DNA from: Limnomonas spitsbergensis
Taxonomy: Eukaryota > Chlorophyta > Chlorophyceae > Chlamydomonadales
Reading direction: 5' to 3'
DNA: 64,000 nt
Assembly: GCA_037349105.1 (NCBI GenBank)
Contig: JAYJMM010000034.1
Span: forward strand, 3,410,001 to 3,474,000
Part shown: piece by piece, positions 1-64,000 of the stretch
How positions within the stretch are numbered: position 1 is the stretch's first letter
Layout: every line of letters starts with the position of its first letter
Notes under the pieces: generated by a model
Databases searched by the model: none
The model's input: only the letters and a program-made list of their open reading frames with translations
What the model was told of the DNA's origin: nothing
Position numbers and translations under genes: made by a program

Positions 1-3000
1 ACCCAGCCCCCATCACCCAGCCCCCATCACCCAGCCCCCATCACCCAGCCCCCATCACCCAGCCGCCATCACCCAGCCCCCATCACCCAGCCCCCATCAC
101 CCAGCCCCCATCACCCAGCCCCCATCACCCAGCCCCCATCACCCAGCCCCCATCACCCAGCCCCCATCACCCAGCCCCCATCACCCAGCCCCCATCATTC
201 AGCCCCCGTCACCCAGCCCCCGTCACCCAGCCCCCGTCACCCAGCCCCCATCACCCAGCCCCCATCACCCAGCCCCCATCACCCAGCCCCCATCACCCAG
301 CCCCCGTGACCCAGCCCCTGTGACCCAGCCCCCGTCACCCAGCCCCATCACCCAGCCCCCGTGACCCAGCCCCCATCACCCAGCCCCCATCACCCAGCCC
401 CCATCACCCAGCCCCCATCACCCAGCCCCCATCACCCAGCCCCCATCACCCAGCCCCCATCACCCAGCCCCCATCACCCAGCCCCCATCACCCAGCCCCC
501 ATCACCCAGCCCCCATCACCCAGCCCCCATCACCCAGCCCCCATCACTCAGCCCCCATCACCCAGCCCCCATCACCCAGCCCCCATCACCCAGCCCCCAT
601 CACCCAGCCCCCATCACCCAGCCTCCATCACCCAGCCCCCATCACCCAGCCCCCATCACCCAGCCCCCATCACCCAGCCCCCATCACCCAGCCCCCATAA
701 CCCAGCCCCCATCACCCAGCCCCCATCACCCAGCCCCCATCACCCAGCCCCCATCACCCAGCCCCCATCACCCAGCCCCCATCACCCAGCCCCCATCACC
801 CAGCCCCCATCACCCAGCCCCTATCACCCAGCCCCCATCACCCAGCCCCCATCACCCAGCCCCCATCACCCAGCCCCCATCACCCAGCCCCCATCACCCA
901 GCCCCCATCACCCAGCCGCCATCACCCAGCCCCCATCACCCAGCCCCCATCACCCAGCCCCCATCACCCAGCCCCCGTCACCCAGCCCCCATCACCCAGC
1001 CCCCATCACCCAGCCCCCATCACCCAGCCCCCATCACCCAGCCCCCATCACCCAGCCCCCATCACCCAGCCCCCATCACCCAGCCCCCATCACCCAGCCC
1101 CATCACCCAGCCCCCATCACCCAGCCCCCATCACCCAGCCCCCATCACCCAGCCCCCATCACCCAGCCCCCATCACCCAGCCCCCATCACCCAGCCGCCA
1201 TCACCCAGCCCCCATCACCCAGCCCCCATCACCCAGCCCCCATCACCCAGCCCCCATCACCCAGCCCCCATCACCCAGCCCCCATCACCCAGCCCCCATC
1301 ACCCAGCCCCCATCACCCAGCCCCCATCACCCAGCCCCCATCACTCAGCCCCCATCACCCAGCCCCCATCACTCAGCCCCCATCACCCAGCCCCCATCAC
1401 CCAGCCCCCATCACTCAGCCCCAATCACCCAGCCTCCATCACCCAGCCCCCATCACCCAGCCCCCATCACCCAGCCCCCATCACCCAGCCCCCATCACCC
1501 AGCCCCCATCACCCAGCCCCCATCACCCAGCCCCCATCACCCAGCCCCCATCACCCAGCCCCCATCACCCAGCCTCCATCACCCAGCCCCCATCACCCAG
1601 CCCCCATCACCCAGCCCCCATCACCCAGCCCCCATCACCCAGCCCCCATAACCCAGCCCCCATCACCCAGCCCCCATCACCCAGCCCCCATCACCCAGCC
1701 CCCATCACCCAGCCCCCATCACCCAGCCCCCATCACCCAGCCCCCATCACCCAGCCCCCATCACCCAGCCCCTATCACCCAGCCCCCATCACCCAGCCCC
1801 CATCACCCAGCCCCCATCACCCAGCCCCCATCACCCAGCCCCCATCACCCAGCCCCCATCACCCAGCCGCCATCACCCAGCCCCCATCACCCAGCCCCCA
1901 TCACCCAGCCCCCATCACCCAGCCCCCATCACCCAGCCCCCATCACCCAGCCCCCATCACCCAGCCCCCATCACCCAGCCCCAATCACCCAGCCCCCATC
2001 ACCCAGCCCCCATCACCCAGCCCCCATCAACCAGCCCCCATCACCCAGCCCCCATCACCCAGCCCCCATCACCCAGCCCCCATCACCCAGCCCCCATCAC
2101 CCAGCCCCCATCACCCAGCCCCCATCACCCAGCCCCCATCACCCAGCCGCCATCACCCAGCCCCCATCACCCAGCCCCCATCACCCAGCCCCCATCACCC
2201 AGCCCCCATCACCCAGCCCCCATCACCCAGCCCCCATCACCCAGCCCCCATCACCCAGCCCCCATCACCCAGCCCCCATCACCCAGCCCCCATCACTCAG
2301 CCCCCATCACCCAGCCCCCATCACTCAGCCCCCATCACCCAGCCCCCATCACCCAGCCCCCATCACTCAGCCCCAATCACCCAGCCTCCATCACCCAGCC
2401 CCCATCACCCAGCCCCCATCACCCAGCCCCCATCACCCAGCCCCCATCACCCAGCCCCCATCACCCAGCCCCCATCACCCAGCCCCCATCACCCAGCCCC
2501 CATCACTCAGCCCCCATCACCCAGCCCCCATCACCCAGCCCCCATCACCCAGCCCCCATCACTCAGCCCCCATCACTCAGCCCCCATCACCCAGCCCCCA
2601 TCACTCAGCCCCCATCACCCAGCCCCCATCACCCAGCCCCCATCACCCAGCCCCCATCACTCAGCCCCCATCACCCAGCCCCCATCACCCAGCCCCCATC
2701 ACCCAGCCCCCATCAACCAGCCCCCATCACCCAGCCCCCATCACTCAGCCCCCATCACTCAGCCCCCGTCACCCAGCCCCCATCACCCAGCCCCCATCAC
2801 CCAGCCCCCATCACTCAGCCCCCATCACCCAGCCCCCATCACCCAGCCCCCATCACTAAGCCCCCATCACTCAGCCCCCATCACCCAGCCCCCATCACCC
2901 AGCCCCCATCACCCAGCCCCCATCACCCAGCCCCCATCACCCAGCCCCCATCACCCAGCCCCAATCACCCAGCCCCCATCACCCAGCCCCCATCACCCAG

Positions 3001-4287
3001 CCCCCATCAACCAGCCCCCATCACCCAGCCCCCATCACTCAGCCCCCATCACTCAGCCCCCGTCACCCAGCCCCCATCACCCAGCCCCCATCACCCAGCC
3101 CCCATCACTCAGCCCCCATCACCCAGCCCCCATCACCCAGCCCCCATCACTAAGCCCCCATCACTCAGCCCCCATCACCCAGCCCCCATCACCCAGCCCC
3201 CATCACCCAGCCCCCATCACTCAGCCCCCATCACTCAGCCCCCATCACCCAGCCTCCATCACCCAGCCCCCATCACCCAGTCCCCATCACCCAGCCCCCA
3301 TCACCCAGCCCCCATCACCCAGCCCCCATCACCCAGCCCCCATCACCCAGCCCCCATCACCCAGCCCCCATCACCCAGCCCCCATCACCCAGCCCCCATC
3401 ACCCAGCCCCCATCACCCAGCCCCCACCACCCAGCCCCCATCACCCAGCCCCCATCACCCAGCCGCCATCACCCAGACCCCATCACCCAGACCCTATCAC
3501 CCAGACCCCATCACCCAGCCCCCATCACCCAGCCCCCATCACCCAGCCCCCGTGACCCAGCCCCTGTGACCCAGCCCCCATCACCCAGCCCCAGTGACCC
3601 AGCCCCCGTGACCCAGCCCCCATCACCCAGCCCCCATCACCCAGCCCCCATCACTCAGCCCCCATCACCCAGCCCCCATCACCCAGCCCCCATCACCCAG
3701 CCCCCATCACCCAGCCCCCATCACCCAGCCCCCATCACCCAGCCCCCATCACCCAGCCCCCATCACCCAGCCCCCATCACCCAGCCCCCATCACTCAGCC
3801 CCCATCACCCAGCCCCCATCACCCAGCCCCCATCACCCAGCCCCCATCACTCAGCCACTATTACCCAGCCCCCATCACCCAGCCCCCATCACTCAGCCAC
3901 CATCACCCAGCCCCCATCACCCAGCCCCCATCACCCAGCCCCCATCACTCAGCCCCCATCACTCAGCCCCCATCACCCAGCCCCCATCACTCAGCCCCCA
4001 TCACCCAGCCCCCATCACCCAGCCCCCATCACCCAGCCCCCATCACTCAGCCCCCATCACCCAGCCCCCATCACCCAGCCCCCATCACCCAGCCCCCATC
4101 ACCCAGCCCCCATCACCCAGCCCCCATCACTCAGCCCCCATCACTCAGCCCCCATCACCCAGCCCCCGTCACCCAGCCCCCATCACCCAGCCCCCATCAC
4201 TCAGCCCCCATCACCCAGCCCCCATCACCCAGCCCCCATCACTCAGCCCCCATCACTCAGCCCCCATCACCCAGCCCCCATCACCCA
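1..4287. repeat. 14-bp minisatellite, about 306 copies
   Basis: Near-perfect tandem repeat of a 14-bp unit (ATCACCCAGCCCCC) from the first base to about 4287, with scattered variants (GTGACC, CACTCAG, CCGCC, CAACCAG) and one 13-bp unit near 1091. Because 14 x 3 = 42, all frames stay open over long stretches and give Pro/Ser/His-rich open frames at 361-2859 and 3566-4351; I regard these as artefacts. Variant spacing shows larger duplications inside the array: marks at 696, 821 and 918 recur 951 bp later and marks at 1341 and 1421 recur 952 bp later, while marks at 2711 and 2851 recur exactly 294 bp later. It probably lies in an intron of, or downstream of, the PAN-domain gene to its right. Confidence 0.97.
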
Positions 4288-4384
4288 GGCGACCAACAGG
4301 ATCACCCGGTACGAAAATACGGGATTTGGGCCAAACCGGCTGACTAGGTAACCCTGGCTTCAATTGCCTGTAGGTTGAGCATCA

Positions 4385-4752
4385 TGCAATGCACACGTCC
4401 ACGTTGCCAGGCATGACCTCGAGTTCAGGTGTCAGGGTTGAGGGTAGAGGGTTAATGGATGCACTACCCACGTTTCCAGACAGGTCAGCAGCTTCAGGTT
4501 TTTAGTGTGAAGAGTTTCAGGATTCCGTGGTGCGCACCTCCACGTTACCCGGCAGGTCATCGGGTTCAGATTTCAGGGTTTCAGGTTCCTGGGTGCACAC
4601 CTCAACGTTTCCAGGCGTGATGGCCAGGTAGGTCATCGGCGTCAGGTTTCAAGGTTTCAGGTTCCTGGGTGCACACTTCAACGTTTCCAGGCGTGATGGC
4701 CAGGTAGGTCATTGGCGTCAGGTTTCAAGGTTTCAGGTTCCTGGGTGCACAC
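4385..4752 (-). repeat. Degenerate copies of an exon end plus its 5' splice site
   Basis: On the minus strand a unit of about 75-80 bp recurs. It resembles the end of the exon at 4838-4753 (coding ITPGNVE) followed by the donor GTGTGCACC. Two close copies lie at about 4590-4670 and 4668-4752, with more decayed ones near 4390, 4460 and 4540. The plus strand shows it as repeats of a block containing CACCTCAACGTTTCCAGGCG. The decay gradient runs away from the exon. Confidence 0.7.
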
Positions 4753-5049
4753 CTCAACGTTTCCAGGCGTGATGGTCAGGATGTACATTTTTCCAACGCC
4801 CTCCACGTTGATTGATCCCGCGATACCTTTGCCGCTTCCTGAGGAAAGAGGGCAGGGCTCGGGGTTGGACCTGGATTTAGGACATCAGTTTGAATTTGGG
4901 TTTTGGCGAGTTTGAATCCATACATGATTGGTGCCCCGCGGAGGGACTTGACAAACATTCAAGTCATAATAACATCTGTGCAAACACGCATTTGTATGGA
5001 ATCAGGGCCACCATCTAATCATTGTGGATACTTTTGCCACAATTCACCT

Positions 5050-5205
5050 ACTACAATTCAGCTACAATGTAGGTGTATCATGGCCTCCGTCTAAAGGGGC
5101 CCGCTGGTGCAGCAAGCCTCGCTGCTTGGGCCACAGGTAGCAGGCTGGTCAAAGTTTGGTCCCCATCGCCCCAGGGGTGGCCACACGACGACCACCCAAA
5201 GCTCA
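5050..5205. repeat. Copy of dispersed TTCAGCTACA repeat
   Basis: Contains CAATTCAGCTACA, then GGTGCAGCAAGCC, CTTGGGCCACAGG, GGCTGGTCAAAGTTTGGTCCCCAT and a GGTGGCCAC block. The same order occurs at 11.3, 14.5, 21.2, 36.8, 38.6, 39.2, 39.5, 40.4 and 46.5 kb. The family is about 130-150 bp, non-coding, with no clear terminal inverted repeat. Confidence 0.6.
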
Positions 5206-5496
5206 TGGTCTGGCTTGCACGACAACAAATACCAATACACGCCTGTGCTCAGGTACCCAGCTCTTGCAGTCTGCACTGTTGCCGTGATGACTGCTTTCTG
5301 GCTAAGCGATACCCACACGCATATCAAAGCTCAGTCAGCATTGTTCACACTCAAACCTCAGTCACCCACACACAGGCAACCACAGTCAGCATTGTTCACA
5401 CATATCCTCATCAGTCACCAACACACAACCTCAGTCACCAATGTCCACACATCCTCAGTCACCCTTACACAGGCAAGTTCAGTTTGTAATTCTTAC

Positions 5497-5748
5497 CTGT
5501 GGGTTGCGTCATTACACCGCAGACAGCGGAGGCTGACTTTCCATTGACTGCTTGGTTGACGGTGATACTGACAAGGCTCTTCAGGTAACAAGTGCCATCA
5601 GACCAGGAGAAATGAGTGCAAGCTGTCCCAGCGGCGGCACAGGTGTTTGCACACTGCTCTCCTGCTACTTTCACAGCCTTCAGATCATAGCCACTGAAAT
5701 CGCAGCCCATAGCCCTGCGACAATTGCTCTCCTGATTCCAGGCATATC
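5497..5748 (-). CDS. PAN/Apple-like module exon
   Basis: Single exon bounded by TTTCACAG on its 5' side and GTAAGA on its 3' side, phase 1 at both ends, 252 bp. It encodes a cysteine-rich module with MGCDFSGYDLKAVKV and a CTHFSWSDGTCY core, matching the module at 25990-25733 almost residue for residue. One visible change is NCRRAMG here against NCRWAMG there. PAN/Apple modules mediate protein or carbohydrate binding in secreted proteins; a symmetric phase-1 exon is suited to shuffling, which fits its presence twice in the 24-26 kb gene and once here. Confidence 0.75.
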
Positions 5749-5987
5749 CTGTGAAACGTGCATCGGACAGGTTAATGCGAGGGATGAACTTAAAAGGGTT
5801 AAGGGATTATAGTTGAGGGTTCAGGCTGACAGGAGAAAGGGGGGTAGGGTATTGGGGATTTAGGGCATGCCCCGTACAGCGTGATTGGAAGTGATCAGTG
5901 GGAATGAAACTCGTGAATGGGTATCTCATTGTTGGATTCAGGTTATCAGGCTGTCTTCTTCAGCCTGTCGTTCATTTGGTGTTTAAG

Positions 5988-6100
5988 CACCCCAAGCACC
6001 CCAAGCACCCCAAGCACCCCAAGCACCCCAAGCATGCAGGGGCAAGGCTTTCAAGATTTTGCATGGTCTTTTTTGCTTGGGGTGCTTGGGGTGCCCCCGA
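5988..6100. repeat. 10-bp tandem repeat with inverted partner (hairpin)
   Basis: Five copies of CACCCCAAGC at about 5988-6033 are followed 40 bases later by the reverse complement (GCTTGGGGTGCTTGGGGTG) at about 6076-6096. The two arms can form a stem of about 19 bp. It lies between the leader and PAN exons of the partial PAN-domain gene. Confidence 0.75.
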
Positions 6101-7069
6101 TACAGCTGGCAATCTGCTGGCTGTCTAGCAGATAGCTGATATACAGCTGGCACCAGGCTGTCTGGCATATGGAACATGTACACCTGGCAAAATGGAAGGT
6201 GTACGTACAGCTGGCTGACAGCCTGGCAGGTGCAGCCCCGAATCATGTGTGTACATGGGCACTTATCAACCGCATTCCGGATCACCCGCAAATGCCTTGG
6301 AAATGCTCTCCTCTCAAGCATGAGAGGTCTGTTAATTGTTGACAGGCTTATCGTGGGAAGTTGTCGTCAGGGTCGTCAGCAGAATAGCTCCCAAGACCAG
6401 CAACAACGGTGTCAAGGTGTCGAAACGCATCGATCTTGCTTCGATTCCTCAAATCAGCGTGATCCGCTTCTTGCTTGTTTGCGTGTTTTTGGCCTGTGGC
6501 AGGGTCTGCAAGCTGATAAGTGATGTAGAAATCACTGTTTCACGTTGGTTTATTTATAGTATGTCCAAGAAGCTAAATCCCTTCAATAGTGCGGGTTGAA
6601 ACCTCGATCTGCTTCTGTGCGGGTATCGCGTGCAATTCCCGCTGCAAAACGCGCGATGGCCGCTGTGCCGCCTTTGCGGACAGGCAGGCCCTACCGTAAC
6701 GCTGACGTGTCAATCACAATGTCCCAGCTGTCCAAGGGTGTTGCTACGAAAATTATGTACAAATCATAACTTCTATTCAAGGAGATTGAATCAGCGGAAT
6801 GCCATGGCCATTATTTATGCTACGAAAATGCTCGAAATGTTACTGATTCAGTACTACTAGCGTCTGCTCCACCCCTTTGTCAAATGAAACTGCAGGGACA
6901 TCTTGTATAAGGCAAGGACAGCGAGGAAGGGCCACATGACAACACCCGAATTAGCTGTGTGATAACGTAGCTGTGTCCTGCAAACTTATGTCCAATCCCT
7001 TATAAATTGGTGCTGTCACCTAATCATCATGGTAAACATTGTTGAGGCGTAGATGTTCTCAGAGGCTGG

Positions 7070-7195
7070 AGGAACTTCTCTTGTCTTTCTTTTCCAGCCT
7101 TTTGTCTGTCCTTTCTCTTTATTTCCTGCCCCTATTAGTTAGGCGCCCTCACGGCCAAGTCTTTTCGAGCAGGGCCCAGAGGTGTCGCGTCATTG
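7070..7195 (+). mobile_element. 3' end of a truncated non-LTR retrotransposon copy
   Basis: Pyrimidine-rich stretch, then TAGTTAGGCGCCC, a GGCCAAG block, CAGGGCCCAGAGGTGT and GTCATTGAC. The same ordered blocks follow the LINE coding remnant at 28.2 kb and recur at 8.5, 35.1, 35.35, 49.3 and 50.1 kb. I read them as 5'-truncated copies sharing one 3' terminus. Confidence 0.6.
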
Positions 7196-8022
7196 ACTGG
7201 AGGCTAATTCGTCACCCCTCTGAAGGTGTGCTACAGCAAACGCAGATGACCTGCATACATCTGGAAGACCGGGTTCCTTCCAGGTCACAGTTGCCGCAAG
7301 CCTAACTCTAACTTGCCATTCACGAAGCTCCCTAAACCAGCTCAAACCATTTCACGCGGGCACTTGTCTGCCTACAAACAACCCAACAAACAACTCTCAG
7401 TCAGCCCCCTCGTAAAAACCAGCCCTCTCGTAACAGTCAGGCCCCTCGTAACATCCAGCCCTCAGAATCCCATTAAATTCTTCAAAAACAAGTCAGCTGC
7501 GAGGGGCAGTGGTGGCAGCTAGTATACTACAGCCACGGCCACTCAGCCACAGCCACTCTCTAGGGGCAACAGCCCGCTGAGCCCTGCTCACAAAAGGCTG
7601 GAGTGCGCCGGCGCCCAGCCTCAAGGTTTATATATTGTGCTTATGGGAAGCGGCATGGATGTGGCCTCGGCTCCAATCAGTGCAACTCCCTCAACCGGTC
7701 AACCATCACACCCCAAGGACTCTGGCTGTGGGTGGTAGCAGCTGGAATCGGCTTTACTCCCTCAACTCAGAGCTCACCCCCATGCCTGCACCTTGGATCA
7801 GCTTGCTGGGTTTGATGATCATGTCCCCTCACACAGGAGGGGGGCACTGTTCTAAACGCGAAGGGGCGCACGGCCCTGTCTGTGCATGGTAGATAGAATT
7901 GAGCTAGCTCATCCCCTACCAGCCCCACGCGGCCGAGCGTCATGCAGGGCCCAGCTGGTACGCGCCGTCCTCAACTCTCACTCCCAAAGCGCAACCGAAC
8001 ACGGTTCCTCATTCCTCTCTTT

Positions 8023-11000
8023 CTAAAAGTTCGACTTGCTGGCGTTGGCCTTGACCAGCCGCGACAGCAGCTCGCCCTTAGGCATTGCGCCCAGCTCCTG
8101 CCCGCCGAACAGCCGCACCGACAGCGTCTGCGCCTCCACCTCCTGCAGCCCCACCACGCAGGTGATGGGCGTCTTGGCCTTCTGCGAGTTGCGCATGAGC
8201 TTGGGGATCGAGGCGCCGCCTTGGACCTCGACTCGGACGCCGCTGCGCCGCATCTCCGCCGCAACCTCGTTGGCGTACGGCAACACGTCGTCGTTCACGA
8301 TCAGCAGGCGCACCTGTGACGAGGGGCACCAGCAAGGGTTTACAGTTTAGGGTTTGGGGTTAAGGGTTTGGGGTTAAGGGCTTAGGCCTCAGGCTTGAGG
8401 CTCAAGGTTGGTTGTTTACGATCCGCAGGTTCACGGTCTTTCAAGGAACTTTTTATGCTTTATTTCTCCGTCCAGGGAGGAGCACAATAGCCCAGGCCCC
8501 CCCCCCATCTTGCCAGTAGTGCAGGTCAATGAAGTCACACCTCTGGGCCCTGCTCAAAAAAGCTCGGCCGCGTGGGCGCCTAACTAATAGGGGCAGAAAA
8601 AAGAATAGGAAAAGGTAGGGAGTGCAGGTGGTGCACTGAGTGGCACTGGGCGTCTTGAGCCTAGACCTGTGTCAGCATGCCAGGGTCTAATTGATGATCC
8701 CATGGATCTAGTTGATGATCCCATGGATCCAGTTGATGATCCCATGGATCTAATTGATGATCCCATGAATCTTATTGACGACCCTCAATGGAAATAACCC
8801 AGTTGAGGATTGAATTGATCCTCAATGTAGATAACTTGAATCAGTATTGAATTGATCCTCAATCAAAGTAACCTAGATCCGGATCTCATTGATCGTCAAT
8901 GAAGATCAGGATTGAATTGATATTCAATGAAACTAACCCAGACAAGGATCCAATTCATCCTCAATGTAAAACTACCCAGATCAGGATTTACACAAGCCCC
9001 AGTGGTCCCTGGCGCACCCATATAAGCAGTGCCATGGCCTCCCCGACACCCACCTGCGCCGGAGCCAGCCACAGCAGCCACACCCTTCAAAAAACCCACT
9101 TGCAACATTGCAAGCCACAAGGGTGTCCCCCGTCCCCAAAACCCACCTGCACCGGAGCCAGCCACAGCGGGAACGCTCCGGCGTAGTTCTCAATCAGGAT
9201 GCCAAAGAAGCGCTCCAACGAGCCGAAAATGGCGCGATGGATCATGATCGGCCGCTGTTTGGTGTTCTGGGCGTCGATGTACTCCATGTCGAACCTGAGC
9301 CGGGTAGGGTTCACGGTTCCGGCGTGAGGGTTCAAGGTCAGCTAAGCGGGCCGAGGGGCCTGTTGCAACCCTTTGTCTGCTGCTCCAGCCACAGGCCATA
9401 TGCTGGTCAAGATTTATTTCATTCGGCTTGGGAGGCGGTAAAAAGCTGCACCATAGCTGGCATTGTAGCTTAACTGAAGCTGCACTACAGCTGCACTGTA
9501 GCTGGCATTGTAGCTGAACTGAAGCTGCACTACAGGTGCACTGTAGCTGGCATTGTAGCTGAACTGAAGCTGCACTACACCTGCACTGTAGCTGGCATTG
9601 TAGCTGAACTGAAGCTGCACTACAGCTGCACTGTAGCTGGCATTGTAGCTTAACTGAAGCTGCACTACAGCTGCACTGTAGCTGGCATTGTAGCTGAACT
9701 GAAGCTGCACTACACCTGCACTGTAGCTGGCATTGTAGCTGAACTGGAGCTGCACTACAGCTGCACTGTAGCTGGCATTGTAGCTGAACTGAAGCTGCAC
9801 TATATCTGCATTGTAGCTGGCATTGTAGCTGAACTGAAGCTGCACTACACCTGCACTGTAGCTGGCATTGTAGCTGAACTGAAGCTGCACTACACCTGCA
9901 CTGTAGCTGGCATTGTAGCTGAACTGGAGCTGCACTACAGCTGCACTGTAGCTGGCATTGTAGCTGAACTGAAGCTGCACTATATCTGCATTGTAGCTTA
10001 ACTGTAGCTGAACCGTCACCATGGCACATCAAAATAAGAAATGCCCCCCTGACCTCTCTGGGAGGTTGTAGTCCAGCTGAATGGTAGAGCACTGCCACTT
10101 GCGGCCAATGGCATCCTGGATCTTGATGTCGATCTTGGGGCCGTAAAAAGCGCCGCCGCCGGCATCCACGCCGTACTTCCAGCCCTTGCCTTCCAGCGCC
10201 TCCACTAGCGAGTCCTCGGCGACCTTCCAGAAGGCGTCGTCGCCTGAGGAGACAGCAACGAAAACTTTTGAATCCAAAGTAGGCGTATAGGGCGGTGAAA
10301 TGCTAAGCAAGACCGTTGGCACCAGGGAGGCCTCAACGACCTTTCATGAGAGGTCTATCAGTCTGATGAATAAGTAAAGGATACGCCCTGAGGCGTGGAT
10401 TGAGGAAGCCACCCGTTCGGCCGTAGCACTAGGTGAGCTACCATGCAGTCTATCAGTCTGACCTCAGTCTGACTTTGTACCAACAACCTCAGTCTGTCCA
10501 ACTTCATAGGCATCGTCGCCTGGGCGATGATTGCACACATGGTATATCGCGGTGACTTCACAGTGATGCCCTGGATACGCGTATTTCAGCCTGTAAAAAC
10601 ATTGCATATTCAGAAATGGGAGCGCCGTCTTGGTCTCCTGTGGCCCAGGGGTGGCTGCATGGAAATCCACAAAGGTGGCATTGCCTGCATTACAGATACT
10701 GGACACCGTTTTGTCACCTCCTCCCCCTCTCCAGCCCCCCACTCCCTTTCCCTCTCGCCTTTCCCAGCCAGCCAGCGACATGGTATCAAAAACCGGCTGA
10801 ACCTGTGCCGTATTGTACTTCTATGGTATCACAATCTGGATTGACCTGAGCCGTATATATTGAATCTCCTGATTGTACCATGCCGTATCCAGTGACTTTT
10901 TTAGTGATATCCGCAATTAATTGTTGGGTACTGAATTATTCAGATTGAGCGCCGCAGGCGCGAAAAATCTCGATTCTCGGCTGTTTTCGCTCGTATTCGG

Positions 11001-14000
11001 TGCATTTCAGGGTATTTTCGGTACTGAGCGAGTTCGTTGATCTCAAGACCAATAATTGTTTGATACCGAATTTCGGTACGAGTCGTACCCGGTACCAACT
11101 AAAAAAATCACTGGCCGTATCCAGCTTTCATGGTCAGCCCCTGCAGCCCAGGACCCACCTACAGACTTCTCTGGCCGTGTCGACAGGTTGATCTCGTACT
11201 TGCTGAAACCAAAGGTGGACAGCACCTCCTCCACCAGATCCAGCACGCCTCGGATCTCGCCTGACACCTGGACAAGCCGTCCACACCGTGAAATGCCTTT
11301 TCAGGGTTTCTGGCTATATTTCACAGGGTTCTCAGCTACACTTGTCAGGATTTCAGCTACAGTTCAGCCACATCGTGGCCTTCTGGTGCATCAATTCCTG
11401 CAGCCTGGCCCTAGCCAACTGCAAGCCTGTCGCAGGGTGGCCTAGCGGTGGCCACCCAGCGACCTCCACCCCCAAATCTTCTGATGCCCACTAAAGCACA
11501 CGCGGGTGTCTTACAAATGATTAACATGACGGCTCAAAGCAACAGCAGCTTAACCTGGGTGCTTGCCACTAGTGCAGCACCCAGGTGCCAGGGGACCAGA
11601 AACAGGCCAGAAGATCCGACAAAGATCAACAACAAATGCACCCACACATGGTTTGAACAATACACACCCACACACATCATACCGCCCCACCCACCTGATC
11701 CGGCAGGCAGAACACATGCGCATCATCTTGAGTAAAGCCACGCACTCGGAAGAGGCCGTGCATGGTGCCGGACCGCTCATACCTGCACACACACACACAC
11801 ACACATACAGATACTCAGATACACAAGCTGTCAGTCAATAAACAGCCCCGGATACAATCTTGTGAAAACATTCACCAACATTTGGAATGCATCCCCCCAA
11901 ACACACACAAGTTGTGGGTAAAGATACGGTCTCAGACAAAGATGTGAAAGCATGTGCACAACAAAAGAGAGATTATCCTACAATTAAAATCCATCCCATA
12001 TAGACCCGGCACGTGGTAAAGCATTTCACTGGATGCAGAGGCTCCGGCCAATTTCAGCCTGTCCCCCCCTCCCCGCAACCTTCCCTTTTCCACAGCCCTG
12101 TCCACCACTCACCTTCCCTCGCACCACTCAACTATACAGAGTCCCCCACCGCCCACCCTCCCTCGCACCACTCACATATACATTGTCCCTGTCCACCACT
12201 CACCCTCCCTTGCACCACCCACCTACACACAGCCCTGTCCACCACGCACCCTCCCTCGCACCACTCACATATACAGAGTCCCCCACCACACACCCTCCCT
12301 CACACCACTCACATTTACACAGTCCCTGTCCACCACTCACCCTCCCTCACACCACTCACCTATACACAGTCCATGTCCACCACTCACCCTCCCTCACACC
12401 ACTCACCTATACAGAGTCCCCTACCACCCACCCTCCCTTGCACCACTCACATATACAGAGTCCCCCCACCACCCACCTTCCCTTGCACCACTCACATATA
12501 CAGAGCCCCCACCACTCACCCTCCCTTGCACCACTCACCTATACAGAGTCCCCCACCACCCACCCTCCCTTGCACCACTCATCTATACACAGTCCATGTC
12601 CACCACTCACCCTCCCTCGCACCACTCACCTATACAGAGTCCCCCACCACCCACCCTCCCTTGCACCACTCACCTATACAGAGTCCCCCACCACCCACCC
12701 TCCCTCGCACCACTCACCTATACAGAGTCCCCCACCACCCACATTCCCTTGCACCACTCACTTATACAGAGTCCCCCACCACCCACCTTCCCTTGCACCA
12801 CTCACATATACAGAGTCCCCCACCACCCACCTTCCCTTGCACCACTCACATATACAGATCCCCCACCACTCACCCTCCCTTGCACCACTCACCTATACAG
12901 AGTCCCCCACCACCCACCTTCCCTTGCACCACTCACCTATACAGAGTCCCCCACCACCCACCTTCCCTTGCACCACGCACCTATACAGAGTCCCCCACCA
13001 CCCACCTTCCCTTGCACCACGCACCTATACAGAGTCCCCCACCACCCACCTTCCCTTGCACCACGCACCTATACAGATCCCCCACCACTCACCCTCCCTT
13101 GCACCACTCATATATACACAGTTCATGTCCACCACTCACCCTCCCTCGCACCACTCACATATACACAGCCCTTTCCACCACTCACCCCCCCTCCCACCAC
13201 TCACATATGTACACCCATGCCAACCACTCACCCTCCCTCCCACCATGCACCTATACACAGCCCTGTTCACCACACACCCTCCCTCACACCACTCACCTAT
13301 ACAGAGTCCCCCACCACCCACCATCCCTTGCACCACCCACCTACACACAGCCCTGGCCACCACGCACCCACCCTCGCACCACTCACCTACACACAGCCCT
13401 GTCCACCACTCACCCTCCCTCACACCACTCACCTATACACCGTCCCTAGCTCCGCCAACCGCACAGGCAGATCCCGGTAGCTGTGGTACCCATTCTTGTA
13501 GACCGCAACGTGGAATGGGCAGTTCATGGGTTTAAGCTGGTACTCCTCGTCCTCCACCTGGTTAATTAGTGTTTAGGGTAGAGGTTAAGGGACAGAGACC
13601 TTAACCCAATCATCCCCTGAGTGTTACCCAACCCTAACCTAATTCTGGTTGCCAGTGTAAATATTGTACATGGTTCATAAGGAACCTGGGCATTAAACAT
13701 GATATGAAACCCTGTGAGGACCCCAGCCCTCCCCCCCACCCTCATCCTGTTGTACATTCTCAGGGTTTGTAGAAACTTAACAGCTAAAATCCTTTCACAT
13801 CCCTCCCCTAACCTTCATCTGGGCACTCATATTTTGGGTCGAGTGGGGGAAGACCCATAACCCTACAACCTTATCCCCTCACGTCCACTCACCTTCATCT
13901 GGTCGTACATGTTCTCCTTATAGAAATCGAAATGTCCGCTCGTCTTCCACAGGTCCAGCTTGGCAATGTGCGGCGAGTAGACGAGGTTGTACCCTCGCTG

Positions 14001-17000
14001 TGGGGGCAGGGCAGGGCAGGGCAGGGGCAGGCGTTGGCAATTCGGGCGTCCGCAGGCAGGGCAGGGGCAGGCCCCAGGTGCTTCACACCTCGTTCACACA
14101 GTACTTCACACATACCTTCACACCTGCTTCACACAGTGCTTCGCACCTGCTTCACACCTGCTTCACACCTGCTTCACACAGTGAATCGCACCTTCATACA
14201 GTGATTCACACCTGCTGCACACCTGCTTCACACAGTGATTCACACCTTCACACAGTGCTTCACACCTGCTTCACACCAGATGCGCACAGTGCTTCACACC
14301 TGCTTCACACAGTGCTTTGCATCGTCACACATTGCTTCACACCTTTACACCTGCTTCACACAGTGCTTCACACCTGCTTCACACAGTGCTTCACACCTGC
14401 CTCACACCAGCTCTACATGATGCTCCACACCTGCTTAACTCCCAACCTCCATTTTCGTGGCTCAGCTACAGTTCAGCCACACTTCAGCTACCTCCTGGCG
14501 CGGCCCCACAACCTCATGAAGTCCCACACGTGTCACAAATGAAGAAAGCGTGGGCTTGTTACCTGCAGGTGAAGATCCTTCCAGAAGCTCTCGATCAAGT
14601 GTCGCACCATGGCGCCGTTGGGATGCCAGAACACCAGACCACCACCTGAACACCACAGGGGGGGGGGCACGGCAGGAGCAGGGAGGGGGGCATATAAGCT
14701 ATGAAAAGTGGTTCATACCTTTTCTTAGCTTCAACGAAAGAAAGCCGGTATATCAGGCATGGGCGGGTAGATGAAATCCGATTTTAGGGCGTGCCATACT
14801 GCTGTTGGTGGGCAGCCAAACAGGCCACTGCAGGCCGAAGAGGGCCATGCTGCGACCAGCTGACAGTCGGTAACTGAGGCAGCAGGGCATGCTGCGCCAG
14901 GTCCACCAAAGCCTCCACTCCTTAAACTCCACACCCTCCACAGTCCCTAGACTTCACACCCCCTTGCCTCCACACCTGCACTGTCCTGTATGCTGAACAT
15001 GCCCCCACTGCCTCCACACTCCCTAGACTCCAACTCCCTGGACTCCACACCCCTTCGCCTCCACACCTGCGCTGTCCTGTATGCTGAACATGCCCCCACA
15101 GCCTCCACACTCCCTGGACTCCACACCCCTTCGCCTCCACACCAGCGCTGTCCTGTATGCTGAACATGCCCCCACTGCCTCCACACTCCCTGGACTCCAC
15201 ACCCCTTCGCCTCCACACCTGCGCTGTCCTGTATGCTGAACATGCCCCCACTGCCTCCACACTCCCTAGACTCCAACTCCCTAGACTCCACACCCCCTTG
15301 CCTCCACACCTGCGCTGTCCTGTATGCTGAACATGCTCCCACTGCCTACACACTCCCTGGGCTCCACCCCCCCTGGCCTCCACAACTGCGCTGTCCTGTG
15401 TGCTTAAACGGCCCCCACACCTTCCACACTCATTTTACCCCACACCCTCCACACTCCCTAGACTCCACACCCCCTTGCCTCCACACCTGCGCTGTCCTGT
15501 ATGCTGAACAGGTCCAGCTCCTGGCCCAGCTTTCGGTGGTCACGTCTCGCCGCCTCCACCTTCAGGTTATGATACGCGTCCAGCTGCTCCTTACTCTCCC
15601 ACGCAGTGCCATGGATGCGCTGGAGCATGGCATTGTTCTCATCGCCACGCCAGTAGGCACCTGGGAGGGGGGGGTAGAGTAACAAACGGGAATGAAGGTG
15701 AAGGGTTGAGGGCTGAGGTGGTTGTGAAGCATAGCATTAATCTCGTCACCACGCCAGTAGGCACCTGGGGGGTAAGAGTAACAAACGGGAATGAAGGTGA
15801 AGAGTTGAGGGCTGAGGTGGTTGTGAAGCATAGCATTAATCTCATCACCACGCTAGTAGGCACCTGGGGGGTAAGAGTAACGAACGGGAATGAAGGTGAA
15901 GGGTTGAGGGCTGACGTGGTTGTGGAGCATAGCATTAATCTCATCACCACGCTAGTAGGCACCTGGGGGGTAAGAGTAACGAACGGGAATGAAGGTGAAG
16001 AGTTGAGGGCTGAGGTGGTTGTGAAGCATGGCATTAATCTCATCACCACGCTAGTAGGCACCTGGGGGGTAAGAGTAACGAACGGGAATGAAGGTGAAGG
16101 GTTGAGGGCTGACGTGGTTGTGAAGCATAGCATTGTTCTCATCACCACGCTAGTAGGCACCTGGGGGGTAAGAGTAACGAACGGGAATGAAGGTGAAGAG
16201 TTGAGGGCTGAGGTGGTTGTGAAGCATAGCATTAATCTCATCACCACGCTAGTAGGCACCTGGGGGGTAAGAGTAACGAACGGGAATGAAGGTGAAGGGT
16301 TGAGGGCTGACGTGGTTGTGAAGCATAGCATTGTTCTCATCACCACGCTAGTAGGCACCTGGGGGGTAAGAGTAACGAACGGGAATGAAGGTGAAGAGTT
16401 GAGGGCTGAGGTGGTTGTGAAGCATAGCATTAATCTCATCACCACGCTAGTAGGCACCTGGGGGGTAAGAGTAACGAACGGGAATGAAGGTGAAGGGTTG
16501 AGGGCTGACGTGGTTGTGAAGCATAGCATTGTTCTCATCACCACGCTAGTAGGCACCTGGGGGGTAAGAGTAACGAACGGGAATGAAGGTGAAGGGTTGA
16601 GGGCTGACGTGGTTGTGGAGCATAGCATTGTTCTCATCACCACGCTAGTAGGCACCTGAGGGGTAAGGTTAAGGATGAAGCCCTTAGTGGACCCCAGTAA
16701 TCTTTTGGTCACTACGCCGGTCGTTAACAGGTGCAAACACGAGGGTTTAGGGTTTAGAGCTGTAGAGGGGTGAAAGAATGAAGGAGGGTTGCGAGCAGAA
16801 GATGGGGGAGGGGCAGGGAAGAACAAGAGCCCTACAGCCACTGTCTCCAACAAGCAAGCAAATCCAACCTCAGCGCACAAAGAAGCTATTCAATTCCCTT
16901 TCAACCTGTTAAGCACCCAGCCAACACGGCAAGCTCGCCGGCCGCGCCATCATCTTGCACGCTTCTAGGAGTGGGGGGCATTGTTGATGCAGGGCGGCAG

Positions 17001-20000
17001 TGTGGGAGGAGGAGGAGGGAGGAGGGAGAGGGACAAGGGGTTGCATGCCAGCCATCTGTCTTACACCCTCAAACCTGTAACCTGAAACATGTTTCTCTCA
17101 CGTCCTGAACCCTGAACCCTTAATCATTTTCCGTCTCTCCCGCCTATACCCTGAAACCCATACCATGTTCGCTCCCTTCCGTCCGTCCTACCATGTTCGC
17201 CCTACCATGTTCACTCCCTTCCGTCCGAAACCCTAAACACCTTGGACTTACACAATTATCTCACGCCCTTGACCTTTTTCGCCCCATATTACGGCACACT
17301 GCTTAGCTTCTGTCAGTGATTGGGCATGAGATGCTCCTCCCATGACTACGCCCAGTCTCTCACCTGCCACGGTCTCCAGGTCAAAGGCGTCCGGGCTGAT
17401 GTCGCCAGTGCGCTCAACGTGGGGGCCTGCGTTCAAAAAAAAACCAGTGCTGATCAAGGTTCCCCCTTCTACACAATCTACATAGAAGGCGGATCAGGGT
17501 CCCCCTTCTACACAATCTACATAGAAGGCGGATCAAGGTCCCCCTGTCTACATAAATGTGGATCAAGGTCCCCCTGTCTACATAAATGTGGATCAAGGTC
17601 CCCCTGTCTACATAAATGTGGATCAAGGTCCCCCTGTCTACATAAATGTGGATCAAGGTCCCCCTGTCTACATAAATGTGGATCAAGGTCCCCCTGTCTA
17701 CATAAATGTGGATCAAGGTCCCCCTGTCTACATTAATGTGGATCAAGGTCCCCCTGCCTACATAAATGTGGATCAAGGTCCCCCTGTCTACATAAATGTG
17801 GATCAAGGACCTCCCTTTAAAGATCAAATAACGGTTTCAGTGAGGCCTGATGTGGTCTGAATATTTAAATACCTGCACAGCAACTGTTGAACAGCAACCA
17901 TGAGCCGCTTCAAGAGGTTCGGTAGCAGGTCTCTCACTAGTTTTAGTCCTACAAAGGAGACGAAGCATGTCGACTCAAAGTGCAGCACACATCCGACCAC
18001 TCACCTGAACACATACCCCACCTCCCCACATATCCCACCTCCGCACAGATCCCACCCCTCACCTGCACACATGTCCCACCACGCACCTGCACGCATACCC
18101 CACCTCCGCACATATCCCACCTCCGCACAGATCCCACCCCTCACCTGCACGCATACCCCACCACTCACCTGCACGCATACCCCACCTCCACACATATCCC
18201 ACCTCCGCACAGATCCCACCCCTCACCTGCACGCATACCCCACCACTCACCTGCACGCATACCCCACCTCCACACATATCCCACCTCCACACAGATCCCA
18301 CCCCTCACCTGCACGCATACCCCACCTCCGCACATATCCCACCTCCGCACAGATCCCACCCCTCACCTGCACGCATACCCCACCTCCGCACATATCCCAC
18401 CTCCGCACAGATCCCACCCCTCACCTGCACGCATACCCCACCACTCACCTGCACGCATACCCCACCTCCGCACAGATCCCACCTCCACACAGATCCCACC
18501 CCTCACCTGCACGCATACCCCACCACTCACCTGCACGCATACCCCACCTCCGCACATATCCCACCTCCACACAGATCCCACCCCTCACCTGCACACATAT
18601 CCCACCACTCACCTGCACGCATACCCCACCTCCACACATATCCCACCTCCACACAAATCCCACCCCTCACCTGCACACATGTCCCACCACTCACCTGCAC
18701 GCATACCCCACCTCCGCACATATCCCACCTCCGCACAGATCCCACCCCTCACCTGCACGCATACCCCACCACTCACCTGCACGCATACCCCACCTCCACA
18801 CATATCCCACCTCCGCACAGATCCCACCCCTCACCTGCACGCATACCCCACCACTCACCTGCACGAATACCCCACCTCCACACATATCCCACCTCCCCAC
18901 ATATCCCACCTCCACACATGTCCACCCCTCACCTGCACGCATGTCCCACCACGCACCTGCACGCATACCCCACCTCCGCACATATCCCACCTCCGCACAG
19001 ATCCCACCCCTCACCTGCACGCATACCCCACCACTCACCTGCACGCATACCCCACCTCCACACATACCCCACCTCCACACATATCCCACCTCCCCACATA
19101 TCCCACCTCCACACATGTCCACCCCTCACCTGCACACATGTCCCACCACGCACCTGCACGCATACCCCACCTCCGCACATATCCCACCTCCGCACAGATC
19201 CCACCCCTCACCTGCACGCATACCCCACCACTCACCTGCACGCATACCCCACCTCCACACATATCCCACCTCCGCACAGATCCCACCCCTCACCTGCACG
19301 CATACCCCACCTCCGCACATATCCCACCTCCGCACAGATCCCACCCCTCACCTGCACGCATACCCCACCACTCACCTGCACGCATACCCCACCTCCACAC
19401 ATATCCCACCTCCGCACAGATCCCACCCCTCACCTGCACGCATACCCCACCACTCACCTGCACGAATACCCCACCTCCACACATATCCCACCTCCCCACA
19501 TATCCCACCTCCACACATGTCCACCCCTCACCTGCACACATGTCCCACCACGCACCTGCACGCATACCCCACCTCCGCACATATCCCACTTCCGCACAGA
19601 TCCCACCCCTCACATGCACGCATACCCCACCACTCACCTGCACGCATACCCCACCTCCGCACAGATCCCACCTCCACACAGATCCCACCCCTCACCTGCA
19701 CACATGTCCCACCACTCACCTGCACGCATACCCCACCTCCACACATATCCCACCTCCACACAGATCCCACCCCTCACCTGCACGCATACCCCACCACTCA
19801 CCTGCACGAATACCCCACCTCCACACATGTCCCACCTCCGCACAGATCCCACCTCCACACAGATCCCACCTCCGCACAGATCCCACCCCTCACCTGCACG
19901 CATACCCCACCTCCGCACATATCCCACCTCCACACAGATCCCACCCCTCACCTGCACACATGTCCCACCACTCACCTGCACGCATGTCCCACCACTCCCC

Positions 20001-22643
20001 TGCACACATGTCCCACCACTGACCTGCAAACAGACCCCACCTCGGCACATAACTCACTGCTAAATTTCACACATTCCATCTCCACACAGATCCCACCCCT
20101 CACCTGCACACAGGTCCCACCAGTGCTGCTTAGTGCCCTGCTCCCCGATGTGGTAGATCGTGATGGGTGCATCAGGCGTGCGGGCCAGGATGCCCTGCAG
20201 GATCTCCAACTTGTACGGCTCGTTGTTCGCCCGGATCCGCACCTCGGCCTCCGCCGCACTCAGCTGGCAGGGGCATAAAGGCAGGGGCAAAGGGATCGGG
20301 GTGCGTGGCAAGGACAAAGGGTTCGGGGTTCAGTGCTAAGGGGTGACGAAGCTCTCAGCCTCTGCTGTACGCAGCTGGCAAAGGCATCGGGGCAGGGGTG
20401 AAGGGATTGGGGTGCGTGGCAAGGGGAAGGTTTCGGGGTTGGGTGCTAAGGGGTGTTGCGGCCCTCGGCCTCGGCCGAACTCAGCTGGCAGGGGCATCCG
20501 GGGCAGGGGTGTTGGGGGCAGTACGTGCAGAGCGTACAGAGTAAGACACAAAGACTAGGCTGTTCCCCTGCTGCTGCCCTCAGCTGACATGGGGCATCAG
20601 GCAGGGGCACGAGCACCATAAGGTCAATGTGAGGAGGGCGTGCAGGGGAGGCACAGCTTTCGCTGCGCAAGGCACCCTACTGTATTTGTGCAATGTTCAG
20701 ATGTTTACACGGAAACATGACCCTCCTGCAGCGCCATAAACCCATGAGTCAACCCTGCCTGTCCGCCTGCCTTAAACCCTTAACCCTCCCTCCTGTTATT
20801 AACCTTAAGCCCTCCTGTCCGAAACCATCCCTCCTATCCTAAACCCTAAGCCCTCCCTCCTGTCTTGAACCCTCTCGTTTGTCCTAAACCCTGAGCTACC
20901 CTCCTGTCCTCACACCTCCTCCCTGACAAAGGGCAGGTTGGCCCGAACAATCTTCTGCATCTCCTTGCGGATCTTCTTGAGATCCTTGTCTGTTAGTGGC
21001 TCCTTAATGTCAAAGTCGTAGAAGAAGCCGCGCTCGGTCCACGGGCCGACCGTCACCAACGCGTTCTCGTAAGTGCGCTGGACTGCCATGGCCATTATGT
21101 GAGCGCACTGCATGGGGGGGCCAGAGGAGCAGGCTTAGTCCACGGTATTTATTCAGTGCGCTTCAGCTACAGTTCAGCTACAACCAGGCTCGCGGCCGTG
21201 GGGGTCAGGTGCAGCATGCCCTGCTGCATGGGCCACCGGTTGCAGGCCGGTCAAGGCGCGGTCCCCATAATTGGGGCACATTGCGTGGGGAGTCGGAGGT
21301 AAGGTGTCGCAATTACACCGAGGGAATGGCAGTTCACAAGGTTCATCCTAGGGTGCTAGAGAAAGAAAGAAAACTACGCCTCGCAGGGTCGTGAGGGTTA
21401 AGGAAACAGCGCGGCATAGGCCTAGGGCCGCCTCCGCGCCGTTACCATGGTTGCTTCAGCTACATCGCGTTTTGGTGACAGCGCTGGACTGATTTAATGA
21501 TCATGCCGGCGCATTGGGTGGGGGGCGTTGCTCACTCTCATGTAGTGCTATTTATTTTTGGGGCTATGCGGCAACCCTTTGGCTGCGAAGCCACCCTACA
21601 TGCAAAAACATGTGCCACTTGCGTGGCGTGTGGGTGGTGGCAGCTACAGCTGGTGACCAGATTTGGTCATGCAGCCAGGAGGGTGCCATGGTCATCCTCA
21701 GGGACAGACATGCATGGAGTCGCGCATGGGAAGCGATGCCCAACATGGGCAACTGGACGCATGCCGAGGGACGTCAAGGCAAAACCATTACAGTTCTAAG
21801 AAGCTTTGCTGGCTCGTAAGTTTACTTGGCTGTGCCTGTCTCGATTTCTGCATGAATATTTGGTGAGTTTGGTATGGAATATTCATCACTGGCGCATGGC
21901 CCCTCCGCGCCATGCAGCCATGCAAGGGCTTGGTTGGTTGGGCATGTGTACATGAATCCCTGGTGTATGGCCCATGTGCACCATGCAGCCATGCAGGAGC
22001 TTGCTTTCCAAGCTTGAAACTTCCTAGCAGCCAGGGTGGCCTACTGTCTTCAGGAGTTGACGCGGCATGGGGAGTGGGGGCTGTGGCAGGCCTGCCATGT
22101 TGCCATGCACGAGGCCTGCTTGCGCGAGCTTGGGCGATGGCTCTGACTAAGTTATTTAAATTTCCAGCATTATAACCGACTCGGCAGTTCGCAGCGCCTG
22201 CTTACGCTGTGCCTGATGCGCAACAGCTTGTCGGACTCGTCGCTGGTGGGCAGCTCGATCGGCTCGACCGTTGCGACAGCGGCAGTCTTCTCCGTGTCTT
22301 CAGCGGTGGTGGCAGCTGCTTTGGCGAACACGCTCCTGCCAGCTAAGATGTGGCTGACAGCGTACCTCCGGGCTCCCGACCCTCCGAACATGGATGCTGA
22401 GCCAACACCACCTCCAGTGACAGCATCAACGCTGTTGCATTTGAGTCCAGAAGCTCTGCTGCTATAAGATGTTAGGCCTGCAATCGGCTGGAAGGGAACT
22501 GCACTTACAGCACGCAGCATCACTGACAGAGCCCGGCTGCTGCTTGAGGCCATCGTCATCGAGCGGGGCGAGTGGCCAGAAACGTTCCGCATGTTTGCGA
22601 ATGGGGCTGGCTTAGCCGGGTCACTTCCTACTCCTGGGGGCAA
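8023..22643 (-). CDS. Threonyl-tRNA synthetase, bacterial/organelle type, 13 exons, complete
   Basis: Charges tRNA-Thr with threonine. Exons: 22643-22206, 21107-20916, 20263-20104, 17426-17364, 15660-15487, 14645-14563, 13997-13893, 13557-13433, 11782-11695, 11267-11159, 10243-10054, 9294-9147, 8313-8023. All introns are GT-AG and every junction is in phase, giving 721 residues from the first Met; starts at 22559 or 22553 (MTMASSSS / MASSSS) are equally plausible. The Ser/Arg-rich N-terminus resembles a transit peptide, so chloroplast and/or mitochondrial location is inferred. No TGS domain is seen. The editing domain has HSCAH split over exons 1-2 and CAGPH over exons 3-4. The catalytic core has Zn ligands in MNCPFH, DDAHVFC and IMIHRA, motif 2 in [17 protein letters not shown] and motif 3 in GSLERFFG. 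The last exon is the anticodon-binding domain, with stop TAG at 8025-8023. Introns are swollen by minisatellites made from their own splice junctions. Confidence 0.95.
8514..8640 (-). mobile_element. Truncated non-LTR retrotransposon 3' end in synthetase intron 12
   Basis: Minus strand: pyrimidine run, TAGTTAGGCGCCCACGCGG, CGAGCTTTTTTGAGCAGGG, CCCAGAGGTGTGACTTCATTGACC. Same terminus as the copies at 7.1 and 28.2 kb. Confidence 0.6.
8690..8775. repeat. 21-bp tandem repeat (GATCCCATGGATCTAGTTGAT), 4 copies
   Basis: Four copies with one or two changes each, followed to about 8990 by looser repeats of GAATTGATCCTCAATG. It lies in synthetase intron 12. Confidence 0.8.
9045..9146 (-). repeat. Duplicate of the exon 12 end and donor
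   Basis: Exon 12 ends GGCTGGCTCCGGTGCAG followed by GTGGGTTTT. A second copy (GCTGGCTCCGGCGCAG then GTGGGTGTC) lies about 100 bp into the intron at about 9045-9066. The unit therefore carries an extra plausible 5' splice site. Confidence 0.75.
9441..10018. repeat. 45-bp minisatellite, about 12.8 copies
   Basis: The unit contains GCTGCACTACAGCTGCACTG and TAGCTGGCATTGTAGCTGAA, with sub-repeats of GTAGCTG. It lies in synthetase intron 11. Since 45 is a multiple of 3, open frames of 202 and 302 codons arise on the minus strand. The unit is close in sequence to the TTCAGCTACA head of the dispersed repeat, so the array may have grown from such a copy. Confidence 0.95.
10882..11121. mobile_element. 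hAT-like MITE with 8-bp target duplication
   Basis: Element 10890-11113 (224 bp) begins CAGTGACTTTTTTAGT and ends with the inverted form (ACTAAAAAAATCACTG), one mismatch in 16. It is flanked on both sides by the direct repeat GCCGTATC (10882-10889 and 11114-11121). CAGTG termini and an 8-bp target duplication are typical of hAT transposons. The interior is AT-rich with no coding capacity. It lies in synthetase intron 10. Confidence 0.88.
11331..11465. repeat. Copy of dispersed TTCAGCTACA repeat
   Basis: Contains TTTCAGCTACAGTTCAGCCA, then GGTGCATCAATTCCTGCAGCC, CTGTCGCAGG and GGTGGCCACCCAGCGACC. It lies in synthetase intron 9. Confidence 0.6.
12100..13432 (-). repeat. 44-bp minisatellite built from exon 8's 5' splice site, about 30 copies
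   Basis: Exon 8 ends GGGACGGTGTATAG followed by GTGAGTGGTGTGAGGGAGG. The array on its intron side repeats a 44-bp unit that, read on the minus strand, contains TGTATAGGTGAGTGGTGC in most copies. Nearly every unit so repeats the last exon bases and a consensus donor. Long Pro/His/Thr-rich plus-strand frames (12013-13535) are by-products. Confidence 0.9.
14087..14420. repeat. About 12/23-bp minisatellite (CTTCACACCTG / CTTCACACAGTG)
   Basis: Alternating 11- and 12-bp units in synthetase intron 6. On the minus strand many units carry GCAGGTGTGA, a donor-like string, but I see no longer match to either flanking exon. Confidence 0.85.
14935..15486 (-). repeat. About 76-bp repeat built from exon 5's 5' splice site, about 7 copies
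   Basis: Exon 5 ends CTGTTCAGCATACAGGACAG then CGCAG followed by GTGTGGAGGC. Intronic units of about 76-90 bp repeat the minus-strand text CAGCATACAGGACAGCGCAG followed by GTGTGGAGGCGAAGG. Each unit thus contains about 25 exon bases and the donor. Confidence 0.9.
15661..16670 (-). repeat. 99-bp repeat built from exon 5's 3' splice site, 10 copies
   Basis: Exon 5 starts after TCCCAG with GTGCCTACTGGCGTGG ([12 protein letters not shown]). Ten upstream units, the first offset about 102 bp and the rest 99 bp, repeat TACCCCCCAG, GTGCCTACTRGCGTGG and about 20 more exon bases. The unit nearest the exon keeps TGG for Trp; the other nine have TAG at that codon. Units are 33 codons long, so both strands show long periodic open frames, which I do not count as genes. 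Confidence 0.95.
17437..17815. repeat. 30-bp minisatellite in synthetase intron 3
   Basis: Two units of about 40 bp (TCTACACAATCTACATAGAA) are followed by about nine near-identical 30-bp units containing GATCAAGGTCCCCCTGTCTA and CATAAATGTG. The frame is open on both strands because 30 is a multiple of 3. No link to an exon border seen. Confidence 0.93.
18000..20103 (-). repeat. 24/34/82-bp complex minisatellite built from exon 3's 5' splice site
   Basis: Exon 3 ends TGGTGGGACCTGTGTGCAG followed by GTGAGGGGTGGGATCTGTG. The 2.1-kb array is made of minus-strand words such as GGGATCTGTGCGGAGGTGGG, GGTATGCGTGCAGGTGAG and GTGGGGTATGCGTGCAGGTG in units of 24, 34 and composite 58 or 82 bp. All resemble the exon end and donor. 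Dozens of GTGCAG followed by GTGAG strings result. The long His/Pro-rich plus-strand frames (17900-20278) are by-products. Confidence 0.9.
20264..20605 (-). repeat. Copies of exon 3's 3' splice site
   Basis: Exon 3 starts after GCCAG with CTGAGTGCGGCGGAGGCC. Related blocks recur upstream at about 20355-20385, 20460-20500 and 20575-20600 (minus-strand forms of CAGCTG/CAGCTGAG with GCAGAGGCTGAG- or GGCCGAGGCCGAGG-like text), separated by GGGCATCGGGGCAGGGG filler. Confidence 0.65.
21165..21270. repeat. Copy of dispersed TTCAGCTACA repeat
   Basis: GCTTCAGCTACAGTTCAGCT, then GCGGCCGTGGGG, GGTGCAGCATGCC, GGGCCACCGGTTGCAGGCC and GGTCAAGGCGCGGTCCCCAT. It lies in synthetase intron 1. The rest of that 1.1-kb intron holds short GCATGCAGCCATGC-like repeats and nothing coding. 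Confidence 0.6.
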
Positions 22644-24312
22644 GGGGGAGGATAAGGACGTAACCGAGTGTATTTTTTATGGCATGCCCGAGGCCTGACA
22701 TGCGCTGGATCTAGACGGGTCATCCGAATTACTCCTTCTTTACTCAGGGCTGCCGTTTAGCAGTTAAATTGCAATGTAGGCCAACTGGAACGTCATGCCT
22801 CCGCCCACTTTTTCACCCATGACGAAGTAGCGAGTCAGAGCCAGTCAGACATGACCCATGCAGTGACGTCAGGGGGTGAGTGCAGGACTGCAGGTTTGAA
22901 ATGTTTAATGGAACGACATCTAGGAGGAAGTAAGCCTGAGAATGTTATGAACAAATGCCTGATAAAAAAGCCTGGCTGCTCGCCTTATTAATGCTGGATG
23001 AGGGGACACCTGACCCTCGATGTAAGTCATGTAATGTGCTATCATGCCAGCTGCCTGCATGGCGGATGGTCCGTCGAACCATGAGAGAAACCCGTTCAAA
23101 GCTTCACTTGCCGGGCCAGTATCCAAAGCGCATCCTAAGGGATAATAACTCTAACATGCTTCCCAGCGGAATTTGAGGGGATGATGGCTTTGCTACTGCT
23201 CGTCTACGTGCCAAGCAATCATTTGTTCCAGTGGCTTACGTAATTGGATAGCCCACCATCCATACAATCTAGGGTTAAGAGACTCGGGAAAGAGGCTTAG
23301 GGTTAAGAGTTTGAGCCCCCCCATAAAAATGCTTAGTTCTGTGAGTGTCGAAATGCTTGTTTGGGAGCAGGTGCAACAGCATGGGCATTTTCATGAGCTA
23401 ATTGGCATGGACTGTATACAATTTTGCGAGATATACTGTCATCCCTTTCCTTCACAGGCATTTGTGGCTGTGTACAAAGACTTTGAGAGCAGAAGTCTGA
23501 CTGTTGCTGACTTCAGCATTTCCCATCATGCGGCAGTGAGTACCGGTAGGGGCGAGTACTGCCCCTTCTTTCGTCTTGAAGCCTAGAGTATAACCGGATA
23601 GTGTTCGCGCACTTCTACTTTGCATATTGTATGGGAATCACCGCGCAGAGAAAATATACATTACTCCGCGCCGCGCAGGGGCAAAATTCTGAAAAGTCAC
23701 ATTGTTTTCCCAGCAGCGCAGCTGCCATTTTCACTGGGTTTTGACTGGATTTCTGAGTCCGTGCACCCTGCCCGTGACTGACTGGTCCGCGCAGATGGTT
23801 TTTAAATTAATTGAAACCGCGCAGCTGGCCCGTGCACCCTCAAAAATAATGTATGTATAGTGGGGTCAAACCGGTTCTATATAAACAAGTTTGATTAAGT
23901 GCAGAAACATGCTCAGGCTCAGAAATATACATCACGTACCGGTACCCACTCATGCAAACATAGGGCACAAAATTGTGGACACAATTCAAAAACGTTTTTT
24001 GTCCGAATCATATGAGGACAGGAAAAATAACAGGAAATAAGAATGGTATTCAATCCTGTGCTTTTACTCCAATCAGGTGCCCAGTGCATTTGAACTGGCT
24101 GCTACACCTGTGGAAAAAAGCTTATGAACTCAGAAATGTTCCAGGAGAGGCTGAATGTCACATGCTGGGGCAGCATGCACCGGCACCCAAAGTCCGACAT
24201 CAGGTATTATATACAATTTGAGTGGATTCATGTGTTTCAGGGTGCGGCTTTGTTTGTAACAGCCCATGGTTGTAGGCTTGATAAATGCTCTCCCAAGCAG
24301 CTGCTGAACTGG
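22644..24312. other. Intergenic stretch without recognised gene
   Basis: Lies between the 5' end of the synthetase gene and the 3' end of the expansin-like gene, both on the minus strand. It holds AT-rich text around 23590-23980 with repeated CCGCGCAG words, resembling the stretch at 37590-37650. The short open frames here show no family features. Confidence 0.6.
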
Positions 24313-26296
24313 CTATCTCCAGATCTTTACTTGCGCCATGGAAATGCATTGACCTAGGCTCATAGATTCGGTTGAGCCATCTTGGTACACGACGTCGATA
24401 GGTGCATTTTGGTTGAATAAGCCTCCGCTGCTGAAGTCATAGTACCCCGAAGAGGGACCATTAGGGCTGCCCGTAACACCCGCTAGATTCAGGTACTGGA
24501 TTTTCTTGCCGCCCGTGTTGAAGACACCTACGCTCTTGTAGTAAATGGAACTGCCTGCTATGGAGTCCGGGCGCATGGCGCACTTTGAAGCGGACCCCCC
24601 CATGGGCCGGGTAGAGGACAGGGTGATTCTACAGTCAACGATGCCCGGCGACTTGTTCCCCGTCGCCAAGTTCCATGTTGGGGTGATCATGTCGACCCCG
24701 CATGTCCCGGATCCAATATCACACGAGCTGGCGATGATGGCCTCGACGTCGCCCCCGCCGCAGTTGATCCTCAGCACCTGGCCACACATGTTGTGAGCGC
24801 CGATATCGCCGATGTTGGCGCGGATGGCACTCAAATCGCCCAGTGCAACAGCTTGATTGATAGTGTATGATATATCCGGCAAAGAGCAACCGCCGACATC
24901 AGTCTGAGCACCCCACCACGTCCCCCTGACGCCAGACAGGGTTGGACCTGTGCTTGGCGTAGGACTGGGTGCCTGAACTGGGCTAGTGCTGGGCCAGGGA
25001 GTTGGACCTGTGAGTTGGAATTGAAATGTGCAACTTCAGACTTGAGCTCCAGTGATGTACGTATGTGAGCTCCTGATAATTGCCTTCCTTTATAAACTGC
25101 TTTGATCTGCCCTTGCAGGAATACATGAGGGTCTAACTAAATACGGGTACCAGATGAAACTATGGTCTTGATTACTGGCACTCACCTGGAGCACTCGTCA
25201 TGATTCCGCAAACGGCCCCAGCGGGTCTCCCAGTTATGGCCTGATTGGCAGCTATGCTGGGCAGGCTCTTGAGGTAGCAGGTGCCATCGTGCCAGGCGAA
25301 ATGAGTGCAAGCTGTACCAGCGGCAGCACAGGTGTTGGCACACTGTTCTCCACTAACTTGCACATTCTTCAGGTCGTTGCCAATGAAGTCGCAGCCGAGG
25401 GCCCAGCGGCAGTTGCTCTCCTGGTGCCAGTTCAATGAGGTTGGACCTGAGCAAGGGGCGTGGGATTAGAAAATGATGGTGTGGCACTTTGGCCATATGC
25501 GGTAATAACTAGTCTGCATTGCCTTATTGGGCGACTATAGACACTTATGCCTGAAATTAGTGCACACCATGCAGCCAGATTTGTTCTGATTCCACGTTTT
25601 ACTAAGATATTGCAGTGGACATCAGCAGCAAGGTATGCCTAAAATCCAGGGAACGTATCATCTCTGGGTGCCAGCAGTGAAATTAAAAATCCTGGTTTCA
25701 GGCTGCATCATCCCATTCCGTGATAAATTCACCTAAAGCAAAAGAAGGGATCATTACACCGCAGACAGCAGAGGCTGACTTTCCATTGACTGCTTGGTTG
25801 ACGGTGATGCTGACAAGGCTCTTCAGGTAGCAAGTGCCATCAGACCAGGAGAAATGAGTGCAAGCTGTCCCAGCGGCGGCACAGGTGTTGGCACACTGCT
25901 CTCCTGCTACTTTCACTGCCTTCAGATCATAGCCACTGAAATCGCAGCCCATGGCCCAGCGACAGTTGCTAGCCTGATTCCAGGCATAACCTGTAAAACG
26001 TGCATCGGACAGGTGAAGGCAAGCAAGGAAGTTATAAGGGAGCGTGCAGGGAAATGATTGATGATTTAAGAGCAGGCATGCGCAGGAATGTTTGAACTGC
26101 GAGCAAAATCCTAGATACAAAGTTTGAATTTAAATACTGACACGACCTCAGGACACGACGACGTTGTTCGTCTACCCCAGTTCCGTAATAAGCTATTTAG
26201 TACATTAAGCATGTACTCACCGTGAACCTTTGTCACCAGGTGCAGCCAAAGTGCTCCCACGACTAATAATGCTGACGAGGCTGATTTGAAACGCAT
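24313..26296 (-). CDS. Secreted protein with two PAN/Apple modules and an expansin-like (DPBB) domain
   Basis: Exons 26296-26221, 25990-25733, 25446-25186 and 25007-24313; all introns are GT-AG, phase 1 throughout, giving 429 residues. Residues 1-25 are a signal peptide (MRFKSASSALLVVGALWL...). Exons 2 and 3 each encode a PAN/Apple-like module of about 85 residues with matching cysteines (GCDF, EQCANTC, GTACTHF, GTCYLKS, AVCG). Exon 4 begins with a Pro/Ser/Thr linker (GPTPWPSTSPVQ), then a GTWWGAQTDVGGC start, a double-psi beta-barrel segment (CGQVLRINCGG, SCDIGSGTCGVDM, IVDCRI) and a C-terminal beta-rich part (IYYKSVGVFN...). Proteins of this plan act on cell-wall polysaccharides without hydrolysis; that role is inferred. 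A partial paralog lies at 4.75-6.43 kb. Exon 2 and exon 3 look like a tandem exon duplication. Confidence 0.85.
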
Positions 26297-27714
26297 CTTC
26301 GCGCGGAAGTGTGCAGCTTTTCGTCGCCGTAGGCTTGATCTCTGAGTGCAGTAAACAATGCGAATAGCCGATAATGATCAGGCGGTGTATGACTGAACAG
26401 CTCGAATGCCGGTAACAGATGGCGATGGTCTGTGTTTTATGCCAGGTTCCACCTGCTGTGTCATGCATGCAGCCGTACACGAGCTGGTAGGCAAGATATG
26501 AAGATATCACATGACGCCTCCTCTGTGCTATAATCTGGACCACGATCCGGTTATCGGGTTGAATCCTTCTTCACGCAGGGCTGTTGTTTCAATGTATCAC
26601 GTCGACCACGTACCGTAATTCCGCCGTAATTCCTGCATCTCCTTGTCCTGCAACCTTGAAGAAGCCAGCAGCCAAGATACCTGCTAGATGCCGACACCGG
26701 TTGTCAGGATCCAGGAACTTATTCAGAGGAAAGGACCCAAGCTAAGTAGGCGTGCCAATGACAAATGCTGTATGTCTAACCGGCACTTGCATCAATGAAA
26801 ACATGTTGTGACATGCATGCAGCCAGGGGGATCCCCAACATACCGTATTTGATTGATGCAAGATCTGAGTTTGTTGGGGTTTTATCCAGGAGTGTGGTAA
26901 TATAATATAGATATATAATATTCTGTGAGGCAAACCAACGGCTGAATCAGGTATCTCCTTGCCTGCTTGCCTCAAGATTTCAGGTAAGGGTGAGGTACCT
27001 CTACATGTACCGATTGTGTGCAGTTGTGTCATGCCGGCTGCTTGAGTGCAAGGCCCATCAGCTAGTAGACCATCAGGTATCCCCAGAGGAACTGCCCGCT
27101 CAAGGCTTCTATAGCCTCACCGTCTTGCAGTACATCTGCTTGTCCACCAATGGGACGAAATCATGTGAACCAGTATGCACCTCAACTGCACACAGTGCGC
27201 AGCAAAACTTGCCAGGAATTGTAGGTGGCGTTTTTAGTTGCTGCTGCTTATCTATCTACCAAGGTTGGGTGCCAAGCAAGCTATGGTTCCACTGCTTGAG
27301 TGCTTGGCTTTGGCCCTCTGGGGTAGCCCCTCAATCCATCCTACCAGTATTTTGTTTCATGTTCAACTGCTTGCTTGGGAGCAGGCGTAGGTCCTATCCG
27401 TCTCGGGCAAGCTGGTATGCGCTGAAGATTTAATTGTTTTCAAATATGCTGTCATCCTTTTCCGTCACAACCCTTCCTGACTGTCATAAACAGAAATCTT
27501 TGGGTGCTCCAAGCTTTTGATGGAGAGCATCAGTCCTGCCACACACTTGAGTACTTCACGCCATGCAGCAGTGAGTAGCAGGGTTTACGATCGTCTCTAG
27601 AGCTTGCACTCTGAACCTCGGGCAGTGGCCATTATGCAGTGCCCACCACCTGTGCATGCCTGGGTTACCCGCCCGGTGCGGAAATACGGTATGGGATCTG
27701 GGCCCAAACTGTCG
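26297..27714. other. Intergenic stretch, divergent promoters expected
   Basis: Upstream of the expansin-like gene (minus) and far upstream of the beta-trefoil gene (plus). It contains an AT-rich block at 26897-26925. An open segment at about 27080-27180 (ELPAQGFYSLTVLQ) might be an exon, but no family or reliable splice frame was found. Confidence 0.4.
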
Positions 27715-28171
27715 CACTCAGGGACAGGGCGGAGGCGGGGTTGGAGAGTGGAGGTGAAGGCTGGCAGACAGGGACAGGGCGGAGGCGGGGTTGGAGACTG
27801 GAGAGCATGGGTGAAAGCTGGCAGACAGGGACAAGACAGGGCGTGTAGGTAGCGGATTTGTAGAGAAGAGGTGAAGGCTGGCAGACAGGGACAGGTCAGG
27901 GCAGGTTGGAGAGCAGGGGCTCAGGCTGGCAGACATGGGCATGACAGGATAGGTTGTGAGCTGGTTGGGAGAGCAGGGGTGAAGGCTGTCGGGCAGGGAC
28001 AAGTCAGGCCAGGCGGGATGAGGGGTCGGACAGCATGGGTGAAGGCTGGGTGGGAGCGGGGTTGGAGAGCATGGGACATGGCAGGGCTGGGTGGGAGCGG
28101 GGTTGGAGAGCATGGGTAAAGGCAGGCAGACGGAAAAGTCGGGGCAGATTGGTAGCGGGTTGGAAGAGCAA
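27715..28171. repeat. Minisatellite, unit about 55-60 bp, left part
   Basis: Repeated words GGTTGGAGAGCAGGGGTGAAG, GCTGGCAGACAGGGACAGG and TCAGGGCAGG in varying order. The same array resumes at 29350 after the LINE fragment. Confidence 0.85.
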
Positions 28172-29349
28172 GGGTCAATGACGTTACACCTCTGGGCCAT
28201 GCTCAAAAAAAGGCTCGGCCCTGTGGGCGCCTAACTGAAGAGCTGGGAGGAAATAAGGGGGAAAACATAGAAGGGGGCAGGACAAACGAAAGGAGGAAAA
28301 AGTGGGAAATAAAGTGAAGGGACAAAACATAAGGCTGGATAAAAACAAAATACAAAGGAAGTTCCAATCTCTGAAAAAGTGTACACCTCAACGATTTCTA
28401 CCACGTCGTCCATAAAGGCCAGGGCATCCCACCCAAGCCTTCCCCGGTACAACTCTAAAAAGTCTCTAGCACCGTTCGGAGGACCTGCCCATCCCCGCTC
28501 TCTAAGTTGATCCTGCATGCTGGGGCATTGAAACCAAGCATGCAGCTCGTCCTCCACATGGTTGCCGTCTCCCCTAGCCCAATATCGCAGGCAGCACCGT
28601 CTGTCACGTTGCTGGCGACTGCGCCGTCCTCTACTGTCAGCCGTGCTGACGGCGCCGAGCCGCAGCCTTCAAGTTCGTGCGCACGCAAGCACACTCCTTT
28701 CGGCTGGTGTGGCCCCGGGCTTGCGCCAGCACGGCGCCCGCCGAAGACTGAAACCAGGTGCGGTAGGCAGCCGCAGACCTGTGTTCAGTGGCAGGATCTG
28801 TGGGGTCCCCTCTGCAAGCTGCATCCAGCTGCGCCCGCTCGTATGCTGCATCAACTAGCGCTAGCGCCTCTCTGACAGGCAGCGACTGTAGGTCAGTTGC
28901 TGTTTGACGCAGCTTGGGATCCGCTGATCCCAGCTCCAGCTCCAGCATGGCACCTAGCAAATGACTGCAGTACTGCACCAATTGCGCCCTCCGATGCCCT
29001 GCCTGACAGCGAGCTGCATGTCAGCCGCCCTGGCTGTCGCCATGAGTGGGCTGTCTTGTTGTGCTGCTGGTGCAACTGCTACGTTGTAGAAGCAGAAGTA
29101 CATGCTGCCACCAAGTTCGCTGTAACGGCTGTTCTTATCTGCAGCTCCCTCATGACCCCCCAACTGGCAGCGGACGGAGGTAGCCTTGCCGCATGGCGCA
29201 AATGCTGGAGGTAGCTGGACTGCATCTTGCTCATGAGGCAATGTCGCGGCCTAAGGTGATCGGTGGACCACACCACATCACCGTAGTTGGCCGCAGGTGC
29301 TGCATAGACAGACGCTAAACGGATGTGTGTAGGCAGATGATGCATGAGC
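28172..29349 (-). mobile_element. 5'-truncated non-LTR retrotransposon (LINE) inserted in the minisatellite
   Basis: Read on the minus strand, 29345-28230 encodes the C-terminal part of a LINE polyprotein, broken between frames: a segment with SKMQSSYLQHLRHAARLPPS, then a middle segment, then HAWFQCPSMQDQLRERG and WDALAFMDD near the end. These layouts are typical of the region after the reverse transcriptase in algal LINEs. A 3' untranslated part and the terminus GGCCCAGAGGTGTAACGTCA + TTGACC (28172 side) follow. Both sides are the same minisatellite, so the insertion is later than the array. Target duplication cannot be read because of the repeats. Degenerate and not functional. Confidence 0.75.
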
Positions 29350-30040
29350 GGGGTTGGGGTGCAGGGATTGGGGTGCAGGGGTGAAGGCTGGCAGACATGG
29401 ACCGGTCAGGGCAGGGTTGAAGCGGGGTTGGAGAGCATGGGTGAAGGCTGGCAGACAAGGAAAGGGCAGGACAGGCCAGGAGCGGGGTTGGAGAGCAGGG
29501 GTTAGGGCTGACAGACATGGACTGGTAAAGGCTGGGTTGTAGCGGGTTAGGAGAGCAAAGGTGAAGGCCGGCAGATAGGGACAGGCCATGGCTTGGTGGA
29601 AGAGCAGGGGTGAAGGCCGGCAGGCACGGACCGGTCAGGACGTGGCAGCAGCGGGGTTTAAGGGCAGGGGTGAAGGCTGGCAGACATGGACAGGTCAGGG
29701 CAGGTTGGTAGAAGGTTTGAGGAAGAAGGGTGAAGGCTGGCAAACATGGACATGTCTGGGCTGGGCGGAGGCGGGTTTGGAGAGCAGGGGTCATGGCTGT
29801 CGGAAAGGGACATGCCAGTACAGGTTGGAAGCGTGGCTGAAGAGCATGAATAAAGGCTGCCAGACAGGTACAGGTACGGGCATGGCGGAAGCAAGGTTTG
29901 AGGGCAAGGGTGAACGCTGGTAGAAAGGGACTTGTCTGGGCATGGTGGAAGCGGGGTTGGAGAGCGGTGGTGAAGGTTGGCAGACGCGGACATGCAAGGG
30001 CTGGGCGGTAGCGGGGATGGAGAGTAGGGGTTACTGCCCC
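29350..30040. repeat. Minisatellite, unit about 57 bp, right part
   Basis: About 12 units with GGTGAAGGCTGGCAGACATGG, ACAGGTCAGGGCAGG and GGAGCGGGGTTGGAGAGCAG. It continues the array left of the LINE and ends about 70 bp before the first visible exon of the beta-trefoil gene. Confidence 0.88.
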
Positions 30041-30110
30041 CATGACTCCTGCCCCCCCGCCTCCTGCCTCCCTGACTCCTCCCCGCCTGACACCTGCCTC
30101 CTGCCATCAG

Positions 30111-33100
30111 GTCCCGTGTTGTTCACCATCAAGAGCCAGAGCCCGGGCAGCCCCCTCTGCCTGCGCGCCACCTCCCCCTACTCCAACAGCGAGCCCGTGG
30201 TCTTCTCGCTGGAGTGCTCCGACGTTGGGGCTCTGTGGACATATGACTTGATCACTCAGGTGACTAGATTGATGCACTGACCATCTATACCACACGACCA
30301 CACTTGTGACTTGGTCCTTGTTACAAATTTATTGCAAGCACCCAAAGCCTTTTCCTCTGTATCTCCGTGTTGGGTGTTTTGGGTTATCTATGGGTTCTTG
30401 TTGCTGTTTTCCCCCTGGTTTGCTCTGCATGGCCCTTTCGAAAAATGCCGAGGGTGGATGCATTTGTTTTTGCCTTGTTTTAAGAGAGGCTGAGCAGAGC
30501 GAGCCCCAGGGGGGAACCAGCCTAGTTTAGGGGTTAAGGGTTTAGGGTTCAGCGACGGTTTAGGGCAAAGCAAACCCCAGGGGGGGGTACCAGCCTGGTT
30601 TAGGGTTTAGGTTTCATCGATGTGTCTGTGTTAAAGGACCCCCCTGCCCCCCCTCTTCGGAAGGGGCCCTCTCCCTGTTGGGACCCCAAAGCGGGCGCTT
30701 GGACGCGCTTCTTCTTATTGTGTCTGTCTTTGTCGCATCAGGCCACCTTTGGATTGCCGATCGGCAGCGGCCACTGACAACATTGCTTTACCAAACTGGA
30801 CTGTTGGTGCATCAAGCAACAGGGCTTGCTGCACCAAGTCGAGCCCTACCGGCTGTAGGCTGGGTTGTTCTTGATGTTTCTGTGTTTATACCCCCCTAAA
30901 GTGATCACTGGCCAACGCCACGTGATGTTCAAAAATACGGGAACACCAAAACTGAAGCTTCCGCTTTCATTCAAACTGCGGCCCCACCACCAGATCTTGT
31001 CCAGATCTACAGTCTACACGCAAGTGCACATCAGACCTGGTCGAATTGTCTATCTGTTTCAATCTCAACCGCGGCCCCTCCGCCGAATCTGAGCCTCCAC
31101 TGGATCAAACTGACGCCTCCGCTTTAATCCAAACTGCGGCCCCTCCGCCAGATCTTGACGAACGTCGGCTCCGGCATGTGCCTGTCCGCCGCCGGTTCCT
31201 ATGATGGCGCGCCTGTCACGCTGTCCTCATCCAACTGCGCCGCCCAGACCGCCACTAACCAGGTCACGTTAAGCGTCAGCGGAATGTTGCTCTTGGCTCA
31301 GGTGATTTAAATATTTAGTTTGTGTTACAGTTGTTAGTATTTCCAAGTGTGACATGCTGCTCTTGGCCCGGGTGAATTGAATTATTTCGATGGTGTTTCC
31401 AGCTGTTTTGTTCCTGGCCACTAGGTGCCAGAGCGTGCACAGGGCTTGCTCTGTTCTTGCGGATGGGGCACTGGGGACCACTACCTTTCTAAGTATTCAA
31501 TACGTTTTCTGTTACCCGTAGATTTGATTTGCCTTCCCTCAGATATGACAAAACGATCACTTTGCATGCTGTCCTCAGGGCAAATTATCGAGCAAAACTC
31601 TTTCTGACTGGGAATTTGCGTTGACAATCGATAATTATTATATTCATCGATCCCTCGGCCCCAAACAACAGAAGCCTCCCTGCCCTCCTTGGCCCCGTTT
31701 ATTTCTTGTCCCAACTCCCTCCCTGACTCCCTCCCTCAAATGAAATCCTTAGGGCACAAATAAGAACACTTGCAGACCTTATGAAGGCAAACCAGACATA
31801 ATATTGACAGCATGACAGCAGCGGACAGCAACAGCCCGGGGCCCCAGACACCAGTAAGTCTGCCGTAAATGGGTCAGGTCAAGCGGGTTTGAAATTAGCG
31901 ATCAAACAGGTTTGAAATTTAAACCTTGAACCTTGAAGCTAGCGCCTGGGGCCCCGACATCAGTAAGTCTGACGCTACAAGGTCTTGCAACTTCAAATTT
32001 GATTTTTGACCCTTGATGAAGCTTCTCTTATAATTGGAACCTGTTGCACCGATTGCTGATATTGGCCAGTCAGAACCCGGCCCTTGCAAGCGCCCCCCTC
32101 CCTGCCCCCCTCCCTGCCCCTCTCCCTGCCCCCCTCCCTGCCTCACTCCCTGCCTCACTCCCTGCCCCCCTCCCTGCCCCCCTCCCTGCCCCCCTCCCTG
32201 CCCCCCTCCCTGCCCCCCTCCCTGCCCCCCTCCCTGCCCCTCTCCCTGCCCCCTCCCTGCCTCACTCCCTGCCTCACTCCCTGCCCCCCTCCCTGCCCCC
32301 CTCCCTGCCTCCCTCCCTGCCTCTCTCCCTGCCCCCCTCCCTGCCCCCCTCCCTGCCCCCATCCCAGCCCCCTTCCCTGCCTCACTCCCTGCCTCACTCC
32401 CTGCCCCCCTCCCTGCCCCTCTCCCTGCCCCCCTCCCTGCCCCCCACCCTGCCTCCCTCCCTGCCCCCCTCCCTGCCCCTCTCCCTGCCTCCCTCCCTGC
32501 CCCCCTCCCTGCCCTTCTCCCTGCCTCCCTCCCTGCCCCCCTCCCTGCCTCACTCCCTGCCCCCCTCCCTGCCCCCACCCTGCCTCCCTCCCTGCCCTTG
32601 TCCCTGCCCCCCTCCCTGCCCCACTCAGGTAATCGCCGAAAATGTGGGGGGGAAACCATCCCCTCCTCACCTCCTCTCCCTTCCCTCCCCACCCCTTCCT
32701 TGTCCCGTCTCCCTTCCCCAGTCTTCAGCAAGGGCTACGCCTGCTTCGACAATGCCGGCATCTCCGGCGACCTCTCCGACTTCAAGCCTTTGACCTCGAC
32801 GGAGGACTGTGCGCGGATGTGCGAGACCAATTCAAACAAGTGCACGGTGTCGGTCTTCCACACGCTGAGCCAGTCGTGCCTGATGATGACCAACCGTTTG
32901 GCGAAGACTTTGACTGCACCGGCCGGTGGGCCTCCAAGTCCTCGTGCCTGCGCAAGCTGAATATGAGTTGAGGTGGGACGCACTTTTGCGTGTGGAAATT
33001 TAGGGTGCCCACCAGCGCATCAGGCGGGTCTCCCTGTAGGTGGAAAACGTGCACATCCCCAAAGAAAGGAAGGAGGTCGGGAGGTGAGAGAAGGCAACTT

Positions 33101-33407
33101 GCACGCCACCGCTTGCAAGATCACAGGCGCCACACACGCAAAATCCAGATCATCCAGAAGGCAACTCAAAACATCCCTCGAAAGCGAGTTCGGGTTAACA
33201 TTCAAATTCAACTTCAAAATCGAAGTGTATGCAGGTACATACAGGAAAATGCATGTAAGAAAGAAAGATCTCCCAACATTGCAATTATATTAAAAGCTGG
33301 AGGTTTGAATCACCCAGGTTATGACACCTGTTGTTTGTGCACCCCCTCCCCTCGTCGCAGGCTTTGGTCTCAAGGGCGGCATTAGTGGCGTTGGCAAGAA
33401 AAAGTAG
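30111..33407 (+). CDS. Beta-trefoil (ricin-B-like) plus PAN/Apple protein, 5' end missing
   Basis: Exons seen: 30111-30259 (acceptor CCATCAG, donor CAG/GTGACT) coding FTIKSQSPGSPLCLRATSP and ALWTYDLITQ; 31152-31301 coding GSGMCLSAAGSYDG...LLLAQ; 32722 to about 32966/32971 coding a PAN/Apple-like module (KGYACFDNAGISGDL, DCARMC, CTVSVF); and possibly 33361-33407, a short tail ending GKKK and stop. The first two exons join in phase 0 and look like consecutive beta-trefoil lectin-type repeats; this is a sugar-binding fold and nothing suggests a toxin. Exon 2 ends in phase 0 but the PAN exon needs phase 1, so a small exon between 31302 and 32721 is missed. In the PAN exon the last cysteine-bearing part (FDCTGRW, SSCLRK) lies in a different frame from the start, a break near 32890. 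No signal peptide exon was found upstream. Confidence 0.65.
30940..31151 (+). repeat. Copies of the 3' splice site of the 31152 exon
   Basis: The true junction is GCGGCCCCTCCGCCAG followed by ATCTTGACG. Upstream are GCGGCCCCACCACCAG then ATCTTGTCC (exon-like start about 30992) and GCGGCCCCTCCGCCGA then ATCTGAG (about 31083), plus shared GCTTCCGCTTT words. A donor copy of the same exon (GCTGCTCTTGGCCCGGGTGA) lies at about 31349-31372. Confidence 0.7.
32093..32625. repeat. 12-bp pyrimidine minisatellite (CTCCCTGCCCCC), about 44 copies
   Basis: Almost pure C/T strand over 530 bp, directly upstream of the PAN exon's acceptor, so the intron ends in a giant polypyrimidine tract. Such mirror-like homopurine/homopyrimidine DNA can form triplexes. 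Long open frames on both strands are artefacts. Confidence 0.93.
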
Positions 33408-36212
33408 ACAGACCCATTGTCTCCTTCATCCGGCCTGTGTCGTGAGCCAGTTTGGTGGTTGGAATGCTGCAGGGGCAGCCCCTGCCGCTGTTGCTGCTGC
33501 TGTTGCCGCAAGTCACCCACAGTTCCTGTGGGCAAAATTCCGAAGGATGTTTTCCCCCTCCTAATGCACCTAGCGTCCGGGGAGCGCTTTGCTTGGATTT
33601 CTCTGATATGTTTCTGCTTGGTCTCTGGAGCCAGAGGCATGCGCTGCCACGTCATCAGTCGTCATTCATGGGAGAAGAGAGGGCCGTCCTCGCCGCTCTT
33701 GCCTGTCCCCAGACCAGATTAAGGGTGGCAGGCAAGGCATGTCGGGACGGCCCATAGAGCCAGAGGCATGCCAAGGACATGACACCTCTGGGCCCTGCTG
33801 AAACTGCTTGACTACATGGGTATTCAACTGTCTGTCAGAGGCATGTGCTGCAACGGTCAGCATGCCTTGGTCCCCTGTCATAATTCATGTGAGGAGAGAG
33901 GGATGTCCTCCAGCATTGGCATCTATTTTAAACAAGGCAGTCTTTGATCTCGGGTCGTTTCTGTTTGCTGACACGTTATGTGAATCCGAAGAAATTAAAT
34001 TGCAGCGGTTTTGTTGGGCGAACTCTGTTTCGCAGATGCATGCCTCTGGCACCCTATTCCCCCTTTGGGGCATCATGTGAAGAGACACAGCCATGACATT
34101 GGCACTGATCCCCCCTAAATAAATTAGGGGTTTAGAGGTCAATGTCGGTAGTTTAATGATTCATTGATGTACATTTCTGTCCGCAGGTTAAATTTGGATT
34201 AGGGACAGTGCTTCGACCTCATTAGTAAACATTTTTTGGCCCATGTGCATTTTCATGCACATGCCTACCTCGAGTGCAATCAGCCAAATGCTTGGGCTGG
34301 ACTTACACTCTGTTACATGAGGACTTCCTGCCTTCCTTACCTTCCTTCATTGTGTCATGACGTGAGTGCACCGCACAAATGGGTGTGCTGCCCACCTTTT
34401 TGTTCCTAGGTTGAGTGAGCACACTTAAATTATTCATGAGGAGCCTAGCTCTCCATGTAACCTCCATTTGATATCGACAGGCTTGAGCATGCCGTCTCAT
34501 GCTTCACTCGGTTCCCTATAACATGGAGTCAAACCGTTTTGTATCACATTGGCAAGCCAGCAATCCATCCTCATCAGGCAACCCGTTTCTGGAATTCTGG
34601 AGACCAGGCAATCCAACACATGCCGTTATCCGCCCTGAAGAAAACAAGGTATTATCTAGCCTTCTCTGCCTCTTTCTAAATCAACCTCTGCAAATAGGAT
34701 GTCCACAAGCTACCATCCAGTCGTCGCGATGCTCACCCTGAAGAATAACAACATTGACTCCACCCTTGCCCATTGACCAAATTTGGCCCAGAACATGCAG
34801 CATCCCTTCAAGGTGCAAGGGATTGGACGGCCCCAACTACACAACGCATGTTAGCAAGTAGGGAGAAGGGAAGTCCAATCAATAGGAAAGAAAAGGTTCA
34901 CGCACAGCCTGAGTGGTTTTAGAGTTTTTGCCGAGAAAGGTAGTTGGGATCTTGCATAAGAGTGCCCTGTTGCGCGGGAAAGGTAGATGGGAATTCGGTC
35001 CTACATGGCACTCCCCGCTACGCAAGATAGCTAATGATCCCAATTCCCAGCAGAAAGCTAATCGGGATCATACATGACACAGCTCCGTTGCACGGAAAAG
35101 GTCAATGACGTTACACCACTGGGCCATGCAGCAAAGCTCGGCCGCGGCACGGAGAAGGTGTGCACTGCAAAGAGACCGGTGGCACTGCCGGGTGATCAAG
35201 GTCCCGGCGAGCCCTATAAAACTAAGTACGGGAAACTCTGCCACAGGTCAGTCACGGAAAGTCGGGCTGCTGGTCTGTTACTAGTAACTCGGAGGCTCCG
35301 TGACTGAAACTGCGGAATATACGTGTATGGAACGTATACGGGAATATGCTGTGACACACCGACCTCTGGGCCATGCTGAAAGAGTTCGGCCGCAGGGGCG
35401 CCCGACTGTCTGGTTGGAAGGCTAAGATGGGTGTGGAGGCCATGGACCTCTTTTACCGGAAGCTGCCCATTTGGCGAAGTTAGGGGATTGTTGCTTACCA
35501 AGGGGAAATCTGAGGTAGGTATGGTGCCTCTGGGCCATGCACATATTGGATATCGCATATCTAGACTCAAAATGCCACGACTGCATCCAGGGGGTCACTT
35601 TGCCTCTCCAAATCTCTAAAGACGCATACCGGTCAGGGACCCAAATTAAAGTCTGGGGGCTACGCCTCTACCTTCTGTTACCCAAATTGACCTCTTGGAG
35701 CTCCATTTGGGTCCCAGACGGTACCCAAATTGACCTCTTGGAGCTCCATTTGGGTCCCAGACGGTACCCAAATTGACCTCTTGCAGGAGCTACAAAGAAT
35801 GTACTAACTTGGGTTAATATATATTATTTACGATCTTGTACATACTATAGGAACCATTGTTTTATATTTTGAAGTCCGAGGACAGCTCCTGTCAGAAGAC
35901 CTTACAAAGTAAAAGCACAATCATGTGCATAACAGCTTCTGATATTTCAAAATCCTCTCATAGCAACGAAATAAAGCTCATTTGCCGCGACACTACAGTA
36001 TTCGAGATGTCGGAGATGGGGTGCGTAGATATCGGGGATGGGTTGCGTACATGTCGGAGATGGGGTGCGTAGATGTCGGAAGCACGGTGGCCGTACGGCC
36101 CGCGATCTCGACCACGTCAACAATCAAGCACCCAGCCACGACAGCAACGTGGCAATCTCTTCTCCAAATCAACACTGCGCCAGCGTTTTCATTCCTATAT
36201 TTATTTCTTGTC
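33408..36212. other. Intergenic stretch with repeat remnants
   Basis: No gene recognised. It contains LINE-terminus-like blocks at about 33776-33830, 35099-35150 and 35343-35420 (minus orientation; CCTCTGGGCC words followed by GCTCGGCCGC), a 43-bp direct repeat at 35684-35785 (GACCTCTTGGAGCTCCATTT) and short GATGGGGTGCGTAGAT repeats at 36008-36080. AT-rich text at 35815-35830 could hold a TATA-like element for the USP gene. Confidence 0.55.
35684..35785. repeat. 43-bp tandem repeat, about 2.4 copies
   Basis: Two identical units containing ACCCAAATTGACCTCTTGGA and TTTGGGTCCCAGACGGT, then a partial third. Confidence 0.85.
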
Positions 36213-39200
36213 ATGCTGACCACCCTAGTGCGGAGCAGTGCCAGGACCTGCTGGGTCTCAGCTGGAGGATCCATCGCCCTGAACAGCAACAGCAAGTTGC
36301 CACCGCATACAGCCCTCAAGAGACTGCTCGCAAGCCGATTCAAGTCGGAGGATGCGGGGGCCACACAGCCGGAACCGAACCCAGCCCCCGGCCCTGCAAT
36401 AGCTGCCACTCGCAAGATCCTGATCCCTGTAGGGGACATCAAGGTATGAGTACAATGGTGTGCAGCAGGCCCTGCCCCAGGTCTGACAGATCCTCCCACA
36501 TGTGAAGTTTTACAGTCCAGCAGAGCATCACATTTGATGCATGGGTCATATGCCCGTAAACCGGTACATGCACTTGATACCCTATGTCAGCGAGTGAAAA
36601 ACAGTGACCCCCTGGGCAAGCAACTAACACACAACCACATACAACTGTCTGGTGTGATGTGTGCCATACCAACTTTGTCAGCTTTGTGTGGGACACAGTG
36701 GTTGCTGGAAGGTTTTATGGTTACCAGTGTTTATTTTTCCTGATTCAGCTTCAATGTTTCTTTTAGCGCGCTTCAGCTGCAATTTAGCAACATCAAGGCC
36801 TACGGCCGTGGGGCCCTGGGGCAGCAAGTCCTGCTGCTCAGGCCACCAGCCATAGGCCGGTCAAGATTTTGTACCCATTGGCCCTGTGGTGGCCGCCCGG
36901 CGGCCCCTGACGCTAAAAGAAAAACTGTAGCTGATTCAGCTACAGGTGAGCTGCACTCCAGCATCCGGCCGGCAGCCCTAATTGTAGCTCGCTATGCCGT
37001 TTGGGCCGCCGGCCGTAGGTCGTATTTTTTTTCTATGCTGCGATACGTTTCTTTCGCAACGAAACGGGGTTTTGGGGAGGTTGGGGACCGCAATGACACA
37101 TGGCTTTCAGGCGCTACCCCGGTCAGAATTGCCATAGTCTCGTGTTTAAATAATGAGAACAGTTGTTACTTGGGATCGGAGTGATGGTGCTCAAAATTCT
37201 GCAAAGAGGTTAGAGACCTATCCTTTCAAAGATTCTTACTTCGACAATGGCGAATAGCGGCGGAGTTATAGCTCGCGAGGTTGGTTCGAGGACCTTCTAG
37301 GTAGGTCAAGGTTTGGTCACAATCGGCTTAAAGAGACCGCTGGGCGGCCCGCTGACAGTGTCCTGGTAGCAGAAGAAAAAAAACTGACGGCTGCTCGCTT
37401 GAAGGGTTTGATACAGTTCAAAGCGGCGCCGCATACATCCATAAGTCACAACCCATTGCCAATTGCACAGGTCCAACATTTATTGTACCCGATGGGGCAA
37501 AATTGTAGCGCGACGCCTTAATAAATATTAATTATCTGTAAAATATTGTCAAATCTGGTACGATTATGAAAATTCGCTGCTGACACTCCGCACAGCATAG
37601 CGCGCAGAAATAGCGCGCATCCAGGTCCGCGCACCCTAATAATCAATAAATGTTGAGCAAATTCTACCGCGTTTTACGGTACAAACACCGGTGAACAAAA
37701 AATATGTTGGATTTTTGGGGCCAACGCCACATACCGTAGTATCAGTCAAAATTTGTTTTAGTCTGAGTTCGTTTTTTTCTTGAAACCATCTTTTGCCTCA
37801 TTCACGCTGTTCGTTTCATTGGTTCGTTTTTTTGATCGGCAGCCAACTTCTTTCCCGATCATTGATTCGATCTTGCTCTGGGGGGCGCATCTGGTGCCAA
37901 CACACGTATAGCCTTCGCCCTAGAGAATGACTCTGAAAAATACAGCTGTCTTTTCATGCTGGCAGCATTTTGATAGGAAGACAGCGTGTAAACGCTGCCT
38001 TTGAGAAGAACGGCGCTGCGCTCCCTGTTAGTGATGTTTTTAGGGTTTGGGTCGAAATATATTCGTTTTTTCGTTTTTTTTCTTCCGTTTCGGTTCTGTA
38101 GATTTGCTTTGCCTTCCCTCATAATTGAATTTGTTTAAGGTTCAGGGATCCATAAATGTACTACCCATTGTCGACGCCAGTTTTCAGTCGGAAATTAAGA
38201 GTTTTGGTCGATAATCTGCCCTGAGGGTGTTAGGCATTACAATACATCATATTTTGAGGGTACAAAGAATCATCAAAATCAACCATTCGTTTTCCTGAAA
38301 AACGATTTATAAAACGAATCTGGACTGACGCTACGGTACAAACCGTTGTCATACTTGAGGGGACCCACCATGCCTTATAGAACAACCAACTAAACCAACC
38401 AGGATGCCCAGGAGACCAACCGACATGCACTTTTCATTACCCACTGTCCCCCCTCAATCAATTCTCTGTACCCTGCAACTCTACAGGAGACCCACCATGC
38501 CCTGGACTGGGTGATGCGAAACATGGTGTGCCAAGGTAATAAATTATGTGCTGATTTCTTGCAGCTCGAGTGCCCCAGGAAGTACTGTTTGTTTGCAGTA
38601 CAATTCAGCTACACTTCAGCTACATCAAGATTTATGGCTGAGCCATAAACAAACCCTGCTGCTCGGGCCTCCGGCCGACGGTGGGTGCAGCAAACACCCA
38701 GATGCTTGGACCCCTGGCCTTTGGCTGGGTAGGGCCAGACGCAAACAGATCACAACTCAGCACTGAACGCCTAACCATGACTTAGCAGCAGCTTTCTGTT
38801 CACGACCCGCGTTTTTTTCCCCGGCTACGAGTTCACCTTTGGCAGGCAGCCCCGCAGCCGCCAAAGACCCGATTCAAACCAAACCTGGATCAGCCTACGG
38901 CTTGCGGCCCAAGCTTCAGGGGGCTGGTCGGAGTGTAGCTGACATGTGCTGAATCACGCAACAGTAAAAACTGATCACGACACATGGAGATAACTCCTGT
39001 TGATATGGTGCACGAGTTGTAGATGGCCTGATCAGGGCCACTAGTGATGTGAGCCCAGGAAAGGCCAGGGCCAAGCAAATATGCAGATGTCGGGAAACCG
39101 ATGACCGTGTTCTTCGTTTCTTAACACGAGCGCATGTCAAGGTGTTTCGGCTAAAATTCAGCTAAAATTCAGCGGCACTGAGGCTTGAGCCCAGGGCCTG

Positions 39201-42200
39201 ATGCACCAATCCCTGCCGCTTGGGCCGTTGGCCGCGGACCAAATGAAAACCCTGAGGCTCCTCAGTCCCGTCTGATCAGCTTAGACAGTGGCAGTCAGAG
39301 AAAGAGATGTCAGACATCTGGGCAGGGGTGTCTTCTCATTCCTTCAGAAGACTAGATTCAGACTATATTATTTACTGTGTTGGGTGCAAGCAGGCAGATG
39401 CGGCCTTTGCACTGTGGAACAGTAACGAGGGGAATTTTTGATGGAATTTAGGCGTGTTCGGGGGTGTCTGGTGCAGATTAACCAGAGGAGATTAACCTTT
39501 GGGTTGCTTGGGCCACCGGCAAAATGCTGGTCATGGTTTGGTCCCAATGTGCCCAGTGGTGGCTACCTGTCAGCCCCTCTCCGATGATGGCCAGGCAAAA
39601 ACTATAAACACATTGGAAAGCCAGCCGCAGCTGTCAACGGGTAACCCCCCTGAGGCATATCCCAACTTCCCAAGCGCACATGGTCTTGTCTTCAAGGGAC
39701 GCTATTGGAACGCGTTTCCGGAACTCAGTTTTCCCTTGGCTCTGTTGTCTGGGACGTGCTCAGCCTAGACCCCCCAAACCCTTTGTGGCCCTGTTCGTTG
39801 CAGGGGACGTGCTGAGCCTGGTCCGCTGCGTGAACTCTGATGGCGAGGCGGAGATTGAGAGGCTGCTTCCTGAAGATGCGACGGACAGGTGAGGTGCATC
39901 TGGAAGTGAAGTGCTCGCCAACAAATCAGGATTCAATAACCCGGTCAAATTTAGTTAATCATTTGGGGATTGATAACCGGTAGGAATCAGGTGAATAACC
40001 TGCTTATATAACCGACAAGAACCGCTTTTCTGATGTGAAGCTTTTGTGAAGTTTTTACATTTTATGAACGGGACAGGTGCACGCTAATGGGTACAAGCAC
40101 AAAATAAACTTGGGCAGTGAGCGGAATAACTGTGAAGCAAGGCAAGCAACCAACACACAAACGCAAGCAAGTGGCGTGGAAGTAAACCCCATAGCGCAGA
40201 AGATAAGCCCCAATCATAGAGCATGACGTGGATGCAAAAAATCAAAGTTGAGCACCGCCAATGAAAGGAGGCTATCCCAAATGTTGAGGAACTGATGGAC
40301 TGAATCTGATGAATCCCCACTGCCTGCTTCTCGAGATCTTTAGGAATGACACCCTTAACCCCGAACCCTGACTGATTCTGTAAATAGTATGTAACTGTCA
40401 GGGTTGCTCAGCCAAGCTTACTAGAACGCGCTTCAGCAACAATTCAGCTATCTTAGGCCAAGAAGGCCGGGTGCAGGGCGCCCTGCAACTTGGGCCACCA
40501 GTTGTGGCCGCCTGGCATCGCCTCCAATAGCTCGTTGTCTTTAAAGCAAGCCGCTCAGCGATTCCCTTTGTCGTTGGGTGATCCTGCATGCTTCCTCTTA
40601 GCTCATTGGTGGGGCAGAGATGTGGGCATTAAACAAACCTGCAGGGTATTACGATACGGCATGATGCGGCGCAATATGGCACAGGTTCAGCCGGATTGTA
40701 CTACCAAAGTGCCACGATACGGCATGATACTGCTCGATGTGGCACATGTTCAGCCGGGTTGTGCTCCTTGCAAACCTGTGTGTGGTGCATGTGCCCTTGC
40801 TGCTAAGCAAATTGCGGCTGACAGCGTCCGTTTCTCAATTGTCCCAATAATTATTTAATTAGATATCCCCAACTTGCCTCTCCCCAGCGCATCTGCTGCT
40901 ACGCAAGAGAGTAGACCAAGGTCCTCATGCACACTACACCCACCTGCCACCAGAGTTGCCACCCCTGCACATTGCGGCTGACAGCCTCGATTTCTCCATT
41001 GTCCCACTAATGGTTTTATTATATATCTAACTTGTGTCTCCCCAGCGCGTCTGCTGCTGGTGCCAAGGAGGCTTGGGAGTCAGGCATCGAGGCAGATTGG
41101 AAGGACAGCATGCGGAAGCTGTACACCAACAAGCTGCAGGAGGCCCAGGTGCGTACACACTTGTGGGAGTGTTGTGTGAACGCTCACTCACTCGTGTGAA
41201 TGTTGTGTGAACGCTCACAAGCTAAAGAGGGTCCATGTGCATGCACACTTGTGTGAGCGCAAGCAAGCTGTGGGACGCTGAAGATCGTGTGCGAGCAATG
41301 TGTGAGCGTCTACCAGCAACACCGTGTACAGCAGACCTTCCCCCCTGTTGCAGGTACCGTACCAGCTACATGTTGTACAACAGACCTCCCCACCCCCTGT
41401 GGCATGCACCATACCGGCTACACGTTGTACCGCACCAGCTACACGTTGTACAGCAACCCCCCCCCCGTTGCAGGTACCCCACCTTCTGTGGCATGTACCG
41501 CACCAGCTACACGTTGTACAGCAGGCCTCCTCCCCTGTTGCATGTACCGCACCAGCTACACGTTGTACAACATACCTCCTTTACCCCCCTTTTGCATGTA
41601 CCGCACCAGCTACACGTACAGCAGACCTCCCCCCCCCTGTTGCAGGTGCCGAACCAGATACTCATTTTACAGCAGACCTCCCCCCCTGTTGCAGGTACCG
41701 TACCAGCTACACATTGTACAGCAGACCTCCCCTCCTATTGCAGGTACCGTACCAGCGACACATTGTACAACTGACCTCCCCCATTGTTGCAGGTTCTTTA
41801 CCAGCTACACGCTGCCCCCCCCCCCATGCCTGTTGCCTGTACCGTACCAGCTACTCATCGTACAACGTACCTCCCCCCCTGCTGCAGATAACATACCAGC
41901 GACACATTGTACAACTGACCTCCCCCATTGTTGCAGGTTCTTTACCAGCTACACGCTGCCCCCCCCCCATGCCTGTTGCCTGTACCGTACCAGCTACTCA
42001 TCGTACAACGTACCTCCCCCCCTGCTGCAGATACCATACCAGCTACACGTTGTACAACAGACCTCTCGCGTGGCCAAGATCGGCGTGGGCGAAGCTCTGT
42101 GCCAACAAGCGGAGAGGCTGGATGCGGCAGCTGTGGTGAGAGACGGGAACAGAGCCCCATGTGATAGCGGGGTGATAGACGTGCCTTGCGCACACACTCC

Positions 42201-45200
42201 TGGCATGGCTATCAATAAGAAGTAGGCAGTGCATTGGATGGTGGTGAGAGCCGGGAACAGAGCCCTGGGTAGCACACAACGAATGAAGTGGTGCGGCATC
42301 CGTATGGAATTGATGCGCAGGTCCGGACTCTGCACAAAGGGGAACCACCCTGTTCAGGGCAAAGTAGCCGCTGTGCATTGTTCCTTGGTCGTGAATTCAA
42401 TGGAGCATAGGGTGCAGGTTTCAGGGGGTGTTGTCGGCTGCCTACCGCTGGCAGGGGACACACCGACCACTGGCGTGTGGACTCCTCTGGGGTTCAAGGA
42501 GTTTCCACCTGCCCACCAGGTGACGCTCAGGTGACACCCTGCCGCGTCAGGGCATCACAGGGTTGGACAAGATTCTTGTTTCCATTGGGAGTGCGATGGT
42601 CTGTAAAGAGGGACCTGATCTCCAAACACCGGCAGGTGGAGGTGGAGGCCACCCCGAAACAAGTAAAGGCCCAAATCAGACAACAAATGCTTCCTTGTCT
42701 TATCTCTGCTTTATATGGTTTTAACACCTCTGGGCTCTAAGTTAACGATCCTTTTAAACACAAATAGGATGTATGATATCCTGTCCTCCAGGTTTTATCC
42801 AGTTACTCCCGCGGCGGTCTGGGCGAGCTGCTTGTCGGGAGCGTGGCCAATTACCTCACCCACAACTGCACCAAGCCAGTAGTACTGCTCCACCATGGGC
42901 ATCTGGGGGAGATGGCCGCAGCCGCAGCAGTTGCAGTCTCAGCAGTAGCCACCAGACTCTCCGCTGCCACCAGGGCCGCGGGGCACCCGGTCGGGTCATC
43001 CGCAGAACCCGGTGCCGCCACGCGAGCGGAAGGACTGCCAGAAGCGGCAGGATGGAGTGCTGCTCCATCCGCTGCGGCCACCGCCGCCTCTGTCAACCGG
43101 AACCTCCTGTTGCCAGTGGACAACACGCTGGATGGGCTGGCTAGCTGCCGCTGGACGTTAGCCAACCTGTACCGGAAGGGTACGCGATGAGCTGTTAACG
43201 TACTAGGGGACCTTACGTCAGCTACACTTCAGCTACATCCTTGGCCACATTGACTCTGAGTCTCCTCCGGCTTTCACGCAGGAGACACGATTCATGTCGT
43301 GCACATCACGCCCTGCTCGGAAGAGCGCAAGGAGCAGTACATCATGGAGCTCGGCGTGGCATGGCTGAGTCAGATGGCGGCTCTGGAGGAGCTCAAGTGG
43401 ATAGAGGCGCAGGTGAGACATGTCACAATAGAAAGAAGCATCTTGCACTATTAGTAGGGATAGGCGACCTTAGATAAGTTTCCACCTTCAATAATATTAT
43501 GTCATAACATGTAATGTTATTTCGAAATTAATGTTAGCTCACAGAAGGTGCAGAAAAACTTTTATAAGGTACAGCCGCCGTCCTCAACGCCCAAGCGCTC
43601 AAGCGTCCTCTTTCTTGTTCTTTCTAGGCTTGATATGTAGTAATATAGGCCAATGCCGAGGGGCTATATTGACGATGCCATGCTCCAATTATGCGGTTCT
43701 CACATGACCATATTTTCCAAGACCTGAATCGGATCACGTGCATCTGGCATGGGGATCACAGTAACCCGGTACGGTCAAAAGGTATGGTACGGGTTCGGTA
43801 CGGTACGGACATAATGGGATGGGCTAGTAAGAAAATGGACGATACGGTTGTTCCAAACGATACGGTACGGTCAAACGGTACGGGATTTTTGCCAATACGG
43901 CCGTACTAGGTAACACTGATGGGGATTACGAATGCGTGATCAGCCCAGATCCAGCATATCGGGGGGCATGCATTAACGCGTGGGACAGGGGCGAGACCCA
44001 GAGATAGCCCTTACCTACTAGGCCCATAGGGTGCATGTGGGCTCAAGGGGACGGACCTAACTTGAAACATACACTCAGATGTTTCCTGACGCTTAGAGGT
44101 CATCGATTTCTTAACTTTGAATGCTTTGTTGTGCAATGGACTTTGAATGTTGTGTTGTGCACTCTTGATTCATTGATACCTTGTGGACAGTGAGATGGCT
44201 GTTCATGCTAGGCCCATGCGGCGCATGAGGGTGCATGGGGCGCATGGCGGGTGCGGACTGTACCAAGAACACACCTTTGGGGATTTTCTTACATTTGCAT
44301 GGCAAAGTTTTTTATTTCGAATGGCGTCTCGTGCGATGGATTGCACATCTTGGCATAACCCCATCCCACTAGGCTCAAGGGGCACATGGTGACGCAAGAA
44401 ACTGAGAAACGTGTGATTCAGACATTTTCGACATTTTGCTGGCCGTAGATTTGAGAAAGTTTATGACGACTCGTGGTATGGACTCCTTTAATTAGCAGCT
44501 ATCCATAGACATCTTCATATCTGACTTAAGCCACCCCCCTGTAAGGTATATAATATTATAAAGCTTATATTAGCTTATATAATGTCACATTATTTCTCAT
44601 TAGATTTCAAGTTCCTAGCAATATAATTGACTGCTTATAAAGTGGTAATCTGGGACATACAAAATGTATTCCCCTTCAGCTTTCGTGAAGTTTTCCATGA
44701 TGAAAATAACAATTTAGGTCAAAGGTCCTCATTCTGCCAGGGCACATGAAGCCAGACCAGGGTCCTTTTAGCGCCAGCCCCAGGCGGCAGCAAAACTGCA
44801 AAACAGAAAATCAATTTAGTTCGAAAGTCCTCATTCTGCCGGAGCACATGAAGCCAGACCAGGGTCCTTTAAGCGCCAGCCCCAGGCGGCAGCAAAACTG
44901 CAAAACAGAAAATCAATTTTGTTCGAAAGTCCTCATGCTGCCGGAGCACATGAAGCCAGACCAGGGTCCTTTTAGCGCCAGCCCCAGGCGGCAGCAAAGC
45001 TGCAAAACAGAAAATCAATTTTGTTCGAAAGTCCTCATGCTGCCGGAACACATGAAGCCAGACCAGGGTCCTTTTAGGGCCAGCCCGAGTCGGCAGCAAA
45101 GCTGCAAAACAAAAAATCAATTTAGTTTGAAGGTCCTCATGCTGCCGGAGCACATGAAGCCAGACCAGGGTCCTTTTAGCGCCAGCCCGAGGCAGCAGCA

Positions 45201-48200
45201 AAGCTGCAAAACAGAAAATCAATTTAGTTCGAAGGTCCTCATGCTGCCGGAGCACATGAAGCCAGACCAGGGTCCTTTTAGCGCCAGCCCGAGGCGGCAG
45301 CAAAGCTGCAAGAAAGAAACCCTGCGAGCGAGGCTTGTGTTATTCAAATGTTCCTGCGGGTATTGGGTCAATATACGCCATGTCTCGGTCTCGGTCAGGT
45401 CTGGGATAATCACCTCGGCCTGCGGCCTCGGTGATTATCCTCAGCCCTGACCTCGACCTCAGCATTATAAACCGCTAACCGATTTGGGCAGTCCATTACC
45501 CGTCACATAATATTATATGCCGATCCCTAAATATAAGACTACGGTATGTTAACCGCAATTATATAAACACCAAATCACAGTGGCTCAGTCAGGTGGCAGC
45601 TCTGGAGGACCTTAAGTGGAAAGAGGCACAGGTGGGACATGTCACCATAGAAACAAGTGAATAACCCCATTTTTATATACAAGTTGCTTTACCGCAAGCA
45701 TGCATGGACCTCGGCGTGGCATGGCTGAGACAAGTGGCAGCTGTGGAGGAGGACAAGTGGAAAGATGCGCAGGTGAGACATGTCACCCTGGGCTGGTATT
45801 TCTCATCAATCTCAAAGTCGCTGCGCCATATCACCCATGCGGTCTTGCCAGGGACGAGGCACTCCTTCGTCACGGGGAGGTTGCTGCTGGAGCTAGAAAT
45901 GGTCGGCTCAGACATTCTACTTCACAACAGCCCAGGTAAAGTCAGAGATGAAGGCTACGTCATCAATTTTGCCCTGAGGTACACAAAAGCAGTACATTTG
46001 TATCATTGACATAAGACCGCATGAAACAAGTTCTAGCAACCTTACCTCAGCAATATGAAGATTTTTACAGATAGGGCGTGAAATGTTATTGAAGTGTTTA
46101 CAACATCAGCTCCTGCAGTGATGCTGAACCACAGGAGGAATTTCACGTACGGAATGGGCGCATGGGTCAAAATTGGGGAACTGCCGAACTGGGATGTGCG
46201 CTTCAAAGCTTCTTCTATTTTCATGTTTGATTTAGACTCATAAACTGCATGCTGATGAACTCAGTCTCACCGTATGACTCGCCATCATACATGTGGTCAG
46301 CAGACTACTCTAGCAATGACGATGATGGCATACTGGTAGTCTGGTACTGGTAATGACGAGATAACGACCCAATGGCTATAGCAGTGGTCCGATGACTCAC
46401 ACCTGGGCGTGTCCGGGGCATTGTCAAGAATCTGAAAGCCTTTTATGAATGAAGTCTGGTGGTGGGCATCTGAAAGGCACCATGCACTGTTTTTTCTTTG
46501 TGCTTCAGCTACAATTCAGCTTTATCATGGCAAACGGCCAGCAGGGCCTGGTGCTGCAAGACCGGCTACTGTGGCCACAGTCTGGTCAAGGTGGCTGGTC
46601 GTTGGCCTGCCAAAGGACATCCGGTGCGTGCTAAAATAGGTCATGGCACTGCAGCTTTCTCATCTATAGTGGTTCCTGTGGTTTTAATTCATGCGGAATA
46701 GCAGATAGGGAGATGGATAAGAATTCTCTTTTAAAGCCCTGCACTCTGCATTTTTAGCAATGGGAGATTGATAAGAATTCTCTGTTAAAGCCCTGCACTC
46801 TGCATTTTTAGCAATGGGAGATCGATCAGAATTCTCTGTTAAAGCCCTGCACTCTGCATTTTTAGCAATGGGAGATCGATCAGAATTCTCTGTTAAAGCC
46901 CTGCACTCTGCATTTTTAGCAATGCCAGAGACATGCACTGAGCTCTGAAGCTGTGGGTGGGAGGCCAACCTGGCAATGATCACAGGTTCAGCTGGATTTT
47001 GAACCTCGACAGCATAACCTTCAACACGGCCCTTTGCAGCTCTGTGTCACATGCTGCCATGCATGGAATCGAACACATTAGGCACAGATAGATGGAGCCA
47101 GTGAAGTCAAGTTACAGCATTTATGCATCCACCTGCTCAGCTTTGTAGAGGTACTGAGCAGAGCAGGTTGGATGAAGTAAGAAATACAAGCAGAAGAGTC
47201 AAACTAATTCCTGTCCAAGAGGAATGCTGCTGCCTGGGACCCCCAGGTTACTACTGTCCTGGAAGTAAATCAACCGTTACCCTAGCCAGTAACTGGGGTC
47301 CAGATTCCCTGAAAACAAGTGCAACTCTAGCTGAGTAAAACATAAACACAGAAATACAAGATGGAAAGATAAATATATACGGCACACGCCAGGATCACGC
47401 CTGCCGTATTCGGTCTCGGCACGGCCTGAGGTGTGGATTAAGGAAGCCACCCGTTCGGCCGTAGCACCAGGTGAGCTACCTGGTGCGACATATCACAAAA
47501 CAAAGAACCACCTTTTCATACAAGATTCGATTTATCACAAGCATGTCCGCGGCTCCGCGCCAAATGACAGTGGGGGCCAGCGCATGGCCATTTGGGACTG
47601 AAATTTGGCTGGCCAATGGCCCTGTATCAAAGGCGTTGTGTGTCCCTGCTGCTTGCAGATGGGGGTATATGCGGACTTGCTGGGAGGCTCGGGGGCACAA
47701 CACACTTTCAAGGTGGTGGTTAACTTCACGCAGGTGGGCTGCAACGCGCAGTTTGGTTGTATATAGTTTTAGCTACGATTCTGCTACATCACACACTTTT
47801 GAAGTGGTGGTCAACTTCACGCAGGTGGGCTGCATCGCGCAGTTTGGTTGTATATAGTTTTAGCTACAATTCTGCTACATCACACACTTTTGAAGTGGTG
47901 GTCAACTTCACGCAGGTGGGCTGCATCGCGCAGTTTGGTTGTATATAGTTTTAGCTACGATTCTGCTAGATCACACACTTTTGAAGTGGTGGTCAACTTC
48001 ACGCAGGTGGGCTGCATCGCGCAGTTTGGTTGTATATAGTTTTAGCTACGATTCTGCTACATCACACACTTTTGAAGTGGTGGTCAACTTCACGCAGGTG
48101 GGCTGCATCGCGCAGTTTGGTTGTATATAGTTTTAGCTACGATTCTGCTACATCACACACTTTTGAAGTGGTGGTCAACTTCACGCAGGTGGGCTGCATC

Positions 48201-48901
48201 GCGCAGTTTGGTTGTATATAGTTTTAGCTACGATTCTGCTACATCACACACTTTTGAAGTGGTGGTCAACTCCACATAAGTGGCCTGCAGCGCAGTTTGG
48301 TTTTATATCGGTACAATTTAGCTACATTGCACTATGACGGATGTGGGGGTAAAATTCACACAGGTGGGCTGTAGCGCAGTTTGATTGTATAATGTTTCAG
48401 CTACAATTCAGCTATGCCGCACTTTCAGGGAGGTTCTTCTTCGGCCGAAGGCCTCGTGCATGGCCTACTGTGCTGCAGCCCAACTCCCGGCCCACCTCCC
48501 AGCCCGCATCATAGCCCACCTTCCGGCCCACCTTCCAGCCCACCTTTTGGCCGCAGAATGGTCCTGATTTCATCCCCAGCTGTGGGCTTGTCTTGGGGGG
48601 GGGGCGAGACACCGTTACTACTTTCTAGCCTCGATGCTGAAAAACAAACTTATAATAAACTCCTGAATAAAGTAATCAATAAAATGCAGTAACCTCTCCC
48701 GCGTGCCTCCCTGGCTATCAGGACCCGCACCCTGTCACCACGATCTGCCAGGACATTTGCACACTGGCCTCAAACCTGGACGCCTCAGCTGTGGTCTTGA
48801 CTGCCAAAGAACACGGCGTGCTGTCCGAGGTGGTGCTGGGCTCCGTAACCAACTCCGTGGCCCACCAGTGCGACCAGCCAGTCATCGTGTTGCGGTCATA
48901 G
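36213..48901 (+). CDS. Tandem universal stress protein (two USP domains), nine exons
   Basis: Exons: 36213-36443 (start uncertain), 38487-38535, 39804-39888, 41046-41148, 42031-42135, 42792-43179, 43282-43412, 47659-47733, 48722-48901. All introns are GT-AG and in phase, giving about 448 residues from the Met at 36213. The first about 65 residues are basic/Ser-rich and could target an organelle. USP domain 1 starts RKILIPVGDIK and continues ALDWVMRNM, DVLSLVRCVN, EALCQQAERLDAAAV, SRGGLGELLVGSVANYLTHN and PVVLLHH. It keeps the G-x2-G...GS nucleotide-binding type motif. An Ala/Gly-rich linker follows in exon 6. Domain 2 starts NRNLLLPVDNTLDG, has DTIHVVHITP and FKVVVNFTQ, and ends LGSVTNSVAHQCDQPVIVL; its glycine motif is weaker (EHGVLSEVVLGS). 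USPs bind ATP or act in stress responses; the role here is inferred. Five of its exons have junction copies in neighbouring introns. Confidence 0.88.
36768..36905. repeat. Copy of dispersed TTCAGCTACA repeat
   Basis: GCGCTTCAGCTGCAATTTAG, GGCCTACGGCCGTGGGGCC, GGGGCAGCAAGTCCTGCTGC, CAGGCCACCAGCCATAGGCC, GGTCAAGATTTTGTACCCAT and GGTGGCCGCCCGGCGGCCCC. It is the most complete copy and can serve as the reference. It lies in intron 1 of the USP gene. Confidence 0.65.
38362..38376 (+). repeat. Copy of the start of USP exon 2
   Basis: GGGGACCCACCATGCC at about 38360-38375 matches the exon start GAGACCCACCATGCCC at 38487. Short, so it could be chance alone, but it follows the pattern at the other junctions of this gene. 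Confidence 0.4.
38595..38730. repeat. Copy of dispersed TTCAGCTACA repeat
   Basis: ACAATTCAGCTACACTTCAG, CAAACCCTGCTGCTCGGGCC and TCCGGCCGACGG, then a diverged end. It lies in intron 2 of the USP gene. Further copies are at 39148-39245 and 39490-39590. Confidence 0.55.
39741..39775 (+). repeat. Copy of the start of USP exon 3
   Basis: TCTGGGACGTGCTCAGCCTA at about 39748 copies the exon start GGGACGTGCTGAGCCTGG at 39804, some 55 bp upstream. Confidence 0.6.
40425..40520. repeat. Copy of dispersed TTCAGCTACA repeat
   Basis: GCGCTTCAGCAACAATTCAG, GGTGCAGGGCGCCCTGCAA, CTTGGGCCACCAGTTGTGG and CCGCCTGG. It lies in intron 3 of the USP gene. Confidence 0.55.
40868..40915 (+). repeat. Copy of the 3' splice site of USP exon 4
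   Basis: AACTTGCCTCTCCCCAG followed by CGCATCTGCTGCTACGC at 40870-40905 copies the true junction CTTGTGTCTCCCCAG followed by CGCGTCTGCTGCTGG at 41031-41060. The intervening stretch (GCACATTGCGGCTGACAGC, TTCTCCATTGTCCCA) is also present twice, at 40808 and 40970, so the unit is about 160 bp. Confidence 0.8.
41335..42030 (+). repeat. About 48-bp repeat built from the 3' splice site of USP exon 5, about 15 copies
   Basis: The true junction is CCCCCTGCTGCAG followed by ATACCATACCAGCTACACGT + TGTACAACAGACCT. The array repeats this whole block: TGTTGCAG, GTACCGTACCAGCTACACGT, TGTACAGCAGACCTCC, C-run. About ten copies keep the AG at the junction. A second-order duplication repeats 41789-41880 at 41934-42028 (about 145 bp offset). 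Each unit is a potential acceptor with about 35 exon bases. Confidence 0.92.
43760..43915. repeat. Degenerate CGGTACGG repeat
   Basis: Runs of GGTACGG and GATACGG words; its end (ACGGGATTTTTGCCAATACG ... ACTAGGTAAC) resembles the text just right of the first minisatellite at 4308-4350 (ACGGGATTTGGGCCAAACCG ... ACTAGGTAAC), so it belongs to a dispersed family. Confidence 0.6.
44725..45310. repeat. 102-bp minisatellite, about 5.7 copies
   Basis: Units contain GTCCTCATGCTGCCGGAGCA, CATGAAGCCAGACCAGGGTC and CGGCAGCAAAACTGCAAAAC. 102 is a multiple of 3, so a 234-codon plus frame (34-residue period) and a 144-codon minus frame stay open. It lies in intron 7 of the USP gene. I do not count it as a gene, since no start context or family feature supports one. 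Confidence 0.93.
45345..45460. repeat. Imperfect inverted repeat
   Basis: GGGATAATCACC at about 45402-45413 and GGTGATTATCC at about 45430-45441 flank a CGGCCTGCGGCC loop; AGGTCTGGGATAATCACC and its counterpart ending CCTGACCT extend the arms. Confidence 0.6.
45580..45790 (+). repeat. Two decayed copies of USP exon 7's end and donor
   Basis: Copies at 45583-45640 (GTGGCTCAGTCAGGTGGCAG ... AGGCACAG then GTGGGACATGTCACC) and 45702-45790 (GACCTCGGCGTGGCATGGCT ... ATGCGCAG then GTGAGACATGTCACC). They match exon 43350-43412 and its donor GTGAGACATGTCACA. Both are about 2.2 kb downstream of the true exon in the same intron. Either could act as a decoy exon end. Confidence 0.82.
46495..46625. repeat. 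Copy of dispersed TTCAGCTACA repeat
   Basis: GTGCTTCAGCTACAATTCAG, GGGCCTGGTGCTGCAAGACC, GTGGCCACAGTCTGGTCAAG. It lies in intron 7 of the USP gene. Confidence 0.55.
46712..46930. repeat. 54-bp tandem repeat, 4 copies
   Basis: Units contain AATTCTCTGTTAAAGCCCTG, CACTCTGCATTTTTAGCAAT and GGGAGATCGATCAG. The minus-strand frame is open with an 18-residue period. It lies in USP intron 7. Confidence 0.9.
47734..48375 (+). repeat. 91-bp repeat built from USP exon 8's 5' splice site, 6-7 copies
   Basis: Exon 8 ends CACACTTTCAAGGTGGTGGT + TAACTTCACGCAG followed by GTGGGCTGCAACGCGCAG. Intronic units every 91 bp repeat CACACTTTTGAAGTGGTGGT + CAACTTCACGCAG followed by GTGGGCTGCATCGCGCAG, at about 47793, 47884, 47975, 48066 and 48157. 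A copy at 48248 has lost the AG-GT and a diverged one at 48352 keeps it. The unit also contains TTTTAGCTACGATTCTGCTA, related to the dispersed TTCAGCTACA repeat. Confidence 0.95.
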
Positions 48902-51900
48902 AGCAGGCTGGGGGAGCAGCCTTGAATTGCATGGATTTGAAGTTTGGATGTGTGAAGCAGGGGATCTGGTTTGAAGGCCAGCCGAGCATCAGATGATTTG
49001 TGATGGGAAGTGTGGCAGACTATTTCTTTCACCGCACCTCGGCCGTGTGAATTTGTTTGTACAAATTAGCACATGCCCCTGATAGGAGGTGCCCTACCTG
49101 CCAAGCATGCCGCCAAGGCCCTCCGGGTTTCCTCTTTTAAGTCTGCGCAATCCACCTTGTTGACAGGTGGATCTGGATTAAAATAAAGAATGTCACGAAT
49201 CAAGCAATGCAAGGGCAGTTGGGCAGCTATGCAGGTTTACGGGGAGGTTCACGTGTTTAGGATCACCTCAAAAACGTGTCAACCCTTCACCCTTGAGTTT
49301 CCTAGCTGACCTTTTGTTTGCCGGCTTGCCGAGCTTTATTGTAGTAGGGCTCAGAGGTGTAATGTCATTAACACTCCGTCACTTGGGGCAATGGTGGGTG
49401 TGAAACGCAATACAATGTGAAGGGCTTGCATGTCATGCGTAAGTGCTGGAGGGGAGGAGGTTGGAGGAGAGATGCCGCACCTTGATGACGGCGCAGTTCG
49501 TGGCGAGCCATCTGGAGATGGCTGAGCGCGTGCCAGAGTGGATCAGCATAATGGTGGAGAGCATGGACTGAAATATGACGAAAGCGGACGCGGCTCCTTA
49601 GACGCGCATGCCCTGGGGGACAAGACGTGAAACAGGGTGCAGTTAAGAGTCTGTGCTGAAGGGGGTGCACACTGCTGCATAGGCCAGACAGAGCGTGACC
49701 GGTAAAAGACTGTAAATGGGGTTTTGATTTCAATGAAACCAGGCAAGATAATAATGCGGATGCGGGTGTGGGGGTGCCAGACATGTGAGGTTATTGCTGA
49801 TGTAGGTGCGACCTGGGGGTCCTTGGGTGGGAGATTCTGCTGATGTAGGTGTGGGGGTGCCAGACATGGGAGGTTTATGCTGATGAAGGTGTGGGGATGC
49901 TAGGCGTTGAATCCCAGCAGAGTCAGGGTGATGATGGATGTGAACTGCAGAACCCTGGAAGGCTGTTGGTAGATATATCACGGTATTGGGCGAGGGGGGA
50001 CGAGTATATGCCCAGCCGACAGAGGCAGGTCAACGATGGACGTCAACAAGAGAAACTTGTAAAGGGTCTGGGCCATGTATGTTCTAACAGGGCCCAGAGG
50101 TGTCATGGCACTGAGTCACTGACCTCTGAGCCATGCTAAAATGTATGGCTCGGCCGCGTGGGCCCCAGTATGTGCTGGAAGGGGTGAATGCGAAGGTCGA
50201 CTGTGGGTCGAAAAACATCCAGATGATTATTAGAGCCCTTTGAATGGGCTTGGATCTAGGTTGGATCTGTGTCAAAGGGTTTGTATCCATAACATTTTTT
50301 TTGATACATGTTGGATCAAGGTCACAAGGGTTGATTGAAGATCACGGGTTGGATTCTGGCCACATAGCTTGGATCTAGAACTTTTGATCTAGGTCACATG
50401 GGTACAACTCAGGTCACACTGTATGTCACAGAGGTTGAATCCATGCCTGAACGTTTGGGTCCATGTCCCTGTCTGGGTGTGTACCCATGGATTCCATGTC
50501 ACATGGTTTGGGTCCAGATAATATGATAATATGATCGATCACAGAATTGGATCGATGCAGCATGGTGGTTTGGATCCATGGAACTTGTTTGGATCCATGC
50601 CATAAGGCCCCCTTGGCAGCCGCAGGGAATAGTTGGTAGTAGGTCGTAGCAGTTGGGAGCATCGGAGAGTTTGGAGAGGAGGGCGAATGGAAAATATGCA
50701 TGTGCATGTGCAGCTTACTGTGCAGCTCACTGTGAAAATATGCATGTGCAGCTCACTGTGCATACAGAAGTGGGGGGTGGAGTGGCACATGAAAGGAGTC
50801 ATGTACAGGAGAAGTGGATGCAATGAAGCACATTGCACCAACATGAATATCTGATGAGGAACATGCAATGTGATACGCTGTTGTAGCTTTTAGGTGGTCG
50901 CTACCAAAACACACATCATTTACCGGTAGTACCGGTACCAGGCATCTGCTTGATTTATTGACCGCTGCCATTGCTTTGTTACATGGAATTAAGAAGACAG
51001 GTTCTCAGAATTAAACATCTTGGTTTACAGATACATATGTGTGTCCCACCTAGGCGCGCACGGTGCACACGCAATTCCCGCCCCGTTCAGTCGTATCGAT
51101 CTCGGTCATATCTCTTGTTGTTGCATCTACATGTACATGCCTCAAGTTCATCATGCATACCACCCCTCCCAACCCCACAGTTGCCTAGGACTCCACCTAG
51201 CGTTTGCCTTTACCTTCCCGACACACATGATTCCCTTAGCACTACTACTCTTGCATGGTTGGTCGGTCCGCGGGCATTGTAACCCAGCAGCCAGGACTGA
51301 ATGGTTCCTTGCAGCTCCGCCTCCTCCCCCCTCCCTAAAATGCCCCACCCCTCCTTCCCTTGCCTGTGCCTCCTCTCTGCCTTCTCCCCCCTGTTCATCT
51401 CTTGTCCATTCAAGGTACTGCTACTGCTACTTCTGCTGCGCTGTTGCTCCGCCCACACAGATATTGCTATTTATACTTCTTCCACTGCTCCTGCTACTGC
51501 TCCGTCCACTCAAGGTAATGCTACTGCTACTTCTGATGGCGGTGTTGGCATTGTCGTGCCAGGCATTGTTGCTGTTGTGAGAGCCTCCATCTATTCAACC
51601 TCCACGGTCCGCTTGCTCAAGATATGGCCGTCCTCTAAGACCTACAATCTGCTACGTGCAGTCGGTCTCCGTGGCCACAGCGAGATGGGCTTGAAAGGCT
51701 GTGCACAATCACTCCCAAGCCGCCAACCTGTGGGAGTGAGATCAAAGGATGTCTCTGACAGTCGGGGTGGGGTCGAGGCATCCAAAGCATCGAGGCCCAG
51801 CGTCATGGCACACGATTGTTAACAACTCAATTGAGACGCTTGTTTGAGGAGTATGCGGAAGCTGATATATCCTTATGATGAGGAGGTGGAAAAACTCATC

Positions 51901-52141
51901 TTCGGATCCATTTCTGACCCCATATAGCAGAACTACTGGAGCCTGATGAAGTCTCTACCACATTGGGGTACGACATCGGCTCCACGTTGGTCGTAATGAA
52001 ACAGAATAGCAACGAATACATCCACTGTCCCTAGGGTTTAGTGTTTATGGTTTATGGTTTAGGGTGTAGAGATCGGCTCCTTGTTGGTCGTAATATAACA
52101 GAATACCAGCAAACACATCCACTGTCCCTCACCTTGTCCCG
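48902..52141. other. Intergenic stretch with repeat remnants
   Basis: No gene recognised. LINE-terminus blocks occur at about 49325-49375 (plus) and 50080-50170 (one plus, one minus, nearly adjacent). A short GGTTGGATC repeat region spans 50250-50600. Low-complexity TACTGCTACTTCTGCTG text at 51410-51540 gives a Leu/Ser-rich open frame. TGTAA at 49358, a common algal polyadenylation signal, is the nearest after the USP stop, but it sits inside a LINE terminus. Confidence 0.55.
50080..50170. mobile_element. Two opposed LINE 3'-terminus fragments
   Basis: AACAGGGCCCAGAGGTGTCA at 50087 (plus) is followed by GACCTCTGAGCCATGCTAAA and GGCTCGGCCGCGTGGGC at 50120-50165 (minus orientation). The two face each other about 10-15 bp apart. 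Confidence 0.55.
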
Positions 52142-55100
52142 TTATACCGCGAGGTGCCTCTTGACTATTTCAATCCCGTGGCCCTCAGCGCCAACTGGAG
52201 CCGCAGCGCCCTCATGGCTGCCTGGCAGATGTCCCGGCCGTGCGTGGCCACCGACAGGCCCAGGAGCAGCTCTGGCACCAGACACTGGGTGTGCAACCAA
52301 GCCCGGTTGATGCGCCAACTCGGCCATAGACGACGCCACCATGGTCTCGAGCTGCGTGATCTTGGCGTCGCGCGTGATTAGTGTGGTCTTGAGCTGCACG
52401 ATCTCGGCATTGCACGAAGCCAGCGAGGCTTCAAGGGTCTCCTTGTCCACTGCCTAGGGGCAAGGGGAGGATGGGAGGACAGGGTCAGGGAGGCCAGTCA
52501 GATATACAGGGTTATAATCAGCATGCAACATCAGCCCTTGTACATACATTTATAAGCCAAATTTGCCTTGTCTACCAAAGGAGGTGGGGTTGGAGACAAG
52601 AGGAGACGTAGGGTCGGAGAGGCAAGGAGCCCTTGGCTAAAAAAACTCAGACTGCAAAAGAAGCTCAACCCTAGACCACAAAGCCAGCCAGCCCCCATCC
52701 CTGAACCATGGAATATGAGGGGCAGCAAACCTTGGCACCTAGCGACGCCTCAGTCATCTCCACATATTATTTGGGGTGCTTCAGGCATGCAGTTGGGGAG
52801 CAGCAATCAACACCTCCTCTATCTCTCACCTTGAGTTCTAACACCTGGCTGCGCGCCCGGAAGATTTGAATCTCCTCGTCCCTCGGGGCCACCTGGAGCA
52901 TATATGGGGGGGGCTGCAGTTTGAATTGCAAGGTGTCTATCAACTCTCATTATCACTTGAGCGGACAGTGTGTGGGGGGGGGGTGCATACCACCTCATGG
53001 CGCTGCTGTTCCTTTGTAAAATGGTAGAGGCTTTGGAGCACATCTAAGCCATGTTTAGCTGATACACCTTGCTCTGTATGGACAACATGGCGACAATATG
53101 TAACACCACAACATCATGAATGACAGACTACGCATCAATACCCTACAAATAACATATAACCCGACGCACCAATAACACATCCATCGCCCGCTCTCGCTGC
53201 GGTAACAGGTCACTGCCCTCGTTGCTGGGCGTGCCCAGGGAGGTGGGAACCTGGAACTGACGTTGCGTTTGCCGTCTCCCCGCCCCCATGGCTCGAGCCA
53301 GTTTCAAGTCCCAAATCATGATCTGGCGGGAGGCAGCAGCAAGGACACAATTTGGGCAAAAATTTAGTGAAGAAACAAACGGGCACGGACAGAGGATCAG
53401 GACTAGTGCTCAGAGAACAGGCAGGACCTACCTGCGAGGATGAGGGATGAGAAAACTTCGCAGCCCTCCTCAAAACCTCTGAACTTCAGCTGGTGGGGCG
53501 CCGTGCATCCATGCACTTGCAAGGCATGATTGCAAGTGCATGGTTGCATGGCGCTCGACCAGCCTTGGGGGGGCTGCACTTTGAATTGCAAGGTGTCTGT
53601 CATCTCTCATCACCACTCGAGTGGAGAGGGGAGTTGCAACATCAGAACACAATTACCCCTCCCCCCCCCCCTTTAATTCCACACTCTCCTCATCAAGGGA
53701 GGAATGCGCCATCCATGTCCCAACAAGGGGGAACTCATTCTTCCTCATGGAACACGCACACACACAATCTAGTTCCCACCTGGGTGGGCCAAACCCCCCA
53801 ATGGCGGCACCCAGCAGCGCCTCATCTCCACAGATTATTTTAGGGAGGCTGTTGGGGTCTTGGGGAGCAGCAATCAACACGTCCTCAGTCTCTCACCTCG
53901 AGGTCTAACACCTTGATGTGAGCCAGTTGGACTTGAATCTCCTTGTTCCTCTTGGTCACCGGGACCATATGTTCAATCAGGGCCGCCCATAGTCCGTCTT
54001 CGTTCTGGCCCTGCATGGCCACGGACATTCCCAAAGCTGAAGCTGCCGTGCCCGCCAGCCTTTCCTCAGCATCGCTGGGCAGGAGGGGTTAATGCCGAAG
54101 CTTCCAAATCCTAGCATGCAGCCCGACTGCCGGAACACCTCTAGCCAGTAGGCTGCGTGCCCCATGCAGATGCTTGACCCATTGATGAGCTCCACTTCGT
54201 AGTGCGTAGGGTCCCACCAGTCGGGGGAGCAGAGGTATCCCTCCATCCTTAATGCTGACATTGTAGGTGACGCCATAGGCCATGCCGAAGATTTGCAGGT
54301 AGCTGAAGGCTGTGAACATTGCCTCCTCGCTGGCCGTGAACGGCACTAAGGAGATCGCGATGGGAATTATTGAGCAGACCATCAGGATGAGGATCCATTG
54401 CCCAATGTACCAGATGCGGGACCTGTGGCAGATATGGAATGAAAGGGATTCATACCTTAGATTCGGGTAGCCTCCCCTCGTAGTTAATGTGGTCTGGGGT
54501 GTGGGTTATGCCCGCAGGATACATCAAATATCCATTATTTTGGGTGAGGGGCACGAATTTTTAAAAATCAATACCGTAAACGTCCTTTGTCTCTGCAAAC
54601 AAATAACGATCATCAGCCTTCGCGGGTTGATAATAAAGACGTTAACAAATAATAAATGGACGTTGCTGCGGCTTAGCACGCGATATTAAACAATTGCTGA
54701 CGAGCCCCATACTTCGGCGAGCTCCACACATTTACGGCACTGCCGGTACGCTTGGTTAAGCGGCAACGCGACAGTACACCAAGCGACGGTAGCGTGCGAA
54801 ATGCGGATCACCCAGACCCTGAACGCGATCAGGGGCGTTTAGAGCGGCCGCGCGGCTTGTAAACAATTGATTCCGGCCCTCAACATTTTAACAAAACATG
54901 ATTTCGGTCTTTCCAACTGAAAAAAAACTATTTGTTGGAGGTGTTCGCGGGGGCAAATCAATTCCACGGTAAGATCGAAAATCGCTGTTATCGAGGCCCC
55001 TATTGCCACCGCCTGTCGCTGTTCGTTCATTCGACGTTTGGTACAACAGGCACCGCATTTTAGAATGTACCGGTACAAGACCTGGGGCGCGTTCGCATTG

Positions 55101-58100
55101 AGCCATATCGCGTGGTAACCGACGACTTTTGTGTGAATATTTTCGGCCACACCACAATATGGGCTCGACGACGACTCAATTTGACCTGAATATCAGCTCC
55201 ATATCGCCATATCCAAAAACTTGCTCCCGACCCAAGTTTTTGTCTCAATATTGCCAGCGTGTCATTCGTTACTGACACGCTGGCAATATTGTCACCCGAG
55301 CATGATGCCCAATGCCGCAATGGCTACATTGCGTTTCATTCTTCTGCAGGGATGAGAGAGACATGCATGGAGGGAACAGGGATGTGGTGAGAAACTAGTG
55401 GGTTTGACATTCCATGCAGTCTAGGATGAGGGAGCAGCAGCCAGGTATTGCACACGGAGATTAAGGACAAGGTAAATGCAAGTAGGGAGGCAGGAACTGT
55501 CGGCAGGGATGCCAGGGAGTCTGGTTTCAGGGACGAGTGGATTTCAAATTCGCGACGCTGACCGAGTGCCGCAGACCGGCCACTCTCACCTGCTGATTGA
55601 GGACGATAAACAGCGAAGAAAAGAGGACAAGCTGCGACAATACGCGGCAATGACCTGGCAATCTTGCAAGTTCGCACTAAATTAACCACACCTCAATATG
55701 CGCTCTATATCAGCGTGACGAAGGCACATCCACACCACAATATCGCCCACACAAAATCGTCGTCATATTGATATTGAGGCTCCAATGCGAACGCGCCCCT
55801 GAGCTTTCAAGAATTCAAGCACACTTTGTCATCCTCAAATCCACGCCTTTAACGGAGTTCCGTCCTTTCCTTTCCAAGCGTTGTTCGTAAAGAGGCTGCA
55901 CGCTCATTATCTACCGTGATGGCTGAATGGACGAAGATGTCACAGAGTTTGATCTGTGGCTACTTTGAGCCGCAAAGTACCCACGCTAACGAATTTGTAT
56001 CAGCAGCTCCCGGCAGCAGCTCAGGAGAAGAGGGACCAGGAATTAGTACCTGACGACAAGCAGCGTCGACTGGAAAGGGAGCGAGCGGATGTTTCACTGG
56101 AGACCTGGCCGTCCTTTCAAATCCAGGGTGAGTGGATGGATGAAGCTGAAACTCCCTAAAATCTGCGTGACCTGTGTGATCCCTTTTGCCCTGGTCATCA
56201 ATCTAAACTAGTACAGTGCCCGAGGGGCTTCGCCCCTCAAAGAGCCTGTTGAGAACGGTGCATACCCGCATGGCAATGCTGAATGCTCAGCCGCGGGGGG
56301 CTGGTAGGGGATGAGCAAGCTCAATTCCAGGTAACATGCACAATTGCACATCCATTACCATGGTGCAGCCATGCCACCCTGCTATGTGAGGGAGGCAAGA
56401 AGATGGAACCCAGCAATCTAGACAGGGGGAGAGCGAGAGAAGATCGTGTGGCGGGTTCGATCCCTCAACTTTTGTGTATGGATGAAGAACATTTGAGCAT
56501 GCCTATGCATGAGGAGCATGTGGGGGGAGTGGGGGGCATCTTGGGGCACGTTTCAAGGACTGCGCACAATTATGTGCATGTATTCACGTGCCCAAACCTG
56601 TGGCAACACTGAAAAACAGCATGCAAGGTGCAAGCTCTAGCTGAGGCTCTCGTTTGTACATGTGCCAAGGTTCAGCCGGCAAGGGCAGGGCCGATGTTGT
56701 GGATGGGTGTCCATGACCATGGCCATGTCTAGCCACGAGAACGCCGTGTCCAGCATGCATGGGGGGCCTTGAGACACATTGTTAAGCTGTGCCCAACACT
56801 GTGTGTGTAAGCATGTGCCCCATCATGCAGTTGAGCTCAGTCATGTGCATGTAAGCAGTTGCCTAAGCCCACGCCACATCCCGTGGCATAGCTGAATAAA
56901 CAGGACCGGATGTAGTCTCTGGCTGAGGCTCTTGCATGTGTGTGCATGGGCCGAGGTTGTGGCAGAGGTAGGGGTCGAGGCTGTGGCAAGGATCAATGCT
57001 GACGGAGGGGAGGGTGCGCTCCTCTACGGACGCAGCGACGTTGGCACTTGGCTGTGTCCCAGTGGCGTCACCTCCTCGGGTCGCGTTCGGCACGTATCTA
57101 TTAAGTGGAGACGCCGATGTTGGAAGAAAATAAAGAAAGACAGGCGTATTGCTGTCTGCCGGATTCAAATCCTCTTGCTCACCTATGCCTAAGCCTAGGG
57201 GCCCAAGCCTGTGATATCGCTGAGAAAGACTCTGGTGCAAGCCGTGACTGTGGCTATCATCTTAACTAGGACCGAGTCTCTGCCAGAGGAAGGCGTGCGT
57301 GTTAGGTTAAGGGTTTAGGGGTTAGGTTAAGTTTTAATTGTGTTTTTTAGGTTAAGGGGTTATGATGGTTTGGATATTAGGGTCTAGGGTGTATAGTTTA
57401 GGATACGATATGCTAGTAAGTAGTGTAGTGATTCTTTGGCGGGCGGTGCTGGGGGCAGCAGCCCCCTAATTCTTCTCCTTAAACGGGTGGTGCGGGAGGC
57501 AGCAGTCCCCCAGTTATTTTCTTTGGCAGGGGTGCAGGCCTGCAGGGGGCAGCCACTGCTAATTACTTTTTTCTTTAAGCTGGCGGTGTGGGGGGCAACA
57601 GCCGCCGTTTGTTTTTTCTTTAGCGGAGATGCAGGGGGTGAAGAAAAGCAGTTTTTTTTAAGCCATGAACGAGGCCATAAATAATTAATTACAAACAGAG
57701 AAAAGTTGCATGGTTGGAAATATGAAAAGCTTTTTGTTGCCTCGGCTCGAAAACCTACACTCCAAATAATGATTGATTGGACTGAAACAGTTAAATTGCA
57801 TCAAATGTAGGACATCAATCTCTAGTTTGTGCTACACATTGTTTCTGAGTTTCGAGGGCTTTGCTCCCTAACTCCCACTGGAGGCCGCTGGCCCCCGGAC
57901 ACCCAGGGCCGCGCAGCAACTTCCACACATTCTCACACCTCAGACATTTTAATGGATTGCATATTTTGAAAACAAAATCATTGGAAAGGTGAACATGAAA
58001 CCAACAAGGGGGTGTTTACTTCAGCATCCTAAGTTGTTAAGCTTCATAAGAGCCTTCCAAATTTGGTTGCAATCAAGTTTAGCCCAAAGGGTGGGGGGGT

Positions 58101-60327
58101 GCAGTGGTTTTAGGCCTCCAGTCAAAAACATGTTTTGAGATATTAAATTGAGGGGGGGGAAGGAATGTTACACTATTGTTGCACCCCAAGGCTCCCTTCA
58201 CTCACTTCATGCCACGACCGGCGATAACAATCAGCCCGAGGGTGACCCAGCTGGTGAGCACCACCTGGAACGACAAAGCCACGTAGTCGAGCCCCCTCCA
58301 CAAGTTCTTGAGCTGAGGCGGGGAAGGGGAGGGGCTCCAAAGCAGTAGAACGGCATCTTCACTTGACGACCACTTAGCCCCGTGCTCCCCAAAGATCTCC
58401 GGGTAAATGCTGATGGTCAGGCGCGCGTCTGCCAGCTCCTTTGCACGAGCAGCAGCAGTTGCTGAATACACATGGACAAACCCAGCGGTTGACACCAGCG
58501 TCCGGTTGCGCCAGTATGGCATGTGGCTGTTGAATGTGCAGGGCCGCAGGGGTATACGAGGCCCATCGCCTGCTCAATGGCCTTAGCAGCAGGCGTGCTG
58601 GGTGGCTTAACGGCAGTAGCTACCGAAGCCGCCACATCCTCCACGAAGGCAGACACTAGGCATATGCCAATTGCCATAGCAATCCCCCAGCCAACTGCCA
58701 CCCCAGCAGGTGCTCGCCAGGCGAAGAATTTGCAGATGGTGAGGACAGTCCCTGCGATGACACCGGCAGTACCTCCGTACCGCATCGCAAATGGCCATGA
58801 GTTGCACATGGGGATGGCTGGGGCGAGGGGCGGGTTTGGCAGGGGCATTCGGGCAATGCCATCGGCTCCATAGCCCAAGGCGATGGAGGTTGCGGCCAGC
58901 ATTTCCAGCCAGAAGGCGGACGAACATAGGGGCGCTGAGTCGTTGCTTTGGGGCAGGAAGCTAAACATGTTGTCATGGGACACTCCGCGTTGCATGCTGT
59001 TGGATACGTTGTATAGGATGTTCCATAAGAGCTGCACAGCAAATCGCACCCATCCGATGGCAATCGCCACCCTGCCGCCCATGTTGAGGCCTGAGATGAG
59101 CACGACGCCGGAAGTGGAGAGGAAGATGGTAGATGCCAATAGTGCAAGGAACGCCAGCGTCCAGGTGAGCGAAAAGCAGCGCGACCTGAGCGGGAGGGCA
59201 TGGTGATGGTATGAGGTGTGATGAAGAAGCTTTGCAAATGTGAGTATTTTATGGGAGGGAGAGGAGGGCAAAAGTACAAGTTATCGGTATACAACTTTAC
59301 ACCCCAATTACCCCAATACCACATCATCCCCGGTTGTAGAGCTTGACTCTAGTACCATAATGCTTCTCTCGTTTCCTTTTTCAGAGTTTGTAAGGGCCGA
59401 AAAACTGGCGTTTAATTCATGGTTGTGCGCTTTGAAGGGGAAATTAACTTCAATTCCAGTGTGTCAAGGGGGAAAACGTGCGCTAGCGCGCAACTGGATG
59501 TTACGACACCCTGCCGTCGATACGAAACTACAAATTGCCGGTGTCATAGGAGTTCCATGCGTACTGTCTGGACACACGACAGTCGTTGCATATACACAGC
59601 CTCCCGATACACAGAGAGGGGTCGCCATCACTAAAAAATACACACTCAACAACATGTAGCAAGTTGATTGTCGTAAACAATGATACCTGATGAAGGACGA
59701 CGGGTTGAAAATCAGCCAATATAGCATCATGATGATCGTCTGCATCCCGCGGCCACTGAAGATGAAGGCCATGATGCGCCCAAATGTGGGCCACCAGCCT
59801 GCGGCGACGCTCCTCTCCTCCAGCATGCCGCTGAGGCGTAGGAACATGTTCAGGCGTTTGATGGCCGCATCATCTTCGATCACCTTTCCAATGAGGTGCA
59901 TCATCAGAGCCTTGATCTCTGCCTTGACCTGATCTGTAGGCCGCCAGTGGCCCGATGAGAGGAACCATAGGCTCCACCAGGTCCACATCTTGAGCTTGTC
60001 TGACCCTTTGAGGTTCATCAGGCGGGGGAGGCCTGGGATAGTCTCTAGGCTGCTACGCATTTCCAGTTGCTTCGCCTGGCGACTGGCGTCGGCAAAGCTG
60101 CCCTTTTCCACCCTGCCCCATTTCCCGAAGCTGTCCATGAGGGGGTCGAAGTTGGCTATGACTGACACGGCTTCTTGGTGCGTCAGGCCAGTTCTGTGCA
60201 TGTGCACCTGAGCATCTGCATCTTCCATGCTGATCGACACGGTGTCGTCTGATTCATTAATTGTTATGCAGGATCGGAAAGGTAAGCGAGTCTGCGACTC
60301 GCTCAGTACATCTTCGAAACTGTCCAC
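52142..60327 (-). CDS. Unrecognised multi-pass membrane protein with C-terminal coiled coil; reading frame broken
   Basis: Exon 1, 60327-59687, encodes MDSFEDVLSESQ... and a first hydrophobic segment (IIMMLYWLIF). It joins in phase to 59185 (RSRCFSLTWTLAFLALLAST...), an exon with several membrane segments (TSGVVLISGL, GTAGVIAGTVLTICKFF, GIAMAIGICLVSAFV). That exon runs to 58206 but changes frame near 58545, after which PYWRNRTLVSTAGF and VLTSWVTLGLIVIAG follow. The donor at 58206 joins in phase to 54422 (SRIWYIGQWILILMV...), skipping a 3.8-kb intron. The 54422-53897 exon shows frame changes near 54245 and 54075. Then come 53322-53170, a piece ending at 52994 (LDVLQSLYHFTKEQQ), 52892-52830 and 52453-52142. 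The last exons form heptad-like helices (ETLEASLASCNAEIVQLKTT). No family recognised. Decay or single-base assembly errors could explain the breaks. Confidence 0.6.
52700..53965 (-). repeat. Internal duplication of a coiled-coil exon with intron flanks
   Basis: The exon end at 53960-53897 (RNKEIQVQLAHIKVLDLE) with its downstream intron (GGGGAGCAGCAATCAACAC, CATCTCCACAGATTATTTT) matches 52892-52830 (RDEEIQIFRARSQVLELK) with its intron. Upstream of each is also a shared GGGCTGCACTTTGAATTGCA / AGGTGTCTGTCAACTCTCAT type block (53565 and 52910). The copy spacing is about 1.05 kb. Confidence 0.75.
55084..55799. mobile_element. Non-autonomous TIR element, about 716 bp
   Basis: Left end GGGGCGCGTTCGCATTGAGC at 55084; right end is the inverted form GCTCCAATGCGAACGCGCCC(C) ending 55799, one indel. 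Subterminal parts also match in inverted order (CGACGACTTTTGTGTGAATA near 55120 against TGTGGGCGATATTGTGGTGT-type text near 55740). No clear target duplication was read. It lies in the 3.8-kb intron of the membrane-protein gene. The interior has no transposase. Confidence 0.75.
55242..55291. repeat. Perfect 19-bp hairpin inside the TIR element
   Basis: CAATATTGCCAGCGTGTCA and its exact reverse complement TGACACGCTGGCAATATTG are separated by an 8-base loop (TTCGTTAC). Confidence 0.9.
55817..55880. repeat. Dispersed repeat shared with 60868-60925
   Basis: CACACTTTGTCATCCTCAAA, TCCACGCC, ACGGAGTTCCGTCCTTTCCT. The second copy at 60868 differs at few bases. Just after each copy a short plus-strand open segment follows (55956-56159; 61137 onward), so this may be an upstream region of a repeated gene or element. 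Confidence 0.6.
56221..56238. repeat. Short GC-rich hairpin (GAGGGGC TTC GCCCCTC)
   Basis: A 7-bp perfect stem with a three-base loop. GGGGCTTCGCCCC-type palindromes are often dispersed; here it lies in the large intron of the membrane-protein gene. Confidence 0.7.
57435..57650. repeat. About 55-bp repeat with GGGGGCAGCAGCCCCC cores
   Basis: Four loose units, each with GGGGCAGCAG/CCCCC or GGGGGCA text followed by TAATTNTTTTCTTTAA-type text. The array follows telomere-like GGGTTTAGGGGTTAGG text at 57305-57400, which is too irregular to be telomeric. Confidence 0.6.
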
Positions 60328-60584
60328 ATAGCTGAGCTGTCTGTGCTGGTTTAAAAAAGGGTCAGCAAAACCAGTGGGCTATGCGCAATGCACAATAAAA
60401 TATCGATGGAGGTGGCTGGATGAGCTTGCAGAATTAGCCCAACGAAAACGAAACGCCTAGCGCAGCACCGGAACCATAACCAGAGACTCGCTGTAAATGC
60501 CGTACACGGTGTACGGCATTTAAAATCCCGTATTCCTCAAGCCACGCTCAGGCGTTTTCTTTCTTTCTTTCTACAATATAAAGA

Positions 60585-60850
60585 AGCAAGTGGTCCAGTG
60601 GTTCAACACTGGCGGCATCCTCGGCACATGGTCGAGGGTTCGAAACTGCCGTTCGGCAATGCCATTTGGCCCTCACTCTCCGGAGGGACTTGAAAGACCC
60701 CTCTTCGTGCTCAGCAAGGAGAGTTTGACTAGTAGCGACAGGGTCCCGAGTGCACCACTTGGTGTGCCAATCGGTTGGTGAATAAAAAGGGACCCCATAA
60801 CCATAGGTTGCGGGTGCACAGGCCCTCTCTCGAGAGGCGATCGCTTAAGT
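60585..60850 (+). mobile_element. Possible tRNA-derived SINE
   Basis: The head contains an A-box-like TGGTCCAGTGG and, 43 bases on, a B-box-like GGTTCGAAAC, the internal promoter spacing of RNA polymerase III genes. The T-arm does not pair (GAGGG against CTGCC), so it is not a working tRNA. The following 190 bp are not tRNA-like and end in GAATAAAAAGGG. One copy only in this window. Confidence 0.35.
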
Positions 60851-61136
60851 GCGGCTAGTCTGTGCGCACACTTTGCCATCCTCAAATCCACGCCTTAAAA
60901 CGGAGTTCCTTCCTTTCCTTTTTATATGCCTGTTCTCTGTTCCTGCCTGAGACATGCCACGTTTCTAGGATACGTTTTGGTGCAGACTTCTTCATGTTGC
61001 TGCTTCCTGAGTAATATTAACTCAGTGGGTGTATAACGCCCCTCAGGTGTTTCCCAATTCGAGTTCTGATTCATTGATCCCTCATACTCCCAAATATATC
61101 TGGACATCTTCTCTACTGCGTATCCTCCTGTACATA

Positions 61137-61682
61137 ATGGTGGACCTAGGCGCGAGCGAGGGGGCAACGTTGTCAGTCTTGTCACTGGAAGAGGCCATTA
61201 AGAAGGAATACGTCCAGTTTCGCACGCTACTTGCTGAACAGACCCACTGGACAGATCTTATACTTACAGCCCAAGAGGCCAAGAGGCCGCACGAGGAAAA
61301 CGAGGGCAATTTTTGGGGAAATGCACAAGGTCACACGTGCGAAACGCCTATTGTTGGCCTCGTTGGGGTAAAGGTTGCAGAGCGTGCAAGGCTCAAGGCA
61401 CTAGCAGCAGGTAGATATGACAAAAGAAGCTATCATGTTGCATCGAGATATTTTCCGGAGGGAATCCATGCGCGCATCATCTGAATTCCTTGATGTCTGC
61501 CCACAGAGGGTGCCAAGGAGGACGTGGCGGAGCGCGAAAGCGACCAAGCTCCTACCGTGGCCGTGCCAATCGTGAAGAATGGCTCTCCCTTCTGGAACAT
61601 CTGGACGGCAAGGCGGGACCCGGAGTATTACCGTGAGCCCTTGCTGTCGACTGTGAGGATGAAGGTTAAAGATGCCAAATGA
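61137..61682 (+). CDS. Small unrecognised two-exon gene
   Basis: Exon 1 61137-61410 (MVDLGASEGATLSVLSLEE ... LKALAA, donor CAG/GTAGAT, phase 1) and exon 2 61507-61682 (acceptor CCACAG, EGAKEDVAERESDQ ... FWNIWTARRDPEYYREPLL, stop TGA) join in phase to 149 residues. Composition is hydrophilic with an alpha-helical, charged N-terminal half; no signal peptide or membrane segment. The frame is open about 100 bp upstream of the chosen Met, so the start may be earlier. No family recognised; a retroelement gag-like origin is possible given the neighbours. Confidence 0.5.
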
Positions 61683-61879
61683 TTAGACGCGTCAGGGCAA
61701 CCTATGCATAGGTCGACGAATTCCTCCTCGAGCGAGTCATCGTCACTCGGGTTAACCCTTTATGTATGAGGTGGATAGAGTGAGCCGATAATGTGCAACA
61801 ACTGCACTCAGTATGAATACTTTGACCTGACTTGGTGTCATACTGTCATTACGGTTATTCGCCAGTTATATGCCGAACC

Positions 61880-61960
61880 GTATGTTACGGGCGAATCCGT
61901 ATGGTATGGGCGAATCCGTATGGAATAGACGAATCCGTATGGTAATGGCGAATTTGTATC
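61880..61960. repeat. About 20-bp tandem repeat (GGGCGAATCCGTATGGTAT), 4 copies
   Basis: Units at about 61889, 61910, 61930 and 61948, with decreasing match to the right. It lies between the two small plus-strand genes. Confidence 0.75.
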
Positions 61961-62064
61961 GTTGCGTGCGTTCGAGGTTGGGCGCGGTTGGGAAGTTGAG
62001 GAGGTCCTTCGGCGGTCTTTTTAAGCGGTGTTGGAATTGTATTGATTAAAATGTCTATGAGAAT

Positions 62065-62862
62065 ATGACAAAATTCGATTTCCAGGATTTTTTTCGTCAG
62101 CAGAAGGCTGGGGCGCAGCAGAAGGTAGCAGTGGCCATCGCCGGTTTGCAATCCGCTGTGCTTTCAGTTAACTCACGCGGTTTGGGTGGGAGGTATGTCG
62201 CTCCAGCTAGCTCTTGGTCAGCCACGACGCCCATTCCTGTGGAAACGCTTGGGACTGGGCTGCACAAGATTTACGTGCACCCCAATTTGGTTCCGGTGAG
62301 TTGGCTTTTGTTGTGTAGTTTACGCCTGGCCTTGCGAACCTGCCTATGAGTGGACGCTTAATTACGTTTCGTTTGTGTGCTGCTTTGTGTGCTGTTCATG
62401 GTGTGCTTGAATTTTGTGTGTTCACTTAGACTGTCGAATGTTTGTAGGCTGGTTGTCGGCTTCAAGCCGTCATCGCGAAGCGGCCTCACGAGCAGATGGA
62501 GCTCTGCTTGGTTCGCACGTTGCCCCTTTCTGTGTTCAATGTGTCTGGATACAACCACCAGTGTTTGCTGAACGTCTTGCACGTTTATGCGCATCAGTTG
62601 TTGGATAGCCGCAGTTTCTGTCCTGCAGGTAAGTTCTTTCGGTTGGAGCGCTGATTTAGACGTAGTGGGTGTTGCTGGGTGTGACGTCGTTTTGTATTTT
62701 CGATGCTGTAGATTTCGAGTCCGGGCAGCAGCTGGCGAAAGCACTCCTCATCATGGTCCAGTGTTATAAGGCGTGGATGGATTGCAATGAGAGCTCCCTG
62801 GCGCGGTCTGATGTTTTACGCGTGGAGATGGAGCTGGCTGACACGCTGCTGGACCGGTGCCA
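62065..62862 (+). CDS. Unrecognised gene, three exons, 3' end lost at a gypsy fragment
   Basis: Exon 1 62065-62295 (MTKFDFQDFFRQQKAG ... GLHKIYVHPNLVP, donor GTGAGT), exon 2 62448-62628 (AGCRLQAVIAKRPHEQ ... LLDSRSFCPA, donor GTAAGT) and exon 3 from 62712 (DFESGQQLAKALLIMV ... ELADTLLDRCQ) all join in phase. The coherent sequence runs to CGGTGCCAG at 62862. The next bases GCAAATC could be a GC-type donor, but about 15 bases later the frame becomes Ty3/gypsy integrase, so the gene appears interrupted there. No family recognised. It has introns and no stop, so it is unlikely to be part of the retroelement itself, although a gag-like origin cannot be excluded. Confidence 0.55.
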
Positions 62863-62867
62863 GGCAA

Positions 62868-63592
62868 ATCGCTGCCTTTTTTGGGCATCCAGGCTGATGT
62901 ACAACAGTATATTTCAACCTGTCCCTCTTGCCAAAGAAACAAGTCTGCCAAAAAGAGACCTCATGGTCTAACCCAGTCACTAGAAATCCCTGATTCTAGG
63001 TGGCACACTGTCACAATGGACTTTGTCTTTGATCTACCCCAGTCTGCCAGTGGTCATGATGGAATCATGACCATTGTTGACAAGCTAACCAAGTTTGTGT
63101 GCCTTGCCCCAGTCAGGAAATCCAGCACTTCTGAGGACATTGCACGTGTCTTTATCTCTCATGTCTTCCAACATCATGGATTTCCCAGGAACATCATCTC
63201 TGATAGAGATGTAAGGTACTAAGGTTCACCTCCCAGTTTTGGAAAGCCATGTGTGCAAGGCTCCATATCCAGCCCAGATTTTCTACTGCTTTTCATCCCC
63301 AAACAGATGGCCAAACTGAGAGAATGAACCGAGTCGTTGAAGAAGTGCTGAGGCATTTCATTGATGGCAACCATGTCACTTGGGAAGAACTACTGCCTGT
63401 GGTAGCCATTGCATGTCCATCAACAATGCCAAATCTAGTGTCACAAGGCATACTCCTTTTTATCTGAACTGTGGTCGCAATAATCCACATACTCCCTTGT
63501 CAATCCAGCAGCCAGACAAGCAGATTCCAGCACTCGACTCTGTCTTTAGTGATCTTGATGACACTCTTCTTCAAGTCCAGAAGCTGTTAGAG
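62868..63592 (+). mobile_element. Decayed Ty3/gypsy integrase fragment
   Basis: It starts within the zinc-binding arm (QQYISTCPSCQRNKS), then the rve catalytic core with the first Asp in TMDFVFDLP, the second in NIISDRD and the Glu region in HPQTDGQTERMN, and ends with PHTPLSIQQPDKQIP. The frame is broken near 63218, where an apparent 8-base insertion brings a stop, and again near 63410. No LTR, reverse transcriptase or RNase H is in the window. The right side is cut by the TIR element at 63593. Not functional. Confidence 0.85.
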
Positions 63593-64000
63593 GTCGGTCA
63601 GACTGCGTTACGTTTGGGGTTGCGTCAGGAAAAAGTGCAAACGCGACGCCGGTCACACTACCCAAACGCCAAACGCAACGTGTCAAAACGCGAAACGCAA
63701 ACGCAGGGGGGGGGGGGATTGACGTTTCGCGTTTGAGATTTTTCATGAATTCCAGCTTAAGCTTGATCTTAAGCTGGGCACGAACAATATATATGTCACA
63801 ATGTAAGGAAATATCAACCCCGAGTCGCTGGGAGACGGAATTCGCACAAAAATGTACCATGCCGTGCCCTGACGTCGTCTTGCCCTGCCGTCTTGCCCAA
63901 ACGCAGTGTGACCAGTTTAGCGTCAGATTCACGCTAAATCCAAACGCAACCCAAACGCAACTGCCAAACGCAACCTCAAACGTAACGCAGTCTGACCGAC
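63593..64000. mobile_element. MITE-like TIR element reaching the window edge
   Basis: The left end GTCGGTCAGACTGCGTTACG at 63593 continues TTTGGGGTTGCGT; the last 33 bases of the window are its reverse complement with one mismatch, ending CTGACCGAC at 64000. Subterminal AAACGCAAC words are repeated several times near both ends (63640-63705 and 63940-63985). No coding capacity in 408 bp. The target duplication cannot be checked because the right flank is outside. It is nested in the gypsy fragment. Confidence 0.85.

Follow-up and report, generated by a model that had tools for sequence, protein, structure and literature searches.

Tandem copies of exon-intron junctions, probably minisatellites of the amphioxus 'mirage' type, in introns of the green alga Limnomonas spitsbergensis

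We have found that introns in several genes of Limnomonas spitsbergensis carry arrays of copies of their own splice junctions. These arrays are very probably exon-intron boundary minisatellites of the amphioxus 'mirage' type, in which the border does not stop duplication and the exon-proximal splice site is presumably the one used. Mirage-type arrays are already known from some amphioxus genes; in the Limnomonas genes sampled they are common, and what is new here is a green alga as their host, together with their frequency. Such junction arrays go unmentioned in the genome paper's text on introns and tandem repeats (PMC11228838), and no description of them in green algae was found in the titles and abstract openings of the literature matches listed.

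The published L. spitsbergensis assembly comprises 260.248 Mb in 124 contigs with a maximum of 10.736 Mb, was sequenced with PacBio (read L50 = 33 kb) and is accompanied by a statement of RNA-seq and IsoSeq data; phylogenetically, the alga groups with Chlamydomonas sp. UWO 241 (PMC11228838). The window referred to below is the whole stretch of 64,000 nt that was analysed (contig JAYJMM010000034.1, positions 3,410,001 to 3,474,000). Further gene families were searched for in the genome of 260,226,709 bases in 124 contigs.

The threonyl-tRNA synthetase (ThrRS) gene occupies 8023..22559 on the minus strand, with 13 exons and 12 introns that were re-spliced to a stop-free frame of 2082 nt and 693 aa. 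Its product aligns with E. coli ThrRS (1qf6) over residues 101-688, and its closest match, at 80% identity, is from Chlamydomonas sp. UWO 241. Spliced alignment with algal ThrRS proteins reproduced all 12 introns with six of eight references (P0001, P0002, P0003, P0004, P0010 and P0027), while P0012 and P0015 each recovered 11 of the 12; P0012 split intron 12, P0015 split intron 3 by a piece within the array, and the remaining extra introns all lay in the gene's N-terminal part.

Donor-derived arrays of this gene (all on the minus strand) were found in intron 3 (18009..20103, up to 38 copies with an exon part), intron 5 (14936..15486, six copies spaced 76 or 91 bp, one of them identical to the junction across the aligned stretch) and intron 8 (12102..13432, 26 copies with an exon part at 44-46 bp spacing). 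Acceptor-derived copies occur in intron 2 (20264..20511, unit of about 111 bp) and in intron 4 (15661..16667), where a 99 bp unit that includes about 40 exon bases is present in 10 copies; by eye, one exon base is kept in the nearest copy only and is changed in the other nine of the ten. Intron 12 has a single donor duplication with 22 exon bases (9038..9146), and intron 7 a weak single donor copy with 10 exon bases (13772..13822, the low end being approximate). By summed coordinates, junction-derived arrays account for about 5.3 of the 12.5 kb of ThrRS intron. In the arrays of introns 6 and 11, inspected by eye only, a clear exon edge was not found. The intron 11 array (9518-10012, 45 bp unit) holds 11 of the 22 occurrences of TTCAGCTACA in the window, against a shuffled mean of 0.05. 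The other 11 are dispersed on one strand, at sites that include 5057, 11352, 21162, 21455, 36935, 38604, 43228, 46504 and 48396; TTCAGCTACA may mark the end of a dispersed element that gave rise to the intron 11 array.

On the plus strand, a universal stress protein (USP) gene (36213..48901) was re-spliced from nine exons to 448 aa. It matches Pfam Usp (PF00582) in two stretches at E 6.7e-29; none of the candidates scored was a homologue at E<=1e-10, nor was one found in PDB at 0.01, so the gene model rests on the Pfam match. Its clearest arrays are acceptor-derived in intron 4 (41311..42030, 13-14 copies that include as many as 35 exon bases, mostly 45-49 bp apart) and donor-derived in intron 8 (47734..48400, seven copies of a 91 bp unit). 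Intron 3 has an acceptor copy (40831..40903) 158 bp upstream of the acceptor, intron 2 a weak acceptor copy with 21 exon bases (39744..39773), and intron 5 a donor near-copy holding three exon bases only. Two displaced copies of a donor edge in intron 7 (45581..45786), with 51 and 70 exon bases aligned, lie about 2.2 kb (2219 nt) off the junction and are an exception to the one-period spacing described below. In these copies the end of exon 7 is followed by GT, and by eye the frame over the copied codons seems open; they are possible alternative or nascent exons.

Two further genes, whose models were read by eye, also carry junction copies. The trefoil/PAN gene has a donor copy (31354..31380, plus strand) downstream of the donor at 31302 and two acceptor copies (30953..31090, plus strand) upstream of the acceptor near 31151. 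In a partial PAN gene at about 4.4-5.8 kb, donor-derived copies (4416..4752, minus strand) are near-identical to the exon when nearest and decayed when farther away, likeness being greatest, by eye, in those closest to the exon. A Pfam search of the PAN-gene peptides identified one as PAN_1 and one as ricin-B below the cut-off, with two lacking a match. By eye, minus-strand genes at 4857-5800 and 24313-26290 form a similar pair that could serve to compare intron growth; no Pfam match was found for the tested peptides of the gene at 24313-26290. The sequence-only reading had claimed junction copies at a dozen or more junctions of these four genes, and near-copies with exon bases were found at a dozen or more of them. 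It had placed them within 8023..48901, a span that fits ThrRS and USP but leaves the partial PAN gene outside.

Other features of the window were recorded in passing. Its left end (1-4288) is filled by about 306 repeats of a 14 bp unit with 96% matches, which produce long repetitive open frames. An open frame at 62842-63222 resembles, by eye, a retroelement integrase. The strings GGGTTAAGGG and GGGTTTAGGG are scattered (6 vs 0.2 and 3 vs 0.35 expected from shuffling) at 5796, 8357, 8371, 16743, 20786, 30531, 30538, 40361 and 57311.

The association between junctions and their own introns was measured in ThrRS and USP. At 9 of 40 edges the own intron held a near-copy of the 30 outermost exon bases (score >=15); the intron across the exon did so at none of 36 edges, and mis-paired introns in none of 760 comparisons. 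Of the exon-interior 30-mers, 3 of 257 had intron copies. These counts bear out the claims that introns have been expanded by tandem copies of their own junctions and that donor copies lie downstream and acceptor copies upstream. The comparison that the sequence-only reading had proposed, with 40 exon plus 30 intron bases per junction, likewise separated own introns from mis-paired ones (12/40 vs 1/760 at score >=22); one junction in 40 matched its reversed own intron. Since mis-paired introns almost never match, the units are local, and an origin from a dispersed element was rejected. In all, 14 of the 40 ThrRS and USP junctions were flagged and 26 were not. Exon 24-mers with copies became rarer with distance from the edge: 9/40 at the edge, 5/40 ten bases in, 3/40 at 20, 1/37 at 30, 1/34 at 40 and at 50, and none from 60 on. 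Copy number per junction ran from 1 up to 38, in ThrRS intron 3, with 26 in ThrRS intron 8.

Recurrence elsewhere in the genome, which had been suggested, was found in two other families. For the kinesin motor family (PF00225), 139 exon matches were obtained and 63 adjacent exon pairs tallied in 49 clusters. From 32 clusters, taken whole or in part, 46 pairs were examined by a rule slightly different from that of the tally; five were excluded for in-frame stops and one failed, which left 40 introns, and the last nine stretches were chosen for stop-free pairs and short span. Junctions scoring >=22 numbered 16 of 80 in their own introns and 6 of 3120 in mis-paired ones, or 14 of 76 once the weakly modelled loci L051 and L052 were removed. 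Exon edges by themselves matched in 13/80 own and 16/3120 mis-paired cases, the latter probably because the exons are related, and 18/80 junctions matched by either measure; 16 of 982 exon-interior windows had intron copies. Copies were present in 15 of 40 introns and 11 of 29 loci. Introns with copies were longer, as the sequence-only reading had anticipated (median 910 nt, n=15, vs 498 nt in the others, n=25; one-sided p = 0.003). At locus L042 the edge FNNGKASCFAYGQT repeats every 59 bp downstream of the donor, and at L053 the edge HIPYRDSKLTRIL repeats every 82 bp upstream of the acceptor, both edges being read by eye. For the chaperonin family (PF00118), 39 of 72 matches were used, one of them outside the 11 stretches, whose choice favoured short span; nine of 22 pairs were excluded for stops, and in the remaining 13 introns 4 of 26 junctions matched, all four acceptors, against 0 of 1352 mis-paired. 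Two SerRS genes gave one match among 30 junctions, which was discounted as its donor is doubtful (score -0.1). The three families pooled, SerRS included, amount to 21 of 136 junctions.

All copies are direct: inverted ones were found at 0 of 150 pooled junctions (score >=22). In regular arrays the nearest copy lies one period off the real junction (for example 91,91,91; 59,59,59; 82,82,82); the larger arrays are evenly spaced, and some others are irregular. Direct orientation and even spacing in the larger arrays uphold the earlier proposal of repeated tandem duplication across the border. Differences between copies and exon fell at 66, 60 and 93 of about 296 columns at the first, second and third codon positions, a third-position excess that fits a constrained exon and would also arise were some copies coding. 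The GT and AG of copies are conserved like neighbouring bases, so the decoys look neither purged nor kept, and the decay of copies is neutral-looking.

A process directed at the junction itself was not supported. Were AG|GT junctions hot spots for tandem duplication, arrays should favour them, and about 8 of 15 arrays in ThrRS and USP do include the junction, which by our own estimate is above the expectation from unit and intron lengths; but the window was chosen because of its arrays, and by our reading of the repeat list roughly one array in two in these introns excludes the junction. In 38 introns of at least 700 nt, the share of edges under duplications (negative offsets being on the exon side) was 25/76 at 0, 26/76 at +60 and 34/76 at +300, and on the exon side 24/76 at -10, 26/76 at -20, 19/76 at -30, 11/76 at -45, 7/74 at -60, 1/63 at -90 and 0/48 at -120. 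Coverage thus stays at 24-26/76 throughout -20 to +60 nt and fades over the first 90 nt or so of exon, which argues that junctions are not targeted; in 23 introns of 300-700 nt the exon side was lower (5/46 at -10 vs 9/46 at 0). The profile pooled over 75 introns lacks a junction peak and runs slightly higher well inside the intron, and on this distance profile a junction-directed mechanism, which we regard as unlikely, was dropped. Random intron 70-mers from the window recur in their own intron in 270 of 615 cases, a larger share than the 12 of 40 junctions; taken literally, this is the result that the sequence-only reading had said would refute it. The exon border is no hot spot and, in long introns, no barrier either, and the arrays may be plain intron minisatellites that chance to reach the exon edge.

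It had also been held that any copy can serve in splicing, in which case decoys would often be used and give alternative, perhaps regulatory, mRNAs. Of the 228 copies that include 8 or more exon bases, an intact GT or AG is kept in 160. Scored with a matrix built from the pooled introns themselves, 113 of these 160 decoys, at 20 of 27 junctions, exceed the real site or fall short of it by no more than 0.5 bits. Yet 109 of the 160 would shift the frame, 127 would bring an in-frame stop and only 11 would do neither, so that 149 would break the reading frame (32 of the 160 come from doubtful models: SerRS 9, L051 20, L052 3). The splice dinucleotides bear no sign of retention, and RT-PCR in amphioxus suggests regular splicing (PMC3087553); frequent decoy use is accordingly very unlikely in our view. 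The exon-proximal copy is the choice that fits the protein, namely the donor at the 5' end of a donor array and the acceptor at the 3' end of an acceptor array, and judging from reading frames it is presumably the one used in the mRNA. The reverse history, with exon edges recruited from intronic minisatellites that were there before them, is scarcely plausible: copies and edges would look alike in either order, but the copied ThrRS edges fall within stretches aligned to E. coli ThrRS and encode old residues present in that orthologue, which makes the exon the source of the copies. The copied kinesin edges, moreover, are what we take to be the P-loop and the HIPYRDSKLT motif, both old. Hardly more credible is an artefact of assembly or gene models. 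The models are homology-based, with weak ones at L051 and L052 and a doubtful SerRS donor; against this stand the PacBio assembly, the recovery of all ThrRS introns with six of eight reference proteins, and mis-paired controls close to zero.

Boundary minisatellites of the mirage type remain the preferred reading, and the arrays are grouped with mirages because their unit spans the boundary and both donor and acceptor boundaries are duplicated. Amphioxus mirages have been described in Adh3 and in the globin genes BflGb6 and BflGb9; regular splicing is suggested by data on Adh3 and RT-PCR of the globins, and mirage lengths differ between haplotypes (PMC3087553). As in these, the Limnomonas repeat unit consists of an exon part, a splice signal and an intron part. 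By eye, ThrRS intron 4 and the partial PAN array hint at the turnover expected of tandem repeats, in which the copies at the ends are the least homogenised. The amphioxus cases comprise several named genes with RT-PCR and haplotype lengths, whereas the Limnomonas arrays are known from sequence, at 16/80 and 4/26 junctions, a frequency of which the text on mirages in PMC3087553 makes no mention. Intron gain by tandem duplication of an AGGT-containing exon segment (Rogers 1989 and Hellsten 2011, as cited in PMC4974935 and PMC2891723; in fission yeast, several 24 bp duplicates are spanned by introns) similarly yields splice-site copies. There a new intron arises inside an exon, whereas in Limnomonas an intron already present is lengthened by a unit that crosses its border. 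Minisatellites of the ordinary intronic kind, such as CeRep25B of C. elegans, are likewise tandem arrays within introns, some of them close to where splicing is decided, but the text consulted does not mention exon sequence in their unit (PMC4039745).

Under the mirage-type reading, short direct tandem duplications, mostly with spacings of about 45-170 bp, would arise and re-expand throughout introns, probably by slippage or unequal exchange, and minisatellite growth would pass the exon border unhindered. A duplication entirely within an exon would alter the protein and presumably be lost to purifying selection. One that straddles the border would survive because the exon-proximal splice site and the frame stay intact, provided that the spliceosome takes the copy adjoining the real exon; the other copies would then decay as intron. 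The one sign suggesting that change is ongoing is the identity of some copies with the real junction over the aligned stretch.

The wider proposal, that border-crossing duplication is a main driver of intron expansion in this lineage, that the spliceosome reliably takes the exon-proximal site and that some 15-20% of junctions genome-wide are involved, we hold to be nearly an even call, leaning slightly against. If true, the spliceosome would choose among sites of equal strength, up to dozens in a row, and occasional open-frame copies, such as those of USP intron 7, would offer material from which new exons or shifted borders could arise. Junction arrays are natural competition experiments between splice sites, and they make one mechanism of intron enlargement visible in another branch of the order.
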